Shown here: in pieces, positions 1 through 64,000 of the stretch
How positions within the stretch are numbered: the stretch's first letter is position 1
Layout: every line of letters begins with the position of its first letter
Source: Sphingopyxis sp. CCNWLW2
GTDB lineage: Bacteria; Pseudomonadota; Alphaproteobacteria; Sphingomonadales; Sphingomonadaceae
Length of the DNA: 64,000 nt
Reading direction: 5' to 3'
Assembly (NCBI RefSeq): GCF_037095755.1
Contig: NZ_JBAWKJ010000004.1
Span: 1 to 64,000, forward strand
The notes under the pieces: generated by a model
The model's input: the letters and a program-made list of their open reading frames with translations, nothing else
Databases searched by the model: none
What the model was told of the DNA's origin: nothing
Made by a program: the position numbers and the translations under genes

Positions 1-136
1 TGGCGCCGCCGCATCGCGAATAAGCGCCCTACCCCGCCGGGCCATCCGCCAGCATCTCCATCCCACTATCACCCCGCCCCCAGCCCTAAAACACCACCGC
101 CCCTCCCCATCACATGCTTGATGCGAACCGGCACGG

Positions 137-152
137 CATCAGATGCCTGATG
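137..152. promoter_or_regulatory. Putative operator, CATCA-N6-YGATG family, site 1
   Basis: The inverted repeat reads CATCAGATGCCTGATG and ends about 90 bp before the CMD-family gene start at 244. With one more base on each side the arms are a perfect 7 bp (GCATCAG/CTGATGC) around ATGC. The same 16-bp architecture recurs at eight other gene starts in the window. No regulator can be named from sequence. Confidence 0.7.
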
Positions 153-243
153 CTTCGCTTCGGCGCGCGGTGAACGTCTCTGTCCGGTTGACGCGGCAAG
201 GACGCGGGTCCTAGGCGAAGGCATTGAAAGCAGGAGAAGGGCC

Positions 244-675
244 ATGGCAGAATTGGACAAGAAGCAGGAATCCGGTGTCGCCTTCATCACCGGCGTCATG
301 GGCGAAGCGTTTGGGACAGCATTTCGCGATGCGGCCGAAGCCGACCGCTTTTCATCCGACATCACGCGAATGGCCGCCGGTTGGGCCTTTCACGACGCCT
401 GGCAACATGACGGCATCACGCGCAAGGAAAAGAGTATCACGATCATTTCGGCCCTGATCGCGTCGCGTCAGCCGCTTGAACTCAAGAACCATGTCAAGAT
501 CGGCATAGCGAACGGCCTTACGGCAAAGGAGCTCGAGGGGATCCTGGTTCAACTGACACCCTATGTCGGTTTTCCCTGCATCGCATCGGCACAAACTGCG
601 GTGATCGAGGCGATGCGCGAGGCAGGCGTTTCGCCCGACGGCGTCGAGACGTCCGAAGAACGCGGGCTCCTCTGA
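244..675 (+). CDS. Carboxymuconolactone decarboxylase (CMD)-family protein
   Basis: A 143-residue, all-helical small protein. Residues about 45-130 (from DAWQHDG through LKNHVKIGIANGLT to the end of the helical core) match the CMD/AhpD-like fold. The CxxC redox pair of AhpD-type peroxidases is absent, so a peroxidase role is unlikely; a decarboxylase, lactone-processing or accessory role is possible. The start at 244 is preceded by an AGGAGAAGG ribosome-binding site. The acyl-CoA ligase begins 7 bp after the stop, so the two are co-transcribed. The operator-like repeat at 137-152 lies upstream. The family assignment is firm; the reaction is unknown. Confidence 0.8.
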   Translation: MAELDKKQESGVAFITGVMGEAFGTAFRDAAEADRFSSDITRMAAGWAFHDAWQHDGITRKEKSITIISALIASRQPLELKNHVKIGIANGLTAKELEGILVQLTPYVGFPCIASAQTAVIEAMREAGVSPDGVETSEERGLL

Positions 676-682
676 GCAAGCC

Positions 683-2308
683 ATGGCGTCGCTAGCTCCT
701 GGCAGCCCGCATTTCTCGGGCCTCACGCTTTCGCTGGAGCATAGCCTGCCAGCTGTGATCGCGCATGTGGCGCGCCGGCACGAGGACCGGACGTTCATCG
801 TTGAGGCGGACGGCAGCCGCACCAGCTTTGGAGCCTTCGAAGTGCAGGTGGCCCGGCTCTCTGCAGCACTTGTTGCGCATGGCATCGAACATGGAGACCG
901 CGTCGCGATCTGGGCGCCAAACGGCCGCGAATGGATCGTCGCAGCGAGTGCGATCGAAAGCATCGGCGCGATCCTCGTCCCGATCAACACGCGCTTCAAA
1001 GGGCGCGAGGCCGGCTTCGCCTTATCGAAGACGCGCGCAAGCGCGCTGTTCACGGTCGGCGAATTCCTCGGCAACAACTACACTGCAATGCTTCGCGAGG
1101 CTTGCGGCGACGCGCTCGGCGACACGCCCTGCGCCGGTCTTCCCGCGCTCCGCCATATCGTCGAAATGGATGGCGACGCTTTCGAGACGTTCCAGGCGAC
1201 CCGGTCCGACCCATCCGTGGTCGCGGCGCGGATGGCGGCGGTTCGCCCACAGGATATCGCCGATATTCTTTTCACCAGCGGCACCACCGGCGAGCCGAAA
1301 GGCGCGATGCACAACCATGGCCAGGCGCTTTGGATGCCGGCGGTCTGGAACGAGGCCAATGACCTGCGGGCCGGCGACCGCATGGTGATCGTCAATCCCT
1401 TCTTCCACAGTTTTGGATACCGGTCGGGGTGGGTCTCCGCGCTCATCGCCGGCATTACCGTCTATCCAATCGCGTCATTCGATGCTGCCAATCTACTTGC
1501 CTTGATCGATCGGGAAGCCATTAGCGTTCTCATGGGTCCTCCGACCATCTTCTTTTCGCTGATGGAACATCCCGGTTTCGCCGATCATGATCTGTCATCG
1601 CTTCGCGTCGGGCATACCGGCGCCGCCAATGTGCCGGTCGATTTGATCCGCGCCGCGCGCGAGCAATTCGGTTTCGAAATCTTCCTCACCAGCTTCGGAC
1701 AGACCGAGTCGACAGCGCTCGTGACCGTTAACCGGCCGGGCGATAGTTTCGAGACGATCGCCAAGACCGTCGGCCTTCCCCTGCCCGGCGTCGAACTTCG
1801 GATTTCCAGGAGTGATGGAGGCCAGGCGCCGCAGGGCGAAAGCGGCGAACTGCTGGTTCGCGGCCCGAACGTGATGCAGGGTTACTTCGAAGAGCCAGAG
1901 CAGACCGCGGCGACGATCGATGCTGAAGGATGGCTCCACACGGGAGATGTCGCCTGCATCGGCGTAGATGGCAGACTGCGGATCCTCGACCGGCTCAAGG
2001 ATGTGGTCATCGTCGGAGGCTTCAACGCCTATCCCGCAGAAATCGAAAACATGCTCCGGCAGCACCCCGCGATCGCCGACGCTGCAGTCCTCGCCTGGCC
2101 CGACGAACGCATGGGTGAGGTTTGCGCTGCGGTCGTCATTCTTGCGCCGGGCGCCGACCTGTCGCTCGCAGAATTATCGGCCTGGAGCCGGGAGCAGATG
2201 GCGAACTACAAGGTGCCGCGCCATTTGTTCATGGTCTCGGAATTCCCGCGGACGCCGCTTGGGAAGGTACAGAAATTTGCCCTGCGCGAGCAATTGGCCG
2301 ATATCTGA
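683..2308 (+). CDS. Acyl-CoA ligase (AMP-binding, FadD-type)
   Basis: 541 residues, normal length for an ANL-superfamily ligase that adenylates a carboxylic acid with ATP and transfers it to CoA. The AMP/phosphate loop FTSGTTGEPKG is at residues 197-207. The hinge/C-terminal domain carries GWLHTGD and DRLKDVVIVGGFNAYPAEIE, and the adenylation lysine is K528 in PLGKVQK. It follows the CMD-family gene after 7 bp. It resembles medium-chain or cyclic-acid ligases (FadD3-like). The substrate is not predictable from sequence; the context suggests activation of an acid intermediate before beta-oxidation. Confidence 0.92.
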   Translation: MASLAPGSPHFSGLTLSLEHSLPAVIAHVARRHEDRTFIVEADGSRTSFGAFEVQVARLSAALVAHGIEHGDRVAIWAPNGREWIVAASAIESIGAILVPINTRFKGREAGFALSKTRASALFTVGEFLGNNYTAMLREACGDALGDTPCAGLPALRHIVEMDGDAFETFQATRSDPSVVAARMAAVRPQDIADILFTSGTTGEPKGAMHNHGQALWMPAVWNEANDLRAGDRMVIVNPFFHSFGYRSGWVSALIAGITVYPIASFDAANLLALIDREAISVLMGPPTIFFSLMEHPGFADHDLSSLRVGHTGAANVPVDLIRAAREQFGFEIFLTSFGQTESTALVTVNRPGDSFETIAKTVGLPLPGVELRISRSDGGQAPQGESGELLVRGPNVMQGYFEEPEQTAATIDAEGWLHTGDVACIGVDGRLRILDRLKDVVIVGGFNAYPAEIENMLRQHPAIADAAVLAWPDERMGEVCAAVVILAPGADLSLAELSAWSREQMANYKVPRHLFMVSEFPRTPLGKVQKFALREQLADI

Positions 2309-2358
2309 GAATGGGCGTGCGCGCCGACCTGCAGCACAAAGGAACATTGCCCGGCGGG

Positions 2359-2375
2359 TCGCGCCTTCGGCGCGA
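2359..2375. terminator. Possible stem-loop between convergent genes
   Basis: A 7-bp perfect stem (TCGCGCC/GGCGCGA) closes a TTC loop just after the ligase stop codon at 2308. No T-run follows on either strand, so it is at best a pause or stabilising hairpin. Confidence 0.3.
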
Positions 2376-2459
2376 GAAGCGAGGCTGAGGAAGCTTCGTC
2401 GATCGACGCGTGGCCGTCCTCGTTCTGCTACAGGAAAGCGCGAGTGACGGCACGCCGGG

Positions 2460-3542
2460 CTAGGGCAGCAATTTCTCGAGCTCGTGCTGCGCCGCGGCCG
2501 CGCCAAAGCGTGCCGTATAGGCTGTGTTGACTTGTTCGGTTTGGAACCGGACCTCATTGATCATGAAGATGAAAAGACCCCAGACGATCGACCGCCTGTA
2601 ATCGAGCCAGGCGTCTTCGCGATCCAGTCGCGGGCCGCCGTGCGTCTCGAGCTGTCCAAGATAATATTCCAGGAGTTCGCGTTCCCAACGCGCCCGGTCC
2701 TCAGGTGTGAGGGCACAAACGATATGATAGGCGATTTCGTGGTGCCATGCGGTGCGCGCGACCTGCGCATCGAAGAAACCCGGGGTTCCGTCTTCGGCAA
2801 TATAGAGATTTCCAAGATGCGTATCGCCATGGATGAGGCAGTGCGGCTGCTCCGCCTGAATTTCCCCAAGCCTCCGCAGTGCCGTTTCCATCCAGACACG
2901 ATCCCGAAAACGCTCTGGCACCGCCGCGGCGCGCGGGAGAGCCATATAATGTTCCCAGATTTCGGGCTGCAGATAGGTCTTCATATAGTCGAGACCCCAC
3001 GTATCGAAGCGGCTTGCGATATCGGACCAGCGTCCGCCAGGCTGGAAATGCCCCGTCTCCCAGGTGGCGGCGTGATACGCTGCCATCCCGTCAAGCCTCC
3101 GGGCGATCTGTTCGAAGCTCTGCGGCACGAGCGGATCGCAAAACTCGAGCCCCGGACGCTTCAAATCCTCCAATATCACGATGGACTGGTGCGAGCCCGG
3201 GTCGGAACCCGCGAAATGGCACAGCGGCGTCACCATCGGGATCAGGGGCGCGATGTCGGCGTAAAAACGCGCTTCGTTTGCGTACATTGCCGCAAGGCCG
3301 GGGCTATGGTCCTCAAATCCGCCCTTCACGATCAACGTCGGGCCGAGTGCCTCGCGTCCCGGCCCCTCGCATTCGATGCGGACCCGGACTTTCGTCGATG
3401 TTCCGAAAAGAACTGCGACAGTCTGCGCGTGCGTCACGATGAGGCCCGGATACTGCTCGCGGAGCGCGGCGCCGAGCCAGCCGGCGTCGATATCACAAAT
3501 GCGCAAAGGCAGCGGTAGCGCCGGCGCCGTCGATCTCGTCAT
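2460..3542 (-). CDS. Phosphotransferase (APH/ecdysteroid-kinase-like) family protein
   Basis: 360 residues with a protein-kinase-like APH fold. The catalytic loop is CLIHGDTHLGN, the Brenner HxDxxxxN motif, and the metal-binding segment is GFFDAQVAR. Members phosphorylate small molecules (aminoglycosides, homoserine, ecdysteroids); in catabolic clusters of hydrophobic compounds this subfamily is common but uncharacterised. The ATG at 3542 follows a GGAGG ribosome site. It lies downstream of the TonB receptor on the same strand, separated by a strong terminator. Phosphorylation of a hydroxylated substrate is conceivable. The family is secure, the substrate unknown. Confidence 0.8.
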   Translation of the reverse strand: MTRSTAPALPLPLRICDIDAGWLGAALREQYPGLIVTHAQTVAVLFGTSTKVRVRIECEGPGREALGPTLIVKGGFEDHSPGLAAMYANEARFYADIAPLIPMVTPLCHFAGSDPGSHQSIVILEDLKRPGLEFCDPLVPQSFEQIARRLDGMAAYHAATWETGHFQPGGRWSDIASRFDTWGLDYMKTYLQPEIWEHYMALPRAAAVPERFRDRVWMETALRRLGEIQAEQPHCLIHGDTHLGNLYIAEDGTPGFFDAQVARTAWHHEIAYHIVCALTPEDRARWERELLEYYLGQLETHGGPRLDREDAWLDYRRSIVWGLFIFMINEVRFQTEQVNTAYTARFGAAAAQHELEKLLP

Positions 3543-3555
3543 GAGGGAAATCCTC

Positions 3556-3597
3556 CAAAAGAAAGGGCCCGAACGTCCCCCAAAACGTTCGAGCCCT
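3556..3597 (-). terminator. Rho-independent terminator after the TonB receptor gene
   Basis: A 13-nt stem with one mismatch (arms 3564-3576 and 3585-3597; AGGGCTCGAACGT on the minus strand) and an 8-nt loop is followed on the minus strand by TTTCTTTT. This is a canonical intrinsic terminator. It lies about 60 bp beyond the receptor stop and just before the ribosome site of the phosphotransferase gene, so read-through into that gene may be limited. Confidence 0.85.
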
Positions 3598-3656
3598 GAC
3601 TTCGGCGCTGCCGGCGAAAGTCCCGCGTTGCCCCCGGGACTATCCCGATACGAAGA

Positions 3657-6029
3657 TCAGAATTTATATCCGACCTCGATGCCGTACATCCGCGGCTCGC
3701 CATACACGCTGCTCTGGAAACCCAGCCCTTCCGCGATCAGGCCAAGGACGCCCGTCCGGTAGGTTTCGTCGAGCAGATTGTTGGCGAAAATCGCGACACG
3801 CGCGCCCGAACCGCCAATGTTGCCCAGTTCTGCCCGGACATTGACGAGCGAATAAGCCGGCTGCAGGCCCTCGACCTCGAAATCGTCCAGGAAGATCTTG
3901 CTACGCCAGGTGTAGTTGAACGTGAAGTTCAGCTCTCCAATCTTCGGATCGAGCGGCGGCGTGATCGTCGCGGTGGCGCCAGCCTGGTGCTTCGGGACGC
4001 CGCGCTGGGCGATTTCCGGGCCCAAGGTCGAGGTTGCGCTGCCCGCGAGGATCTTGACCTTGGTGAGCGAGTAGAAGCCGGTCAACGAGAAATTGTCGGT
4101 GCTGAACGTCGCTTCGAATTCGCCGCCCTGGTTACGCTGCTTGGCCGTATTGTCGATGATCGTGAACACATTCCCGTTCACGAACGTCGCGCGCTGCTTC
4201 TGCACGTCGCTACCGTCCTGGCGGAAGATCGCGGTGCTGGTGGTAAGCCGTCCCGCGCCAAGCCGGGTGTTAGTCTTGAGGCCGATTTCATATTCGTCGA
4301 CGAACTCGGGAAGGAACGGCTGCAGCGTCACGAAGCTCGTAGCGCGGGTCGAGAAGCCACCGGCGCGAAAGCCATGCCGGAACGAAGCGTAGGTCGTGAT
4401 CTCGGGGCTCGGCTCCCACTGCACCGTCGCGTCATAGGTCAACTCCTTGAACGATTTGCTGTTCGTGAAGCTGCAATCGGCGAAAGCTACGGTCTGGACG
4501 CCGGCGGTCGCGGCATCCGTGTCGAAGCTGCAGCGGCCGATGCTGCCATCGGGGTTGGGCCGGTTCGGCTGGCTCGGCGATACGGTGATCTTGCGCTTGT
4601 CATAATTGTAGCGAAGACCGCCCGAAACGCTGAACTGGTCGGTGATATCAAAGGTGCCGGCGATAAAGGCTGCCGCGGTACGCGAATAGCCGACCCCGGG
4701 GTTCGCGGTCACGAACAGGGTTGCGTCGGTCGTGCGGGCATTGAGGCCGGCGCCGACGATATTGAGTTCGGGGAGCGTATTCGCAAGCGAGCCGTCCCTT
4801 CCCTTTTCCTCGAAGTAGAAGGCGCCGAGGATGAAATCGAGACGGTTTTCGAATGCCTGGCCCTGGAGCTGCAGTTCTTCGCTGATGTTACGCGTCTTGG
4901 AGAATTGGAATGGCGTGATCAGGAAAGCCGGAATACCGTCATAATCCTGCACCATTTCGCGGCTCTGCTCACGATATCCGAAGATATTCTTGAGGGTGAG
5001 CGCGTCCGAGAGTTCGATCGTCGTCTTGTTTGTGATACCCCAATTCTCGATCTCTTCGCGCGGACCGCCAAAGACATCGAGATTGCCGCCGTCACCCGCG
5101 CCGATATTGAGCGTGAAGCGGCGCTCGCGGAAAAGACGGAGCGCCTCGGCGGCTTGCGCCGGGACATTGGCATCGATGCGCCCGCCCAAACGAAGGCCCT
5201 CATAATTGCTGATGACCGACGGCAGGCGTATGGCCGTCAGGAAAGCAGCCGTGCCCTTTTCTTTCGACTTGTAATAGTCGCCTATGGTCAGCGAGCTGAT
5301 GCCGTCGCGCGGTTCCCAAAGGATCGACCCGCGGATCGTGTCGAAATTCTGGTTGTCGAGGCGCAGGCCCGAGACATCGCGCGCCCAGCCGTCGCGCTTG
5401 TGCGTGAGGCCGGCGATGCGAACGGCAAGCGTGTCGCCCAGCGGCACATTGACCATGCCGTACAGGTCCATCATGTCGTAATTGCCATACTGGCCGCGGA
5501 TTTCGCCTTTGAATACGCCAAGCTCTGGGTGGGCAGGTTCGACGAGAACGGCGCCACCGGTCATGTTGCGGCCGAACAGGGTGCCCTGCACGCCCTTCAG
5601 GACCTGGACCGATTGAATGTCATAAAGGCTCTTGCCGAAGCCATAGGGGCGCGGCTGCACGACTTCCGCAAAATAAGTCCCGACCGGAGGATCGGTGAAA
5701 AGCTGCGTTTCTTGCGTGCGCTGTCCGCGAAGCGAAAAGGCGACGGTGTTGCGCTGGCTTTGCGAGCTTGTGATCGAGAGCGACGGGGTGCGATATTGCA
5801 GCCCCTGAATGTCGGTGACGCCCGACCGCTCTAGGCTCTCACCAGAGATGGCAGAGACCGAAATCGGCACGTCCTGAAGGGCTTCTTCACGACGGCGAGC
5901 CGTCACGATGATCTCGCCGCTGTTATCGCTCGTCGCCTCGTCGGCGGTCGGAGCAGTCTCTTGGGCGTGCGCGGGAACGGCAAAGCCGACCAGCGCGCAG
6001 GTGGTGATCAGAAATGAACGATAGGCCAT
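3657..6029 (-). CDS. TonB-dependent outer-membrane receptor
   Basis: About 790 residues from the ATG at 6029, chosen because GGAGGG sits 6 nt upstream; the in-frame ATGs at 6035 and 6080 have poor spacing. A signal peptide (MAYRSFLITTCALVGF, cut after AHAQ) is followed by the plug domain (EIIVTARRREEALQDVPISV...) and a long beta-barrel ending in the terminal aromatic GYKF. Such receptors import substrates across the outer membrane using TonB-ExbBD energy. In sphingomonads they often accompany catabolic clusters for hydrophobic compounds. No FecR or sigma gene is adjacent, so transport rather than signalling is likely. The ligand is unknown. Confidence 0.95.
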   Translation of the reverse strand: MAYRSFLITTCALVGFAVPAHAQETAPTADEATSDNSGEIIVTARRREEALQDVPISVSAISGESLERSGVTDIQGLQYRTPSLSITSSQSQRNTVAFSLRGQRTQETQLFTDPPVGTYFAEVVQPRPYGFGKSLYDIQSVQVLKGVQGTLFGRNMTGGAVLVEPAHPELGVFKGEIRGQYGNYDMMDLYGMVNVPLGDTLAVRIAGLTHKRDGWARDVSGLRLDNQNFDTIRGSILWEPRDGISSLTIGDYYKSKEKGTAAFLTAIRLPSVISNYEGLRLGGRIDANVPAQAAEALRLFRERRFTLNIGAGDGGNLDVFGGPREEIENWGITNKTTIELSDALTLKNIFGYREQSREMVQDYDGIPAFLITPFQFSKTRNISEELQLQGQAFENRLDFILGAFYFEEKGRDGSLANTLPELNIVGAGLNARTTDATLFVTANPGVGYSRTAAAFIAGTFDITDQFSVSGGLRYNYDKRKITVSPSQPNRPNPDGSIGRCSFDTDAATAGVQTVAFADCSFTNSKSFKELTYDATVQWEPSPEITTYASFRHGFRAGGFSTRATSFVTLQPFLPEFVDEYEIGLKTNTRLGAGRLTTSTAIFRQDGSDVQKQRATFVNGNVFTIIDNTAKQRNQGGEFEATFSTDNFSLTGFYSLTKVKILAGSATSTLGPEIAQRGVPKHQAGATATITPPLDPKIGELNFTFNYTWRSKIFLDDFEVEGLQPAYSLVNVRAELGNIGGSGARVAIFANNLLDETYRTGVLGLIAEGLGFQSSVYGEPRMYGIEVGYKF

Positions 6030-6363
6030 GAGCATCCCTCCATGAACGACAATCAGACGGCGATGCTCTCGGGTCGGCATCGTCCGCGTCGTGCGTCAGC
6101 TACCGCCATTTCGGTGCGGACAAAATAGCGCGGACCCAAAGTGGCGCGTCTCATCAGATACGCGATGATTCCACTGCCGATCGGACGGATTCCGCTACGA
6201 TAACGTGGCTGGCAGCAGGATTTTCAGCGTCTGTGTGCACGCCGGTTGCCCCGCTTCGCCAAACTTCGAGCGGCTGCCCGGACCGGGGAGCGGCTCGCGC
6301 GTTACTGTCGGGATCAAAAGGATCTCCTACGCCCGGCGGCGGCCGATTGCCGCTGCGGTCCTG
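6030..6363. other. Intergenic region upstream of the TonB receptor gene
   Basis: A 334-bp stretch without a convincing gene. It contains the operator-like repeat at 6152-6167 and two direct copies of GCGGAC at 6116 and 6130 (14-bp period), a possible second protein-binding site. No clear -35/-10 pair was recognised. The half nearest the acyl-CoA dehydrogenase stop shows only weak inverted repeats and no T-run. Confidence 0.5.
6152..6167. promoter_or_regulatory. Putative operator, CATCA-N6-YGATG family, site 2
   Basis: CATCAGATACGCGATG lies 122 bp upstream of the TonB receptor ATG. With one more base on each side the arms are TCATC/GATGA. The left half shares CATCAGAT with site 1 at 137. Confidence 0.7.
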
Positions 6364-7491
6364 TCATGCGAAAAGGCTGTCCGCAAAACGATCGACATGA
6401 TCATTGAGGTCACCATATTGCTTTTCCAGCACCATCAGCCGGCGGAAATAATGGCTGATCGCATATTCGTCGGTAAGCCCGTAACCGCCATGGACCTGAA
6501 TGCCGCTGCGCGACACAAGTTGGCTGGCTTCGCCGATGACAATGCGCGCCGCGGACAGAGCTGCTTTGATGTCGGCGTCGGCATTCGCCAACGCATGGTA
6601 AAGCATCGAACGCGCCTGGTGCCCCGCGACGAACATCTCGGCCATCATATGCTGGATCGCCTGGAACGAGCCGATCGCCACGCCGAACTGCTTGCGCTCC
6701 TTCACATAAGCGCCGCAAATCTCGATCGCGGCTTCCATCGCACCGACAGCCTGCGCCATCAGCGCGATCGACGCCCGGTCGATCGCGTCGGCGAGAATAT
6801 CAGCCGCCCGATTGCCCCCGGCCAGCAGCGCCGAGGCCGGCAGCGAGACGTCGCTAAAGCCAATGTCGGCGGCGCGCGTGCCGTCGATCAGTGGATAGGC
6901 GGATATTGCGACGCCCTCACCATCGGCGGGCACGAGAAAAAGGCCAAAGCCAGGCTCGTCCTCAAGTTTCGCACATACAATGACATTCGATGCGCTCGGA
7001 GCATCGAGAACGAGAAGCTTGTCGCCAGACAGGCGGTATCCATCGCCGGAGCGAACCGCCTTCGAAAGCACCGCATCGGCCCCCTCGTCCGCGAGCGCAC
7101 CGAAACCCGCTTCCTGATAGGCGACCGCCAGCCGCGTCTCGCCGCTGGCCAGGTCGCCGAGCAGCGCCGCCGCACTTGCATTTTCGGACGTTTCGCGAAG
7201 GATGTGCCCCGCGAGAACCACCGAGCTTGCGTAGGGTTCGGTTGCCAGAGCGCGGCCCAGGGCGATGTTGAGCAGCGCAACATCCTCGATCGTGCCGTCG
7301 AGACCTCCCGCTTCCTCGGGCAAGGGCAGCGCCAGCCAGCCGAGTTCGGCGAACTGCGCCCAGCGCGCGTCATCGAAACCAAGCGCACCATGCCGTTGGT
7401 CGCGCCAATATTCGACGCCAGCGCCTTCGGCGAGAAGCCGTTCGGCGCTGTCGAGCAACATGGTCTGAATATCGGACTTGGCAAAATCCAT
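6364..7491 (-). CDS. Acyl-CoA dehydrogenase family protein (partner subunit)
   Basis: 375 residues from the ATG at 7491 (MDFAKSDIQTMLLD), which starts 14 bp after the preceding acyl-CoA dehydrogenase stop. The N-terminal alpha domain, central beta domain and C-terminal helical domain (FGVAIGSFQAIQHMMAEM, VHGGYGLTDEYAISHYFRR) are all present. The C-terminal segment where MCAD-type enzymes have the catalytic Glu (YEGT) reads VLEKQYGDL instead. Two dissimilar, adjacent subunits are typical of alpha2beta2 dehydrogenases such as those acting on steroid side-chain CoA esters; that this is such a pair is an inference. FAD-dependent alpha,beta-desaturation with electrons to ETF is the expected chemistry. 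Confidence 0.88.
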   Translation of the reverse strand: MDFAKSDIQTMLLDSAERLLAEGAGVEYWRDQRHGALGFDDARWAQFAELGWLALPLPEEAGGLDGTIEDVALLNIALGRALATEPYASSVVLAGHILRETSENASAAALLGDLASGETRLAVAYQEAGFGALADEGADAVLSKAVRSGDGYRLSGDKLLVLDAPSASNVIVCAKLEDEPGFGLFLVPADGEGVAISAYPLIDGTRAADIGFSDVSLPASALLAGGNRAADILADAIDRASIALMAQAVGAMEAAIEICGAYVKERKQFGVAIGSFQAIQHMMAEMFVAGHQARSMLYHALANADADIKAALSAARIVIGEASQLVSRSGIQVHGGYGLTDEYAISHYFRRLMVLEKQYGDLNDHVDRFADSLFA

Positions 7492-7505
7492 TTCGCAAAT
7501 TCCTG

Positions 7506-8708
7506 TCAGAGTCCGAAGGCGAGCTTCGCCAGAATATTCTTCTGCACTTGTTTCGACCCGCCATAGATGGTGGCTGCGCGGTTGATCAGCGCAACGGTGG
7601 TACGGCCCGGAACATAATCGGGCCACGCCTCGGTCGGCGCGGGCGGCGGTGTCGGTGCGCTGTCGAAAAAGCGGAGAGATTTCTGGCCGAGGAGATCGGC
7701 CTGAAGCATCGTGACCTCCTGCTGCAGTTCGGAGCCACGGATCTTGAGCACGGACGCGGCCGCTGCCTCGGGCGTCGCGAGCTCTTCATGCGCGAGGACG
7801 CGCAGCACCGACCATTCGAGGGCAATGAGATCGGCTTCGATGCGCGCAATCCGTGCACGGATCGCCGGGTCCTCGCAGGCGGGCTTCCCGCCACGCAATT
7901 CTCCGCGCGCGATATCCTTGGCACGCGCAAGTTCGCGCTTGCTCCAGTAGATGAAGCTCGATGTCGTTCGTTCGTGCTCGAGCAGGAACTTGGCGTAGGT
8001 CCATCCCATTCCCGCCTCGCCCACCAACTGGTCGGCCGGCACTTCGACATTGTCGAGAAAGACTTCGCACAGATGGGCTTCCCCGTTGATCTGCGGAATC
8101 TGCCGGACCGTGATGCCGGGCGTGTCCATCTTGATAACCAGGAACGAGATGCCGCGTTGCGGCTTGACGCTCTTGTCGGTGCGGACGAGGAAAAAGCCCC
8201 AGTCGGCGTGCGCCGCGCCGCTTGTCCAGATTTTCTGGCCATTCACGATATAGGTATCACCGACGAGATCGGCGGATGTGCGCAGCGATGCAAGATCGGA
8301 TCCCGAGCCCGGCTCCGAAAAACCCTGTGCCCACATTGTTCCGCCTTCGCGGATCATCGGCAGGAAACGCTCTTTCAGATAGTCGGAGCCATAGGTGTAG
8401 ATTACGGGGCCGAGCATATGCGTGCCGCCCCAGTCGAATTCAGGGGCGTCGAGGGCGTATAGTTCCTCGTTGAAAATGAACAATTGCATCGGGGTCCAAC
8501 CGCACCCGCCATGCTCGACCGGCCAGTGTGGCACCGACCGGCCATGCTCGTTCAGAATGCGCATCCATTCGAGCAAGTCGTCGACGTCGGCATTATTGGC
8601 GACCTTGCGGCGTTGCCGCTCGCGCATATCGGCAGGAAGGACGTCGAGCAAAAAGGCGCGGATTTCCTCGCGGAACGTCTCAAGCTCTGGCTCCAGTCGC
8701 AGGCGCAT
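7506..8708 (-). CDS. Acyl-CoA dehydrogenase
   Basis: 400 residues with a full acyl-CoA dehydrogenase fold. Flavin-binding signatures are WAQGFSEPGSGSDLASL and VNGQKIWTSGAAHAD. The C-terminal motif IYGGSKQVQKNIL has Gly where classical enzymes have the catalytic Glu of YEGT, as in many long or cyclic acyl-CoA dehydrogenases. It is first in a two-gene operon with the smaller partner 14 bp downstream; together they may form a heterotetramer. An operator-like repeat lies 85 bp upstream at 8794-8809. Its electron acceptor is plausibly the EtfBA pair at 35-36.7 kb. Confidence 0.92.
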   Translation of the reverse strand: MRLRLEPELETFREEIRAFLLDVLPADMRERQRRKVANNADVDDLLEWMRILNEHGRSVPHWPVEHGGCGWTPMQLFIFNEELYALDAPEFDWGGTHMLGPVIYTYGSDYLKERFLPMIREGGTMWAQGFSEPGSGSDLASLRTSADLVGDTYIVNGQKIWTSGAAHADWGFFLVRTDKSVKPQRGISFLVIKMDTPGITVRQIPQINGEAHLCEVFLDNVEVPADQLVGEAGMGWTYAKFLLEHERTTSSFIYWSKRELARAKDIARGELRGGKPACEDPAIRARIARIEADLIALEWSVLRVLAHEELATPEAAAASVLKIRGSELQQEVTMLQADLLGQKSLRFFDSAPTPPPAPTEAWPDYVPGRTTVALINRAATIYGGSKQVQKNILAKLAFGL

Positions 8709-8793
8709 CTCACGGCTCCCTAAAGGACTATCGGTAAAGTCTGAAGGTCGTCATGGCTTCAGCCGCACGGCCGCGCAAGGCGCGCCGCTCTCC

Positions 8794-8809
8794 CATCACC
8801 AATGCGATG
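8794..8809. promoter_or_regulatory. Putative operator, CATCA-N6-YGATG family, site 3
   Basis: CATCACCAATGCGATG lies 85 bp upstream of the acyl-CoA dehydrogenase start at 8708, in the 132-bp gap behind the GMC oxidoreductase gene. It suggests this gene pair has its own regulated promoter. Confidence 0.7.
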
Positions 8810-8840
8810 CCTTGCCGCGATGCCGAGTTCTTGCCGCGCG

Positions 8841-10532
8841 TTAGCGCGCCGAGGCAAGAACGAGGTCGGATCCCTTCTCGGCGATCATCACGGTAGCGGC
8901 ATGCGTGTTGCCCGAGACCACGTTGGGCATCACCGACGCGTCGATGACGCGCAGGCCCTCGACGCCGTTGACCTTTAGCTCGGCAGAGACGACGGCGTCA
9001 GGGCCGCTTCCCATCGCGCAAGTACTTGCCTGATGATAGCCGGTCGAGCCACTGGCGCGCGCGAATGCCAGCAATTCATCGTCGCTCTCGAGCGACGCGC
9101 CAGGCGTCAGCTCATGGTCGTAATAGGGAGCGAGTGCGGGGCTCGACAGGACGCGCCGCGACCAGCGCAGTCCGGCAACCTGCGCGCGCTGATCGGCGGC
9201 CTCGGCAAGAAAGTTCGGCCGGATCGAGGGCGCGTCGCGAAAGCTGGACGACTTGATATGGATCGATCCGCGAGACTGGGGCCGCATCACATAGCCGCCC
9301 ACTGTCATGCCCGGCTCGCGCTCCATCACCATGACACCATTCTTGGCCAGCCCGTCAAAGTCGACCGTTGCCGGGGAGGCAAAAAATTGAAGATCGGGAA
9401 GATCAAGGGCCGGATCCGACTTCAGGAAGGCCGTAAGGTTCGAGCCGCCGAGGCTGAGCAATCCAGACCGTGAGAAGGCGAAGCGCGCGATCTGGCCCGC
9501 GAGACGTAGACCGCGCGACATTTCGTTGAATCCCGCAGTGCCCGGTTTCATGCGGGCGCGGATCATCGTGGCATAATGGTCCTGAAGATTCTCGCCGACC
9601 CGCGGCCGGTCCACAACCACGTCGATGCCGAGCTCGCGTAGCAGCCGAGCATCGCCGATCCCCGACAGTTCGAGGAGCTGCGGCGAATTGATGGCTCCAC
9701 CTGCAAGAATGACCTCGCGCCGGGCCCGGGCCACAGCGCGCTGGCCACCGCAATAATATTCTACTCCGATTGCGCGGCCCTGCTCGATGAGGACCCGCGA
9801 TGCATGCGCCCCGGTAATCACCTGGACATTGGGCCGTTTCATCGCCGGATGCAGATAGGCGGCGGCGGCCGACACCCGGAGTCCGTCCCGCGCGTTCAGC
9901 CGCACGCGTGCCACGCCTTCGCGCGTCGTGCCGTTGATGTCGGTGCTGACGGGAGCGCCAGCTTCTTCGAACGCCTGCGTCATGACATCCAGCATGGGGT
10001 GTTTCATCGGAATATCGCTGATATCGAGGCGGGCATCGTTGGCATCGTCCGGCTCGCCATTCACCCCCTCGCCATGTTGACGTTCGATCTTCCGGAAATA
10101 GCGCTCGGCCTCTTCCCAGCCCCATCCAGCAAGACCGAGTTGGCGCCAGCCGTCATAATCCTCGGGCAAGCCGCGAACCCAAAGCATACCGTTGATCGAC
10201 GAAGAGCCGCCAAGTATCTTGCCGCGCGGAAATGCGTGCTGACGCCCGTCACTGCCGGGGTCGGGTTCGGTCATATAGTTCCAATTGACGCGCGGGTCCT
10301 TGAGCATCTTGGTGAAACCCGCGGGAAGGTAGATGTTGATATTGCTGATGGCCTGAGCGGGATTGAGCAACTGTCGCGACGGGCGATCGTCGACCCCTGC
10401 CTCGATTACGAGGACCTTGTACCTGCCATCGGCGCTCAGACGGTTCGCGAGCACGCATCCCGCTGAGCCTGCGCCAACGATCACGAAGTCGGCCTCGACA
10501 GCGGCGCTGGCGCCCACATTGTTTTCCGTCAT
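8841..10532 (-). CDS. GMC-family FAD oxidoreductase (choline-dehydrogenase-like)
   Basis: 563 residues from the ATG at 10532, which has GGAGGAG 8 nt upstream. The FAD-binding Rossmann motif is DFVIVGAGSAGCVLANRLS. The GMC signature is GGSSSINGMLWVRG, and the C-terminal catalytic region has GYHQASTCAMG and NVVSGNTHAA, giving the His plus His/Asn pair. GMC enzymes oxidise primary or secondary alcohols to aldehydes or ketones. A second GMC gene lies at 20574. It is divergent from an SDR gene across a region with several inverted repeats. The alcohol substrate is unknown; a hydroxylated pathway intermediate fits the context. Confidence 0.92.
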   Translation of the reverse strand: MTENNVGASAAVEADFVIVGAGSAGCVLANRLSADGRYKVLVIEAGVDDRPSRQLLNPAQAISNINIYLPAGFTKMLKDPRVNWNYMTEPDPGSDGRQHAFPRGKILGGSSSINGMLWVRGLPEDYDGWRQLGLAGWGWEEAERYFRKIERQHGEGVNGEPDDANDARLDISDIPMKHPMLDVMTQAFEEAGAPVSTDINGTTREGVARVRLNARDGLRVSAAAAYLHPAMKRPNVQVITGAHASRVLIEQGRAIGVEYYCGGQRAVARARREVILAGGAINSPQLLELSGIGDARLLRELGIDVVVDRPRVGENLQDHYATMIRARMKPGTAGFNEMSRGLRLAGQIARFAFSRSGLLSLGGSNLTAFLKSDPALDLPDLQFFASPATVDFDGLAKNGVMVMEREPGMTVGGYVMRPQSRGSIHIKSSSFRDAPSIRPNFLAEAADQRAQVAGLRWSRRVLSSPALAPYYDHELTPGASLESDDELLAFARASGSTGYHQASTCAMGSGPDAVVSAELKVNGVEGLRVIDASVMPNVVSGNTHAATVMIAEKGSDLVLASAR

Positions 10533-10587
10533 GCCTAGAACTCCTCCACGAGGCTTTTCTTTACTGCCCTTGCGAAGAACAATGATT

Positions 10588-10602
10588 CTTGCGTTGCGCA
10601 AG
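10588..10602. promoter_or_regulatory. Inverted repeat CTTGCG-TTG-CGCAAG
   Basis: A perfect 6-bp inverted repeat with a 3-nt spacer in the divergent promoter region of the GMC oxidoreductase and SDR genes, just beside operator-like site 4. It could be a second regulator site. Confidence 0.4.
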
Positions 10603-10608
10603 GGAGAA

Positions 10609-10624
10609 CATCACCCTTGTGATG
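10609..10624. promoter_or_regulatory. Putative operator, CATCAC-N4-GTGATG, site 4 (perfect)
   Basis: CATCACCCTTGTGATG has perfect 6-bp arms and is the best copy of the family. It sits almost midway between the divergent starts at 10532 (-) and 10697 (+), 76 and 72 bp away, so one bound protein could control both. Confidence 0.75.
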
Positions 10625-10696
10625 GCTTCGCGCGGGTCGTCGAAATTAGGGCCGTTCGCGCGCTATGAGACCCCAACATAAGGAAATGGGATTGGG

Positions 10697-11485
10697 ATGA
10701 CGGAAATCTTCTCGCTTCACGGGCGAACCGCCCTCGTCACCGGCGCGTCGCGCGGCCTCGGCCGCGCCATCGCGCTGGGTCTTGCCGATGCCGGCGCCAA
10801 ACTGATTGTCGCCGCCCGCGATGCGGGGCTGCTCGAGGAAGTCGCCGATCTGATCCGCTCGCGCGGGGGTGAAGCGCGGACCCTCGCATTCGACCTCTCG
10901 GACCTGGTATCCGTCCAGGAAGCGGCCAACAGTCTGGCTGCGGACGGAGCGACGGTCGACATCCTCGTCAACAATGGCGCGATCGGCGGCTGGAGCCCGC
11001 TCCACAGTTCGACGCTCGACGACTGGGAGACGATGTTCGATATCAATGTGTCGTCCATGTACCTCCTCTGCCGCGAGCTCTCCAAGGGGATGGCCGAGCG
11101 GCGCTGGGGCCGCATCATCAACTTCGCGTCCTATGTCGCCGGCACGGGAAGACCGAATCTTGCTGCCTATACCGCCAGCAAGCACGCCGTGCTCGGACTG
11201 ACACGCGCGATTGCGGCTGATCTCGCACCATATGGCGTGACGTGCAACGCGATCGCGCCCGGCTTCTTCGACACCGACATGGCGGCGCCGACCGTCGGCC
11301 ATCCGCAGCGCGCGAAAATCTTTCGCGACGCGATCGCGCTGGGCCGTTTCGGCGACCCGTCAGAAATCGTCGGCCCCGTCCAATTCCTTGCCTCGGCGGC
11401 CGCGGGCTATGTGACCGGCGCCATGCTTCCCGTCGATGGCGGCGTCGCGAACATACTTTCGCTTCCCGTCGTCGTCGACACCTGA
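10697..11485 (+). CDS. SDR-family oxidoreductase
   Basis: 262 residues, a classical short-chain dehydrogenase. The cofactor motif is TGASRGLG near residue 15, followed by NNGAIGG. The catalytic residues are Ser in NFASYVAG and YxxxK in YTASKHA. The C-terminus GAMLPVDGGVANI is typical. It opens a long plus-strand run: aldehyde dehydrogenase, MFS, CoA ligase, epoxide hydrolase. It probably oxidises a secondary alcohol or reduces a ketone. Control from the divergent operator region at 10588-10624 is likely. Confidence 0.9.
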   Translation: MTEIFSLHGRTALVTGASRGLGRAIALGLADAGAKLIVAARDAGLLEEVADLIRSRGGEARTLAFDLSDLVSVQEAANSLAADGATVDILVNNGAIGGWSPLHSSTLDDWETMFDINVSSMYLLCRELSKGMAERRWGRIINFASYVAGTGRPNLAAYTASKHAVLGLTRAIAADLAPYGVTCNAIAPGFFDTDMAAPTVGHPQRAKIFRDAIALGRFGDPSEIVGPVQFLASAAAGYVTGAMLPVDGGVANILSLPVVVDT

Positions 11486-11518
11486 CCCCTCCCCTCCTGC
11501 AGACCAAAGGACAAGTCC

Positions 11519-12994
11519 ATGGCCGCCTCGCTTCTCAATCTCGCCAGCCCCGACCGGCTCTTCATCGGCGGCGAATGGGCACTGCCCACGGGCGGCGAAC
11601 CGATCGCCATCATTTCACCCTCTTCCGAGGAATTGATCGGCCATGTCGCCGGCGCGACGACGGCCGACATGGATCGCGCCCTCGCGGCCGCGCGCCACGC
11701 ATTCGACAACGGCCCATGGCCGCGGATGAGCGGCGCGGAACGGGCACCCTATATTCGCCGGATCGCCGAAGAGATGGGCAAGCGCGCCGATGATTTCGCG
11801 CGGGCGTGGAGCCTTCAGGTTGGAATGCCTTACGCGCAGACGACGATGACGGCGCCATATATGGGGGGCTATTTCAACTATTATGCCGATCTTGCCGAGC
11901 AGGGGTTCGAGGAGGTCCGCCCCTCGATGACCGGAGAGCATGCGATCGTCGTACGCGAGGCCGTGGGCGTCGTCGTTGCGATCGTGCCCTGGAACGCGCC
12001 GCTGGCTACGCTCGCGCTGAAGGTCGCCCCTGCCCTCGCGGCCGGTTGCACGGTGATCGCCAAGCCCTCGCCCGAAACGCCCTTAGAGGCCCTCATCCTT
12101 GCCGAATGTATCGCGGCAGCGGGCGTGCCCGACGGCGTTTTTTCGGTACTGACCGCCGACCGCGACGTCTCGGACTATCTGATCCGCCAGCCCGGCGTCG
12201 ACAAGGTGAGCTTTACGGGCTCCACCGCTGCAGGCCTGCACATCGCCTCGATCGTCAGCGCCCGAAGCGGGCGGATCACTACAGAATTGGGCGGCAAGTC
12301 GGCCGCAATCATTCTCGACGACGCCGACGTTGGAACCGTCATCGGCGGAATCATGCCGAACCTTGTTGGCCTGTGCGGGCAGCAGTGCGCCGCGTTCAGC
12401 CGCATCATTGTCCCGCAATCGCTCAAGAGCCAGGTCACCGAAGCGCTCGGCGCCGCGATGGGGCATGTCGCGGTCGGCGACCCGTTCAGCGAAGCGACCC
12501 AAATGGGACCCCTCGTCACCAGCAAACAGCGCGATCGCGTCCTTGGATACATCGAGAGAGGCAAAGCCGCTGGCGCGCGCCTGGTCGTAGGCGGTGCGCG
12601 ACCTGCTCACCTCGACAAGGGTTGGTTTGTCGAACCGACGCTGTTCGCCGACGCCGACAATAATATGGAAATCGCGCGCGAGGAAATCTTCGGTCCGGTG
12701 GGCACGATCATAAGCTACTCGACCGAAGAGGAAGCCATCGCGATCGCCAACGACAGCGATTATGGCTTGTCGGGCGGCGTCTTTACACAGGATCCGGACC
12801 GGGCGTATGCGGTGGCACGCCGCGTCCGAACGGGCAATTTCGGCCATAACGGGCGAGTGATCGACTTCTCGGTCCCCTATGGCGGTTTTAAGAAGTCCGG
12901 CGTCGGGCGCGAGGGCGGCGTCGAGGGACTTCACAGCTTTACCGAGGTCAAAGCGATCTTCATGGCGGCGTTGCCCCGTCATCTGGAACCATGA
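11519..12994 (+). CDS. Aldehyde dehydrogenase (NAD(P)+)
   Basis: 491 residues, ordinary length for the ALDH superfamily. The general base E256 lies in TTELGGKSA and the nucleophile C290 in LCGQQCAAFSR. The C-terminal region has EEIFGPVGTI and the oligomerisation segment PYGGFKKSGVGREGG. The product is the carboxylate, which the nearby CoA ligase could activate. The ribosome site AAAGGAC precedes 11519. The stop overlaps the MFS start by 4 bp (ATGA). With GMC and SDR enzymes close by, an alcohol to aldehyde to acid to acyl-CoA sequence is a reasonable inference. Confidence 0.93.
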   Translation: MAASLLNLASPDRLFIGGEWALPTGGEPIAIISPSSEELIGHVAGATTADMDRALAAARHAFDNGPWPRMSGAERAPYIRRIAEEMGKRADDFARAWSLQVGMPYAQTTMTAPYMGGYFNYYADLAEQGFEEVRPSMTGEHAIVVREAVGVVVAIVPWNAPLATLALKVAPALAAGCTVIAKPSPETPLEALILAECIAAAGVPDGVFSVLTADRDVSDYLIRQPGVDKVSFTGSTAAGLHIASIVSARSGRITTELGGKSAAIILDDADVGTVIGGIMPNLVGLCGQQCAAFSRIIVPQSLKSQVTEALGAAMGHVAVGDPFSEATQMGPLVTSKQRDRVLGYIERGKAAGARLVVGGARPAHLDKGWFVEPTLFADADNNMEIAREEIFGPVGTIISYSTEEEAIAIANDSDYGLSGGVFTQDPDRAYAVARRVRTGNFGHNGRVIDFSVPYGGFKKSGVGREGGVEGLHSFTEVKAIFMAALPRHLEP

Positions 12995-14322
12995 GCGGGC
13001 CGGACGCGATCCGGCCGGACGACTGGCCCGAGAATTACGGGCCGGCCTCCGCCTGGTGGGCCGTCGCCGTGTTCATGATCTTCCAGATCGTCTCGATGAT
13101 CGACCGGCAGGTCATGTCGGTTCTGATACCCGAAATGCGCGCCGACCTGGGCCTGAACGATTTCCAGATCAGCCTTGTTCAGGGCCTGGCCTTTGCGCTC
13201 TTTTATGGCGTGATGGGACTGGTGATCGGCGGTCTGGTCGACCGCTACTCGCGCCGCAAGATCATGTTCGCCGGGATCGTGGTCTGGTCGATCGCAGCCG
13301 CAGGCACAGGTCTTGCCCGAAACTATATGCAGCTTTTCGCGGGCCGCCTCCTGGTCGGAGCCGGCGAAGCGGCGATATCGCCCGCGGCCCAGTCGATGCT
13401 ATCCGGCATTTTTCCGCGCAACCGGCTCACCACCCCGATCGCCTGCGTTACCGTCGCGGGAGCACTCGGCATATCGATAAGCTACGCGCTCGGCGGCTAT
13501 CTGCTCGAGCTGTTTACCGCGCAGCCTCTCGGCGGGCTGTTCGCCGAGCTTGCGCCCTGGCGCCAGGTCCTTGTGGTTACCGGGCTCCCCGGTGTCCTGA
13601 TCGCCTTCCTCGCCTTCACGGTGCGAACGCCGGTGCGCAAGCGCGATGCGCCCGACACGCGGCAGGGCGCAAGCTGGGGGCACTTCTTCGCATTTGTCCG
13701 CGTGCACAAGAAGCCGGTGATAGGCCTCGTCGTCGGATCGGGCCTCATGGCGCTCGCCATCCAGGGATCGATGATCTGGACGCCAACCTATGCGCGGCGG
13801 GTACTGGGAATGGGCGCCGGCGACGTCGGCGGCGGCATGTCGATCGCGGTCGCGTTCGGGAGCGTCGTCGGCGGGCTCGCGTTCGGTCTCTTGATGGACC
13901 GGCTCTACTCGCGCGGAATAAGGGATGCTTCGCTTCGCCTCGCCGCGACCTTCGGGCTGATCATTCCGCCGATCGTGGCAGCGGCAATTGCCTATGGCGA
14001 TCCCACCTATCTTTTTGCCTCTTTCGCATTGATGATGTTCACCATGGGCGCGACATTCGGCCCCATCATGGCCGCCATCCAGATGCTCGCGCCGCCCGAG
14101 ATGCGCGGCCGCTTCGCGGCGCTCGCGGTCTTGTCATCCAATTTCTTCGGGTATGCCGCGGGACCAATGCTGATCGGCTTTCTAACCGACTATGTGTTCG
14201 CCGATCCGATGAAAATCGGGTTGTCGATGATTTGCTGCCTTTTGCTCGCCGGCCCGGCGGCCACGATGCTGTTCTGGTCTGCCCGTCGCGGCTTTCTCGA
14301 AAGGCTTGGCGATGCGGCGTAG
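12991..14322 (+). CDS. MFS transporter, spinster-like
   Basis: 443 residues with about 12 predicted membrane spans. The N-terminal block MIDRQVMSVLIPEMRADLGLNDFQ followed by ALFYGVMGLVIGGLVDRYSRRK is the hallmark of the spinster-like MFS branch, widespread in sphingomonads near catabolic genes. It overlaps the aldehyde dehydrogenase stop by 4 bp (ATGA), so it is translationally coupled. It probably moves a pathway acid or aromatic/terpenoid intermediate across the inner membrane. Direction and substrate are not visible in the sequence. Confidence 0.9.
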   Translation: MSGPDAIRPDDWPENYGPASAWWAVAVFMIFQIVSMIDRQVMSVLIPEMRADLGLNDFQISLVQGLAFALFYGVMGLVIGGLVDRYSRRKIMFAGIVVWSIAAAGTGLARNYMQLFAGRLLVGAGEAAISPAAQSMLSGIFPRNRLTTPIACVTVAGALGISISYALGGYLLELFTAQPLGGLFAELAPWRQVLVVTGLPGVLIAFLAFTVRTPVRKRDAPDTRQGASWGHFFAFVRVHKKPVIGLVVGSGLMALAIQGSMIWTPTYARRVLGMGAGDVGGGMSIAVAFGSVVGGLAFGLLMDRLYSRGIRDASLRLAATFGLIIPPIVAAAIAYGDPTYLFASFALMMFTMGATFGPIMAAIQMLAPPEMRGRFAALAVLSSNFFGYAAGPMLIGFLTDYVFADPMKIGLSMICCLLLAGPAATMLFWSARRGFLERLGDAA

Positions 14323-14382
14323 CGCGACAGGCATCGGGACATCCCGCGCGAGCCCGCGCCTGAATTCCAAAGGATGGATGAG

Positions 14383-15957
14383 ATGACGACGACGATACCA
14401 GCCCTCCTGCGGGACGCAGCGCGCCGCTTCGGCGACCGCGCCGCGCTTTCTTCGCAGGCCGATGGCCCGATCAGCTACCGCGAACTCGACCGGCAGGCGG
14501 ATCTCGTAACGCGCGCCCTGATGGCCGACGGTGCACTTCCCGGGGATCGCGCAGCGATCTGGGCACCGAATATGTGGGAATGGGTCGCGGCCGCGGTCGG
14601 AATACAGCGCGCAGGGGGCGTGATGGTGCCGCTCAACACGCGCCTCAAGGGCAACGAAGTTGCTGACATCGTGCGGCGCGGAGGCATCAACCGCCTTTTC
14701 CTGATCGGCACCTTCCTTGATCGCTCCTACCCTAAGATGCTTCGCGACGAGCCGATGCCCGGCTTGAAACGCAGGATCATTTTGCGCGCCGCGCCGGGGG
14801 AAGCTGGGCCCGGCGAGCAGGGATGGGACGATTTTCTCGAGAAAGCGGCTGAAACCGACGAGGCGGCGCTTGCCGAGCGCGAAGCTGGGGTGACCCCCGC
14901 TAGCATCGCCGACATCATGTTCACATCGGGGACGACAGGGACACCGAAAGGAGCCGTATTCGACCACCGGCGATCGCTCGGCGGTGGCCGGGCGTGGGCG
15001 GAGATTTCGGGCCAGACGCCCGACGACCGCTACTGCGTTTTCGGACCTTTCTCACATAATGCGTCCTATAAGGCTGGCTGGGTCGCGGGCTTGATGACCG
15101 GAAGCACGATCTACTGGCCCGAGGCCTATGACGCTGTTTCCATTCTCGACCTGATCGCGAACAACCGGATCAGCGTCATGCCCGCGCCGCCGACGGTGTT
15201 CCAGGAGGTGATGAACCATCCCAACTGGCAGGACTGGGATATTTCTAGTTATCGGTTCCTGTCGACCGGCGCGACGGTCGTGCCGATCGAGCTCATGAAA
15301 CAGCTGCGCCGCGAGACCGCAATCGAGGTTATCTCGACCGGCTATGGCATGACCGAGTGCTGCGGGTCGGCGACGCACACACGCCCCGACGATCCTCTCG
15401 AACGGGTCGCCTTTACCGTGGGCACCCCCATTACTGGCACAGAGATCATGATCGCTGGCTCCGATGGTCGGCCCGCCGAGGCGGGCGCGCAGGGCGAGGT
15501 CCTCATTCGCGACGACAAGCTTTTGATTCAATATCTCGACAATCCCGAAGCGAGCGCATCCGCGTTCGACGCCGATGGCTGGCTCCGGTCGGGGGACGTC
15601 GGCTTCCTCGATACCGACGGATATCTGAAGCTGACGGACCGGCTGAAAGACATGTATATCGTGGGCGGCTTCAACGTATATCCCGCCGAGATCGAGAAGC
15701 AGCTGAGCGGACTGCCCGGCATTTACCAGTCAGCGATCGTGGGGGTACCCGACCAGCGTCTTGGCGAAGTGGGTCATGCCTTCATCGTGCGGGCTCCGGG
15801 CTCGACCGTGACGAGCGACGAGATCGTCGCCTGGAGCAAGGTCAACCTCGCAAATTACAAGGTTCCCCGGGGGGTGACCTTCGTCGACGCCTTGCCGATG
15901 AATTCGACCGGGAAGGTCATCAAATTCGCGCTTCGCGAAATGCTGAGATCGGCATGA
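14383..15957 (+). CDS. Acyl-CoA ligase (AMP-binding)
   Basis: 524 residues from the ATG at 14383, preferred because AAAGG lies 9 nt upstream; an in-frame ATG at 14374 is too close. The nucleotide loop FTSGTTGTPKG begins at residue 180. Motifs GYGMTECCGS, DGWLRSGDVG and DRLKDMYIVGGFNVYPAEIE follow, and the adenylation lysine is K511 in NSTGKVIK. It resembles the ligase at 683 in organisation but is clearly a different paralogue. It is placed after ALDH and MFS and before the epoxide hydrolase, so it likely activates the acid produced or imported by this operon. Confidence 0.92.
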   Translation: MTTTIPALLRDAARRFGDRAALSSQADGPISYRELDRQADLVTRALMADGALPGDRAAIWAPNMWEWVAAAVGIQRAGGVMVPLNTRLKGNEVADIVRRGGINRLFLIGTFLDRSYPKMLRDEPMPGLKRRIILRAAPGEAGPGEQGWDDFLEKAAETDEAALAEREAGVTPASIADIMFTSGTTGTPKGAVFDHRRSLGGGRAWAEISGQTPDDRYCVFGPFSHNASYKAGWVAGLMTGSTIYWPEAYDAVSILDLIANNRISVMPAPPTVFQEVMNHPNWQDWDISSYRFLSTGATVVPIELMKQLRRETAIEVISTGYGMTECCGSATHTRPDDPLERVAFTVGTPITGTEIMIAGSDGRPAEAGAQGEVLIRDDKLLIQYLDNPEASASAFDADGWLRSGDVGFLDTDGYLKLTDRLKDMYIVGGFNVYPAEIEKQLSGLPGIYQSAIVGVPDQRLGEVGHAFIVRAPGSTVTSDEIVAWSKVNLANYKVPRGVTFVDALPMNSTGKVIKFALREMLRSA

Positions 15958-15994
15958 AACACGGCTCCTCGCGCTATCCGAGTGGACACCCGCG

Positions 15995-17095
15995 ATGACT
16001 GTCACTCCCTTTCACATTGCTGTTCCCGACCAGGTCCTCGACCGGATTTCGCGCAAGCTTGCCGATGCCCGCCTTGGCTATGCGCCAGAGGATGCCGATC
16101 CCTGGGCGCATGGCATGAGTGCCGACTATCTTGGCGACTTCGTCGATTACTGGCGAGCGAGCTACAATTGGCGCGAGCAGGAAGAGGCGCTCAACGCCTG
16201 GCCGCAATTCAAAGCCGAGATCGACGGCATCCAGATACATTTTTATCATATCCGTGGTCGCGGTGACCGCCCCAAGCCGATCCTCCTCACCCATGGCTGG
16301 CCAGGCTCGGTGGCAGAGTTCCAGGTCGTCATGCCGTTGCTGGCAGGCGAGGGCTTCAGCCTGGTCGTCCCCTCGCTACCGGGTTTCGGCTGGTCGGGGC
16401 GTCCCGCGAAGCCGATCGGACCTGTGGCTGTCGCCTCGCTCTGGCGCCGGCTGATGACCGATGTTCTCGGCTATGAACATTTTTTCGCGCAAGGCGGCGA
16501 TTTCGGTTCAGCCGTCACTGTGCAGCTCGCATTGAACCACCCCGACGTCGTCGACGCGATCCACCTCAATTTTTTCATGCCGCCGCAACCTGGTGCGGAC
16601 GCCGACGCCGCGCTCCTCGAATATTGGGGCAAGGTTCGCCAGACGATGGAGGCGGAGAGCGGTTATCATCACGAACAGGCGACCAAGCCTCAGACGATCG
16701 GGCTCGCGCTCCACGACAATCCGGTCGGATGGGCGGCATGGGTCTTGGAGAAATTTCATGGCTGGGGAGACACCGGCGGCAACATCGAAAGCCGTTTCTC
16801 CAAGGACCATCTCATCACCAATTTGATGACCTATCTGGTGAGCGACACGATCATCTCGTCGTTCTGGATGTATTATGCATCCGGGCGCGAGCCGCGCACA
16901 ACTGGCCCGGTGACGGTGCCCACCGCCCTCGCCCGCTTCCCGGCGGAATTTTATCCGATGCCCGACCGCGCGCTCGCCGAGCGGCAATATGCCGTGGCAC
17001 AGTGGACCGAGATGAAGTCGGGTGGACATTTTGCGGCCATGGAAGAGCCCGAGGCTTTCGCGGAGGACGTCATCGCCTTTTTCAAAAGTCGCTGA
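15995..17095 (+). CDS. Epoxide hydrolase (alpha/beta hydrolase with N-terminal EHN domain)
   Basis: 366 residues. The N-terminal lid (FHIAVPDQVLDRISRKLADARL, then YWRASYNWREQE) is the epoxide-hydrolase N domain. The oxyanion motif is HGWPGS, the nucleophile D169 lies in QGGDFGSAV, and the catalytic His is H345 in SGGHFAAMEEPE. Such enzymes open an epoxide with water to a trans-diol through an ester intermediate. An epoxide could come from the P450s in the window. The start is 37 bp after the ligase stop; the ribosome site is weak. A haloalkane-dehalogenase role is less likely given the EHN domain. Confidence 0.92.
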   Translation: MTVTPFHIAVPDQVLDRISRKLADARLGYAPEDADPWAHGMSADYLGDFVDYWRASYNWREQEEALNAWPQFKAEIDGIQIHFYHIRGRGDRPKPILLTHGWPGSVAEFQVVMPLLAGEGFSLVVPSLPGFGWSGRPAKPIGPVAVASLWRRLMTDVLGYEHFFAQGGDFGSAVTVQLALNHPDVVDAIHLNFFMPPQPGADADAALLEYWGKVRQTMEAESGYHHEQATKPQTIGLALHDNPVGWAAWVLEKFHGWGDTGGNIESRFSKDHLITNLMTYLVSDTIISSFWMYYASGREPRTTGPVTVPTALARFPAEFYPMPDRALAERQYAVAQWTEMKSGGHFAAMEEPEAFAEDVIAFFKSR

Positions 17096-17108
17096 GTGCG
17101 TCCGATTG

Positions 17109-17123
17109 TTCAATATGATTGAA
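17109..17123. promoter_or_regulatory. Perfect palindrome TTCAAT-ATG-ATTGAA
   Basis: A 6-bp-arm perfect inverted repeat with a 3-nt spacer, AT-rich against a GC-rich background. It is in the 129-bp gap before the TauD-type dioxygenase, about 100 bp upstream of its start. It is unlike the CATC/GATG sites. Confidence 0.4.
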
Positions 17124-17224
17124 GAGAGCATAGAGAAATTGCCCGATTATCCGGTGGGGCCAAGCTGATATGCCTTATGGGCTCGCGGACAACGACGGTC
17201 CGGAGCCAAGGAGAGGAACTGGAC

Positions 17225-18196
17225 ATGACCACCAACGCTTCCGTTCGCGAGCGCATCACCACCCGCCCACTGGCGGAAAAATTCGGCGCCCAAATCATCG
17301 GCTTGGACCTTTCACGGGAGCTCGACGACGCCGAGATCGAGCGCGTGCGCTCGATCTGGACGGAGGCCGGCATCGTGCTTGTGCGCAATCCCCATCATGA
17401 CGATGAGGCTCAAATGCGGCTCAGCCGCGTTTTCGGCGAGCTGGAAGCCGCAGCGACCGCGGATCTCAACGACCCGATCAACAAGTTCATGATGAGCCTC
17501 GCCTATGATCCTGAAAATCCGACGGCGCGCCCCGCGCCCTTTTACAATGTTGACGGCATCGACCGCGCGGGTTGGCTAGGATGGCACTGGGACCAGTCCT
17601 TCATGCCGACGATCGTTCGCGGTGCCGTGCTCCGGATGACGGTCCCGGCGAGCGAAATGGGCGAAACCGGATTCATCGACGCGATCGGTGCTTATGACCG
17701 CCTTTCCGACGCCTGGAAGCAACGGATCGAAAACCTCGAAGTTGTTTACGAATTCAACCCCGATTTTTGCTCGGGACAGTTCGGCTTCCCCAAGGATATC
17801 CGACGGCTCGACATGCCCGTTAAAGGTTCGAGCTACGACTTTCCCCCGGTGGTCCATCCGCTGGTCATCATTCAGCACGAAACGGGTCGGAAAGTCCTGA
17901 AGCTGTCGCCGATGCATGCGCGTTATATCCTCGGCATGGACCGCGCCGAAAGCGATGCCTTGTTGACCGAACTCGCAGAACATCTGGTCGACCCGCGCTA
18001 CGCCTATTTCCACAATTGGCAGACGAACGACATGCTCGTGTGGGACAATTGGCGCGTCATCCACTCGGCGAACGGCGTGCCGCTACACTGCGAGCGCGTC
18101 GCGCGGCGCACGACGATCATGGGTGACTATGAAGTCGGCCGCTATCTTGACGAGCATCTCGACCGGAACCGGACCGTCAAGCGGCTTGTCGACTGA
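17225..18196 (+). CDS. TauD/TfdA-family Fe(II)/2-oxoglutarate dioxygenase
   Basis: 323 residues from the ATG at 17225, preceded by AAGGAGAGG. The iron-binding facial triad is visible: H121 and D123 in GWHWDQSF and H280 in WRVIHSANG. These enzymes hydroxylate an unactivated carbon using O2 and 2-oxoglutarate, often cleaving C-O or C-S bonds by hydroxylating next to the heteroatom. A second family member lies at 32697. It sits between epoxide hydrolase and SDR on the plus strand. The substrate is unknown; hydroxylation or ether/ester-type cleavage of a cyclic compound would fit. Confidence 0.9.
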   Translation: MTTNASVRERITTRPLAEKFGAQIIGLDLSRELDDAEIERVRSIWTEAGIVLVRNPHHDDEAQMRLSRVFGELEAAATADLNDPINKFMMSLAYDPENPTARPAPFYNVDGIDRAGWLGWHWDQSFMPTIVRGAVLRMTVPASEMGETGFIDAIGAYDRLSDAWKQRIENLEVVYEFNPDFCSGQFGFPKDIRRLDMPVKGSSYDFPPVVHPLVIIQHETGRKVLKLSPMHARYILGMDRAESDALLTELAEHLVDPRYAYFHNWQTNDMLVWDNWRVIHSANGVPLHCERVARRTTIMGDYEVGRYLDEHLDRNRTVKRLVD

Positions 18197-18223
18197 GCGG
18201 CCGCGTCGATCCTCGCTGCGAAC

Positions 18224-18239
18224 CATCACGGAGATGATG
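18224..18239. promoter_or_regulatory. Putative operator, CATCA-N6-YGATG family, site 5
   Basis: CATCACGGAGATGATG ends 86 bp before the SDR start at 18326. It suggests an internal promoter within the long plus-strand run. Confidence 0.65.
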
Positions 18240-18243
18240 AATT

Positions 18244-18273
18244 GCCCGTCCGATAGCGAACGCACGGACGGGC
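18244..18273 (+). terminator. Strong stem-loop after the TauD-type gene
   Basis: A perfect 9-bp stem (GCCCGTCCG/CGGACGGGC) with a 12-nt loop, about 50 bp past the dioxygenase stop. There is no T-run, so it may be a Rho-dependent or attenuating hairpin rather than a classical terminator. Confidence 0.4.
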
Positions 18274-18325
18274 GGTTAGCGTTCGGACCGTGCGCGGCCG
18301 AGACGCACATGACCGGGAGATTAAG

Positions 18326-19255
18326 ATGACACGTTTGGCGGGCAAAGTCGCGCTGGTGACCGGTGCAGGGCGTAATATCGGGCGCGCCGAGGCCCTGATG
18401 CTCGCCAAACAGGGGGCCCGCGTCGTCGTCAACGATGTGCGCGCAAGCCCATATGACGCCGAGCCGGGCGATGACAGCTTCGCCGACAGCGTCGCGCGCG
18501 AAATTCAGGAGGCCGGCGGCGAAGCCGTCGCCATAACGGGGAGCGTAGCGACGCGGAAAGGCGCTGAAGCCGCGGTCCAGCACGCTCTCGACAGCTTCGG
18601 CCGGATCGATATCCTCGTGAACAACGCCGGCATCGTTCGGCCCGCCCGCATCGACAAGATGAGCGATGACGACTGGTTCGCGTGCCTGGACGTGAGCTTG
18701 ACCGCCAGTTTCTATACGGTGCGTGCCGCGGCGAAAAGGATGATCGAACAGCGCGGTGGGGTCATCATCAACACGGGGTCCCCCTCGGGCTTCGGCCACT
18801 GGGGAATGGCGAATTATTCGGCCGCGAAAGAGGGTCTGCTCGGATTTACCCGCACGATCGCGCGCGATCTCGGCGAGTTCGGCATCCGCTGCAACCATGT
18901 GCGGCCTGTATCGCATATCACGGGAACCTTCACCCCCGCGGTACAGCAAACGATTGAGGAATCGGCTCGGCTGGACATTCCCTTGCTCTGGAACCGACCG
19001 ATGTCATCGCCCCGAATGTCGGCGCTGCCCGAGCATGTCGCGGCACTCGTTGTCTGGCTCTGCACCGATGCGGCATCTCATATAAGCGGCCGCGACTTCT
19101 TCATTCAGGGTGACGAAGTCGCCGTGCTGCCCGAGCCGGAGGCGATCCGGACCAGTATCAACCCCGGTGGATGGACGCTCGACGCGTTCGACGATCCTGC
19201 CAATCGCTCCTATCTGTTTGGCGACATCCAGAACCGGTTCATCGGCACGAGCTGA
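18326..19255 (+). CDS. SDR-family oxidoreductase (extended C-terminus)
   Basis: 309 residues from the ATG at 18326 (MTRLAGKVALVTG), with a GGGAGA ribosome site. The cofactor loop is TGAGRNIGRA. A long segment VNDVRASPYDAEPGDDS follows the first beta-alpha unit, as in MFE-2-like hydroxyacyl-CoA dehydrogenases. Catalytic residues are Ser in INTGSPSG and YSAAKEG. About 50 extra residues after the usual SDR end (WTLDAFDDPANRSYLFGD) are unusual. It probably acts as a beta-hydroxyacyl-CoA or alcohol dehydrogenase. A regulatory repeat and a stem-loop separate it from the upstream dioxygenase. Confidence 0.88.
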   Translation: MTRLAGKVALVTGAGRNIGRAEALMLAKQGARVVVNDVRASPYDAEPGDDSFADSVAREIQEAGGEAVAITGSVATRKGAEAAVQHALDSFGRIDILVNNAGIVRPARIDKMSDDDWFACLDVSLTASFYTVRAAAKRMIEQRGGVIINTGSPSGFGHWGMANYSAAKEGLLGFTRTIARDLGEFGIRCNHVRPVSHITGTFTPAVQQTIEESARLDIPLLWNRPMSSPRMSALPEHVAALVVWLCTDAASHISGRDFFIQGDEVAVLPEPEAIRTSINPGGWTLDAFDDPANRSYLFGDIQNRFIGTS

Positions 19256-19440
19256 ACCGTCGTCCCGATTACGGGCCATTTTTCCTGAATATCCGGCCGA
19301 GCGTCGTCGGCGACGGCCCTTTCCCGGGCTGCCCCAACCGATGGGCCCAACGCTTCCGCGCCGCGCATCAAGCCTTTTCTCTGCCCGCCATCGTGCTATG
19401 TAGCAAACACTTACAAAGCGCTTAGGTGATGGGAGCAGCG

Positions 19441-20577
19441 ATGATGGATTCGGTCAACGACAAGGTCCAAGACGTACTGGACGAGCTTGTTGCACAAGGG
19501 CGGGAAATCGGCGTTCAAGTGTGTGCGTGGCTCGGCGAACACCAGATTGTGGATTGCTGGGCGGGCGTTGCCGATCCGGCCACCGGGCGCGCCGTGGACG
19601 GCGACACGCTGTTCAACGTCTTTTCGGTGTCGAAGGCGGTGACCGCGACCGCCCTGCACATCCAGGCAGAACGTGGTCTCGTCGACTATGATGCGCCGCT
19701 CGCGGATTACTGGCCCGAATTCGCGCAGGCCGGCAAGGCCGATGTCACGATTCGCCACGTCCTCGGCCATGTTTCGGGCGTCCTGCGCATGCCGGCAGAT
19801 GTCACGCCCGAGCTCATGACCAATTGGGACTGGATGTGTAGCCGGATCGCGGAGATGCCTGGCGAATATCCGGCAGGCAGCTGCTCCTCATATCAGTCGA
19901 TGACCTTTGGATGGCTCCTCGGGGAAGTCGTGCGGCGGACCGATCCGAAGCGCCGGCCCTTCGGTCAGTTCATCCGCGAGGAGATTGCCGAGCCGCTCGG
20001 CGCAACCGATTTGTGGATGGGTATTCCAGGCGCCGCCGAGCCCCGCGTTGCCGTGCTCGACGATGTCGCCGTCTATGTGATGCCCGACGGGAATATGATG
20101 CGTGCCGCGCAGCCGGTCGTCGTCGATCTGATGCCCGATCCGTTCGAGCGCCCCTATGTACGCCGGGCCTGTATTCCTGCCGTGGGCGGGATCTTCAATG
20201 CCCGCAGCGAAGCGCGGTTCTGGGCGATGCTCGCAAACGGCGGGGCCCTTGGCGGGGTCCGGCTTCTGTCGGAGGAGCGCGTCGCGAGCTTCGCCGCGCC
20301 GCGTCCTCATTTTGATGATATCGATCCTGTCTTCTTCGGGATGGTCGTTCCGATCGCCTGGTCGGGGTTCTGGCTGGGGGGCGCCGCGGCCCCGCCCGTC
20401 TCGGCACCGCGTAACATGCGGGCCCTGTGCCACCCGGGGATGGGCGGCTCGATTGGTTGGGCCGATCCGGACCTCAAACTCGCAGTCGCCTTCTGCCATA
20501 ACCGCATGTTCGACACGATCGAACTCGCAGAGGACAGCCGGACCTTGATCGGCGACACGATCCGGAGAGCGATTTGA
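19441..20577 (+). CDS. Serine hydrolase of the beta-lactamase/EstB family
   Basis: 378 residues from the ATG at 19441, with GGGAG 5 nt upstream; GTG 19426, ATG 19429 and ATG 19444 are in-frame alternatives. The SxxK catalytic motif is S62-V-S-K65 in NVFSVSK, and a Tyr motif lies in CSSYQSMTFGWL. This matches family VIII esterases and class C-like enzymes without a signal peptide, so it is a cytoplasmic esterase rather than an antibiotic-resistance beta-lactamase. It could hydrolyse an ester or lactone intermediate. The GMC oxidoreductase gene starts within its stop codon (TTGA), so the two are coupled. Confidence 0.88.
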   Translation: MMDSVNDKVQDVLDELVAQGREIGVQVCAWLGEHQIVDCWAGVADPATGRAVDGDTLFNVFSVSKAVTATALHIQAERGLVDYDAPLADYWPEFAQAGKADVTIRHVLGHVSGVLRMPADVTPELMTNWDWMCSRIAEMPGEYPAGSCSSYQSMTFGWLLGEVVRRTDPKRRPFGQFIREEIAEPLGATDLWMGIPGAAEPRVAVLDDVAVYVMPDGNMMRAAQPVVVDLMPDPFERPYVRRACIPAVGGIFNARSEARFWAMLANGGALGGVRLLSEERVASFAAPRPHFDDIDPVFFGMVVPIAWSGFWLGGAAAPPVSAPRNMRALCHPGMGGSIGWADPDLKLAVAFCHNRMFDTIELAEDSRTLIGDTIRRAI

Positions 20578-22169
20578 CCTGGGACTATATCATCGTCGGA
20601 GCCGGGTCGGCCGGCTGCGTTCTTGCCGACCGCCTGTCGGGCAACCCCGCCAACAAGGTGCTTCTGCTCGAAGCCGGCCCCGCGAACCGAAGCCCCTTCA
20701 TTCATATGCCCCGCGGTGCGGCGAAGCTCTATTCCGATCCGCGACACGTCTGGCACTTGCAGACCGAGGCGCATGGCACGATCCCGTCCGAGACCTGGAT
20801 TCGTGGGAAAATGCTCGGCGGCTCGTCGTCGGTAAACGGCATGATGTATTTTCGGGGCCAGCCCGAAGACTATGACCTGTGGCAGGAACTTGGGGCCAGA
20901 GGCTGGGGATGGGACCGGATGGCCGCGGCCTTTCGCGCCATCGAAGGTCATGAGCTGGGCGAAGCGACAGTGCGCGGAGGGAGCGGTCCGCTTCGCATCT
21001 CCCAGGAACCCGCGCGGACGCCGCTCACCAATGCCTTCATCGCTGCCGGCGAGGAGATGGGCCTGCCCCGGGTGGAAGATCTCAACCAGTCGGGACGCGA
21101 AGGCGTGGGCTATACGAGCCGGACGATTTGGAAAGGCAAAAGACAAAGCAGCGCGGACGCCTTCCTGCGGCGCGCACGCGGCCGGCCAAACCTGCGGATC
21201 GTCACCGGCGCGACCGTCGACAAGGTCATCTTTGAGGATAAGCGGGCCGTCGCCGTCGAAGTGCTGGTGGGCGACCGTCCGGAGCGCTTCCAGTGCGGCC
21301 GCGAAATCATTCTCGCGGCCGGCGCGCTCATGTCGCCCCAAATACTGGAGCGCTCCGGTATCGGCAGCGCGAAGCTGCTCCGCGCGCTCGGCATCGATGT
21401 CGTGGCTGACAGTCCCGGCGTGGGCGAACATATGCTCGAACACCGCCTGCTGATGATGACCTACGACCTCAAAGGTCCTTACAGCGAAAACGCCGGTCTG
21501 CGCGGGCCCCGGCTCGCGTTCAACGTACTGCGCTATTACCTTTCCGGCGGCGGTCCGATGGCGTCGGGTTATGGAGCGGCCGGCGCCTTCGCCACCGTGC
21601 TCGCCGAATCGCGAACTCCCGACATCGAGATTCTGCTTTCGCCTGCTGCTGCCTTCCCGGACAACAGCGGCCAGTTGAGACCCGACCCGAAACATAGCGT
21701 CACCTTGTTCGGCTATCCGCTGCGCTCGCGCAGCGAAGGATCGGTCCATATCGGGGGCTCCGCGCTCACCGATCCGGCCCGCATTCAGGCGGGCTATCTC
21801 ACCGACCCTTATGACTGCGCGGTAACCGTCGCGATGCACCGCTATCTCCGGCGCTGGATGCAGCAGCCCGCGCTCGCCGCGATCATCGCAGGCGAACGCG
21901 AACCGACGCGGTCGCTTGAGAGCGACGACGATATCCTCGCGGCCTTCCGTGAGATCGGACAGGCCGGATATCATGCGTGCGGCACCTGCCGCATGGGAGA
22001 CTTTCCCGATGCCGTGCTCGACGAACGGCTGCGCGTTCGTTCGATCGACGGTTTGCGGGTCGTCGATGGTTCGATTATGCCGACGATGGTATCCGCGAAC
22101 ACCAACGGTCCGATCATGGCGTCGGCATGGAATGCGGCAGACATGATCCTGGAGGGACGAAATCGCTGA
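20574..22169 (+). CDS. GMC-family FAD oxidoreductase
   Basis: 531 residues from a TTG start that overlaps the esterase stop (TTGA), with GGAGAG upstream. FAD motif DYIIVGAGSAGCVLADRLS is followed by the GMC signature GGSSSVNGMMYFRG. The C-terminal active-site His lies in GYHACGTCRMG and the Asn in VSANTNGPIMASAWNAAD. It is an alcohol dehydrogenase or oxidase of the choline/glucose-oxidase superfamily, paralogous to the gene at 8841. Coupled to the esterase, it may oxidise the alcohol released by ester hydrolysis. Its 3' end overlaps the TetR gene by 8 nt. Confidence 0.92.
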   Translation: MTWDYIIVGAGSAGCVLADRLSGNPANKVLLLEAGPANRSPFIHMPRGAAKLYSDPRHVWHLQTEAHGTIPSETWIRGKMLGGSSSVNGMMYFRGQPEDYDLWQELGARGWGWDRMAAAFRAIEGHELGEATVRGGSGPLRISQEPARTPLTNAFIAAGEEMGLPRVEDLNQSGREGVGYTSRTIWKGKRQSSADAFLRRARGRPNLRIVTGATVDKVIFEDKRAVAVEVLVGDRPERFQCGREIILAAGALMSPQILERSGIGSAKLLRALGIDVVADSPGVGEHMLEHRLLMMTYDLKGPYSENAGLRGPRLAFNVLRYYLSGGGPMASGYGAAGAFATVLAESRTPDIEILLSPAAAFPDNSGQLRPDPKHSVTLFGYPLRSRSEGSVHIGGSALTDPARIQAGYLTDPYDCAVTVAMHRYLRRWMQQPALAAIIAGEREPTRSLESDDDILAAFREIGQAGYHACGTCRMGDFPDAVLDERLRVRSIDGLRVVDGSIMPTMVSANTNGPIMASAWNAADMILEGRNR

Positions 22170-22851
22170 GTCACGCAATGGCGCCAAGAGTGCCACAAAA
22201 GCAGCTTCGACACCGCCGGCAGCGGAAAAGGCTCCGCGACGGCGGCGGCGGACCCGCGAAGACGTAAGCGGACGTATTCGCGATGCGGCGCGGATCCTGT
22301 TCGCGGAGCGCGGCTTTGCGGCCGCCACCACGAAAGACATCGCGCGCCTCGCCGATGTGAGCGAAACGCTGCTGTTTCGCTACCATGGCGACAAGGCGAC
22401 GCTCTATAACGAGGTGGTCACCGAGCCTTTCGCGCGCTTGATGGACGATTTCGTCCGCCGCAATCCCGATCCCACTGCTCCCGGCTTTTCCGAAGCGGTG
22501 TCACGCCCGCTCACACGGCAGGTCTACGAGGTTTTCGAAGAAAATAGCGCGATGTTTCGCGCGCTCTTTACGGGTCAGCACCCGGCCGGCGGTGATGCGG
22601 CACCGAGCTTCAAGGGCCTTGCTCATTTCTTCGAGCAGTCGGTTGATCAGGTATCGCGCCGTTACGAGAGCGCCGGGCAGACGCCGACGTTCGATCTGGA
22701 CATCGGCGTCCGGCTTGGGCTCGGAATGATTTGCGCGAGCGTCCTATTGCGCGATGCGCTCTTTCCGGACTCGGTCCCGGACCGCGAAGCCCTCATCCGC
22801 GCGCTCGAAGACATCATCCAGGCCTCTCTGGGCGGGCCGGCACCGGATTGA
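22162..22851 (+). CDS. TetR-family regulator with apparent non-canonical ATC start
   Basis: The protein reads through a basic linker (PRRRRRTREDVSGRIRDAAR), an HTH (TTKDIARLADVSETLLFRYHGDK) and a helical ligand domain ending in ASLGGPAPD. After the in-frame stop at 22144 there is no ATG, GTG or TTG before the HTH. The only well-placed initiation site is ATC at 22162, with GGAGGG 5 nt upstream, overlapping the GMC stop by 8 nt. ATC starts are rare, so a sequence or frame error must be considered. About 229 residues from ATC is normal TetR length. It likely regulates the P450 operon immediately downstream through the palindrome at 22871. Confidence 0.8.
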   Translation: MAESRNGAKSATKAASTPPAAEKAPRRRRRTREDVSGRIRDAARILFAERGFAAATTKDIARLADVSETLLFRYHGDKATLYNEVVTEPFARLMDDFVRRNPDPTAPGFSEAVSRPLTRQVYEVFEENSAMFRALFTGQHPAGGDAAPSFKGLAHFFEQSVDQVSRRYESAGQTPTFDLDIGVRLGLGMICASVLLRDALFPDSVPDREALIRALEDIIQASLGGPAPD

Positions 22852-22870
22852 CTCCGCTGCCGCATTCGAC

Positions 22871-22892
22871 TTATGCAGTGATTACTACATAA
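22871..22892. promoter_or_regulatory. Candidate TetR operator before the P450 gene
   Basis: A 22-bp imperfect palindrome: TTATGCAGT, GATT, ACTACATAA (8 of 9 arm positions pair). It ends directly before the AAGGAG ribosome site of the P450 gene and 20 bp after the TetR stop. A repressor bound here would block transcription into the P450 operon. It is unlike the window-wide CATC/GATG sites. Confidence 0.55.
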
Positions 22893-22902
22893 GGAGAATC
22901 AA

Positions 22903-24144
22903 GTGGTAGACGAGGTGGAGATTCAGGATTTCGACGATCCGGACTATGACCCGTTCGAGTCAGACGCGATCAACTTCGGCACCATCCTCGACCCCTATGC
23001 CGATATCGCACGCTGGCGCGCCGAAGCTCCGGTGCTCGAAGGTGACTACCGGCCGCGGGTCGGACTGACCTCGTCGCTTTACCCTGACCGGAAGGCGTTC
23101 ACCGTCGTGGGAACGGGTGAAATTCTTGCTGCACTCACCGACACCGAGCGTTTCTCGAACGCAGCCTATAAATTCAACCTCGGGATTACCTTCGGTCAGG
23201 GCAGCATCAGCACGATGGACAATCCCGAACACGGCCGATGGCGCCGCATTTTCCAGAAAATCTTCCTGCCGCAATATGTAAAACAATGGGGCGGATCTAT
23301 CGTCGATCCTGTCATTTCCGGACTGATGGACCGCTTCGTGCCCCTGGGACATGCGGATCTCGTCGATGCGTTTACGATCCGATACCCCTTCGAGGTCATC
23401 TACCGTCAGCTCGCTCTTCCTGACGCACATGTGAAGATCTTCCAGCGCCTCGCCCTCGGCCAGACCGACTATGTGAATGCGGACAGGGCAATCGAAGCAG
23501 GCGAGAAGCTCGGAGCCTATTTTTCGGCGCTCGTCGCCATCCGCCGACAGACTCCGGGCGACGATCTCGTCAGCCTGCTTGCGACGACCGAAGTCGACGG
23601 CGAATATCTGCCCGACCTGGTGCTGATCTCGTTTCTCCGGCAGCTGATGAACGCAGCGGGCGACACGACTTATCGCGGCACGAGCGTCCTTCTCACGGCC
23701 CTGCTCGCAAACCAGCCGCAGTTTGCAGCTCTCCGCGAGAATCGGGACCTGATCCCGCAGGCGATCGAGGAAGCGCTCCGCTGGGACGGCCCTGTCGCGG
23801 TTCAGCTCCGCATGGCCAAGGTCGACACCGTCCTCGGCGGTCTCGAAATCCCCGCGGGCTCGCTGCTTGACGTCGTGGCGGGGGCTGCGAACCGCGACCC
23901 CGCGATCTATGCGGACCCTGATCGGTTCGATATTTTTCGCGAGCGGCGGCCGCATTTTTCCTTTTCTCGCGGCCCGCATATTTGCGTCGGGCAGCATTTG
24001 GCGCGTGTCGAAATGACGCGCGCGCTGCACGCCATTCTCGACCGGCTTCCCGGGCTTCGCTTCGACCCGGACCATCCGGTACCCGAAATCAGGGGGTCGA
24101 TGATGCGTGTCCCCAAACATCTCCATGTCCGCTTCGATGCGTGA
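22903..24144 (+). CDS. Cytochrome P450
   Basis: 413 residues from GTG at 22903 with AAGGAG 7 nt upstream. The I-helix oxygen-activation motif is AAGDTT, the K-helix segment is EEALRW, and the heme loop FSFSRGPHICVGQH has the thiolate C361. It is a soluble bacterial class I P450 needing a ferredoxin, and one is encoded 27 bp downstream. It leads the operon P450-ferredoxin-P450. It is only distantly related to the two P450cam-like enzymes in this window. Hydroxylation or epoxidation of the hydrophobic substrate is expected. No ferredoxin reductase gene is nearby. Confidence 0.95.
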   Translation: MVDEVEIQDFDDPDYDPFESDAINFGTILDPYADIARWRAEAPVLEGDYRPRVGLTSSLYPDRKAFTVVGTGEILAALTDTERFSNAAYKFNLGITFGQGSISTMDNPEHGRWRRIFQKIFLPQYVKQWGGSIVDPVISGLMDRFVPLGHADLVDAFTIRYPFEVIYRQLALPDAHVKIFQRLALGQTDYVNADRAIEAGEKLGAYFSALVAIRRQTPGDDLVSLLATTEVDGEYLPDLVLISFLRQLMNAAGDTTYRGTSVLLTALLANQPQFAALRENRDLIPQAIEEALRWDGPVAVQLRMAKVDTVLGGLEIPAGSLLDVVAGAANRDPAIYADPDRFDIFRERRPHFSFSRGPHICVGQHLARVEMTRALHAILDRLPGLRFDPDHPVPEIRGSMMRVPKHLHVRFDA

Positions 24145-24171
24145 TGCCATTTTGACCGAAAGGAAGATTAT

Positions 24172-24489
24172 ATGCCTTCGATAACGGTAATAGCCCGCGA
24201 TGGCGCCGAGACTGTCATCGAAGCGGAGACAGGGCTTTCGCTCATGGAGGTAATCCGCGATGCAGGAATGGACGAACTTCTGGCGCTCTGTGGAGGCTGC
24301 TGCTCCTGCGCGACATGCCATGTCCGGATCGACCCGGATTTCGCGGCCGGCCTCCCACCGCTGGGCGAGGATGAAGACGAGTTGCTCGACAGCTCGTCGC
24401 ATCGGGCCGCGACGTCGCGGCTCTCCTGCCAGATCATTCTCAGCGACGCGCATGAGGGCCTGCGCGCCGCCATCGCGCCCGAGGACTGA
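24172..24489 (+). CDS. [2Fe-2S] ferredoxin (adrenodoxin/putidaredoxin type)
   Basis: 105 residues. The four cluster ligands fit the vertebrate-type pattern: C40, C46 and C49 ([10 protein letters not shown]) and a distant C86 in SRLSCQIIL. Extra cysteines at 43 and 44 are unusual. The acidic stretch [10 protein letters not shown] is the usual reductase/P450 docking surface. It is sandwiched between two P450 genes with short gaps, so it is their electron donor, passing electrons singly from an NAD(P)H-dependent reductase that must be encoded elsewhere. Confidence 0.95.
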
Positions 24490-24500
24490 GGGACGTGTCG

Positions 24501-25709
24501 ATGACCAAGGTCGCACGCCCCGATCATGTTCCAGCGGACCTCGTCCGCGACTTCGATCTCTATGACATCCCCGGCGCCGCCGAGGACGTCCAGGCGGCCT
24601 ACGCCGCGATCCAGCAATCGTCGCCCGACATCTTCTGGACGCCACACAACGGAGGCCATTGGGTCGCGACGCGCGGCGAAGACATTGTTGCGATGCAGCG
24701 CGACTACCGGCACTTTTCGCACCGGCATATCCTCATCCCGCCCATGCCCGAGGGCACGCCGCGACAAATCCCGCTCGAAATGGATCCGCCCGAGCATAGC
24801 CGATACCGCCGGCCGCTGACGCAGGCGCTGATGCCGGCGATCGTTGCGGGCCTGGACGAGGCGGTGCGCAAGGTCGCCACCGCTGCGATCGAACGGGTGT
24901 GGTCTAAAGGCGCCTGCGAGTTCATCGAAGATTTCGCCAATATCCTGCCGATACACGTCTTTCTCGAGCTTGTCCGGATACCGATTGCCGACAAGGCAGT
25001 GCTGTTGCCGCTCGCCGAGGACGCCGTGCGCGGGCGCGATGCCGAGACACGCCTCGCGGCGCATCAAGCCATGGGGCTCTATCTGCTCGACAAAGTGCGC
25101 GACCGGCGGCGCGATCCCGGCGACGACCTGCTCAGCCGGATCGTCAACGTCGACACAGGCGGCGCCAGGATTTCAGAAAGCGAGGCCGTCGCCTACGCGA
25201 CCCTCGTCCTTTTTGGAGGCCTCGATACGGTCGCTGGAATGCTCGGGTTCATTGCACGCTTCCTTGCGCTCAACCCCGGCCACCGCGCGCAACTCGTCGC
25301 CCGCCTGGATGATGATGCCTATCTATCGCGCGCAGTCGAGGAGCTGATCCGGCGCCACGGCCTTGCCAACACCGCCCGGATGGTTGCCGAAGACTATGAG
25401 TTCAAGGGGATCGGTTTTCGCGCAGGCGACCGCATCCTGCCCGCCAACCTCTTCGTTGGTCTTGACGACCGGCTGAATCCAGCCCCGCTCGCCGTCGACT
25501 TCGAGCGGGAGAACGGAGTGCATGCCGCATTTGGCAACGGCCCCCACGCGTGTCCGGGAGCCATTTTGGCACGCCGCGAAATTCGTGTCTTCCTGGAGGA
25601 GTGGCTGCGGCGCATTCCCGATTTTGCCATTCGGCCCGGCTCCACGCCGCGCCTCGCCACCGGCATGGTGAACGGCGTATTAGAGCTCGAACTCGTCTGG
25701 CCCCCATAG
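24501..25709 (+). CDS. Cytochrome P450, P450cam (CYP101)-like
   Basis: 402 residues from the ATG at 24501; a GTG at 24495 is too close to the GAGGG ribosome site. The N-terminal text (VPADLVRDFDLYDIP, NGGHWVATRG), the GGLDTVAG I-helix (Asp-Thr proton relay as in P450cam) and the C-terminal AELVW-like end VLELELVWPP strongly recall the camphor hydroxylase family. The heme cysteine is C351 in GNGPHACPG. CYP101-family members in sphingomonads hydroxylate terpenoids and ionones, which hints at the substrate class. It follows the ferredoxin gene by 11 bp. The closest relative here is the P450 at 47610. Confidence 0.94.
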   Translation: MTKVARPDHVPADLVRDFDLYDIPGAAEDVQAAYAAIQQSSPDIFWTPHNGGHWVATRGEDIVAMQRDYRHFSHRHILIPPMPEGTPRQIPLEMDPPEHSRYRRPLTQALMPAIVAGLDEAVRKVATAAIERVWSKGACEFIEDFANILPIHVFLELVRIPIADKAVLLPLAEDAVRGRDAETRLAAHQAMGLYLLDKVRDRRRDPGDDLLSRIVNVDTGGARISESEAVAYATLVLFGGLDTVAGMLGFIARFLALNPGHRAQLVARLDDDAYLSRAVEELIRRHGLANTARMVAEDYEFKGIGFRAGDRILPANLFVGLDDRLNPAPLAVDFERENGVHAAFGNGPHACPGAILARREIRVFLEEWLRRIPDFAIRPGSTPRLATGMVNGVLELELVWPP

Positions 25710-25876
25710 CCTGCCGGTTCGGGCGCCTCCGTAATCTCGTGACGCTGCTCGAACGCCCAAACAGCGGCAGGTCGGCGAACGCAAGCAGATCGACAGCGAG
25801 ACTACCGGGACCAGTGGACGCTTCGGGATGTTTCGGACGGATTCAGGGGTCCGGCGTTCCGATCTGGCGGCCGAAT

Positions 25877-25892
25877 CATCACCCATCTGAAG
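25877..25892. promoter_or_regulatory. Weak operator-like site (CATCAC-N4-CTGAAG)
   Basis: CATCACCCATCTGAAG has a perfect left half and a degenerate right half, 111 bp before the amidohydrolase start at 26004. The surrounding 294-bp gap (25710-26003) holds no recognisable gene. Confidence 0.35.
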
Positions 25893-26003
25893 AGTTGAGG
25901 CAGCTAGGCGCTTTTGCTTGGCTCGGAGAAGCACGTGGTTCACCGTTCCGGCAGGCAGCGGACCATTCAAGCCGCGTTCGTGAAAGCCGAAAAGGACAAG
26001 GTA

Positions 26004-27743
26004 ATGGCCGACTATGATCTGATCATCTGGGGCGGGACCGTGCACGATGGCAGCGGTGACGCTCCGTTCGTGGCAGACGTCGCGGTGAAGGATGGCGTTA
26101 TCGTTCAGGTCGGGACCGTCGAAGGCAGCGCCAGCGAGGAAATCGACGCTGCTGGACGCATCGTGACACCAGGTTTTGTGGACGTGCACACCCATTATGA
26201 TGGACAGATTACCTGGGAAAACCGCCTTGCCCCCTCTTCCGACCATGGTGTCACGACTGTCGTAATGGGCAATTGCGGCGTCGGCTTCGCGCCCGTGCGC
26301 GACGGCGACCAGCAGCTGATGATCAAGCTCATGGAAGGCGTCGAGGATATCCCGGAAGTAGTGATGGCCGAAGGCGTGCCGTTCAACTGGGAAAGCTTCC
26401 CCGACTATCTCGACGCGCTCGACAAGCGCGAGGCCGATATCGATTTCGCGGCGCAATTGCCGCACAGCCCTTTGCGCGTCTACGTCATGGGCCAGCGCGG
26501 CGCCGATCTCGAGCCGCCGACAAAAGCCGATCTAGCCGAAATGCGCCGCCTGACGCGCGAAGCCATTGAGGCGGGCGCCCTCGGCGTGAGCACGTCGCGA
26601 AGCTATACGCACCGGTTCCGCGACGGCCGTCTTGCCCCTTCGGTTTCGACCGAGGATGAGGAAATCCTGACGCTGGCGGAAGGGCTTCGCGATGCCGGCA
26701 CCGGTGTGTTTCAGATGGTCCCGAGCTACGACGCGACGGCGAAGGAGCGGTTCGCGCTGCTCCGCTCCATCGCAGAAACCTCGGGACGCCCGGTGTCCTT
26801 TACCTTCATGCAGACACCGCAGGCGCCCGGCGACTGGCGCGAAACCCTCGCCGACCTCGATCAGGCGAAGGTGGACGGGCTCGATATCCGCGGACAGGTG
26901 ATTCCGAGGCCCACGGGCGGTCTGCTCGGACTCGAGCTTTCGCTTCATCCTTTTTCGCTCAACCCGAGTTTCAAGGAAATCGCAGATATTCCACTCGAGG
27001 ACAAGGTCGCACGCATGCGCGACCCGGAGTTTCGCCGTCGCCTTCTCGCGGAGCAGCCTGAAGATCCGCACGATTTCTTTAAATATGTCGTCTCCGATCT
27101 CGATGCGATGTTCGTACTCGGCAATCCGCCCAACTATAATCCGAGCGACGATGAAAGCATCGCGTCGCGGGCCCGCGCGATGGACGTCGATCCGAAGGAG
27201 CTCATCTACGACGCCCTCCTACAGCGAAACGGTCATGAAGTGCTTTATCGGCCGATGGGCAACGCGGAGGGCGATCGCTTCGAGAGCTCGGGACGCGACC
27301 TGATCAAGCAGGACCGCACCTTCCCCGCGCTGGGCGACGGGGGCGCACATTACAGCATGATCTGCGACGCCGCCTACACAACCTATTTCCTGACCTATTG
27401 GGTGCGGGACGCGAAAGCCGATCGCCGGATCGAGCTACCCTATGCCATCCGCAAGCTCACGTCTGAGCCAGCCCGCGCCGTGGGTCTCAATGACCGCGGC
27501 CTGATCCGCGCCGGCTACAAGGCCGATCTCAACGTGATCGATATCGAGCGCCTTCATCTTTATGCGCCGCAGGCAGCTTACGACCTGCCGGGCGGCGGTC
27601 GCCGACTGACCCAGCGGGCGGACGGATACGAGGCAACAATCGTCAGCGGCGTCGTGACTTACCGAAACGGCCGGTCGAGCGGCGCGCTTCCCGGACGGCT
27701 GGTGCGCGGCGCCAAACCCGCGCCCGTGCGTGCCGCGGCATGA
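26004..27743 (+). CDS. Amidohydrolase (N-acyl-D-amino-acid deacylase-like), copy A
   Basis: 579 residues from the ATG at 26004. The composite amidohydrolase fold opens with [15 protein letters not shown] and shows the metal motif H62-x-H64 in [10 protein letters not shown]91 in [10 protein letters not shown] corresponds to the D-aminoacylase metal-site Cys, and the late Asp lies in [10 protein letters not shown]. Characterised relatives deacylate N-acyl-D-amino acids, but this clade recurs in CoA-dependent degradation clusters without any amino-acid theme, so it may hydrolyse another cyclic amide, lactone or C-C bond. The first ~170 residues are nearly identical to copy B at 49703. Downstream SnoaL and SDR genes follow closely. 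Confidence 0.88.
26286..26338 (+). repeat. 53-bp exact repeat, copy A (within amidohydrolase gene)
   Basis: Identical to 49988-50040. It lies in the highly similar 5' part of the two amidohydrolase genes, including synonymous positions, which suggests recent conversion or duplication. Confidence 0.85.
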
Positions 27744-27756
27744 GAGGAAATTCTCC

Positions 27757-28311
27757 GTGACCGACGCCAAGCTCACCGATGAACTTGTTGCCTTCCTCCA
27801 CGAACAGAAGGATCGGGCTGACATCGCCGCATGCCTGCTGCGATACACGCGCGGGGTAGATCGGCACGACCGCGCGTTGATGCTTTCAGCCTATTGGCCC
27901 GACGCCTACGACGAACATGGGGTGGCGGAGGGCGAGCCGGAACCCTTTGTGGATTGGGCGCTCGGCTGGCACGCCGAGAATCAGACCAAGCATCAGCATA
28001 TCATTGCGAACTCGACGATCGATATCGACGGCGATGTCGCGCATGGCGAGAGCTATTATATTTTCTGGGGCGAGAACCGCGAGGGGCCGCCCACACTCGC
28101 ATTTGGCCGCTATGTAGATCGCTACGAAAAGCGCGGCGGCGAATGGCGCATCGCGCATCGCGTCTGCGTCAATGAGCTCAGCGGTCAGTTCGTCGCGCCA
28201 CCTCTCCCGCCCGAGTGGCGCGAGCTTCTGTTCAAGTCGGGTCCAAACCGCCGCGATCCCGGCGATATCTCCTACCTCCGGCCGCTCACGCGCGACCGGC
28301 CGACCGGCTGA
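27757..28311 (+). CDS. SnoaL-like/NTF2-fold protein
   Basis: 184 residues from GTG at 27757 (GAGGAA 7 nt upstream), 13 bp after the amidohydrolase stop. The N-terminal helix DRADIAACLLRYTRGVDRHDRALM and the beta-sheet segment HGESYYIFWG...YVDRYEKRGGEWRIAHR are typical of the SnoaL-like cone fold (cyclases, dehydratases, isomerases). The Asp/His in VDRHD and the His in AHR are the usual pocket residues. A second family member lies at 54597. It may act as a dehydratase or isomerase on a cyclic intermediate. Confidence 0.82.
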   Translation: MTDAKLTDELVAFLHEQKDRADIAACLLRYTRGVDRHDRALMLSAYWPDAYDEHGVAEGEPEPFVDWALGWHAENQTKHQHIIANSTIDIDGDVAHGESYYIFWGENREGPPTLAFGRYVDRYEKRGGEWRIAHRVCVNELSGQFVAPPLPPEWRELLFKSGPNRRDPGDISYLRPLTRDRPTG

Positions 28312-28356
28312 CCTTATCCAAGCCGAACGACAACAATCTCACTCAAAGGAAGTTAT

Positions 28357-29046
28357 ATGAGCTCGCGTAACATCATCGTGACGGGCGGCTTTGGTATATT
28401 GGGCCGCGCGGTCGCAGACGCTTTTGCCGCGCGCGGCGACCGGGTCGCGCGGGTCGATTTCGCGCCCGCCCCCGCGCCCGCCACCGGCAATGGCACCGGC
28501 ATCGACCTGGGCGGCGTCGATCTCACCAATCTCGACGACGCGAAGAAAGCCGTCGCGACCGTTGCAGCTGCCTTTGGATCCGTCGACACCCTCGTCAATA
28601 TCGCAGGCGGATTCACATGGGAAATGCTGGCTGACGGCGGCATGCAGACTTGGAACCGGCTTTACGCCATGAACGCCGCGACATCGGTCAATATGACGCA
28701 GGCCGCGCTTCCGGAACTGGAAAAGGCCGAGGCGGCGCGGATCATCAATATCGGGGCCGCGAGCGCAATCACTGCGGCCGCCGGCATGGGCGGCTATGCG
28801 GCCTCGAAAAGCGCCGTTCACAAACTGACCGAAAGTCTCGCTGCCGAACTCGCGGGCAAGGACATCACCGTGAATGCGGTGCTGCCCAGCATCATCGATA
28901 CGCCGACGAACCGGACCGACATGCCCGACGCCGACTTTGGCGCTTGGGTCCAGCCCGCCGCTATCGCCGACGCAATCCTGTTCCTCGCGTCGCCGGCGTC
29001 GCGCGCAATAACCGGCGCGCTTATCCCCGTCACGCGCGGGGGTTAA
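28357..29046 (+). CDS. SDR-family oxidoreductase (short)
   Basis: 229 residues, at the short end for the family. The cofactor motif is TGGFGILGRA, the acidic residue after beta-2 lies in RVDFAP, and the catalytic YAASKSA is present with Ser in IGAASAI. A low-complexity Ala/Pro/Gly stretch (APAPATGNG) replaces part of the alpha-2 region. The start is preceded by AAAGGAAG. It ends the plus-strand operon with amidohydrolase and SnoaL-like protein, tail-to-tail with the thiolase gene. The substrate is unknown. Confidence 0.85.
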   Translation: MSSRNIIVTGGFGILGRAVADAFAARGDRVARVDFAPAPAPATGNGTGIDLGGVDLTNLDDAKKAVATVAAAFGSVDTLVNIAGGFTWEMLADGGMQTWNRLYAMNAATSVNMTQAALPELEKAEAARIINIGAASAITAAAGMGGYAASKSAVHKLTESLAAELAGKDITVNAVLPSIIDTPTNRTDMPDADFGAWVQPAAIADAILFLASPASRAITGALIPVTRGG

Positions 29047-29048
29047 GC

Positions 29049-30227
29049 TCAAGGAATCTCGAAAAGGGCGGCGGCTCCCATGCCGCCGCCGATGCACATG
29101 GTGACGACGGCGCGGCGGGCCTTGTAGCGTTTCGCTGCGAGAAGCACATGTCCCGTCATGCGCGATCCCGTCATACCGAAAGGATGACCGAGCGCGATCG
29201 CGCCCCCATCGACGTTGAGGCGCTCCTGGGTAATTCCAAGACGGTCGCGGCAATAGAGTGCCTGGCTCGCATACGCTTCGTTGATTTCCCAAAGATCGAT
29301 GTCGTCGACAGTGAGGCCATTGCGCTCGAGAAGTTTCGGCACCGCGAAGACGGGTCCAATGCCCATTTCGTCTGGCTCGCACCCTGCGACCTGCATGCCC
29401 TTGTACAAGCCGAGGATGGGAATTCCGCGGCGCGCGGCCTCGTCGGCATCCATGAGGAGGCAGACGCTGGCGCCGTCTGACAATTGGCTGCAATTGCCCG
29501 CCGTGACCGTACCGCCTTCGAAGAGCGGCCTCAGCTTTGCCAATCCTTCGAACTCGGTACCTGGCCGGTTGCACTCGTCACGGACGAGCGTGACGTCTTC
29601 CTGCCGCTCCACGGCGAGCGACTTGTCGACGACATTGCGGACTGTCGTGATGGGCACGATTTCGTCGTCGAAGAAGCCCGCCTCCTGGGCCGCCGCAGCG
29701 CGGGTCTGGCTCGTCACCGCAAATTCGTCCTGCGCTTCGCGGCTCACGCCATAGCGCTCCGCGACGATGTCGCCGGTCAGATTCATCGGCATGTAAAGTT
29801 CGGGTTTATGTTCTTGGAGCCACTCGTCCTTGTTGCGGAAATTGTTGCGGTGCGGATCGACCAGCGACACCGTCTCGACGCCGCCCGCGATATAGGTGCC
29901 GCCCTCGCCGGCCCGGATCCGCTGGGCTGCAAAAGCGATCGTCTGCAAGCCCGACGAGCATTTCCGATCGAGCGTGACGCCGCAGACGCTGACCGGGAAA
30001 CCGGCGCGCAAAGCCGCTTGCCGTGCGATATTCGATCCGACTGCGCCCTCGCATCGCGCGGATCCCAAAAGCACGTCCTCGATTTCGGCCGGATCGATGC
30101 CCGCCCGCTCGACAGCCGCCGCCAGGACATGCCCCGCAAGGCTCGCACCATGGATATTGTTGAGCGAGCCGCGATGCGCCTTGCCGATGGGCGTTCGCGC
30201 AGTGGCGACAATGGCGGCTTCTTTCAT
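29049..30227 (-). CDS. Thiolase (acetyl-CoA C-acyltransferase type)
   Basis: 392 residues from the ATG at 30227 (MKEAAIVATARTPIGKA). The nucleophilic Cys is C90 in LDRKCSSGLQ, the His lies in GHPFGMTGSR and the second catalytic Cys is C378 in CIGGGMG. It is a complete, degradative-type thiolase that cleaves a 3-oxoacyl-CoA with CoA to acetyl-CoA (or propionyl-CoA) and a shortened acyl-CoA. It is divergent from the enoyl-CoA hydratase gene; operator-like site 6 lies between them. Confidence 0.94.
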   Translation of the reverse strand: MKEAAIVATARTPIGKAHRGSLNNIHGASLAGHVLAAAVERAGIDPAEIEDVLLGSARCEGAVGSNIARQAALRAGFPVSVCGVTLDRKCSSGLQTIAFAAQRIRAGEGGTYIAGGVETVSLVDPHRNNFRNKDEWLQEHKPELYMPMNLTGDIVAERYGVSREAQDEFAVTSQTRAAAAQEAGFFDDEIVPITTVRNVVDKSLAVERQEDVTLVRDECNRPGTEFEGLAKLRPLFEGGTVTAGNCSQLSDGASVCLLMDADEAARRGIPILGLYKGMQVAGCEPDEMGIGPVFAVPKLLERNGLTVDDIDLWEINEAYASQALYCRDRLGITQERLNVDGGAIALGHPFGMTGSRMTGHVLLAAKRYKARRAVVTMCIGGGMGAAALFEIP

Positions 30228-30268
30228 CTTCTGCGTCCCCAAAATTGTACGTCGGCAAAGTCTAGGCG

Positions 30269-30281
30269 GGAGGCGGCCTCC
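30269..30281. promoter_or_regulatory. Perfect inverted repeat GGAGGC-G-GCCTCC
   Basis: A 6-bp-arm palindrome 42 bp upstream of the thiolase start in the divergent region. It could be an operator or part of the thiolase leader hairpin. Confidence 0.3.
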
Positions 30282-30301
30282 ATTCCATGCCCCCGCTCGT
30301 C

Positions 30302-30317
30302 CATCACATTTCCGATG
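30302..30317. promoter_or_regulatory. Putative operator, CATCA-N6-YGATG family, site 6
   Basis: CATCACATTTCCGATG is centred between thiolase (30227, -) and enoyl-CoA hydratase (30406, +), 74 and 88 bp from their starts. Confidence 0.7.
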
Positions 30318-30335
30318 TTTTGGCGTCGCCTTGAC

Positions 30336-30357
30336 CTTGCAGTGGCCGGCCAGCAAG
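30336..30357. promoter_or_regulatory. Inverted repeat around TGGCCGGCCA
   Basis: The perfect 10-bp palindrome TGGCCGGCCA at 30343-30352 is flanked by CTTGC and GCAAG arms with a 2-nt asymmetry. It is about 50 bp upstream of the hydratase start. A TTGACC (-35-like) at 30331 overlaps its left edge. Confidence 0.35.
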
Positions 30358-30405
30358 ACGGACAGCGAGCGGCAAGCGCCGACTTCCAGCCGAGAGGAAA
30401 CCCAG

Positions 30406-31173
30406 ATGATCAGCGTCGATAAGCAGCAGCAAATTGCAATCGTCACGCTCAACCGCCCCCAGACCAAGAACGCCATCACGCACGAGATGCGCGGCGAACT
30501 CTATGGCGCCTTCGAGGCGATTGCGATGGACCCGGACGTCCGCAGCGTCGTCTTGACCGGCGCAGGTGGCGATTTCTGTTCGGGAATGGACGTGAGCGCC
30601 ATGGGCCGCGGCGGAGTAACCGGTTCGATGGACCGCATGCACACGCTCAACCGCATCGCGCGCGCAATTTATTCGATCAAGAAGCCGACCATCGCCGCGG
30701 TTCCCGGCATCTGCGTCGGCGTCGGATTTTCCTATGCACTGGCGTGCGACATCGTCCTCGCCTCCGAGAACGCCAAGTTCGCGGCGATTTTCCGGAACAT
30801 CGGCCTGACGCCCGACGGCGGTCTCGTCTGGCATCTGCGCCAGCTTCTTGGCACGCAGAAGGCCAAGGAACTTGTCTATTCGGGCCGCATCGTGCGCGCC
30901 GACGAAGCAGTCGCGCTGGGCCTTGCCTATGAAAAGGTTGCGGACGACCAGCTTCTCGACCGTGCCGTCGAACTTGCGACAAGCTTCGCAGCCGGACCGA
31001 CGATCGCGATGGGCCTCGCTAAGCGGCAGTTCGATCTCGCCTGGAACAACAGCTTCGAACAATATCTCGATATGGAGGCGACGATGCAGCCGATCGCGAG
31101 CCGCACCGAAGACCATGAAGAAGGTCTCGCCGCCTTCCGCGAGAAGCGCAAGCCTGCCTTCAAGGGCGAATGA
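30406..31173 (+). CDS. Enoyl-CoA hydratase/isomerase (crotonase family)
   Basis: 255 residues from the ATG at 30406, with GAGAGGAAA upstream. The oxyanion-hole segments GAGGDFCSGMDVSAMG and VPGICVGVGFSYALACDIVLA are clear. NIGLTPDGGLVWHL lies where hydratases place their catalytic acid/base, here with Asp. The DUF35 protein begins 4 bp after the stop and the Ltp-type protein follows, which suggests hydration of an enoyl-CoA followed by retro-aldol cleavage. It is first in an eight-gene plus-strand run to 38181. Confidence 0.92.
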   Translation: MISVDKQQQIAIVTLNRPQTKNAITHEMRGELYGAFEAIAMDPDVRSVVLTGAGGDFCSGMDVSAMGRGGVTGSMDRMHTLNRIARAIYSIKKPTIAAVPGICVGVGFSYALACDIVLASENAKFAAIFRNIGLTPDGGLVWHLRQLLGTQKAKELVYSGRIVRADEAVALGLAYEKVADDQLLDRAVELATSFAAGPTIAMGLAKRQFDLAWNNSFEQYLDMEATMQPIASRTEDHEEGLAAFREKRKPAFKGE

Positions 31174-31177
31174 GATC

Positions 31178-31537
31178 ATGCTCGAACCCGAAAATGAATG
31201 GCGGCGACATCTCGAGGATGGCCGCTTCATGATTCAGCGCAGCCCGTCCACCGGCGGCCACGTCTTCTATCCCCGGGTCCTCGAGCCGGGCACCGGCGCG
31301 GTTGACCTCGAGTGGGTGGAGGCCTCCGGCAAGGGTGTCGTCCACGCGGTGACTGTTGTCCGGAAGAAGGACCCCGCCGACAGTTACAATGTCGTCCTCG
31401 TCGACCTCGCCGAAGGGCCGCGGCTGATGAGCCGCATTGACGATATCGATGTCGACAGCGTCCGGATCGGAATGCAGGTCGAAGCGCGCATCGTCGCGGA
31501 GGAAGGCCGGGCTTTGCTGACCTTCGTTCCGGCATGA
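31178..31537 (+). CDS. DUF35/OB-fold acyl-CoA-binding partner protein lacking the zinc ribbon
   Basis: 119 residues. The OB-fold core reads VDLEWVEASGKGVVHAVTVV and later IGMQVEARIVAEEGRALLTFVPA, typical of DUF35 proteins that pair with Ltp-type thiolase-like proteins. The usual N-terminal CxxC...CxxC zinc ribbon is missing: MIQRSPSTGGHVFYPRV stands where cysteines are normally found. Its stop overlaps the start of the Ltp-type gene (ATGA). In actinobacterial sterol degradation a DUF35 domain is required for aldolase activity of Ltp2; the same role is inferred here. Confidence 0.85.
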   Translation: MLEPENEWRRHLEDGRFMIQRSPSTGGHVFYPRVLEPGTGAVDLEWVEASGKGVVHAVTVVRKKDPADSYNVVLVDLAEGPRLMSRIDDIDVDSVRIGMQVEARIVAEEGRALLTFVPA

Positions 31538-32694
31538 GCATGCGTCACGGGTTCCCGCGTGGCCGCGCCGCTATCGTCGGCGCGGCGACCTTCGGCATCG
31601 GCAAATGTCCCGGCGTTGCGGCCGTCGACATGGCAGCCGAAGCAGCCCGGCTTGCATTGGCCGATGCGGGTATCGCTCTCTTTGAAGTCGACGCCCTCTA
31701 TACGTCGGCGCCATATGAAGCGCTTGGCGGGCTCGAACTCGCCGAATATCTGGGCCTGACCCCGCGGGTCACCGATTGCAACCGCACCGGCGGATCTGCC
31801 TTCGAAGTCTACGTCCAGCAAGCCGCATTGGCTCTGGATTCGGGACTGATCGACTGCGCTCTGATCGTTTATGGCTCCAACCCCGCGAGCAATCCGCCCC
31901 CCGGGGTCGGCATGACGCGGCAAAGTCCGTGGGAAGCGCCTTATAGACCGCTCGCTCCGCTTTCTTCTTATGCGCTCGCTGCAAGCCGCCACATGCATCT
32001 TTACGGTACAACGCGGACACACCTTGCCGAGGTCGCAGTCGCAGCACGCGCTTGGGCAGGCCTTAACCCGGAAGCCGCGGTGCGCGACCCGCTGTCGATC
32101 GACGATGTTCTCGGCGCGCGCATGGTTTCGGATCCCTTGTCGGTCCGTGACTGCTGCCTGTTCAACGACGGCGCCGCAGCTGTCGTGCTCGTCCGCGCCG
32201 ACCGGGCCAAAGATACAGCGAAACAGCCAATCCATATCCTCGGCGCAGCGCATGCGGTAACGCACCGGGAGATCAGCTCGATGCCCGATCTCACCGTGAC
32301 GGGGGCCGCCATCTCGGGCCCGCAGGCATTCGCGCAAGCCGGCGTGACGCCCGGAGAGATCGACTTGGCCATGTTGTACGACGCTTTCACGATCACGCCG
32401 ATCCTCTTTTTGGAGGATCTAGGGTTCTGCGCCAAGGGAGACGGCGGGCCTTTCGTGTCGGGCGGCAATATCGCGCCCGGCGGCGGGCTGGCCGTAAACA
32501 CGAATGGCGGCGGCTTGTCGTGCGTGCACCCCGGCATGTACGGACTCTTCCTGCTCGTGGAGGCGGTCCGCCAACTTCGCGGCGAGGCCGGAGCGCGGCA
32601 GATTGGCGGCGCCAAGCTCGCCATTGCCCATGGCAATGGCGGCGTTCTCTCGAGCGAGGCGACCGTCGTACTGGGCACGCGGGAGGTTTTATAA
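31534..32694 (+). CDS. Ltp/SCP-x-type thiolase-like protein (candidate retro-aldolase)
   Basis: 386 residues, thiolase fold. The position of the nucleophilic Cys is occupied by NRTGGSAFEVYVQQA, so the condensing Cys is absent. Family marks are LYDAFTITPILFLEDLGFC, NTNGGGLSCVHPGMYG and the C-terminal HGNGGVLSSEAT. This pattern is that of lipid-transfer-protein thiolases such as Ltp2, which with DUF35 cleave beta-hydroxyacyl-CoA esters of branched steroid side chains by retro-aldol reaction. Overlap by 4 bp with the DUF35 gene supports a complex. That it acts on a tertiary beta-hydroxyacyl-CoA is an inference. Confidence 0.88.
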   Translation: MSMRHGFPRGRAAIVGAATFGIGKCPGVAAVDMAAEAARLALADAGIALFEVDALYTSAPYEALGGLELAEYLGLTPRVTDCNRTGGSAFEVYVQQAALALDSGLIDCALIVYGSNPASNPPPGVGMTRQSPWEAPYRPLAPLSSYALAASRHMHLYGTTRTHLAEVAVAARAWAGLNPEAAVRDPLSIDDVLGARMVSDPLSVRDCCLFNDGAAAVVLVRADRAKDTAKQPIHILGAAHAVTHREISSMPDLTVTGAAISGPQAFAQAGVTPGEIDLAMLYDAFTITPILFLEDLGFCAKGDGGPFVSGGNIAPGGGLAVNTNGGGLSCVHPGMYGLFLLVEAVRQLRGEAGARQIGGAKLAIAHGNGGVLSSEATVVLGTREVL

Positions 32695-32696
32695 CC

Positions 32697-33563
32697 GTGG
32701 CGTCGCCGCCCGTAACGATTCTGCCGATGGCGGGACCATTTGGGGCAGTTGTCGACGGGCTCGATCTTTCGACGCAGCCCGACGAGCGCACAGTCGGCGC
32801 GCTCATCGATGCGTTGCACGATCACCAGATACTCGCGATCCGGGGACAGGCGATCAGTCATGCGGATTATGTTGCCTTCGGGCGACATTGGGGAACGCCG
32901 CTTAGCTTCTTCCTCGCGGCCCATAAGCGCGATGACCATCCCGAGATGATCCGGATCACCAACGCTGCTGCGACGCCCGAGCGCTATCGGGATGGAGCCA
33001 TGCATTGGCATTCGGACAGCAGCTACGAGGATGTTCCGGCTAGCGTGACCCTGCTTTATGGGGCGGAAGTCCCCAGCGTGGGGGGCGAGACGATGATTGC
33101 GAGTTCCGCGCTTGCCTATGATGCGCTCGATGCAAAAATGAAGGACCGGATCGACGGGCTTATGGCTCTTCACTGTCTTGGCGGATCGCCGCCCCTGCCG
33201 GACGAAAAGATACCCTTCATTCCGGAAAGTACGGCGCTGCATGGCATCAAGCGCCACCCGCTCGTCATGCCGCACCCGGTTACCGGGCGCCGCTCGCTTT
33301 TCACGTCGGCTACCGCGTTCGGCATCGACGGAATGGATCGCGACGAAGGCCGCGCATTGATTGCGATGCTGCGCGCGCACATCACCGAGGCGCGCTTCGT
33401 CACGCGGTATAAGGTCGAGGTCGGCGATATTTTTCTCTGGGACAATTACCAGACGCTGCACAGCGCGACGCCGATCGAATATTCGGACGAACCGGGCAAG
33501 CGGCGTCTCCTCTATCGGATCAGTACTAAGGGTACGCCGGCCCTGCGTCCCGGGACCTACTGA
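32697..33563 (+). CDS. TauD/TfdA-family Fe(II)/2-oxoglutarate dioxygenase
   Basis: 288 residues from GTG at 32697, 2 bp after the Ltp stop, with GGGAGG upstream. The metal triad is H105 and D107 in MHWHSDSSYED and H255 in YQTLHSATP. The N-terminal ILPMAGPFGAVVDGLDLS is typical of the family. It is shorter than and divergent from the paralogue at 17225. Physical coupling to hydratase and aldolase genes suggests it hydroxylates a substrate of this route. Likely products are a hydroxylated intermediate, succinate and CO2. Confidence 0.9.
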   Translation: MASPPVTILPMAGPFGAVVDGLDLSTQPDERTVGALIDALHDHQILAIRGQAISHADYVAFGRHWGTPLSFFLAAHKRDDHPEMIRITNAAATPERYRDGAMHWHSDSSYEDVPASVTLLYGAEVPSVGGETMIASSALAYDALDAKMKDRIDGLMALHCLGGSPPLPDEKIPFIPESTALHGIKRHPLVMPHPVTGRRSLFTSATAFGIDGMDRDEGRALIAMLRAHITEARFVTRYKVEVGDIFLWDNYQTLHSATPIEYSDEPGKRRLLYRISTKGTPALRPGTY

Positions 33564-33595
33564 TCTCCCACCCGAGCGGCAGGCTCACCGCAACC

Positions 33596-33611
33596 GATCA
33601 CGAATGCGATC
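33596..33611. promoter_or_regulatory. Weak operator-like site (GATCAC-N4-GCGATC)
   Basis: GATCACGAATGCGATC differs from site 3 at only three of 16 positions and ends 80 bp before the DUF1214 gene. It may be a degenerate member of the family. Confidence 0.35.
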
Positions 33612-33691
33612 AATCGTTCACGGCCTGTTGGGCTGCTGGCCAGCTTGGCGCTGGGCCACCAGAGTGGGGGCTCCACGCAGGAGCGAGAACT

Positions 33692-34864
33692 ATGGAGCGC
33701 TGGTCGAATTACGCCGATTTGCTCAAAGGATGCGAGGAGATGGTCGAACGGCTCGGTCCGCGCCGCGACGAAGCGCTCGAGGCGCGGCTGTTCCAGCAGT
33801 TCGCCATGAACCTTTCGCAGGGTTATTTCCTGCTGTTCCAGTCGACGCCAGAGCATCCCGAGTTCGCGCCGTTCGAAAACTCGGTTTTTCGGGCGCAGCC
33901 GAACCCGGACGCGGTCTATTATTATGCGCCGATCGATAGTGGCGGTACGTACCGCGTAACGGGCGAGCGCGGCAATGCACCCGTTGCGGGGATTGCGATA
34001 GGAAATCGCATCATCGGGATGGATCCGCTGCCGGGCAAGGGGCTCGGGAATGTCGATATCGACGACCTCACGCTTGACGCCGATGGATGCTTCGACCTGA
34101 TCTTTTCTGCCGCGCGGCCCGATGAGTACAGCGGCGACTGGATCGCGTTGCCAACCGATGCCGATTTTCTTCTGCTTCGCCAGTTTTCATACGACTGGGG
34201 CAAGGAGCGCGACGTGCGGATCGCGATCGAGCGGCTCGATGCCCCCGCTGTACGCCCCCCTGACACGGCTTCCGAAATCGATGCCCGCCTGCGGCACCTG
34301 TTCGGCGGCTATGTGCGTAATCTTACGGGCATCTGCCTGGAAGCCGTGCACCGGTGCGCCGAAGGGGGACATATAAACAGCTTCAACCTGACCAGCTTCG
34401 AGGAGCTCGGCAACGGGCAGAGCTGGCCCCAAGCATATTGGGAAACGGTGTACGACATCGACGCGGACGAGGCGCTTTTGATCGAGACCGCTCTTCCGCA
34501 AAATCGCCCCTATTGGAATATCCAGGTCATCGACGCGCTCTGGAACCAGAGCGAATATGTCTACCGCCAATCGAGTCTCAACGGCCTTCAGGCGAAGATC
34601 GATGAAGACGGCCGGTTTCGAGCTATTTTGTCGCACCAGGACCCGGGCATCGCGAACTGGCTGGATACCGGTGGCGATCTCTATGGCATGCTGATCGGCC
34701 GCTGGTATCGCTGCTCCGACCATCCCCTACCGACAGTAAGGAAGATCAAGTTCGCGGACATCGCAGCCGAAGTTCCCGCTTTCGTAGCGAGACTTTCGCC
34801 AGAGGAACGGGGCGTGGACCTTCGCAAACGCCGCATCGGGTCGCAGCTTCGCCGCAAATGGTGA
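33692..34864 (+). CDS. DUF1214 domain-containing protein
   Basis: 390 residues, soluble, no signal peptide seen. The segments [47 protein letters not shown] and [14 protein letters not shown] are recognisable as DUF1214-type beta-rich text. The family is widespread in catabolic clusters of sphingomonads and mycobacteria but has no assigned reaction. It lies between a TauD-type dioxygenase and etfBA with gaps of about 130 bp on either side, each holding a weak operator-like site. I do not assign a function. Confidence 0.75.
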
Positions 34865-34913
34865 CATCGGTTGGGCGCTGCGGGCTTGGGCCGCCAAGCA
34901 GGGCCAGCCGTGC

Positions 34914-34929
34914 TATCGCCTATGTGATG
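34914..34929. promoter_or_regulatory. Weak operator-like site (TATCGC-N4-GTGATG)
   Basis: TATCGCCTATGTGATG has a perfect right half of the CATCAC-N4-GTGATG family and ends 68 bp before the etfB start. Confidence 0.45.
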
Positions 34930-34997
34930 AGCAACGGCACGACTTGCGTCCGCGCTCCAAAGGATTAGCAGCGCCCAAACCCCGAGGGAGAATCGTT

Positions 34998-35747
34998 ATG
35001 AAAATCCTCGTCCCCGTCAAGCGGGTGCTCGATTACAATGTGAAGCCGCGGGTCAAATCCGACGGTACCGGCGTTGACCTTGCGAATGTCAAAATGTCGA
35101 TGAACCCGTTCGACGAAATCGGCGTCGAAGAAGCGATCCGCCTGAAGGAAAAGGGCGTCGCGACCGAGATCGTCGCGGTTTCCGTCGGCCCGGCCAAGGC
35201 GCAGGAAACGCTGCGCACCGCGCTGGCGATGGGCGTCGACCGCGCGATTCTGGTGCAGACCGACGATGCGGTCGAGCCGCTCGCGCTCGCGAAGATTTTC
35301 AAGGCGATCGCCGACGCCGAACAGCCCGGCCTTGTCATCCTTGGCAAGCAGGCGATCGACGATGACAACAACCAGACCGGCCAGATGCTTGCGGCACTGA
35401 CCGGCTGGGCGCAGGGCACCTTCGCCAGCGCGGTCAATGTCGAGGGCGACAGCGTCAATGTGACGCGCGAAGTCGACGGTGGCCTCGAAACGGTGAAGCT
35501 CAAGCTCCCCGCGATCGTCACCACCGACCTTCGCCTGAACGAGCCCCGCTATGCCTCGCTGCCGAACATCATGAAGGCGAAGTCGAAGCCGCTCGATACG
35601 AAGTCGCCCGCCGATTACGGCGTCGACACCGCGCCGCGCGTCAAGACGGTCAAGGTGTCGGAACCGCCCGTCCGCTCGGCTGGCGTCAAGGTCGCCGATG
35701 TCGATGAACTGGTTGCCAAGCTGAAAGCGCTGGGAGTGCACTCATGA
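34998..35747 (+). CDS. etfB: Electron transfer flavoprotein subunit beta
   Basis: 249 residues from the ATG at 34998 ([14 protein letters not shown]), with GAGGGAGAA upstream. The sequence shows the conserved [29 protein letters not shown] and [18 protein letters not shown] of EtfB. EtfB binds AMP and with EtfA carries electrons from acyl-CoA dehydrogenases to ETF-ubiquinone oxidoreductase. Its presence inside a catabolic operon implies a dedicated pair serving the dehydrogenases at 6364-8708. It overlaps etfA by 4 bp (ATGA). Confidence 0.97.
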
Positions 35748-36673
35748 AAACTCTGGTTTGGGTCGAACATGACGGCAAGGCCGTCAAGGACGCCACGCTT
35801 GCGGTGGTCACTGCCGCGTCGAAGCTTGGCGAAGTCCATCTGCTTGTCGCCGGTTCGGGCGTCGATGCGGTTGCCAAGGAAGCCGCTGCCATCGCCGGCG
35901 TCGGCAAGGTGCATGTCGCCGACAACGCCGCTTTCGGTCACAATCTGCCCGAAAATATCGCGCCGCTCGTCGCCGACCTGATGGGCAGCCACGACGCGTT
36001 CCTCGCGCCCGCGACGACCACCGGCAAGAATATCGCGCCGCGCGTCGCCGCGCTGCTCGACGTGATGCAGATTTCGGAAATCCTGTCGGTCGAGGGTCCG
36101 AAGACCTTCACCCGCCCGATCTACGCCGGCAACGCAATCGCGACCGTCGAATCGTCGGATGCGAAGCTGGTCCTCACCGTTCGCGGCACCGCGTTCGACA
36201 AGGCCGCGACCTCCGGCGGTTCGGGCACCGTCGAAGCCGTGGGCGCGGGCAGCGATGCCGGCATCTCGAGCTTCGTCGGCGCCGAGATTGCCAAGCAGGA
36301 TCGTCCCGAACTGACCTCGGCGAAGATCATCGTCTCGGGTGGCCGTGCGCTGGGTTCGAGCGAGAAATATCAGGAAGTGATCGTCCCGCTCGCCGACAAG
36401 CTTGGCGCTGCGCTCGGGGCTTCGCGCGCTGCGGTCGATGCGGGCTATGTCCCCAACGATTATCAGGTCGGCCAGACCGGCAAGATCGTCGCGCCGCAGG
36501 TCTATTTCGCGATCGGCATTTCGGGCGCAATCCAGCATCTCGCCGGCATGAAGGATTCGAAGACGATCGTCGCGATCAACAAGGACGAAGACGCGCCGAT
36601 CTTCCAGGTCGCCGATTTAGGCCTCGTCGCCGATCTGCTAACGGCCGTACCCGAGTTGACGAGCAAGATTTAG
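35744..36673 (+). CDS. etfA: Electron transfer flavoprotein subunit alpha
   Basis: 309 residues. The C-terminal FAD domain carries [35 protein letters not shown] and [16 protein letters not shown], the standard EtfA signatures. It forms a heterodimer with EtfB from the overlapping upstream gene. The acyl-CoA ligase gene begins 8 bp after the stop, extending the operon. The etfBA sequences look more conserved and housekeeping-like than their neighbours, so they may be a duplicated chromosomal pair recruited to the cluster. Confidence 0.97.
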
Positions 36674-36681
36674 GAGCCAGC

Positions 36682-38181
36682 ATGATTCGTGCCGAGGAGT
36701 GGATCGACCCGGCGAGCGGGCAACCGCACGTCGGCGCAGCGCTCGGCATGCTTTTGACCGCGCAGGCTGCCGCGACCCCGGACGGCCCCGCGGCATCCTT
36801 CGGTGATCGGACATGGAGTTTCGCCGAGCTCGATGCGGCGGCCAACCGGCGCGCGCGCGATATGGTGGGTGCCGGCGTACGCGCGAATGATCGCGTGATC
36901 CTCGCCATGCCGAACCGTGTCGAGTATCTCGAATGCGCCTTCGCCTTATGGAAAATTGGCGCGATCCCCTGCCCCGTGTCGCAGAGATTGGCCAGATCGG
37001 AATTTGCGGAAATCCTGACTCTTGCCGACGCCGCAATGGTCGTCGGCTCGCCCCACTTACCGGTGCCTGCTTCGCGGCTGTATAACATCGACGCGCCCAT
37101 CGACGACACAGTCGATGCGTCTCCGATGCCGCCTGCCGTTTCCCAGCCGGGCAAGATCGCCAACAGCGGCGGCAGCACGGGGCGACCGAAGCTCATCGTT
37201 GACCCGCGCCCTTCGAGCTGGGGCACGGACAAGGAAGGGTGCCGCCGTGGCCCGCGCCTGACCCTGCTCAATCCGGCACCGCTCTACCATTCCGGTCCCT
37301 TCAACACCTGCACGATGGCTCTTGCGCAGGGGACACATATCGTCTGCATGGAAAAATTCGAGGCCGAGCAGTGGCTTGCCCTCGTCGAGCGGCACCGCGT
37401 CACTTACGTCTATATCGTACCGACGATGATGTCGCGCATTGCCCGGCTGCCCGAAGCGGCGACGAGAAGCGCGGACCTTTCTTCGATCCAAACCTTGCTC
37501 CACATGGCGGCGCCCTGCCCGCCCGATATCAAGCGCTGGTGGATCGATCGCCTCGGGCCCGGCCAGGTCTGGGAAGTTTATGGCGGCACCGAACGGATCG
37601 GGGTGACAACGATCAGCGGTAGCGAGTGGCTGCTTCATCCAGGCTCGGTCGGCCGCCCACCTCCAGGGCAGGATATACTGATCATCGGCGAGGACGACGC
37701 TCTTCTGCCAGTGGGTGAGATCGGCGAAATCCGCTTTCGGCGCTCGGCCGAGGCCGAGGCGGGATATGCCTATATCGGTTCCGAGAGCCGTGCCGCTAGC
37801 GGGACCGATGGCTTTGGCGACCTCGGATATCTGGACGCTGATGGCTATCTCTATGTGGCGGACCGGCGGACCGATATGTTCACCGTCGGTGGTTCGAACG
37901 TCTATCCAGCGCAGGTCGAGGCGGTCATCGAGGCGATGCCCGACGTCGCGTGCTGCGCCATCATCGGGCTCCCCGATCCTGACATGGGCAATCTCATCCA
38001 CGCCATCGTCGAACTCGCGCCCGGCAGTCCGACACCAGACCCGGAAAATTTTCTCGCGAGCGCCGCGGACGTTCTGACCGGATTGACCCGTCCCCGATCG
38101 GTCGAATTCACCCAGGAGCGAATTCGCGACGATGCCGGCAAGGTGCGCAGATCAGCACTCCGCGAAGCGCGGTTGGCCTGA
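36682..38181 (+). CDS. Acyl-CoA ligase-like AMP-binding protein with variant nucleotide loop
   Basis: 499 residues, ANL superfamily. The phosphate-binding loop is ANSGGSTGRPKLIVD (residues 160-174), where Gly replaces the first Thr of the usual SGTTGxPKG. WEVYGGTERIG, GDLGYLDADGYLYVADRR and the C-terminal lysine K487 in DAGKVRR are present, so adenylation seems possible. It is shorter and more divergent than the two other ligases here. It ends the operon that begins at 30406 and converges on the E2 gene. The acid substrate is unknown. Confidence 0.87.
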   Translation: MIRAEEWIDPASGQPHVGAALGMLLTAQAAATPDGPAASFGDRTWSFAELDAAANRRARDMVGAGVRANDRVILAMPNRVEYLECAFALWKIGAIPCPVSQRLARSEFAEILTLADAAMVVGSPHLPVPASRLYNIDAPIDDTVDASPMPPAVSQPGKIANSGGSTGRPKLIVDPRPSSWGTDKEGCRRGPRLTLLNPAPLYHSGPFNTCTMALAQGTHIVCMEKFEAEQWLALVERHRVTYVYIVPTMMSRIARLPEAATRSADLSSIQTLLHMAAPCPPDIKRWWIDRLGPGQVWEVYGGTERIGVTTISGSEWLLHPGSVGRPPPGQDILIIGEDDALLPVGEIGEIRFRRSAEAEAGYAYIGSESRAASGTDGFGDLGYLDADGYLYVADRRTDMFTVGGSNVYPAQVEAVIEAMPDVACCAIIGLPDPDMGNLIHAIVELAPGSPTPDPENFLASAADVLTGLTRPRSVEFTQERIRDDAGKVRRSALREARLA

Positions 38182-38198
38182 CCTCCGACCCCGGAAGA

Positions 38199-38942
38199 TC
38201 AGTCGAACAATTCGGGTGATGCCAACCGGTCAGCGATGAAGCGGCAGAAGCGCGCGGCGTCGGCGCCGTTGATCACTCGATGATCGTAGCTCAGCGAGAG
38301 CGGCAGCATTTGGCGCCAGGCGACCCCGCCGTCCTCGGTCGGGACTGGAACAGGACGCGCCCTGGTGACGCCAAGGATCGCGACTTCGGGTGCGTTGACG
38401 ATCGGGCTGAAGCTCGTCCCACCGATATGTCCGAGCGACGTCAACGTGATGCAGCCCCCCGACATCTCCGCCATCGAGAGCCCCTTGGTCCGCGCCTTCT
38501 CGGACACCGCCAACAACTCGGCCGAAATTTCAGCCGCCGATTTCCTGTCGGAATCGCGGATAACCGGCACGAGCAACCCGCCAGGTGTATCGACCGCAAC
38601 GCCGACATGCACATATTTCTTGGTGACGATTTCGCCGCTAGCAGGATCGAGCGAAGCATTGAACTGCGGATAGGCTGCGAGCGCATCGGCCAGCGCCTTC
38701 ACGAGGAGCGGCACGGGGGTAAGCTTTGCGCCGCCACTGGCCGCGAGCGCCTTGCGGCGCGCTTCGAGCTCGGTCACATCGGCGTCGTCGTTATGCGTGA
38801 CGTGCGGAATCGCGACCCAGTTGCGGCCGAGGAACGACGCAACGAATTTTTGGATGCGGCTCAGCGGCTTGCGCTCAATCTCGCCGAATTCGGTGAAATC
38901 GACCTGCGGCCATGGGGCGATATTCTGAAGCAGTTCGGTCAC
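38199..38942 (-). CDS. 2-Oxoacid dehydrogenase E2, stand-alone catalytic (acyltransferase) domain
   Basis: 247 residues starting at GTG 38942 (GAGGAAG upstream). The sequence is only the catalytic domain: PLSRIQKFVASFLGRNWVAIPHVTHNDDADVTELE, later LTSLGHIGGTSFSPIVNAPEVAILG and the catalytic His H221 in LSYDHRVINGADAARF. No lipoyl or peripheral-subunit-binding domain precedes it. The lipoyl domain is encoded separately 130 bp upstream. It should transfer the acyl group from lipoyl to CoA within a complex with the E1 subunits at 39322-41312. Confidence 0.92.
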   Translation of the reverse strand: MTELLQNIAPWPQVDFTEFGEIERKPLSRIQKFVASFLGRNWVAIPHVTHNDDADVTELEARRKALAASGGAKLTPVPLLVKALADALAAYPQFNASLDPASGEIVTKKYVHVGVAVDTPGGLLVPVIRDSDRKSAAEISAELLAVSEKARTKGLSMAEMSGGCITLTSLGHIGGTSFSPIVNAPEVAILGVTRARPVPVPTEDGGVAWRQMLPLSLSYDHRVINGADAARFCRFIADRLASPELFD

Positions 38943-39072
38943 CGGTTCTTCCTCTTCGGTACGCGCCGACAGGCAGCGGGCAATCGAAATGGCGGCCCGG
39001 CGATGCGGCGGAGTGCAGCGGGCGGTCGGACGGTCAGCTTATCGCTTCCGCCGGCCAGCCGCGTCTGGTTGA

Positions 39073-39303
39073 TTATTCGATGATCGCCAGGACCGCGCCG
39101 ACCTCGTAGGTCTCCCCGATCTGGCCGACGATCTTGAGCTTGCCTGTAGCCGGGCTATCGACTTCCTGTGTCGATTTCTCGGACTCGAATGCGTAGAGCG
39201 GCTGCCCTTCCACCGCTTGGCCGCCATCCTCGACGAGCCATTCGGCGAGTACGCCATCATTCATCGAAAATCCGACTTTCGGCAGGATAACTTCAAATGC
39301 CAT
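39073..39303 (-). CDS. Free-standing lipoyl (biotinyl-lipoyl attachment) domain protein
   Basis: 76 residues that make up exactly one lipoyl domain. The modified lysine is K43 in ESEKSTQEVDSP. It begins FEVILPKVGFSMNDGVLAEW and ends with VLAIIE, without linker or other domain. It lies between E1 beta and the catalytic E2 gene, so it is the swinging arm of a split E2, comparable in concept to GcvH. It needs lipoate attachment by LipA/LipB or LplA encoded elsewhere. Confidence 0.92.
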   Translation of the reverse strand: MAFEVILPKVGFSMNDGVLAEWLVEDGGQAVEGQPLYAFESEKSTQEVDSPATGKLKIVGQIGETYEVGAVLAIIE

Positions 39304-39321
39304 GGGAAAACTCCTTGTCGA

Positions 39322-40332
39322 TCAATTGGTGAAAAGCGCTTTGACCGTTGCGACGATTTCGGGTGTCTGCGGCGCGAACGCGGTCTCGAGCGGCTTCGAA
39401 AAAGGAACCGGGCAAAAGGCCCCGCCAAGACGCTTGATTGGCGCCTTGAGCCTTCCGAACAATTCGTCGCCCAGCACCGCGGCGATCTCGGCTCCGACAC
39501 CGAACGGCGTAACAGCCTCGTGCACGATAAGAGCCCTGGCCGTCTTCCTCACCGATGCGAGCACCGCTTCGCGGTCCCACGGCGCAATCGTGCGAAGGTC
39601 GATGAGTTCGGCAGATATTCCGGCCTCCGCTAGCTCTGCCACTGCGGGCATCGCTTCCTGGATCATGCGCGCATAGGCGATGATGGTGATATCATTTCCT
39701 GCGGCGACGATATTGGCCTTGCCGATCGGAACCCGGTAATCCGTCTCGGGGGCATCGGCCGGCGACCAATAGGTTGGCAGGTTCTCGATAAACAGTACGG
39801 GGTCCGGATCGTCGATCGCCGAACGCATGAGGCCGTAGGCGTCCTTTGGGCTCGACGGCGCAACAACCTTGATGCCCGCTGTGTGCGCGAACCATGCTTC
39901 GAGATAGTCGCTGTGTTGGCCGCCCGAGGAGAAGCCCGTTCCGGTCATGGTGCGAATGACGATCGGAACGTGGGTTTGTCCGCCCGACATGAAGCGCAGC
40001 TTGGCCGCGTGGTTCACAATCATGTCCATCGCGACCGTCGTGAAGTTCATTAGCATGATTTCGGCGATCGGCTTGAAGCCCGCCAGCGAGGCCCCGATTG
40101 CGGCACCAATAATCGCCTGCTCCGAGATCGGGGTCGAGCGGACGCGCGCGTCGCCGAACCGTGTCGAAAGCCCCTTGGTGACGCCGACCACCCCGCCCTC
40201 TTCGGGATCGGCGACATCTTCGCCGAGCAGCAGAACTGTATCATCGGCCTCCATGGCATCAGCCACGGCCGTGTTGATGGCCTGCAGAATGTTCATCTGC
40301 TTCGGCTTTTTCTCGGCAGTATCGGTGCTCAT
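39322..40332 (-). CDS. 2-Oxoacid dehydrogenase E1 component, beta subunit
   Basis: 336 residues. The transketolase-like pyrimidine domain begins MNILQAINTAVADAMEADD and includes LLLGEDVADPEEGG, FGDARVRSTPISEQAIIGAAIGASLAG and the C-terminal LIVHEAVTPFGVGAEIAA. It pairs with the overlapping upstream E1 alpha gene. The closest families are the pyruvate/acetoin/branched-chain dehydrogenases. It decarboxylates a 2-oxoacid (or cleaves acetoin) with thiamine diphosphate and reductively acylates the lipoyl domain. No E3 gene is present, so a genomic dihydrolipoyl dehydrogenase must serve. Confidence 0.93.
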   Translation of the reverse strand: MSTDTAEKKPKQMNILQAINTAVADAMEADDTVLLLGEDVADPEEGGVVGVTKGLSTRFGDARVRSTPISEQAIIGAAIGASLAGFKPIAEIMLMNFTTVAMDMIVNHAAKLRFMSGGQTHVPIVIRTMTGTGFSSGGQHSDYLEAWFAHTAGIKVVAPSSPKDAYGLMRSAIDDPDPVLFIENLPTYWSPADAPETDYRVPIGKANIVAAGNDITIIAYARMIQEAMPAVAELAEAGISAELIDLRTIAPWDREAVLASVRKTARALIVHEAVTPFGVGAEIAAVLGDELFGRLKAPIKRLGGAFCPVPFSKPLETAFAPQTPEIVATVKALFTN

Positions 40333-41312
40333 CAGACCAACTCCTCGGCGAAAATGTCGCGCTTCAGTTCCTCGACGCCCGGGAACGGACTCTCGAGCGC
40401 GAATTCGACGGCTTGGGAAATCGCATCCTCGATCTCCGCTTCGATGCTGGCGAGTTGCTCCTCGGTAGACACGCCGCTTTCGATCAGCAGGGCCCGGAAC
40501 CTAGGGACCGGGTCGTTGGCAATCGCCTCCGCCTTCCGGGCCTTGTCCATATATGTATCCTGGTCGCCGAGCACATGACCGTGGAACCGATAGGTCATCG
40601 CCTCGATCAAGGTCGGGCCCTCGCCTGCGCGTGCACGAGCGATGGCCTCATGCGCAGCCGCGTACATGGCAAAGGGATCGTTTCCGTCGACCCGCTCGCC
40701 CGGCATGCCATAGGCTGCGGCACGGTCGGCGACGATGACGTTGCTCGTTTTGTCATAGGCGGTGTGCTCGCCCCACTCGTTGTTCTGGCAAAGGAAGATC
40801 ACCGGAAGCTTCCACACGGCAGCGAGATTGAGCGATTCATGAAATGCGCCGATATTCGCCGCGCCGTCGCCGAACGTCGCGACCGTGACGCGCCCGTCAC
40901 CCTTCAGCTGCGAAGCCCAGGCCAGGCCATTGGCGATCGGCATCGAGGATCCGACGATTCCGGTCGTGACCATCACACCCTTGTCGGGATAGGTCAGATG
41001 CATCGGACCACCCTTGCCCTTGCACGTGCCGGTCGTCCGTCCCGCTACTTCGGCCCACATGTCCTTAAGCGGAAACCCCTTCGCAAGCATGTCGTGCGTG
41101 CCGCGATAAATGGTGCACAGATAATCATCGTCGGTCAGATTGACGAAAGTTGCGCTCGGGATGACCTCCTGGCCTCGCGGACTGTAATAAGGCATCACGA
41201 GGCGCCCTGTCATAATGACCTTGCGCGAGCGCTCGTCGTTCGCCTTGATAAGCGCCATCCGGCGGTAAATTTCCACCTGGGTCGCAGCGTCGGGAATGGC
41301 TCGGTTGCTCAT
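40332..41312 (-). CDS. 2-Oxoacid dehydrogenase E1 component, alpha subunit
   Basis: 326 residues. The thiamine-diphosphate motif reads GDGAANIGAFHESLNLAAVWKLP through FLCQNNEWGEHT. Other marks are IYRGTHDMLAKG and KGGPMHLTYPDKG. It is first in the operon E1 alpha-E1 beta-lipoyl domain-E2. An AAAGGA ribosome site lies upstream of 41312. Length and motifs resemble AcoA/PdhA-type subunits more than branched-chain BkdA1. It probably oxidises a 2-oxoacid produced by the aldol cleavage route, such as pyruvate or a branched acid, which is an inference. Confidence 0.93.
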   Translation of the reverse strand: MSNRAIPDAATQVEIYRRMALIKANDERSRKVIMTGRLVMPYYSPRGQEVIPSATFVNLTDDDYLCTIYRGTHDMLAKGFPLKDMWAEVAGRTTGTCKGKGGPMHLTYPDKGVMVTTGIVGSSMPIANGLAWASQLKGDGRVTVATFGDGAANIGAFHESLNLAAVWKLPVIFLCQNNEWGEHTAYDKTSNVIVADRAAAYGMPGERVDGNDPFAMYAAAHEAIARARAGEGPTLIEAMTYRFHGHVLGDQDTYMDKARKAEAIANDPVPRFRALLIESGVSTEEQLASIEAEIEDAISQAVEFALESPFPGVEELKRDIFAEELV

Positions 41313-41419
41313 AAAGTCGACGTCCTTTCGAGGTTCGTCAATTCACCTGTATCTATGCGGTCGAGGCATTCGCCATTTTTACCCGGCAGGAAAGGCCCTG
41401 AGCGCGAAAGGTGGCAGGA

Positions 41420-41435
41420 TATCGCGGATGTGAAC
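41420..41435. promoter_or_regulatory. Weak operator-like site (TATCGC-N4-GTGAAC)
   Basis: TATCGCGGATGTGAAC lies 107 bp upstream of the E1 alpha start. It matches the weak site at 57208 in 14 of 16 positions, suggesting a related subfamily of the operator. Confidence 0.35.
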
Positions 41436-41488
41436 GATTCAGCATCAAATGGCACTCGCAGCCGCCGAAGCGGAAGCGGTGTGGCGGT

Positions 41489-42394
41489 TCAGTCAGGCGT
41501 TCCGCCACGCGCCCGCAATGATATGCGTCCCTTGCCGAATGGGGCGTCCCGGTTGGTGAGGGCCTCCTTGAGGCCTTTGTCAGCCATGTCCTGCTTGAAG
41601 CGGGCGCGCCGCGGTCCCTGGCTCAGGTGCGCGCGCGCGTCGAGCTCCGCCGCGTAGCGCTGCGACTGCTTGGCCCCGGCCAACTCCATCTGCATGTTGA
41701 TGACCCGCTTGTGGGTCGCAAGAATCTCCGCATCGACGCTGGCGATCCGGCGGACGAGGTCATCGGCTTCGCGGTCGAGGTCTTCGGGTGCGTAGGATTC
41801 GAGCACAAGACCAATTCTCGCCGCGTCCAGCCCGCTGATCGTATCGCCGGTGAATAGCATCCGCTTCGCCCATTGAGGACCGCAATGGTAGAACCAGAGG
41901 TTGGTGGGCGGGGTACCGTTGGCGCGCGCGGCCGGGAAGCCGATTTTCGCATCGTCGGCGGCAAGAACGATATCGCATGAGAAGGCCAGGTCGGTTCCCC
42001 CGGCGAGGCAATTTCCCTGCACCTTTGCGATGACGGGTTTGTGCAGGTCGAGCATGATCAGGGTGAGATCCTGCTGCCGCTCGAGATTCCAGATATCGTC
42101 ATCGAGCGTTCCGGCCCGCGTCCGGTAGAGTGCCGGGTCAAAAGGCGTGTCTGCAGCCTCCTTGCCGCCATAGCTGTCGGTCAGGTCGTAGCCGGCGCAA
42201 AAATCCTTGCCTTCCCCCGACAGAAGGATGGCGTTCACATCGCGGCGATCGTCGGCCTCCAACAGAGCTTCGTGGAGTTCGCGCAGCGTGGCGGACGAGA
42301 GGGCATTTCGCTTCTCGGCACGATCGAGCGTGACCCGCGCAATGCCATCGCCTGCCGAAAAGCTTACGCAGTCGGTCGACTTCAACCATTTCAT
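41489..42394 (-). CDS. Enoyl-CoA hydratase/isomerase family protein
   Basis: 301 residues from the ATG at 42394 (MKWLKSTDCVSFSAGDGIARVTLDRAEKRNALS). The oxyanion-hole segments are LLSGEGKDFCAGYDLTDSYGG and VQGNCLAGGTDLAFSCDIVLA. Insertion of about 25 residues (TRAGTLDDDIWNLERQQDL) between them and a C-terminal extension make it longer than usual. Catalytic carboxylates typical of true hydratases are not obvious, so isomerase or hydrolase activity is possible. It is divergent from an SDR gene; an operator-like site lies 109 bp upstream. Confidence 0.88.
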   Translation of the reverse strand: MKWLKSTDCVSFSAGDGIARVTLDRAEKRNALSSATLRELHEALLEADDRRDVNAILLSGEGKDFCAGYDLTDSYGGKEAADTPFDPALYRTRAGTLDDDIWNLERQQDLTLIMLDLHKPVIAKVQGNCLAGGTDLAFSCDIVLAADDAKIGFPAARANGTPPTNLWFYHCGPQWAKRMLFTGDTISGLDAARIGLVLESYAPEDLDREADDLVRRIASVDAEILATHKRVINMQMELAGAKQSQRYAAELDARAHLSQGPRRARFKQDMADKGLKEALTNRDAPFGKGRISLRARGGTPD

Positions 42395-42503
42395 CGCCAC
42401 GGGCCGTCTCCTTGCAGTCGCTGCGGAGCGCCAGCGCCCCGCGACATGAGGGCTTAGCATGTCGCCGCGCCGCGCAAAGGCCTGTCCGTGTCGGCGCGCC
42501 CAC

Positions 42504-42519
42504 CATCAGACTGCCGATG
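42504..42519. promoter_or_regulatory. Putative operator, CATCA-N6-YGATG family, site 7
   Basis: CATCAGACTGCCGATG lies between divergent starts at 42394 (-) and 42619 (+), 109 and 99 bp away. It is immediately upstream of a good -35 hexamer for the SDR gene. Confidence 0.7.
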
Positions 42520-42545
42520 CCTTCCCGGTGCGACCCACCCGAACA

Positions 42546-42576
42546 TTGACAGGCCCGCCCGGCCGGCCGGTAATGC
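42546..42576 (+). promoter_or_regulatory. Possible sigma70-type promoter of the SDR gene
   Basis: A perfect TTGACA at 42546-42551 is followed by TAATGC at 42571 (19-nt spacer) or GTAATG (18-nt). The spacing is slightly long, but the position, 43 bp before the ATG and just downstream of operator-like site 7, is sensible. Confidence 0.4.
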
Positions 42577-42585
42577 CATCGCATA

Positions 42586-42617
42586 GGAGCATACTCGCTC
42601 CGGGCGAACGAGGAGCG
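42586..42617 (+). promoter_or_regulatory. Mutually exclusive hairpins at the SDR ribosome-binding site
   Basis: GGAGC (42586), GCTCC (42597) and GGAGC (42612) are arranged so that the middle segment can pair with either flank. Pairing with the third, extended to CGCTCC/GGAGCG, would bury the ribosome site of the ATG at 42619. This is a possible translational switch. Confidence 0.3.
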
Positions 42618-42618
42618 C

Positions 42619-43377
42619 ATGATGGCGAGACTAGCTGGCAAAGTGGCGATCATCACCGGCGGCAGCCAAGGCATCGGCCAAGGCATTGCGCGCGTCTTTG
42701 CCAGCGAGGGCGCGAAGCTTTTGATTACGGGTCGCACGCCAGAGACCCTGAAGGAAACCGCCGCCGCCATTCGCGGCGTCGGCGGTACCGTCGAATGGAT
42801 TTGCGGCACGGCAGGCGTACGGGCCGACGCCGAGGCGACGGCCCGAAAAGCCATCGAGCTTTTCGGTGCCATCGACATTCTCGTCAACAATGCGCAGACG
42901 TCGCGGCCCGGTACCCCGTTCGAGGACAACGACGACGCGCTTCTCGACCTCACGCTTCGCTCCGGTCTCTACGGCACTTTTCATCATATGCAGGCGGTCC
43001 TTCCGCACATGAAAACGAGTGGCGGATCCATCATCAATTTCGGTTCGCGTGAGGGCATAATGGGAGGGGTCGGTTTCGCAGCTTATGCCGCGACGAAGGA
43101 AGCCATTCGCGGCCTTTCCCGATCGGCGGCGCGCGAACTGGGCTGTCACAATATCCGGGTCAATGTCATTTGCCCGGCGGCGCTGAGCCCGATCGCTATC
43201 GAATATCTCGACAATCATCCCGAGGAAGCCGAGGCGTACCGGAAGGATATTGCGCTCGGTTATTTCGGCGACTGCGAAGCCGATGTCGGCCGCGCCGCTC
43301 TCTTTCTCGCCAGCGACGACAGTCGGTACGTCACGGGCCAGACAATCAATGTCGATGGTGGCCAGGCGATGCTCTGA
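42619..43377 (+). CDS. SDR-family oxidoreductase
   Basis: 252 residues, classical SDR. TGGSQGIGQ is the cofactor loop, NNAQTSR lies in beta-4, and the catalytic set is Ser in INFGSREGI and Tyr/Lys in YAATKEA. The C-terminus SRYVTGQTINVDGGQAML is standard. The gene begins a plus-strand pair with the MFS transporter after 85 bp. The NAD(P)-dependent alcohol or ketone substrate is unknown. Its upstream region has the clearest promoter seen in the window, an operator-like repeat and a possible ribosome-site hairpin. Confidence 0.9.
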   Translation: MMARLAGKVAIITGGSQGIGQGIARVFASEGAKLLITGRTPETLKETAAAIRGVGGTVEWICGTAGVRADAEATARKAIELFGAIDILVNNAQTSRPGTPFEDNDDALLDLTLRSGLYGTFHHMQAVLPHMKTSGGSIINFGSREGIMGGVGFAAYAATKEAIRGLSRSAARELGCHNIRVNVICPAALSPIAIEYLDNHPEEAEAYRKDIALGYFGDCEADVGRAALFLASDDSRYVTGQTINVDGGQAML

Positions 43378-43403
43378 CCAGATAAGACGTGTCGCCGATC
43401 ATC

Positions 43404-43419
43404 CACCACATATGTGAAG
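43404..43419. promoter_or_regulatory. Weak operator-like site around CACATATGTG
   Basis: CACCACATATGTGAAG contains a perfect 10-bp palindrome (43407-43416) and matches the CATCAC-N4-GTGATG consensus at 10 of 12 arm positions. It lies just upstream of the MFS gene. Confidence 0.4.
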
Positions 43420-43462
43420 AGGTCGCGCAGCGCGTGCAAAACGCATTGCCCTCTCGAAGACG

Positions 43463-44743
43463 ATGGGCGACCCTCATTCGATGCAACAATCCCAAGACAT
43501 GGCGTTAGCGCCCGATGTGAAAGTTTCGCAGGCGCGGCTGATCGCGGAGGAATGGAAGCGCGCATGGCGTCCAGGCGTCGCTGCTCTTGCCGCGGGCTCC
43601 TTATGTTACTCGCTTTTTCCCGCCGTCTCGAGCCTGTTTGTCGAGCCGCTCGAACAGCAGTTCGGCTGGACCCGCGGAGAAATCGCTCTCGTCCACAGCT
43701 TCGGTCTCGTCACGGCCTTCGCTGCGCCGGTTATCGGTCGGCTCACCGATCGTTTCGGCGTCAAGCCGATCTTGTCGATCGGCATTCTACTCACGATATT
43801 CGGTTACGTCCTGCTGGCCCTGATGAAAGGGTCGCTTAGCTATTATTACGCAGCCTATTTCATATTTTCGGTAGCCGGCCTCGCGACGACCGGGATCACG
43901 GTGACCCGCGTCATCAGCGGCGCGTTCGATCGGACACGGGGCACCGCGCTCGCAATCAGCCGCTCGGGCCTCGCCGTTGTCGGCGCGCTGATGCCCATGC
44001 TCCTCTTTCCCGTGCTCGTGCGTTATGGGACCGCGGGCGGCTATCTGTTGCTCGGCGCATTCATGATGAGCATCGCCTTCCCGCTCGTGCGCCTCTGGTT
44101 GCCCAAACATCAGGCCGTCACGCGGACCGCGTCGGGCGCCGCCCATGGTCACGCCGACGGCTGGCGCGAACTGCTGTCGAAGCCGAAGGTCCGTATTCTA
44201 ATCGCGGCGTCGGTCTTCAACTATGTGCCCGTCGTCGCACTGATGTCCCAGCTCAAGCCGCTGGCTGTCGAAAAGGGCCTCGACACGGTCGCCGCGGTCG
44301 GCGCGCTTTCGGTAATGGGCGCAGCGGCTGCTTTCGGCGCGCTTTTGAGCGGCGTTCTCGTCGACCGCTATTGGGCGCCGGCGGTGGCATTCATCCTGAA
44401 TCTCGCTCCGGCGATGGGCTGTCTGCTGCTCTTGCAGGCCGACGTTCCGCTATGGATCTTCTATTGCTCGGTCCTTCTCGTCGGTCTCGGTCAGGGGGCA
44501 GAGATCGACATAGTCGCGTTCATGATTGCGCGGTATTTCGGTCTCCGCAGCTACGCGACAATCTACAGCCTGTCGACGCTCGGCATCGCACTGGGCGTCG
44601 CAGTGGGAAGCAGCTTGATCGGGCGAGCGTATGACGAGTTCGGCAATTACGACATGGCGCTGATGGCAACATCGGCCTCATTTGCCATCGCGGCCCTTTG
44701 CTATCTCGCAATGGGGCGCTATCCGGAGCAAGTTCCGGACTGA
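43463..44743 (+). CDS. MFS transporter (monocarboxylate/oxalate-formate-like)
   Basis: 426 residues with about 12 membrane segments after a 35-residue cytoplasmic N-terminus. The loop-2/3 motif GRLTDRFGVKPI and the second half LLSGVLVDRYWAPAVAF are MFS signatures. FGWTRGEIALVHSFG in the first external loop is common in monocarboxylate-type transporters. Starts at 43463 or 43481 are both possible. Likely uptake of an organic acid intermediate. It differs from the spinster-type carrier at 12991, so the cluster has at least two inner-membrane carriers. Confidence 0.9.
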   Translation: MGDPHSMQQSQDMALAPDVKVSQARLIAEEWKRAWRPGVAALAAGSLCYSLFPAVSSLFVEPLEQQFGWTRGEIALVHSFGLVTAFAAPVIGRLTDRFGVKPILSIGILLTIFGYVLLALMKGSLSYYYAAYFIFSVAGLATTGITVTRVISGAFDRTRGTALAISRSGLAVVGALMPMLLFPVLVRYGTAGGYLLLGAFMMSIAFPLVRLWLPKHQAVTRTASGAAHGHADGWRELLSKPKVRILIAASVFNYVPVVALMSQLKPLAVEKGLDTVAAVGALSVMGAAAAFGALLSGVLVDRYWAPAVAFILNLAPAMGCLLLLQADVPLWIFYCSVLLVGLGQGAEIDIVAFMIARYFGLRSYATIYSLSTLGIALGVAVGSSLIGRAYDEFGNYDMALMATSASFAIAALCYLAMGRYPEQVPD

Positions 44744-44784
44744 GTGCGGCCGTCATCGGCGCGGCGAGGACACCCGCCGCCCGC

Positions 44785-45687
44785 CTAAGCCATAAAGTCC
44801 GCCGCATGGCGCGCTGCCCAGTCGGCAAATCGCGTCGGGGAAATGCCCGCCAGCGCCATTTCGTCCGGGCGCGCGGGGTAGTTGACGCGGTTCATCCACA
44901 GCTGGGTACGGATCCATCCTGAACTGAGCCCGCGCTCGACCAGCTGCTCGGGTGACACAGCGACGGCCCGGACCGGTCGGCCGCTGACCCTCGCAATGAT
45001 CCCCGCCACCTCAGGCAAGGTCTTGAGATCGCCCGCCAGTTCAATCGCCTTGCCCGCAAAGCTGGATGGATTCTCAAGCGCAGCGGCAGCCATCGCCGCG
45101 ATATCATCCGCCGCGACAAGAACGAGCCGAACATCCGGGTCGATCGCGGTTCGCAATTCGCCCGCAGGAAGATCGGGAAACATCCATGACGACTTCGGCG
45201 CGATGAAATTCTCCATCATGAATGCCGGCCGCAGGATCGTGAGCGCCTCGAATCCGGCGACGCGAAACATGTCTTCGGCATCGCGCTTGCTGGTCCAATA
45301 ATTTCGGTCCCAGAGATCAGTTTCCCACTCCGGCATCTGGTCGATGGAACCCGCGTGGGACACCGAGCTATGCACGACGCGCGACACGCCCGCCTCACGC
45401 GCGGCCGCAGCCAGCGCGCGCGCCTGCGACCGCTCGCTGTCGGGCGCGGCGGGCGCGGGTGCCATTTGCACGGAGAACAGCCCATCCACATTCGTCAGCG
45501 CGGCCCGCAAGGCCTGCGCGTCGTCGAAGGGCGCAAGCGCCAGATCCGCGCGACACGCCGCGAGGTCGCGCGCGGCAGGGCTGCTGGAATTGCGGACAAG
45601 TGCGCGCACCTGATGCCCGCGGCCGATCAGCGCCCGTGCGAGCGCGCTACCCTGTGATCCACCCGCTAAAGTGATCGCGACTTTCAA
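44785..45687 (-). CDS. NmrA-like NAD(P)-binding protein
   Basis: 300 residues, atypical/extended SDR fold. The N-terminal glycine motif is TLAGGSQGSALARALIGRG, followed by ALVRNSSS, and the mid-region HSSVSHAG. The canonical YxxxK is replaced by YWTSKRDAEDMF, which still contains a Tyr-Lys pair. Members are redox-sensing regulators or reductases (isoflavone-reductase-like). It is last in the TetR-P450-SDR-thioesterase operon and overlaps the thioesterase stop by 4 bp (ATGA). Function uncertain. Confidence 0.82.
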   Translation of the reverse strand: MKVAITLAGGSQGSALARALIGRGHQVRALVRNSSSPAARDLAACRADLALAPFDDAQALRAALTNVDGLFSVQMAPAPAAPDSERSQARALAAAAREAGVSRVVHSSVSHAGSIDQMPEWETDLWDRNYWTSKRDAEDMFRVAGFEALTILRPAFMMENFIAPKSSWMFPDLPAGELRTAIDPDVRLVLVAADDIAAMAAAALENPSSFAGKAIELAGDLKTLPEVAGIIARVSGRPVRAVAVSPEQLVERGLSSGWIRTQLWMNRVNYPARPDEMALAGISPTRFADWAARHAADFMA

Positions 45688-46601
45688 GACTCCATTGCTT
45701 CATGCAGCGGCCGCAGCAAGGCTTCCTGCGCGGTCGAGGCAATGAGGCGCCCCGCCCGGTCGAAGATGCGTCCCATGGCAAGACCCAGGCCGCCGCCTGC
45801 CGCGGGACTGTCGGTGTCATAAAGGAGCCACTCGTCGCAACGCGCGGGGTGGTGAAACCACATCGCATGGTCAAGACTGGAGATGAGCAGTGCGGGGCCG
45901 TTGGTTGGAACGAGATGCGGGATCGCGCCGACCCCTGCCAGCCAATAATCGCTCGCATAAGCCAAAAGGCACTGCTGCTCGCGAAGGTCATCGACTCCCG
46001 CCGCATCGGAAACGCGAAACCAGAACGCCCGCCGCGCAGGACCGCGGCGCAGCAGATACGCCTCCGGCGCGACAACGCGCATTTCGACCGGCAACGCGGC
46101 GCTGAAGTTGCGAACGATCGCAGGATCGAGAGTCGCGGCGTTGGACCGGACATAGTCCTGGAGCGGCGGCAAGCTCTCCGGCGCGGGTACGTCGGGCATA
46201 ACTGGCTGTTGATGCACGAACCCCGGCTCGGCCTCGTGAAACTCGCACATCAAGGTGAAGATCGTGCGCGTGCCTTGCCGCGCCATGACCTGGCGGTTTG
46301 CGAAGCGCCGGCTGTCGCGCAAGGTCTCGACCGCATAAAGGATCGGCTCGTCGGACCGACCAGAGGCCAGAAAATAGGCGTGGAACGACGTCAGCGGCAG
46401 CGCATCGCAGCTCAGCACAGCCGCGCGGAGCGCCTCGCCGATCAGTCGGCCGCCATAAATTCCCCCATAATTATTCGGGGCTCCTGCCCGTCCGGTAAAC
46501 GCGCCGTCTCCGCTTTTGGAAAGCGCAAGCAATACGGCGGGGTCAGAGCCCGACGCGCTCGCCGTTTCATATTCCGCATAGGCTCCGCTGGCGTCGGCCA
46601 T
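45684..46601 (-). CDS. Acyl-CoA thioesterase (TesB-like double hotdog)
   Basis: 305 residues comprising two hotdog domains. The first has NNYGGIYGGRLIGEALRAA and SFHAYFLASGRSDEPILYAVE, the second SSLDHAMWFHHPARCDEWLLYDTDSP. These match TesB, which hydrolyses acyl-CoA to free acid and CoA. It lies 4 bp after the SDR stop and overlaps the NmrA-like gene. It may release stalled acyl-CoA intermediates to recover CoA, or make a product acid. Confidence 0.92.
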   Translation of the reverse strand: MADASGAYAEYETASASGSDPAVLLALSKSGDGAFTGRAGAPNNYGGIYGGRLIGEALRAAVLSCDALPLTSFHAYFLASGRSDEPILYAVETLRDSRRFANRQVMARQGTRTIFTLMCEFHEAEPGFVHQQPVMPDVPAPESLPPLQDYVRSNAATLDPAIVRNFSAALPVEMRVVAPEAYLLRRGPARRAFWFRVSDAAGVDDLREQQCLLAYASDYWLAGVGAIPHLVPTNGPALLISSLDHAMWFHHPARCDEWLLYDTDSPAAGGGLGLAMGRIFDRAGRLIASTAQEALLRPLHEAMES

Positions 46602-46605
46602 GCGA

Positions 46606-47574
46606 TCAGGACGAAAGGCCGAGCGCTCGGCGCGCGGCTAGGACGGTATCCATCTCTTCGAGACCGCTCTTCGGTATGGTGAAATTCGAAAGATCTTCAA
46701 TCTGCTCGATATGCTCCAGAATATCCTCGCAGCTCGGCGCCTCGCCTCCGGGCGTGTACCAACCTTCGGTCAGGCCGACAAAGATGCGCGAAAATTTACC
46801 CCCGAGCGCTGAGTACATATTCTGGGAACTGCTGCAATCGCGGCTTGCCAGATAACATCCGAGCGACGCCACGAACTCAGGCTTCATTCCGTCCCGATAA
46901 TGCTGTGTACGCTCGCCCGCGGCCTTGAGAAACGCGATGTCCGGTCGCTCGGAAAGCGGGGTTCCGCCAAGCCTTCCGCCCTGCGCGTTGGGGAAGAGCG
47001 TGTTGACAGCGACGCCGTCCGGCGCCTCCTGCGCGATGACGTTCATCAGGCCGATGAGCGCGGTCTTGGCCGACCCGTAATTGGCGCGGAATGGATTGCC
47101 GAAAATGCCCGACTGCGAGCTGACGAGGACGAGACGCCCATATCCCTGCCGAACCATCTGCCGGTAGGCGGGTTGGCAGACGTAAAATGCCCCCTTGGCA
47201 TGAACGGCGTATACCGCCTCGATGTCTTCTTCGGTCAGTTCGCCAAAAGCACCGTTGCGCTGGTTGCCGGCATTGCTGATGACGATGTCCACCCGGCCGA
47301 AAGCGGACATGGCGGCCTCGATGATGGCTTCGCCGCCTTGTGCAGTAGCAACGCTGTCGTAATTCGCTACGGCACGCCCGCCAGCGGCCTTCAATTCCTC
47401 GACGATCGCGTCGGCATATTCGCTCGACGTTCCCGCACCGGTCGTGCTGCCCCCGAGATCATTGACGACCACGGCGGCGCCGCGGCTCGCCAGTTCGCGG
47501 CAGAAGGCTCCACCGAGCGCGCCACCGGCACCGGTAACCACGGCGACCTGGCCGGTGAAATCAATTCGCGACAC
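46606..47574 (-). CDS. SDR-family protein, MFE-2-like hydroxyacyl-CoA dehydrogenase
   Basis: 322 residues. TGAGGALGGAFC is the cofactor loop. VVVNDLGGSTTGAGTSSEYADAIVEE is the extended beta-2 loop specific to the (3R)-hydroxyacyl-CoA dehydrogenase part of multifunctional enzyme 2. Catalytic Ser lies in LVSSQSGIF and Tyr/Lys in YGSAKTA. It starts 35 bp after the P450 stop. It probably oxidises a 3-hydroxyacyl-CoA in beta-oxidation. The C-terminal 60 residues (ILEHIEQIEDLSNFTIPKS) are extra relative to minimal SDRs. Confidence 0.9.
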   Translation of the reverse strand: MSRIDFTGQVAVVTGAGGALGGAFCRELASRGAAVVVNDLGGSTTGAGTSSEYADAIVEELKAAGGRAVANYDSVATAQGGEAIIEAAMSAFGRVDIVISNAGNQRNGAFGELTEEDIEAVYAVHAKGAFYVCQPAYRQMVRQGYGRLVLVSSQSGIFGNPFRANYGSAKTALIGLMNVIAQEAPDGVAVNTLFPNAQGGRLGGTPLSERPDIAFLKAAGERTQHYRDGMKPEFVASLGCYLASRDCSSSQNMYSALGGKFSRIFVGLTEGWYTPGGEAPSCEDILEHIEQIEDLSNFTIPKSGLEEMDTVLAARRALGLSS

Positions 47575-47609
47575 TATGCTCTCCTCTAATGGTGATGACG
47601 TCGCCGGCC

Positions 47610-48833
47610 TCAGACCGCCCAGACAAGAGGAAGCTTCTCGACGCTGCCGTTCACGCCGGTCCGGAAGCGCGGCGGGTCATTCGGGTCCAGCGCAAAATCC
47701 GCAATTCGCGGCAACCACTCTTCGAGCAATATCTTGATTTCGATGCGTGCCAGCATCGATCCGGGGCAAACATGCGGGCCGGCGCCGAACGCGGTCTTGG
47801 TATTGGACTTCCGCGTGAAATCGACGCAAAGCGGGTCGTCATAGTCGCGTGGATCAACCGCGCCAAAGGGCGTCGCGAGCATGACCTTGTCGCCTGCCTT
47901 CATTGCGACGCCATGGAAATCCATGTCGGCAACGACGGTGCGGCCAGGGTTGGTAAGCGCGAAGCGACGCAAAAATTCTTCGGCCGCCGCGCCGGAGATG
48001 GACGGATCCTCTGCGAGCTGGTGCCGATGCGCGGGCGATCCGGCCAGGAAGTGCATGATGTGCCCCATCATCGAGGCCACCGTGTCGAGGCCGCCGATCA
48101 GCAGCAATGTTGTGACCCCGACCGCCTCCTGCGTCGTGATCGGGCGACCGTCGACCTCGGCCGTTGCAATCTTGCTGATCAAATCGGCTCCCGGATTAGC
48201 CACGCGTTCGACGACGCGTTTTGCTGCATATTCGAACAGGAGAGCGAGCTTCTCTTCCTTCGGCGCGTCAGCTGCGACTTGTGCGTTGGCCAACGGCAAA
48301 AGCACCAGGCGGTCCTCTTCGGGGATATCGACCATCTTCATGAAAATCTTGATCGGGAGGTGCTGGGCAAAGTCGGTGACGAATTCGCAGCGGCCACGCG
48401 GACGCATCTCCTCGATCAGCTCGATCGCGAGCGCGCGCGCCTCCTTCTCGCGCTCCTTGAGCGCCGATACGATGAAAGCCGGGGCGAAGAGCTTGCGAAA
48501 GGTCTGCTGTTCGGGCGGATCGGCCTCGATCGGCGCCAACCGGGGTTCGCCCGGCTGCCGGACCTTGTCGACCGATGCGCCTTGGCTCGATGTGAAGCGC
48601 GAGGGATCCGCGAACGCTTCGGCAAGATAGTCGCGCCGGGTCAGTATCCAGTGGCCGCCATTATGGGGCGACCAGAAGATGTCGGGGACTTGGGTCTGCA
48701 GCGCCGCATATGGTTCATGATAATATTGCTCGCCGTTCATGGGGCGATAGCCATCGAAGTCGACGACGAGCTCGGCCGGGACATGGTCCGCGATGCGGCC
48801 CTGCTGGGGCGGCGTTGATGTCATGTTCTGCAT
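47610..48833 (-). CDS. Cytochrome P450, P450cam (CYP101)-like
   Basis: 407 residues from the ATG at 48833 (48824 is an in-frame alternative; neither has a strong ribosome site). The N-terminal NGGHWILTRRDYL, I-helix GGLDTVASMM and heme loop FGAGPHVCPG (C356) give a CYP101-type enzyme, most similar to the P450 at 24501. It is preceded by a TetR gene and an operator-like site and followed by SDR, thioesterase and NmrA-like genes. No ferredoxin is adjacent, so it may share the ferredoxin at 24172. Likely a regiospecific hydroxylase. Confidence 0.94.
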   Translation of the reverse strand: MQNMTSTPPQQGRIADHVPAELVVDFDGYRPMNGEQYYHEPYAALQTQVPDIFWSPHNGGHWILTRRDYLAEAFADPSRFTSSQGASVDKVRQPGEPRLAPIEADPPEQQTFRKLFAPAFIVSALKEREKEARALAIELIEEMRPRGRCEFVTDFAQHLPIKIFMKMVDIPEEDRLVLLPLANAQVAADAPKEEKLALLFEYAAKRVVERVANPGADLISKIATAEVDGRPITTQEAVGVTTLLLIGGLDTVASMMGHIMHFLAGSPAHRHQLAEDPSISGAAAEEFLRRFALTNPGRTVVADMDFHGVAMKAGDKVMLATPFGAVDPRDYDDPLCVDFTRKSNTKTAFGAGPHVCPGSMLARIEIKILLEEWLPRIADFALDPNDPPRFRTGVNGSVEKLPLVWAV

Positions 48834-48895
48834 GGTTCGAGGCTTATCGGTCCCGATCGCCAGCGTCGAGAGATCGGGACCGCTCAGCGCACGAA

Positions 48896-48911
48896 CATCA
48901 TCATTGTGATG
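48896..48911. promoter_or_regulatory. Putative operator, CATCA-N6-YGATG family, site 8
   Basis: CATCATCATTGTGATG overlaps the last codons of the TetR gene and lies 62 bp upstream of the P450 start. It indicates the P450 operon has its own promoter separate from TetR. Confidence 0.65.
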
Positions 48912-49620
48912 GAGTGCTCGAACCGGATCGGGCGGAACCCGAACCGCGCGGCGGCTCGGTGGCCTTGAACAGCATGCGCGCAAGGGCAAACTCCTGCGCT
49001 TCGTCGACCGGCGCTTCGCCCGGGAAGAACCATTCGCGAAACAGGACGGCACCAGCCAGCATGCCGAAGGCGTGACGTACGACAAGGCCGGGCTCGACGT
49101 CGAACTCCCAACCGGCGCGAATGAACGCTTCGCGCATGCGCGCCTCGGCCGCGGCGAAATAGCCATCAAGACCGTGCAGCGCGTCACTGTCCATATCGCC
49201 GCTCGATTTAACGAGCGCATGGAGGAGATCCGAATTTTCGCGCAGGAATGGGTAAAGAAGATGGACGAAATGCGCGCTGCGTCCTTCCCGATCCGCGTCG
49301 ATGCCCGAGTCGCTCGCCGCGATCAGTGCCGATAAGCGATCGTTGAACGGCTCGATGACAGCGGCGGCGAAGAGCTGAGCTTTTCCACCGAAATTGTTGA
49401 AGATCAGCGGTTCGGCGACCACGGCCCGATCGGCGATCTGGCGCGTCGTGGCCCCAGCAAAACCCCGTTCTGCAAACACCGCACGTGCCGCCGAGATGAT
49501 GAGCGATCGGATTTCACCCGATCCCCGACGCGCCCGCCGTACCGGACCAGTTTCGCCGCCTTTCGGATTAAAATCAGCCATTCGCGCCCGCCTACCTGTC
49601 ATCGCCTGTCGAATCCCCAT
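48901..49620 (-). CDS. TetR-family transcriptional regulator
   Basis: 239 residues. The HTH is in ARAVFAERGFAGATTRQIADRAVVAEPLIFNNFGGKAQLFAAAV; Asn-Asn-Phe replaces the usual Tyr-His-Phe. The C-terminal helical domain ends in SARSGSSTPSQ. The start at 49620 has a G-rich ribosome site 8 nt upstream; ATGs at 49602 and 49581 are alternatives. It is divergent from amidohydrolase copy B across an 82-bp AT-rich region with nested inverted repeats, its likely operator. It may repress itself, the P450 operon and the amidohydrolase. Confidence 0.9.
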   Translation of the reverse strand: MGIRQAMTGRRARMADFNPKGGETGPVRRARRGSGEIRSLIISAARAVFAERGFAGATTRQIADRAVVAEPLIFNNFGGKAQLFAAAVIEPFNDRLSALIAASDSGIDADREGRSAHFVHLLYPFLRENSDLLHALVKSSGDMDSDALHGLDGYFAAAEARMREAFIRAGWEFDVEPGLVVRHAFGMLAGAVLFREWFFPGEAPVDEAQEFALARMLFKATEPPRGSGSARSGSSTPSQ

Positions 49621-49635
49621 TGCGTACCCCCACCA

Positions 49636-49662
49636 GAATACGCTAAATAGTATTTGCTATTC
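49636..49662. promoter_or_regulatory. Candidate TetR operator, nested AT-rich inverted repeats
   Basis: GAATA and TATTC flank the perfect AAATA-G-TATTT palindrome at 49645-49655. AT-rich in a GC-rich context and placed between the divergent TetR and amidohydrolase genes. Different from the CATC/GATG family, which is absent here. Confidence 0.55.
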
Positions 49663-49702
49663 AAGCCGCATCGCAGAGTCGGCATCAAGGAGAGGTTCCA
49701 AA

Positions 49703-51445
49703 ATGAACGCGAGCTATGACATGATCATCCGTGGCGGCACAATCGTCGATGGCAGCGGCGGCGCCCCGTTTGTGGCGGACGTTGCGGTGAAAGATGGCCT
49801 CATCGTCCGGGTCGGCACCGTCGAAGGAAGCGCCAACGAGGAAATCGACGCGGCGGGCCAAATCGTCACGCCGGGCTTCGTCGACGTCCACACCCATTAT
49901 GACGGGCAGATCACCTGGGAAAACCGCCTTGCTCCCTCGTCCGACCATGGTGTCACCACCGTCGTGATGGGCAATTGCGGAGTCGGGTTCGCGCCCGTGC
50001 GCGACGGCGACCAGCAGCTGATGATCAAGCTCATGGAAGGTGTCGAGGATATCCCGGAAGTGGTCATGGCCGCGGGCGTCCCCTTCAACTGGGAGAGCTT
50101 CCCCGACTATCTCGACGCGCTTGAAAAGCGCGAGGCCGACGTGAACTTTGCGACGCAGATCCCGCACAGCCCCTTGCGCGTCTATGTCATGGGCAAGCGC
50201 GGCGCGGACCTCGAACCTCCGACGGCAGACGATCTGGCCGAAATGCGCCGCCACGTCGCCGAAGCGGTCAAGGCGGGCGCGCTTGGCGTCGCAAGCTCGC
50301 GCAACCTGTTCCACCGCTTCCGGTCGGGCGCGCTCGCTCCGTCGGTTCTCACCGAGATCGACGAAGTGCTTGCGCTTGCCGAAGGCCTGCGCGATGCGGG
50401 CAGCGGCGTGTTCCAGTGCAATCCCAATCTCGATAATGACGCCGAGATCGAACTGGACCTGTTCCGGTCGATCGCCGAGCGCACGGGCCGCCCGGTTACC
50501 TTCAGCCTGATCTATATGCCGACTCAGTCGCAAAACTGGGACAAATATATCGAAGGGGTGAAGCGCGCCAATGCGGACGGGCTAGAGATTCGGGCGCAAT
50601 TCATGCCGCGCCCAATGGGCGTGCTTTATGGGCTCGATCTCAGTTTCAACCCTTTCTCGCTCAATCCGAGTTTCCGCGCGATCGCGAATCTTCCTCTTGC
50701 CGAGAAAGTCGCGCGAATGCGTGATCCAGAGCTGCGCGCCCGTCTTCTCGCGGAGGAGCCGGAAGACCCGAATCCTGCGTTCGTCGGGTTGCTCAAGTCG
50801 ATCCGCGACCTGTACCGGCTGACCGATCCTGCCGATTATAATTTCGCGCCCACCGATAGTCTGCAGCACCAAGCGGCGGCCGCGGGAACCGATCCCCGGG
50901 AAATGATCTATGACGCACTTCTCGAAGATGACGGCCGAGCGATCCTTTGTTCCTATTCGAGCGAAGTTCAGGACTATCTGGAATCCAGTCGCGATCTCAT
51001 CGGGGCCGACGAGTTCGTCGTCGCGCTCGGCGATGGCGGCGCACACTATGGAATGATCTGCGATGCGGCCTATACGACCTATATGCTGACCAGCCGCCTT
51101 GGCCACGATGGGCTCGATCTGCCGACTGTCGTCAAGTCGCTGACCAGCCAGCCCGCCAAATCGGTCGGTCTTTGCGACCGCGGTCGCATCGGTGAAGGAT
51201 ATCGCGCCGATATCAACGTCATCGACCTCGATCGGCTGACGCTGCACCGTCCCCAGATCCGGACCGACCTTCCCGCAGGAGGGAAGCGCCTGTCGCAAAA
51301 ATCGGAAGGTTATGTCGCGACGATCGTCAGCGGTGTCGCCACCTATCGCGATGGTTTTCCAACGGGCGCGCTTCCCGGCCGGTTGCTGCGCGGCGTGCGC
51401 GGGACGCCGCAGCCCGAGCCGCAGGTGGTGCGCGAACTCGCCTGA
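49703..51445 (+). CDS. Amidohydrolase (N-acyl-D-amino-acid deacylase-like), copy B
   Basis: 580 residues from the ATG at 49703, with AAGGAGAGG upstream. The metal motif is H63-x-H65 (DVHTHYDGQ), the metal-site Cys is C92 in MGNCGVG, and [20 protein letters not shown] is the late Asp region. Residues 15 to about 185 are nearly identical to copy A at 26004, while the rest diverges strongly (e.g. [20 protein letters not shown] versus [20 protein letters not shown]). The two probably act on different but related substrates. It stands alone on the plus strand, divergent from TetR and convergent with an alpha/beta hydrolase. Confidence 0.88.
49988..50040 (+). repeat. 53-bp exact repeat, copy B (within amidohydrolase gene)
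   Basis: Identical to 26286-26338. See the finding on the amidohydrolase paralogues. Confidence 0.85.
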
Positions 51446-51455
51446 TCGCGCGCTA

Positions 51456-52451
51456 TCAGGCGTCCGTGGCGCTACAGGCAGCGAGCATGCTCGACCAGGC
51501 GTGCAGCCGCTGCCAGAGAAGCGCGCGCGTCGATGCGAAATTATGCATATGCGCCATGCGCGGTACGATGAAGATCGAAATATCGTCGCACGTTGAATAG
51601 GCAGCGGCCTCGGCCTTTGGCTGCGGGCAGGTGTCGCGTTCGCCGTTGGCCACGAGCACTGGCACCTGCACGCGTGCCGCGTCGGCGGCAAAGGCACCGG
51701 GCAGCATCATCTGAACGGCGCAATGCGGGATGGTGACACTGCCGAAATCGGGCGCGGTCTTACGCACCGGATAGCCACCCTTCATGTCCTCGTGGAGGAT
51801 CTCATCGGGCACATCCTCCCAGTGGAAAGCGTAACGATAGTCGACGCCTGCATGGTCATGCTCGATATGGTTTGTCACGCGCCCGTCTCGGACCGCCTCG
51901 AACCGTCGCACTCCGTGCTCGAAGGCGGCGGTATCGCGTTGAGGCAACGCCGTATGGATCGCGCTTACGCCGCACGGTGCGATAGCATCGAATGTCGCAA
52001 AACGGCCTTGGGCGAGAATGGTTACCCCGCCGCCCATCGATTGTCCCATGCCGACGCGAAAGGGAGACACGGCGGGAAAATCGTCGATCACCGTGCCGTT
52101 ATTCAGCTCCGCCGCTATCGTTCGCACACAAGCGTCATGCGTTGTGGCGAGCGTCTGGAAATCGATGCGGGAAAGATCGGGAATACTGCTCTCGCCGACG
52201 CCCAGATGATCGATCGCAACATAGATCACACCCTGCGCGGCGTGCCATTCTGCCTCGCTATATCCTTCGTGCCCGGCAAAGTGCATATCGAAATAGCGCC
52301 TCGAATAGCCTCCCCCTGGACAGGCGAAGATCGCCACGGGTCGAGGAGCGAGGCGCGCGGGATCCGGGAGGTAGAGCGTCACCGCCATGCTCATGCTGCC
52401 ACCAAGGGCCGCGGCGCTCGTCACGTCGATCCGCCTTTCGATCTTTTGCAT
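51456..52451 (-). CDS. Alpha/beta hydrolase
   Basis: 331 residues. The oxyanion strand is AIFACPGGGYSRRY, the nucleophile elbow GMGQSMGG has S138, and an Asp follows in LVANGERDTCPQ with a late His in RMAHMHNF. Thus a complete Ser-Asp-His triad is present. No signal peptide. It could be an esterase, a lactonase or a C-C hydrolase. It is divergent from the thiolase at 52634, with an operator-like site between them. The substrate is unknown. Confidence 0.88.
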   Translation of the reverse strand: MQKIERRIDVTSAAALGGSMSMAVTLYLPDPARLAPRPVAIFACPGGGYSRRYFDMHFAGHEGYSEAEWHAAQGVIYVAIDHLGVGESSIPDLSRIDFQTLATTHDACVRTIAAELNNGTVIDDFPAVSPFRVGMGQSMGGGVTILAQGRFATFDAIAPCGVSAIHTALPQRDTAAFEHGVRRFEAVRDGRVTNHIEHDHAGVDYRYAFHWEDVPDEILHEDMKGGYPVRKTAPDFGSVTIPHCAVQMMLPGAFAADAARVQVPVLVANGERDTCPQPKAEAAAYSTCDDISIFIVPRMAHMHNFASTRALLWQRLHAWSSMLAACSATDA

Positions 52452-52539
52452 TTGTCACTCCCGACGGCGGGCTGCCGCCTTCTCCTGTCGTAACTGATCG
52501 CATGCAACGGCCCCTGGCCACTATCGGGCAAGGTCCAAT

Positions 52540-52555
52540 CATCAGGGACATGATG
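52540..52555. promoter_or_regulatory. Putative operator, CATCA-N6-YGATG family, site 9
   Basis: CATCAGGGACATGATG is centred between divergent starts of the alpha/beta hydrolase (52451) and thiolase (52634), 88 and 78 bp away. Confidence 0.7.
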
Positions 52556-52633
52556 GAGGGCCGCGCGCTATCGATCGCGGCGGCGGTCCCGCCTATCAGC
52601 CGTCTTTCTCCGTAGCCGAGGAAGATCCAGCCG

Positions 52634-53827
52634 ATGCGCGCAGCCTATATCGTTTCACCGGTCCGTACGCCCGTGGCAAAATATCTGGGCGGCCTTGCCG
52701 ACGTGCCTGCTGAGCGGCTTGCCGAAAAGGTCATTCGTGCCGTCATCGAACGCAGCGGTGTCGATCCGCATGCCGTCGAAGATGTGGTTTTTGCGCAGAG
52801 CTATGCGAATGGCGAGGCGCCATGCATCGGCCGCTGGGCGGCGCTGGCGGCCGATTTACCACTCGAGGTCGCCGGTCTGCAGATCGACCGGCGCTGCGCC
52901 GGCGGCCTGACCGCGGTCGCAACGGCAGCGGCGATGGTCCAGAGCGGGATGGCCGACGTCATCGTCGCGGGCGGCGCCGAGAGCATGAGCAATGTCGAAT
53001 ATTACACGACGCGCATGCGCCGCGGAACGCGCGCCGGTTCGGCGACGCTGCATGACCGCCTCGAGCGCCAGCGCGAGAGATCGCAACCGGAAGAGCGTTT
53101 CGGTCCGATTTCGGGCATGATCGAGACCGCGGAAAATGTCGCTGCGGAGTATGGGATCGGGCGCGCCGAGGCCGACGCCTATGCCGTGCGCAGCCATCAG
53201 CGGGCGGCCGACGCATGGGCGCGCGGCGCATTCGACGCCGAGATCGTCCCGGTCGTGGTCGCCGGCCGCAAAGGCGAAACGGTTGTCGATCGCGACGAGG
53301 GCATCCGCTCCGACGCATCGATCGAAGCGATGGGAGCTCTCAAGCCGCTTCTGAAAGACGGGGTCGTGACTGCGGGCAATGCGAGCCAGCAAAATGACGC
53401 CGCGGCCGCCTGTCTCATTGTTGCCGAAGACCGTCTCGCCGATCTCGGCCTGACGCCGATGGCGAGATTGGTCGGCTGCTCGGCCGTTGGGTGTCACCCC
53501 GGTACGATGGGTATCGGGCCCGTCCCCGCGGTCGAAAAACTGTTCCGGCGGACGGGTCTTGGCTGGTCGAACATCGATCTTGTCGAACTGAACGAGGCTT
53601 TTGCTGCGCAGGTGCTTGCCGTGGCAAAAGGCTGGGAATGGAATGAGGCGGACAAACTCAACGTTAACGGCGGCGGTATTTCGCTTGGTCACCCCATTGC
53701 CGCGACAGGGGTGCGGCTCCTTGTCTCGATGCTCCACGAGCTGCAGCGGCGCGAGGCGCGTTACGGCCTCGAAACCATGTGCGTCGGCGGGGGCCAAGGC
53801 GTTGCGGCGATTTTCGAACGTGCCTGA
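52634..53827 (+). CDS. Thiolase (acetyl-CoA C-acyltransferase type)
   Basis: 397 residues, preceded by GAGGAAG. Nucleophilic C88 lies in IDRRCAGGLTA, the His in SLGHPIAATG and C383 in MCVGGGQGVAAIFE. It is a full degradative thiolase, paralogous to that at 29049 but clearly divergent. It is a single-gene unit, divergent from the hydrolase and 12 bp from the convergent SDR stop. It completes a beta-oxidation cycle, probably at a chain length or ring structure distinct from the other thiolase. Confidence 0.94.
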   Translation: MRAAYIVSPVRTPVAKYLGGLADVPAERLAEKVIRAVIERSGVDPHAVEDVVFAQSYANGEAPCIGRWAALAADLPLEVAGLQIDRRCAGGLTAVATAAAMVQSGMADVIVAGGAESMSNVEYYTTRMRRGTRAGSATLHDRLERQRERSQPEERFGPISGMIETAENVAAEYGIGRAEADAYAVRSHQRAADAWARGAFDAEIVPVVVAGRKGETVVDRDEGIRSDASIEAMGALKPLLKDGVVTAGNASQQNDAAAACLIVAEDRLADLGLTPMARLVGCSAVGCHPGTMGIGPVPAVEKLFRRTGLGWSNIDLVELNEAFAAQVLAVAKGWEWNEADKLNVNGGGISLGHPIAATGVRLLVSMLHELQRREARYGLETMCVGGGQGVAAIFERA

Positions 53828-53839
53828 CTCCCCGTCGTT

Positions 53840-54607
53840 TTAGCCCGCATGTGCGCCGCCGCCCGCCACTTCGATACCGCGTCCGGTAATCATCTGCGCC
53901 TCGTCGCTGGAGAGAAATAAAACGGTCGCGGCGATTTCCTCGGGTAGCACCGCACGGGCGATCATCTGATGCTCGCCCGCAATCGCCGCCTGTTCCTCGG
54001 CACTGAACATCGCGGCGACGATCGGGGTTGCAGTCAGCCCCGGGAGGACGCTGTTCACGCGAATGCCGTCCTTCGCATATGCGCAGCTGGCATATTGACT
54101 GAGGTGGATGACCCCCGCCTTTGCCGCCGAGTAGGAGGGCGGCGCCGACGACGTGAAGATGCGCCCGGACATTGAGGCCGTGTTGACGATCGTTCCTCCG
54201 CCGATATCTCTCATCACCGGGATTTCATATTTCATCGCAAGAAAAGTGCTGGTGAGGCAGATGTCCATGGTCCACTGCCAGTCTTCAAGGCTGAGGTCCT
54301 CAAGCGTGCCCGGCCGTGACAGTCCGACATTGTTGAACGCGTGGCGCACCGGCCCGAAGCGCGCGCAGGCTGACTCGATAAGTCGGCGGACAGCCCCTTC
54401 GTCGGTTGCATCGGTTTCGATGAACTCGGCGGATCCGCCAGACGCGCGGATCTGATCGCGCACCGCCCCTCCCCTCCCCGGATCGATCTCACCAATGGTC
54501 ACTTTCGCGCCCTCGCGCGCGAAGGCTGTCGCGGTCGCTGCGCCGATGCCCGATCCTGCTCCCGTCACGACCACCGATCGACCGAGAAAACGTTGGTTAC
54601 CGCTCAT
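53840..54607 (-). CDS. SDR-family oxidoreductase
   Basis: 255 residues, classical. The cofactor motif is TGAGSGIGAAT, then NNVGLSRPG, the Ser in NTASMSGRIF, and YSAAKAGV. The acidic residue EIDPGRGG after beta-2 indicates NAD+ preference. It is last in the minus-strand operon with hydratase, flavin reductase and SnoaL-like protein, overlapping the SnoaL-like gene by 11 bp. Likely dehydrogenation of a cyclic alcohol. Confidence 0.9.
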   Translation of the reverse strand: MSGNQRFLGRSVVVTGAGSGIGAATATAFAREGAKVTIGEIDPGRGGAVRDQIRASGGSAEFIETDATDEGAVRRLIESACARFGPVRHAFNNVGLSRPGTLEDLSLEDWQWTMDICLTSTFLAMKYEIPVMRDIGGGTIVNTASMSGRIFTSSAPPSYSAAKAGVIHLSQYASCAYAKDGIRVNSVLPGLTATPIVAAMFSAEEQAAIAGEHQMIARAVLPEEIAATVLFLSSDEAQMITGRGIEVAGGGAHAG

Positions 54608-55163
54608 TTTTGTCTCCCGCCCGCTGAACTGTCACCGCATCGGGGCTTCCGCCGCCCGACGCCCAAAAGTCGGACCAATGCTCGAAGTCGCCGGGAAGTG
54701 CCGGCGGGTTCGGATGGGCGTCCCAACCCGTGAAGGGCGCGCGGGGCCGCTCCTCCCAATCGGCGGCATACCAATGCTTCTCGCGCCGGCGCACGAAGAA
54801 CCACTCGCCTGCCTCGCGCCGATATTCATCGAAATAGGCGATCGCCATTACGATCCAGCGACCGCGATCTTCATGCTCGGCGCGGCAGTAGACGACGCCG
54901 GTTGCCGCATCGCGGTCCTGAAAGACGACGCGATGACCGCAGATCTGGTGGACCGATCGATAGAAAGTCCGCAGCATCGGATCGATGAGGCCGCGCAGCA
55001 CATCGCGCCCGGAGCCATGGTGACCGCAGGCAACGTCAGGCACGAACAGGCCGGTCCAGGTGTCGAGATCGCGCCCGTCAACCGCCAACGCATAGCGCAT
55101 CGCCAATTGTTGGATTGCAGCCTGTGACTCCAGGCGATCGATCCTGTCCTCCACGCCGCTCAC
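54597..55163 (-). CDS. SnoaL-like/NTF2-fold protein
   Basis: 188 residues. The helix SQAAIQQLAMRYALAVDGRDLDTWTGLF and the strand segment CRAEHEDRGRWIVMAIAYFDEYRREAGEWFFVRRREKHWY are typical of SnoaL-like domains; the Asp in AVDGRD and His in KHWY are likely pocket residues. It overlaps both neighbours (ATGA with the flavin reductase, 11 bp with the SDR), so it is tightly coupled. The other SnoaL-like protein at 27757 is also next to an SDR, a repeated pairing. Dehydratase or isomerase activity is possible. Confidence 0.82.
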   Translation of the reverse strand: MSGVEDRIDRLESQAAIQQLAMRYALAVDGRDLDTWTGLFVPDVACGHHGSGRDVLRGLIDPMLRTFYRSVHQICGHRVVFQDRDAATGVVYCRAEHEDRGRWIVMAIAYFDEYRREAGEWFFVRRREKHWYAADWEERPRAPFTGWDAHPNPPALPGDFEHWSDFWASGGGSPDAVTVQRAGDKNER

Positions 55164-56299
55164 GTCAGCCGCTCCAGATTTGCAGGATCAAAGGCGAGAA
55201 AAGGCTCGTCGCGCGTGGCACGCGTGAACCAGCCTGGATCGTTGAGGATTGCCCGCCCGACGGCGACAAGGTCAAATTCGCCGCGCTCGAACCGCTCCAG
55301 AAGCAGCGGCAGATTGTCGGTCGAATCCTGGCTCGCGTCGATATGTTTCGCCCCTCCGCCCGCTTTCCCGAGCGCCACCCCGCCCACCGTCATCGAGGGC
55401 TTGCCCGTGAGCTTTTTTGCCCAGCCTGCGAGATTGAGGGTCGAGCCTGTAAAAGCGGGCGTATCGAAATAGCGCTGACTTGCGTCGAAGAGGTCGACCC
55501 CTGCGTCCGCGAGCGGGCCGAGGAGTGCACCGAGACCGTCGGGATCGCTGGCGAGCATCGCGCGATAGTCCTGCATCTTGAACTGCGAAAAACGGAATAT
55601 GATTGGGCGCTCAACGCCGATCTCGTCTCGTATGGCGCGGACGACAGCGGCCCCGAACGCCGCTCGCCGGGGAGCGGTCCCGCCCCAGTCATCATCGCGG
55701 CGGTTGGTATAATCCCATAGAAAGCTGTCAATCAGATACCCGTGAGCGCCGTGTATCGCGATCCCATCCGCGCCATGCACCACCGCATTGCGCGCGGCGA
55801 GCGCATAAGCGGCCACGATATCGGAAACGTCGGTTTCGCTCATGGGCGCCTGCGGTAGCATCGCCTGCTCGCGCCCTTCAGACCGAAAGGAGATGACCCC
55901 GTCGGCAGGGCCCCAGATTCCGGAGGGCCGCATGGCCGCGCCCGACGCCGTCCCCGCATTTTCGACATTCCACATCGGGCCCTGGTGCCAGAGCTGCGGA
56001 ATGACGCGCCCCCCTTCGCGATGGACCGCATCGAACAGCGCGCGCCAGCCAGCGAGCGCTTCGTCGCCGTCTAGGCGCGGTATATCGGGGTGATCGACCG
56101 CCGAAGTATGCGGGATCGCAACGCCCTCGGTAATGAGAAGCCCCAAGCCCGTCGCGGCGCGACGCGCGTAATAGGCTGCCACATCGGGGCCGGGAACGCC
56201 GGCCGGTGAGCGATACCGCGTCATCGGGGCCATGACGAGGCGGTTCGGAAGCGTGAGCCCACGCAGCTTCAACGGCGCGAGAAGCGGTCCCAGTCCCAT
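55160..56299 (-). CDS. NADH:flavin oxidoreductase (old yellow enzyme family)
   Basis: 379 residues, a single FMN-binding TIM barrel. The start GLGPLLAPLKLRGLTLPNRLVMAPMTRYRS and the substrate His pair in IHGAHGYLIDSFLWDYTNRRDDDWGG are diagnostic of OYE/NemA-like ene-reductases. It reduces C=C bonds conjugated to a carbonyl. It is 3 bp after the hydratase stop and overlaps the SnoaL-like gene. It may reduce an alpha,beta-unsaturated ketone in a ring intermediate. Confidence 0.93.
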   Translation of the reverse strand: MGLGPLLAPLKLRGLTLPNRLVMAPMTRYRSPAGVPGPDVAAYYARRAATGLGLLITEGVAIPHTSAVDHPDIPRLDGDEALAGWRALFDAVHREGGRVIPQLWHQGPMWNVENAGTASGAAMRPSGIWGPADGVISFRSEGREQAMLPQAPMSETDVSDIVAAYALAARNAVVHGADGIAIHGAHGYLIDSFLWDYTNRRDDDWGGTAPRRAAFGAAVVRAIRDEIGVERPIIFRFSQFKMQDYRAMLASDPDGLGALLGPLADAGVDLFDASQRYFDTPAFTGSTLNLAGWAKKLTGKPSMTVGGVALGKAGGGAKHIDASQDSTDNLPLLLERFERGEFDLVAVGRAILNDPGWFTRATRDEPFLAFDPANLERLT

Positions 56300-56302
56300 G
56301 GG

Positions 56303-57106
56303 TCAGCGGCCCGTGAAGTCGGGGCGCCGTTTCTGAATGAACGCGTTGCGCTTTTCCGTCGTGTCGCCCGTCGACTGGCTCATGAAAATGGCGCGGTTCT
56401 CGAGCTCGATCGCGGCGGCAAGGCTCGGGGCATCGGCGTTGATATGGAGCGAGCTCTTCGTCAGCGAAATCCCGATGGGGCTGTTGACGATCACGGCGTC
56501 GGCTAGACGCATCGCCTCGTCCATCAGCCCGCCATCGGCGACGCAGCGCAGCACGAGGCCGATCCGTTCGGCCTCTTCGGCGAGCACGGCGCGCCCGGTG
56601 AGCATGAGTTCGGCGGCGCGCTGCTGCCCGACCAGCCTTGGAAGCAGATAGCTGAAACCGAGTTCGTGCCCAGTGCCTGCATTGTGAAACGCGTTGACAA
56701 ACTTGGCCGAACGCGCCGCGACCGTCATGTCGGCCGCGAGCGCGATCGCGTAGCCTGCGCCGGCCGCGACGCCGTTAACCGCGCAGATGACAGGTTGCGG
56801 CAAAGCACGCATGAGGATCGGTATCTGGCCGAGCCGGTCCATGACGCGGCGCTGGAATTGCGCCTTGCCGAGCTCGGCATCGACCCAGTCGGGGGCGCCA
56901 GCGGCGCGAATGTCATGTCCCGCGCAAAATCCGCGGCCGGCACCTGTGAGGATGACGACGCGCACATCATGATCGTAGCGCACCGCCTCGAGACGATCGA
57001 TCAGCTCGCCATACATGGCGTAGGTCAGCGAATTCAGCGCGTCGGGACGATTGAACGTCAGACGGCACACCCCTGCGGCCGGTGTATCCTGCAGAATGTC
57101 GCTCAT
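56303..57106 (-). CDS. Enoyl-CoA hydratase/isomerase (crotonase family)
   Basis: 267 residues from the ATG at 57106 (MSDILQDTPAAGVCRLTFNRPDALNSL). Oxyanion-hole segments are LTGAGRGFCAGHDIRAAG and VNGVAAGAGYAIALAADMTVA. NAGTGHELGFSYLLPRLVG has a Glu at the position of a hydratase/isomerase acid. It leads the operon with the OYE-type reductase, SnoaL-like protein and SDR. It is divergent from the CoA-transferase gene across a 191-bp region with several inverted repeats. Confidence 0.92.
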   Translation of the reverse strand: MSDILQDTPAAGVCRLTFNRPDALNSLTYAMYGELIDRLEAVRYDHDVRVVILTGAGRGFCAGHDIRAAGAPDWVDAELGKAQFQRRVMDRLGQIPILMRALPQPVICAVNGVAAGAGYAIALAADMTVAARSAKFVNAFHNAGTGHELGFSYLLPRLVGQQRAAELMLTGRAVLAEEAERIGLVLRCVADGGLMDEAMRLADAVIVNSPIGISLTKSSLHINADAPSLAAAIELENRAIFMSQSTGDTTEKRNAFIQKRRPDFTGR

Positions 57107-57122
57107 GTTTGTTGTCCCGTGC

Positions 57123-57140
57123 CTTGCGATCCGCCGCAAG
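57123..57140. promoter_or_regulatory. Inverted repeat CTTGCG-N6-CGCAAG
   Basis: Perfect 6-bp arms, with the same half-sites as the repeat at 10588 but a longer spacer. It is located 16 bp upstream of the hydratase start, so it could also be a leader hairpin. Confidence 0.35.
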
Positions 57141-57207
57141 CCTGTGTGGCGCATCGCCCTTGAAAAGGCGAGCCTTGCACGGCCGGTATCGGGGAACGGC
57201 TGGGCCA

Positions 57208-57223
57208 TATCACGGTTGTGAAC
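57208..57223. promoter_or_regulatory. Weak operator-like site (TATCAC-N4-GTGAAC)
   Basis: TATCACGGTTGTGAAC matches the CATCAC-N4-GTGATG consensus in 9 of 12 arm positions. It lies 101 and 74 bp from the divergent starts at 57106 and 57298. Confidence 0.4.
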
Positions 57224-57297
57224 AGCCGCACTTGTCCCTTGTCTTATCCATCCAGTCCGACGCAAGGGTGATCGATTGTTCAATGACAAGGTGCGAC

Positions 57298-58527
57298 ATG
57301 GGCCGACTTCCGCTCGACAACATCCGCGTACTCGATCTCACGCGCGTTCTCGCTGGGCCCTTCGGCTCCCAAATTCTCGCGGACCTCGGGGCCGACGTGA
57401 TCAAGATCGAGCGCCCGGTGGTGGGCGACGACGCGCGCATCTTCGGCGAACCCTATCTTCGCGATGCCGACGGCAAGCCCACCCGCGACAATGCCTTCTA
57501 CATGTCGGTGAACCGCAACAAGCGCTCGGTCTCGCTGAATATTGCGAGCGCCGAAGGCCAGGCCCTGATCCGCGAGCTCGTCGACTCCTGCGACGTCGTC
57601 ATGGAAAATTACAAGGTTGGCGATCTGAAGCGCTACGGTCTCGACTATGAGAGCCTGAAGGCGATCAAGCCCTCGATCATTTACTGTTCGGTGACCGGCT
57701 ATGGCCAGACCGGCCCCCTGGCGAGCAAACCGGGCTATGACGCTGTGTTCCAGGGCGAATGCGGCCTGATGAGCGTCACCGGCACTCCCGATGGCAAAGA
57801 GGGCGCTGGGCCGATGAAGGTCGGCCCCAGCATCATCGACCTGTTCACGGGCCTCAATGTCGCGAACGCCGTCCTCGCGGCGCTCTATTATCGTGACGCA
57901 AATGGCGGCGAAGGCCAGTATATCGATGTTGCGCTTTTCGACTGCGGCGTTTCGGCGCTATCGCATTACGCCCAGATCTACCTGACGTCGGGCGAGGTTC
58001 CCGTGCGGCGCGGCACGCAGGGGAATGGTGGCATGCCGACGAGCATGTTCCCGTGCAGCGATGGCGCCATCATGATCACGTCGGGCAACGACAAGCAATA
58101 TATTGCGCTCTGCGCTGCCGTTGGTCACCCGGAGCTCGCGGATCATCCGCATTTCGTCACCAATGTGCTGCGGGTCGCGCACCGAGACGAGATCACCGAA
58201 GTTTTCAACAAGATCTTCGAGACCAATACGGTCGCCTATTGGCTCGAGAAACTCGGCGCTGCCGGTATCCCGAGCGGGCCGATCAACGACCTCGAGCAGG
58301 TGTTCAACTATTCGCAGGCCCAGCATCGCGGCCTGCGCGCCAGAGCGCCGCATCCGCTCAAGCCTGACCTCGATGTGATCCGCAGCCCGCTCAATTTTTC
58401 GGAAACACCGATCACCGATTATGACGCGCCGCCGATGCTCGGCCAGCACACCGAAGAGGTACTGACTGGCGAACTCGGACTTGATCAGGCGGCGCTCGAA
58501 CGGCTCAAGGCTGGCGGCATCATCTGA
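57298..58527 (+). CDS. CaiB/BaiF family (class III) CoA-transferase
   Basis: 409 residues from the ATG at 57298 (AAGG 7 nt upstream). The family start IRVLDLTRVLAGPFGSQILADLGADVIKIERP is textbook, and the catalytic aspartate is D181 in GPSIIDLFTGLNVANA. It transfers CoA between a CoA thioester and a free acid, an ATP-sparing alternative to the three ligases in the window. Single-gene transcription unit, tail-to-tail with the sulfotransferase gene. Candidate substrates are hydroxylated or branched acids of the pathway. Confidence 0.94.
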   Translation: MGRLPLDNIRVLDLTRVLAGPFGSQILADLGADVIKIERPVVGDDARIFGEPYLRDADGKPTRDNAFYMSVNRNKRSVSLNIASAEGQALIRELVDSCDVVMENYKVGDLKRYGLDYESLKAIKPSIIYCSVTGYGQTGPLASKPGYDAVFQGECGLMSVTGTPDGKEGAGPMKVGPSIIDLFTGLNVANAVLAALYYRDANGGEGQYIDVALFDCGVSALSHYAQIYLTSGEVPVRRGTQGNGGMPTSMFPCSDGAIMITSGNDKQYIALCAAVGHPELADHPHFVTNVLRVAHRDEITEVFNKIFETNTVAYWLEKLGAAGIPSGPINDLEQVFNYSQAQHRGLRARAPHPLKPDLDVIRSPLNFSETPITDYDAPPMLGQHTEEVLTGELGLDQAALERLKAGGII

Positions 58528-58545
58528 GTCCGCGCGCCGCGAGCA

Positions 58546-59700
58546 TCAGACGTAGCCCCGCCGCGCGCGGTAGGCGGCGAACCTCTGCTCGAGCCATGCG
58601 CGCGTGAGACCGAATGCCTCGGGCGCATAGCGCGCCGGGCCCTGCGACGATACGGGCCGCGGATGCGCGTCGAGCCACGCCTGCATCTTCGCCTCGGTCA
58701 GGGGATGAAGGTCGATCGAAAAAACATCATAAATCGAGCGTATCACGCCGAGCTGGTCGCGCGTAAAATCGTGAAATTCGATGTCGATGAAAGCGGCCTC
58801 GCTGTTCGAGCGCGCGGCATGCGCCCGATCGAGCGCTTCCCCCCAAAAATTTGCTTCGCGCGGCCCCACATCGGCAGCGGCCGCGTTATCGCCGCAAAAG
58901 GCTCGCCGGGCGGCAAAGATCAAGCTGCTGATCGATGGCATCGCGTCGACAGGGTCGCGATGGGTTTGGACAACGCACGCATCGGGGAAGACCGTCAGCA
59001 GTTCGCCTAGCGAAAACAGGTCGGTCGGGTTTTTGAGCAGCCAGCGGCGCGGATCGTCGGCGCCGATGAGCCGCAGCACATCGGCCAGCCAGCGGTAACT
59101 GTCCTCGTCATTACGTCCGCGATACCAACTGTCATAGGCCGGAACAGGCCACATAGAGGGCCACATGTTGCTTGAAAAGCCGGAGGCGAGGATGAACAGC
59201 GATTCCTCTATGCCTTCGGCGGTCATCATATGATCTAGCGCTGCTTCGGGCGCCGCTGCGATGAAGCTGTCGAGCGCGGTCTTTTCAGCGAGATATTGCG
59301 CCGTGTTGACCCACTGATCGCGCGGCGGGCGCGGCATAGGGTACATCGCGAGCCAGTGCTCGGGCCCCTGAAATTGTGGGTCGAGCGACATCAGCTGGTG
59401 AAGCGCCGTTGTACCCGATCGTACCAATCCCACTATGACCACCGGTGCTTTGATCGGGCGGCCGCGAACGTCTGGCCGCGCCTTCAGCCCTGCGACCGCC
59501 AAGGCGCGCGCGTCGAGCGACTGACCGATGCGAAAAGCGCTCGCCGCGGCGAATTCGGGCGCCAGGTCAAGATCGTCTACCGCACGCAGAAGTAGGTCGA
59601 ATCCCTCGCGAAACGCCGGATCGCCAAAGTCCGAAAGACCGGTACGCGCCGTCGACGCTGCGAGCATCGCGGCCGGGGTGAAGAGATTTTCGCTTCTCAT
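58546..59700 (-). CDS. Sulfotransferase family protein
   Basis: 384 residues from the ATG at 59700, which overlaps the MDR stop (ATGA). The PAPS 5'-phosphosulfate loop is VGLVRSGTTALHQL and the 3'-phosphate site is VVQTHRDPVDAMPS. It belongs to the large bacterial sulfotransferase clade common in mycobacteria and sphingomonads. Sulfation of a hydroxylated hydrophobic intermediate is plausible, but many members of this clade are uncharacterised. It is the last gene of the four-gene minus-strand operon. Confidence 0.88.
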   Translation of the reverse strand: MRSENLFTPAAMLAASTARTGLSDFGDPAFREGFDLLLRAVDDLDLAPEFAAASAFRIGQSLDARALAVAGLKARPDVRGRPIKAPVVIVGLVRSGTTALHQLMSLDPQFQGPEHWLAMYPMPRPPRDQWVNTAQYLAEKTALDSFIAAAPEAALDHMMTAEGIEESLFILASGFSSNMWPSMWPVPAYDSWYRGRNDEDSYRWLADVLRLIGADDPRRWLLKNPTDLFSLGELLTVFPDACVVQTHRDPVDAMPSISSLIFAARRAFCGDNAAAADVGPREANFWGEALDRAHAARSNSEAAFIDIEFHDFTRDQLGVIRSIYDVFSIDLHPLTEAKMQAWLDAHPRPVSSQGPARYAPEAFGLTRAWLEQRFAAYRARRGYV

Positions 59701-60710
59701 GCCGAGGCCCAAGGGTCGAGATGCAGCTTAGTTTCGCCGGAACCTGCACGTAACGCTTCGAAATGGGCGGGAAATGCATCCAGTCCGACCGTTCGCGACA
59801 CCATCAGCCTCGGCTCGACATGACCGGCGTCGAGCATGTCGGCACTCTCCTGGAAATCTGCGAGACTATAGGCGAAGGAGAAGCGCATGGTGGCGCGCTT
59901 CCAAGTCGCAAGCGCCGGGACAAGAGCGTCGGGCGCGGCGCAGAAGCCAAGCGATACGATCGTGCCGCCGGGGGCTACAAGCTCGACCGCTTTCTGCATC
60001 GAGCCGACCGCGCCGGTGCACTCGAACAGGATATCGGGTGGGCCACCGAGCGCAGCGGCGAGCCGTTCGCCCTCGCCTTCGCCGAAGGCTTCGAAGCCCT
60101 GCGCGCCCACGTCGTTCGCGAGCGGCGCGCGGCGTGCCGAACGCGACATGGCGACAACGCAGCCGGCACCTAGGTGGCGTGCCCAGTAGATCACCGCGAG
60201 CCCGATCGACCCGGCTCCAAGGACTGCAACTCGCGATCCGGGGGTCATCTTCGCAAGGCGCACGCCATGCAGCCCGACCGCGAGCGGCTCGACGAGCGCG
60301 CCGTCGAGCGCAGAAAGGCCCGCCGGCAAAGAAATGGCGCTGCTCGCAGCGACGCGCATATATTCGCCAAAGCCTCCCACCATGCCTTCCATTGCGGTGC
60401 AGGCAATCGGATACCCTTCCCTGCAACGAGCGCAGACGCCACATCCCCTGCACGGCATCGCGGTCACGCGCTCACCCGTCCCGAAGCCTCCGGCATCCTT
60501 GCCCGCCGCAACGATTTCGCCGGAAAACTCGTGGCCGATGACTGTCCCGAGGGGCACATCATCGCCATGCCCGGACGTCATATGGAGATCTGTGCCGCAC
60601 ACGCCGCACCGCTCGACGCGGATGACGAGCTCACCCTCGCCGGGAACAGGGTCTGCTACGATTTCGACCGCAAGCGGCAGCCCCGCGCCCCTGAATATCG
60701 CGGCCCTCAT
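59697..60710 (-). CDS. Zinc-dependent MDR alcohol dehydrogenase
   Basis: 337 residues from the ATG at 60710. Catalytic zinc ligands lie in RCGVCGTDLH and GTVIGHEFSG. The structural-zinc lobe CRGCGVCARCREGYPIAC has four cysteines, and the cofactor motif is AVLGAGSIGLAVI. It resembles threonine/sorbitol-type dehydrogenases acting on secondary alcohols with NAD(P)+. It overlaps the sulfotransferase by 4 bp and follows the second MDR gene after 190 bp, a gap holding a weak operator-like site. Confidence 0.92.
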   Translation of the reverse strand: MRAAIFRGAGLPLAVEIVADPVPGEGELVIRVERCGVCGTDLHMTSGHGDDVPLGTVIGHEFSGEIVAAGKDAGGFGTGERVTAMPCRGCGVCARCREGYPIACTAMEGMVGGFGEYMRVAASSAISLPAGLSALDGALVEPLAVGLHGVRLAKMTPGSRVAVLGAGSIGLAVIYWARHLGAGCVVAMSRSARRAPLANDVGAQGFEAFGEGEGERLAAALGGPPDILFECTGAVGSMQKAVELVAPGGTIVSLGFCAAPDALVPALATWKRATMRFSFAYSLADFQESADMLDAGHVEPRLMVSRTVGLDAFPAHFEALRAGSGETKLHLDPWASA

Positions 60711-60840
60711 GCCCTGACCCTTCGAACAGGCATTGCAGCATCCTTCCCACGAGCCGCGCTCATTCGGCACGGCATTCGAACCGGCATTTCGCCGCCATGC
60801 GCCCGGGCAAGTCAAGAAAACGCACGCCAACAAGGATATT

Positions 60841-60856
60841 CATCACGAACATGATC
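60841..60856. promoter_or_regulatory. Weak operator-like site (CATCAC-N4-ATGATC)
   Basis: CATCACGAACATGATC has a perfect left half and one mismatch in the GATG end, 130 bp upstream of the MDR start at 60710. Confidence 0.45.
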
Positions 60857-60900
60857 GGTGCCCCCGCCCGGCTCAGCTCGAGAGGTCGGCACGCCCGCGG

Positions 60901-61803
60901 TCAGGGCTCCAGGACGAGCCTTCCAGCGAACCCGCCGTCCTCGATTTGCCGATGCGCCAGGCGGAGATCGTCAAAGCCTATGCGGAGTAATGGCGGAAGC
61001 TCTATTTCGCCCGCGTCGACCGCCGCGACAAGCCGCTCAAGCTGCGCTGCGTCGGGATGAACGGCATAGAAAATCGGCTCGACGGGCATTTCACCGACAG
61101 GAATGGGCGTGGTGGCGACCGTGAAAATGCCGCCGTCGGGGTGGATGCCGCCGCCGAGCCGCGCGGCGTCCGCGCCGCCGATCGTATCGATCAGACAGTT
61201 CGCCTTGGTCGTCTCGGTCTCAATCGCCGGAGCCAACCAGATTTCGTGGGCTCCAAGCGAGCGCGCGAGCGCGGCGCGTCCTGCGCGAACCGCCGCTATA
61301 ACCGTCGCACCGCGCTGCCGTGCGGCCCATATGGCGAACCGTCCGACTGCGCCGGTGGCGCCGCTGATCATGACGCGGTCTCCAGAGCGCACGTTGGCGG
61401 CCTGTTCGACAAGTTGCAGCCCCGTCAGGCCGGGCGTCGGAATCGCGGCAGCGGCCGCAAAATCGAGGGCGTCCGGGATGAGGACCAAAGCGTCTTCGGC
61501 GACCGCTGCATATTCGGCATATCCGCCCTTGCGGAAGGGATCGAGCATCGCGACGACGCGCGCGCCTGCCCCGAAGCGGGCCGAAGACATGATTTCTCCG
61601 GCGACGTCGTAACCGAGGATGTGCGGAAAGCCCACGGGGGCAAATGACGCGAACTGGCCTGCGCGCCATTTGACATCGGCAGGATTGACCGCCGCCGCGC
61701 GGACCCGGACCAGGGCTTCACCCGGTCCAGGTACCGGCATGGCCACCTCCGCCGTCTGGAGGACGTCGATATCTCCGTAGCGAGACATCGTGACGGCCTT
61801 CAT
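60901..61803 (-). CDS. Quinone-oxidoreductase-like MDR protein
   Basis: 300 residues from the ATG at 61803 (MKAVTMSRYGDIDVLQ); an ATG at 61824 overlapping the upstream stop is the alternative. The protein lacks the zinc cysteines. AAAVNPADVKWRAG and the NADPH loop ISGATGAVGRFAIWAARQRGATV identify a QOR/enoyl-reductase type. It would reduce enones or quinones with NADPH. It is immediately downstream of the Fe-S flavoprotein reductase, so both may act on unsaturated carbonyl intermediates. Confidence 0.9.
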   Translation of the reverse strand: MKAVTMSRYGDIDVLQTAEVAMPVPGPGEALVRVRAAAVNPADVKWRAGQFASFAPVGFPHILGYDVAGEIMSSARFGAGARVVAMLDPFRKGGYAEYAAVAEDALVLIPDALDFAAAAAIPTPGLTGLQLVEQAANVRSGDRVMISGATGAVGRFAIWAARQRGATVIAAVRAGRAALARSLGAHEIWLAPAIETETTKANCLIDTIGGADAARLGGGIHPDGGIFTVATTPIPVGEMPVEPIFYAVHPDAAQLERLVAAVDAGEIELPPLLRIGFDDLRLAHRQIEDGGFAGRLVLEP

Positions 61804-61817
61804 GCGGTCCGGCGGCG

Positions 61818-63806
61818 TCAGCATCCAACGGGCTCGGGCAAGGTGAGCAGGCGGCGCAGTCCCTGCACCGCGCGATAGGCGTCTCGGACGGCTTCGCCGA
61901 TACGCGACACCTGCACCGCATCGCCGATCGCAATCGTGGGAAGGTCGGCGCCTGCAAGGCTGTCGGCAAGGCTTGTATCGGGCACCAGCCCGTGCGCCAG
62001 CAGAAGCAGACAGGCCGGCTGCATCATCCTGCCCTCCGGGCCGTCCAGAATGACATAGTCGTCTCCGACGCCAACCACCCTGGTGCGATCGACGACGCGG
62101 ATCGCGGAGTTCGCTGCGATCCGGGGCAGCAGATGCATCCGATAGAGCGGCTCGGCATTGCGCGCCAGAAACCGCGCGTCGGAACGCGAGACGAGAACGA
62201 CATGATATCCGCGCTTCGCGAGATGTTCGGCGGTCTCGGCGCCCGTTTCTCCTCCGCCAAAGATCACGATGGGGGTCTGCTGATCGGATACCGGGGGCTC
62301 GATCCCGCCGATCAGTGCCTCGAACGCCGGCGCGACGGCAAGATTGCCGCCGCGCTCGAGGGCGAGCGGCGCGGGCTTCGCGCCAGTTGCGAGGATGAGC
62401 GCATCGAGCCCTTCGCCTTCGATCAGCTTGGCGTCCGCATCGATGCCGGCGCGCACCGTGATCCGACTGCGCGCCACGCGGCGCTGGAGGAAGTCATTGT
62501 ACCAGAATAACTTGTCCTTGTTGGGCGGCGTAGCCGAGGTAATCAGATTGCCACCAAGCGAAGGTCGCCGTTCGAAGAGCGTGACGTCGAAACCCGCTTG
62601 GTCCAGAAGCAGCGCTGCCGCCATTCCGCCGGGTCCGGCGCCGACGACGGCCGCCCGGTGACCTTGCCCGAACCCTTCGATTACAGGGTCGGTCTCATGA
62701 CCGCAGCGCGGGTTTTCCGCGCAGCTGACACCCCGGTTCGCGCCGGTTTCCTTGATGCACCAGTTGCACGAAGTGCATGGCCGAATGTCCTCGACCTCGC
62801 CCCGCCGTGCCTTGATTGGCCACATCGGATCCGCGAGCAGTGCACGACCGAGCGAGACGCAATCCACGTCACCGTCGATGACAGCGCGTTCCGCCTTTTC
62901 GGGCCAGCGCATGACCCCTGCGCAGATGACGGGTTTGCCTGTCGCGGCGCGGATGCGGCGCGCCATGGGAAGGCGCCAGCCTTCGGCGATCGACATGGGC
63001 TCGACGATCACATCGACGCGGTCTAGCGACCCGCAGGAAATGTCGATCGCATCGACACCCGCCTCGCAAAGGCGCGGCGCGATGGCTTCGCCATCCTCGA
63101 CTGTCAGCCCGCCTTCGATGAAATCCGAGACCGAGAGGCGATACAATAAGGGGCGAGCGTCAAGCTGCGCCTTGACCGCACGAACCACCTCGAGCGGAAA
63201 GCTGAGCCGCCGCTCGAAGTCCCCGCCCCAGCCATCGTCGCGCATGTTGACCAGAGGAGAAAGAAATTGCTGCAGCAGATAGCCGTGCGCGCCGTGCAGC
63301 ATCACAGCGTCGTAACCCGAGGCGACCGCGAGACGCGCGGCATTCGCGTAGCTTTCGACGATGCGCCAGATTTCTCCCTCTTCGAGCGCACGCGGCACGG
63401 TGTCGAGATAGAAGCTTTTGAGCGCGACGGCACTTGGCGCCACGGGCGAGCGGCCGAGCACGCTTGCGCGCGACTGGCGTCCGGCGTGGGACAGCTGAAC
63501 GCAGGCCTTCGCTCCGCCTCCCTGAATGGCGGCTGCCAGCTTGCCATGACCTGACCGATAGCGGTCGTTATCGAGACGGAGCTGGGGCGCCATGGAGCTG
63601 AAGCCATCCATTCCATCGACACAGGTGAATTCGACGGTGACCATTCCGACGCCGCCGAGAGCTCGTTCGCGATAATAGGCGATTTGTTCGGTACTTACAG
63701 AACCGTCGGCGTTGCCGAGATGGCTTTCCATTGGCGCCATCATCAAGCGGTTCTTCAGGCGCATCGTCCCGATTTCGAATGGCTCAAACAGGCGCGGAAA
63801 TGCCAT
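61818..63806 (-). CDS. Fe-S flavoprotein of the OYE/2,4-dienoyl-CoA reductase family
   Basis: 662 residues. The FMN barrel (MAFPRLFEPFEIGTMRLKNRLMMAPM; HGAHGYLLQQFLSPLVNMR) is followed by 4Fe-4S ligands C344, C347, C350 and C362, with the Cx2Cx2C spacing of trimethylamine dehydrogenase. An FAD domain (AAVVGAGPGGMAAALLLDQAG) and an NAD(P) domain (VIFGGGETGAETAEHLAKRG) complete the multidomain layout. It reduces conjugated dienoyl-CoA or enones, or demethylates/dehydrogenates amines. It is first in the minus-strand operon, divergent from a LysR gene. Confidence 0.93.
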   Translation of the reverse strand: MAFPRLFEPFEIGTMRLKNRLMMAPMESHLGNADGSVSTEQIAYYRERALGGVGMVTVEFTCVDGMDGFSSMAPQLRLDNDRYRSGHGKLAAAIQGGGAKACVQLSHAGRQSRASVLGRSPVAPSAVALKSFYLDTVPRALEEGEIWRIVESYANAARLAVASGYDAVMLHGAHGYLLQQFLSPLVNMRDDGWGGDFERRLSFPLEVVRAVKAQLDARPLLYRLSVSDFIEGGLTVEDGEAIAPRLCEAGVDAIDISCGSLDRVDVIVEPMSIAEGWRLPMARRIRAATGKPVICAGVMRWPEKAERAVIDGDVDCVSLGRALLADPMWPIKARRGEVEDIRPCTSCNWCIKETGANRGVSCAENPRCGHETDPVIEGFGQGHRAAVVGAGPGGMAAALLLDQAGFDVTLFERRPSLGGNLITSATPPNKDKLFWYNDFLQRRVARSRITVRAGIDADAKLIEGEGLDALILATGAKPAPLALERGGNLAVAPAFEALIGGIEPPVSDQQTPIVIFGGGETGAETAEHLAKRGYHVVLVSRSDARFLARNAEPLYRMHLLPRIAANSAIRVVDRTRVVGVGDDYVILDGPEGRMMQPACLLLLAHGLVPDTSLADSLAGADLPTIAIGDAVQVSRIGEAVRDAYRAVQGLRRLLTLPEPVGC

Positions 63807-63858
63807 CGATCTTCGTCCCGGTTATCGTTCTTTCGTTCGTGCCCGCCATTCTAGGCCA

Positions 63859-63872
63859 TTCGTTTTCACGAA
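63859..63872. promoter_or_regulatory. LysR-box-like inverted repeat TTCGT-TTTC-ACGAA
   Basis: A perfect 5-bp-arm repeat that fits the T-N11-A pattern of LysR-type regulators. It is between the divergent reductase gene (63806) and the LysR gene (63918), the usual place for autoregulatory binding. Confidence 0.5.
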
Positions 63873-63917
63873 AAATCGGCTATCGGGAAAAAGAATCTTT
63901 GGTGAGAGCGAATAATC

Positions 63918-64000
63918 ATGGACCGTTTGACAGGATTCGAGGTCTTTCTCGCAATCGTCGACAATGGCGGCTTCAGTCGCGCAGCCGAGCGGCTGGGAAT
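63918..64000 (+). CDS. LysR-family regulator, truncated by the window edge
   Basis: Only 27 codons are visible. They read MDRLTGFEVFLAIVDNGGFSRAAERLG, the beginning of a LysR winged helix-turn-helix (first helix and start of the HTH). The gene is divergent from the four-gene reductase/dehydrogenase/sulfotransferase operon and probably controls it. Nothing can be said of its effector domain. Confidence 0.85.
   Translation, partial: MDRLTGFEVFLAIVDNGGFSRAAERLG

What the first reader, a model, noticed from the sequence alone, without database searches (positions are those of the whole stretch)
137..60856. One operator-like inverted repeat (CATCA-N6-YGATG) marks most transcription units across 60 kb
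Nine exact copies of CATC-N8-GATG, all with A as first and pyrimidine as last spacer base, lie at 137, 6152, 8794, 10609, 18224, 30302, 42504, 48896 and 52540. Each is 60-125 bp upstream of a start codon, and four are centred between divergent genes. The perfect form is CATCAC-N4-GTGATG (10609). At least seven weaker copies (25877, 33596, 34914, 41420, 43404, 57208, 60841) cover most other units. By base composition I would expect about one exact copy anywhere in the window. This ties CoA ligase, TonB receptor, dehydrogenases, thiolases, P450 and SDR genes into one regulon under a regulator I cannot name. The two TetR-linked units with their own palindromes and the LysR unit lack the motif.
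Basis: partly seen in the sequence, partly recalled or inferred. Interest (0 to 1): 0.95.

Follow-up and report, generated by a model that had tools for sequence, protein, structure and literature searches.

The report
One switch site for many genes
The same short mirrored DNA sequence stands in front of most gene groups of a predicted steroid-type degradation cluster, recurs in front of many of the matching genes in other bacteria, and is likely the docking site of one nearby IclR-type regulator that would switch the whole pathway together.

Summary
The window is nearly all of contig C4. C4 has 14 intergenic sites of at least 12 bits in 4,704 intergenic bases; 140 kb elsewhere in this genome has 1 in 21,676. 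In eight relatives, orthologues of site-bearing genes carry a site in 54 of 82 cases, other orthologues in 20 of 176.

The unnamed regulator is probably 'IclR67', encoded beside a second IclR at the start of contig C2, which synteny places next to C4. The site lies in the IclR pair's promoter region in 9 of 12 genomes, though not in this one, is enriched before distant IclR67 homologues (10 of 38 against 65 of 701 windows), and shares the inner core of a published IclR consensus. Its position, mostly 70-99 b before the start codon, suggests activation. Binding and activation are untested; IclR68 and a co-occurring AraC regulator remain rivals.

The parts
108..123 (.). site CATCACATGCTTGATG, distal member of the tandem pair before g01
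   Evidence: 21.2 bits; 29 b from the next copy; pairs 28-30 b apart before the g01 orthologue in N. endophyticum and three Sphingobium genomes
137..152 (.). site CATCAGATGCCTGATG before g01 (CMD family) and g02 (CoA ligase)
   Evidence: 21.4 bits, 99 b from g01 start; >=10 bits in 3 of 6 orthologues (for S. chungbukense that count took a g01 paralogue without a site, although another g01-like gene there has the pair)
6152..6167 (.). site before g04 (TonB-dependent receptor)
   Evidence: 20.9 bits, 124 b from start; 5 of 5 orthologues
8794..8809 (.). site before g06 (acyl-CoA dehydrogenase)
   Evidence: 20.9 bits, 93 b from start; 4 of 4 orthologues
10609..10624 (.). perfect site CATCACCCTTGTGATG between divergent g07 (GMC oxidoreductase) and g08 (SDR)
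   Evidence: 22.1 bits; 3 of 4 (g07) and 5 of 5 (g08) orthologues
18224..18239 (.). site before g14 (SDR)
   Evidence: 19.1 bits; 6 of 6 orthologues
25877..25892 (.). weaker site before g21 (amidohydrolase)
   Evidence: 15.9 bits; 0 of 8 orthologues reach 10 bits; 9.3 bits in N. endophyticum
30302..30317 (.). site between divergent g24 (thiolase) and g25 (enoyl-CoA hydratase)
   Evidence: 21.7 bits; exact motif at the same place in 8 of 10 close loci; 7 of 7 (g24) and 6 of 6 (g25) orthologues
33596..33611 (.). weaker site before g29 (DUF1214)
   Evidence: 10.5 bits; 3 of 3 orthologues
34914..34929 (.). site before g30-g31 (ETF subunits)
   Evidence: 16.1 bits, 76 b from start; no orthologue in the fetched stretches
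41420..41435 (.). weak site before g36 (dehydrogenase E1 alpha)
   Evidence: 2.2 bits; g36 orthologues reach 10 bits in 3 of 7
42504..42519 (.). site between divergent g37 (enoyl-CoA hydratase) and g38 (SDR)
   Evidence: 17.8 bits; 5 of 7 (g37) and 1 of 7 (g38) orthologues
43404..43419 (.). weaker site before g39 (MFS)
   Evidence: 13.7 bits; 0 of 4 orthologues
48896..48911 (.). site before g43 (P450), overlapping the end of g44
   Evidence: 22.2 bits, 70 b from g43 start; 1 of 1 orthologue
52540..52555 (.). site between divergent g46 (hydrolase) and g47 (thiolase)
   Evidence: 18.5 bits; 0 of 4 (g46) and 2 of 2 (g47) orthologues
57208..57223 (.). weak site between divergent g51 (enoyl-CoA hydratase) and g52 (CoA transferase III)
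   Evidence: 4.6 bits; TATCACGGTTGTGAAG at the orthologous place in N. endophyticum
60841..60856 (.). site before g54 (zinc-type alcohol dehydrogenase)
   Evidence: 16.2 bits; 3 of 3 orthologues

Best explanation
CATCA-N6-YGATG is repeated in front of most transcription units of a predicted steroid-type catabolic cluster, is conserved at many of the same promoters in other genera, and is likely the operator of the cluster's own IclR-family regulator, here called IclR67 (encoded outside the window at G000:C2:1112-1954), which is predicted to activate these promoters together. Shown: the sites, their enrichment, their conservation, their placement mostly 70-99 b before start codons, and the presence of IclR67 in every examined genome that has the site before g25. 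Inferred: that IclR67 binds them, as a dimer on the mirrored half-sites (perhaps a tetramer at the tandem pair before g01); that it activates rather than represses, because before g25 the site lies upstream of the likely -35 element; that the inducer is a pathway intermediate such as a CoA thioester or steroid acid. The divergent partner IclR68 is predicted to bind the GTTCG-N6-CGAAC palindrome of the IclR promoter region, a second control layer on the regulator genes.
For: Sites cluster on C4, and the cluster parts at the C2 start have two intergenic sites (12.8 and 16.1 bits) and at the C3 end one (14.8 bits). Orthologous promoters keep them: 54 of 82 against 20 of 176. IclR67 lies inside the cluster in relatives and is found in 11 of 11 genomes. 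The IclR67/68 promoter region holds a site of 16-21 bits in 9 of 12 genomes and of 10.4 in one more. Distant IclR67 homologues have ATCR-N6-YGAT upstream in 10 of 38 cases, against 65 of 701 windows of the same loci (p 0.003), 3 of 124 gene upstreams of this genome and 0 of 18 IclR68-homologue upstreams (p 0.013). Half-site TCA at 5.5/4.5/3.5 b from the centre matches YCR of the published IclR group-1 consensus GKTYCRYW3-4RYGRAMC (passages of PMC8222616). IclR67 has HTH_IclR and IclR_C. 80 of 158 upstream stretches with a site of at least 12.5 bits have it 70-99 b from the start codon. A conserved CTTGACC follows the site before g25 in 7 of 7 aligned sequences.
Against: The IclR promoter region of this genome has no good site (best 4.9 bits) and that of N. 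endophyticum one arm only (5.0). The outer arm departs from the IclR consensus (CAT where it has GKT). In Sphingomonas azotifigens, where IclR67 is only 38% alike, no site follows g24, but g25 itself is missing there, so this case says little. An AraC-family regulator (C2:14897-15880) co-occurs as well: 12 of 13 genomes. The motif link to distant homologues is partial (10 of 38), weak in the class-wide set alone (2 of 12), and not distinct from IclR68 homologues at PWM>=14 (6 of 38 against 1 of 18, p 0.27) or PWM>=10 (9 of 38 against 3 of 18, p 0.41). The column-permutation test is not specific: IclR68 homologues pass it too. GTNCG-N5-6-CGNAC was found in 0 of 17 upstreams of IclR68 homologues, which does not help the part given to IclR68. 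No fixed -10/-35 spacing was found over all sites.
Confidence: 0.55

Rival explanations
1. The sites are bound by the neighbouring IclR68, or by an IclR67-IclR68 heteromer.
For: IclR68 is equally linked and present in 11 of 11 genomes (34% in S. azotifigens) and shares the promoter region with IclR67.
Against: IclR68 resembles the PcaR/PcaU/PobR group (TIGR02431, 109 bits, below its cut-off of 284.75), whose published sites are of the GTNCG-N5-6-CGNAC type. Such a palindrome lies in the IclR promoter region. None of 18 IclR68-homologue upstreams has ATCR-N6-YGAT, though 3 of 18 reach 10 bits with the matrix.
Confidence: 0.15
2. The sites are bound by the cluster's AraC-family regulator (C2:14897-15880).
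For: Present in 12 of 13 genomes, at 39-56% identity in the other eleven, and missing in S. azotifigens.
Against: AraC proteins usually bind asymmetric or direct-repeat sites (recalled, no call), while this motif is mirrored. It is less conserved than IclR67. Its homologues' promoters were not tested.
Confidence: 0.1
3. The same regulator acts as a repressor that is lifted by substrate, as PheR does in Sphingobium sp. SHPJ-2 (this rival shares the regulator with the best explanation and differs in the sign of control).
For: An IclR-family repressor of uptake and catabolism is known in Sphingobium (abstract and passages of PMC13273656). No promoter start is mapped here.
Against: PheR's footprint covers +23 to -21, while these sites lie mostly 70-99 b before start codons and, before g25, upstream of a conserved TTGAC.
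Confidence: 0.3
4. A LysR or TetR regulator of the cluster binds the sites.
For: In relatives a LysR gene stands divergent to the g29 orthologue (G151, G152, G154) or to an SDR gene (G149, G150) with a site in the shared region; two TetR genes lie on C4.
Against: In the searched stretches of this genome (C4 and C2:1-20000) that LysR has only a 42% match, g57, whose promoter lacks the site. TetR g17 is not found in Sphingomonas sp. Y57, which has the site. The TetR and LysR promoters on C4 lack the motif.
Confidence: 0.08

Closest known systems
IclR-family regulons with the group-1 operator GKTYCRYW3-4RYGRAMC (Suvorova and Gelfand 2021, PMC8222616; passages and section 4 read)
   Same: Mirrored site, inner core YCRY-N4-RYGR with an A/T-leaning centre, candidate regulator of the same family, catabolism of ring compounds
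   Different: Outer arm CAT instead of GKT; many units in one cluster instead of generally one or two adjacent operons; most sites lie at or beyond the outer edge of the -20 to -80 zone
PheR of Sphingobium sp. SHPJ-2 (PMC13273656; abstract and passages read)
   Same: IclR-family control of uptake and catabolism in a sphingomonad
   Different: Repressor with a GCAACG core and a footprint at +23 to -21
EdcR of Caenibius tardaugens (PMC8700777; passages read)
   Same: Palindrome-based control of a steroid cluster in a sphingomonad
   Different: Putative operator TnnCnnTACnAnTnGTAnnGnnA over the -10 box; repressor; four promoter regions

Membership tests
IclR family (the regulator IclR67) | N-terminal HTH_IclR and C-terminal IclR_C domains | tested here: met
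   PF09339 42.6 bits (cut-off 22) and PF01614 42.5 bits (cut-off 24)
IclR family operator, group 1 | GKTYCRYW3-4RYGRAMC | tested here: inconclusive
   Inner YCRY-N4-RYGR agrees (base frequencies; consensus); outer positions do not
IclR family regulon | Regulates its own gene | tested here: inconclusive
   Site in the IclR67/68 promoter region in 9 of 12 genomes, absent in this one
IclR family regulon | Generally its own gene and one or two adjacent operons (PMC8222616) | tested here: not met
   14 intergenic sites of at least 12 bits on C4 alone; a usual habit, not a rule of membership
IclR family regulon | Protein binds the site | not testable with these tools
   Needs EMSA or footprinting
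PcaR/PcaU/PobR subfamily (IclR68) | TIGR02431 above cut-off | tested here: not met
   109.2 bits against 284.75
Steroid catabolic cluster | 3-ketosteroid-delta-1-dehydrogenase | tested here: met
   C2:13225-14880, NF009478 846.4 bits (cut-off 789)
Steroid catabolic cluster | Ring-opening 9,10-seco enzymes (meta-cleavage dioxygenase) | not tested
   None appeared in the Pfam scan of 56 of 57 C4 genes; the rest of the genome was not searched for them

The most novel reading that the evidence does not exclude
IclR67 founds an unrecognised operator class of the IclR family, YATCR-N6-YGATR, used by a broad alphaproteobacterial clade of related regulators, and serves as the single master activator of a whole steroid-type catabolic island that travels with its switch between Sphingomonadaceae and Azospirillum/Niveispirillum.
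Probability: 0.4. Interest if true: 0.65.

Novelty: new variant of a known kind. Interest (0 to 1): 0.55.

Why it matters
It turns a large unannotated cluster into one testable regulon with a named candidate regulator and a defined 16-base site, gives a tag for finding missing pathway genes in other genomes, and would add an operator type to a regulator family whose specificity code is still incomplete.

Tried and rejected
TetR g17, TetR g44, LysR g57 and the relatives' other LysR were considered as regulators and rated low. Sigma-54 and fixed -35/-10 spacing: no clear peak over the 113 sites 60-130 b from starts. Perfect-site counts in 149 family genomes showed no general enrichment (67 of 149 have a match, one to four each), so a family-wide global regulator is unlikely. 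The permutation p of 0.0005 was first taken as strong and then dropped as unspecific after the IclR68 control; one search gives the figures to use. Literature: six searches listed, by titles and starts of abstracts, no paper on this motif or on an IclR regulator of such a cluster; only open-licence papers are held.

Dropped before counts: ten of 48 IclR67-homologue loci were dropped as near copies by hand, 38 left, 38 were left after removal by shared 16-mers. Of 27 IclR68-homologue loci taken up, one at a contig edge was left out (L297), and 26 were reduced to 17 or 18 as near copies; one search listed further places without loci. G351 and G184 were not counted apart because their coordinates equal those of G152 and G154. 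S. azotifigens (G155) and Azospirillum B4 (G156) stretches were not fetched for the orthologue count, which covers 8 of 10 relatives and only part of each genome. Three cases with an own score of 9-10 bits (0 of 3) stand outside the two classes. One of the eight control stretches (L058) had been fetched around a motif match. Gene g57 was not in the Pfam scan; it was read as LysR by eye. Gene calls are from my own script and were not checked against an annotation. On re-reading, the S. azotifigens case was moved from evidence for to evidence against, since g25 is missing there; confidence was lowered from 0.60 to 0.55 for that reason.
Full report
The window is bases 1-64000 of contig C4 (64,955 b) of a 4.62-Mb, six-contig genome. 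My gene calls give 57 genes on C4. Pfam shows CoA ligases, acyl-CoA dehydrogenases, thiolases, enoyl-CoA hydratases, three P450s with a ferredoxin, SDRs, a TonB receptor, ETF subunits and a split 2-oxoacid dehydrogenase: one catabolic cluster. Regulators on C4 are two TetR genes (g17, g44) and, read by eye, one LysR gene (g57).

The motif is real. CATCA-N6-YGATG lies at 11 positions in the window; 18 matches on both strands against 0.44 expected. Genome-wide there are 73 distinct exact positions, 12 of them on C4 (counted; P 5e-10). With a matrix from these 12 C4 sites, C4 has 22 hits of at least 12 bits, 14 of them intergenic in 4,704 intergenic bases. Eight control stretches (140 kb) of the same genome have 11 hits, 1 intergenic in 21,676 bases (Fisher 4e-10). 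The nine symmetric CATCA-N6-TGATG positions outside C4 all lie in called ORFs. Of 20 non-convergent gaps of at least 100 b on C4, 12 hold a site of at least 10 bits, 2 a weaker one, 6 none (counted).

The motif is conserved. A scan for g27 relatives gave 80 loci. In 8 of the 10 closest (81-88% identical) the site between g24 and g25 is present at the same place: four Sphingobium species, Novosphingobium endophyticum, Sphingomonas sp. Y57, Rhizorhabdus histidinilytica and a Niveispirillum MAG. In Sphingomonas azotifigens g25 is missing and no site follows g24; the Azospirillum contig is cut there. I fetched cluster stretches of these eight genomes. For C4 genes with an own site of at least 10 bits, orthologues carry one in 54 of 82 cases; for genes below 9 bits in 20 of 176 (Fisher 1e-18). 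The matrix comes from C4 only, so the relatives are an independent test, though they are related to each other. Results against: g21 0 of 8, g39 0 of 4, g46 0 of 4, g38 1 of 7. The tandem pair before g01, 29 b apart, recurs with 28-30 b in N. endophyticum and three Sphingobium genomes.

Placement is regular: of 803 upstream stretches, 158 have a site of at least 12.5 bits, and 80 of these have it 70-99 b before the start codon, while best matches of low score are spread widely. Before g25, a CTTGACC follows the site in 7 of 7 aligned sequences, so the site would lie upstream of -35. Over all sites no fixed promoter spacing emerged. This favours, but does not prove, activation.

The regulator. 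Groups of orthologues without a C4 member include two divergent IclR genes inside the cluster. In this genome they stand at C2:1112-1954 (IclR67) and about C2:181-945 (IclR68), the very start of C2, followed by further cluster genes to about 16.8 kb with two more intergenic sites. The C3 end also carries two cluster-type genes and one site. By synteny C3 end, C4 and C2 start are likely neighbours; the gaps are not closed. Both IclRs occur in 11 of 11 genomes, at only 38 and 34% in S. azotifigens. IclR67 is found at E<=1e-25 in 28 of 397 family genomes, at 68% identity or more only in this genome and in four genomes of genus g32, and in none of the ten other genomes of its own genus, so the block looks acquired.

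The shared IclR promoter region holds a CATCA site of 16.4-21.3 bits in 9 of 12 distinct genomes and 10.4 in a tenth; N. endophyticum keeps one arm and this genome has none. Distant IclR67 homologues (26-43% identical) have ATCR-N6-YGAT upstream in 10 of 38 cases. The same loci give 65 of 701 random windows (p 0.003), this genome's gene upstreams 3 of 124, IclR68-homologue upstreams 0 of 18 (p 0.013). At PWM>=14 the figures are 6 of 38, 13 of 701, 0 of 124 and 1 of 18; at PWM>=10 they are 9, 51, 4 and 3, so against IclR68 homologues the matrix score alone does not separate. The class-wide subset alone is weak, 2 of 12. An earlier permutation test proved unspecific.

Comparison with what is known. 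The inner core TCAY-N4-RTGA fits YCRY-W4-RYGR of the IclR group-1 consensus; the outer arm does not fit (PMC8222616, passages and section 4). None of the sites in that paper's Table 1 is this motif. The GTTCGAAATTTCGAAC palindrome in the IclR promoter region of this genome fits the GTNCG-N6-CGNAC type and is predicted to serve IclR68, which resembles PcaR/PcaU/PobR below the family cut-off; upstreams of 17 IclR68 homologues held no such palindrome. Known steroid control in sphingomonads by EdcR uses another putative palindrome (PMC8700777 passages). A 3-ketosteroid-delta-1-dehydrogenase model fits C2:13225-14880 above its cut-off, which is why I call the cluster steroid-type; the true substrate is unknown. 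An AraC regulator of the cluster is present in 12 of 13 genomes and is the main open rival besides IclR68.

Noticed in passing
window 22171-22851: TetR gene g17 is open from the HTH on, but no ATG, GTG or TTG precedes the HTH in its frame; it may start at a rare codon or hold an indel.
   Followed up: partly
L052:892-1111 (G000:C2): GTTCGAAATTTCGAAC and TTCGAA-N5-TTCGAA palindromes between the two IclR genes; TTCGAA pairs also in Sphingobium and N. endophyticum, not found in Sphingomonas Y57, Rhizorhabdus, Niveispirillum or Azospirillum.
   Followed up: partly
window 49582-49702: The TetR g44/g45 intergenic region has an A+T-rich stretch (CTAAATAGTATTTGCTATT) that may be that TetR's own operator.
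   Followed up: no
window 16813-16828: Exact motif inside g12 encoding LITNLM; the N. endophyticum orthologue has one too, explained by the protein sequence.
   Followed up: yes
L323:13206-13221 (G000:C3): Site of 14.8 bits just before a gene that reads like a TetR at the C3 end, next to two cluster-type genes.
   Followed up: partly
window 38199-41312: Split 2-oxoacid dehydrogenase (E1 alpha, E1 beta, free lipoyl domain, catalytic E2) and a separate ETF pair (34998-36673) inside the catabolic cluster.
   Followed up: no
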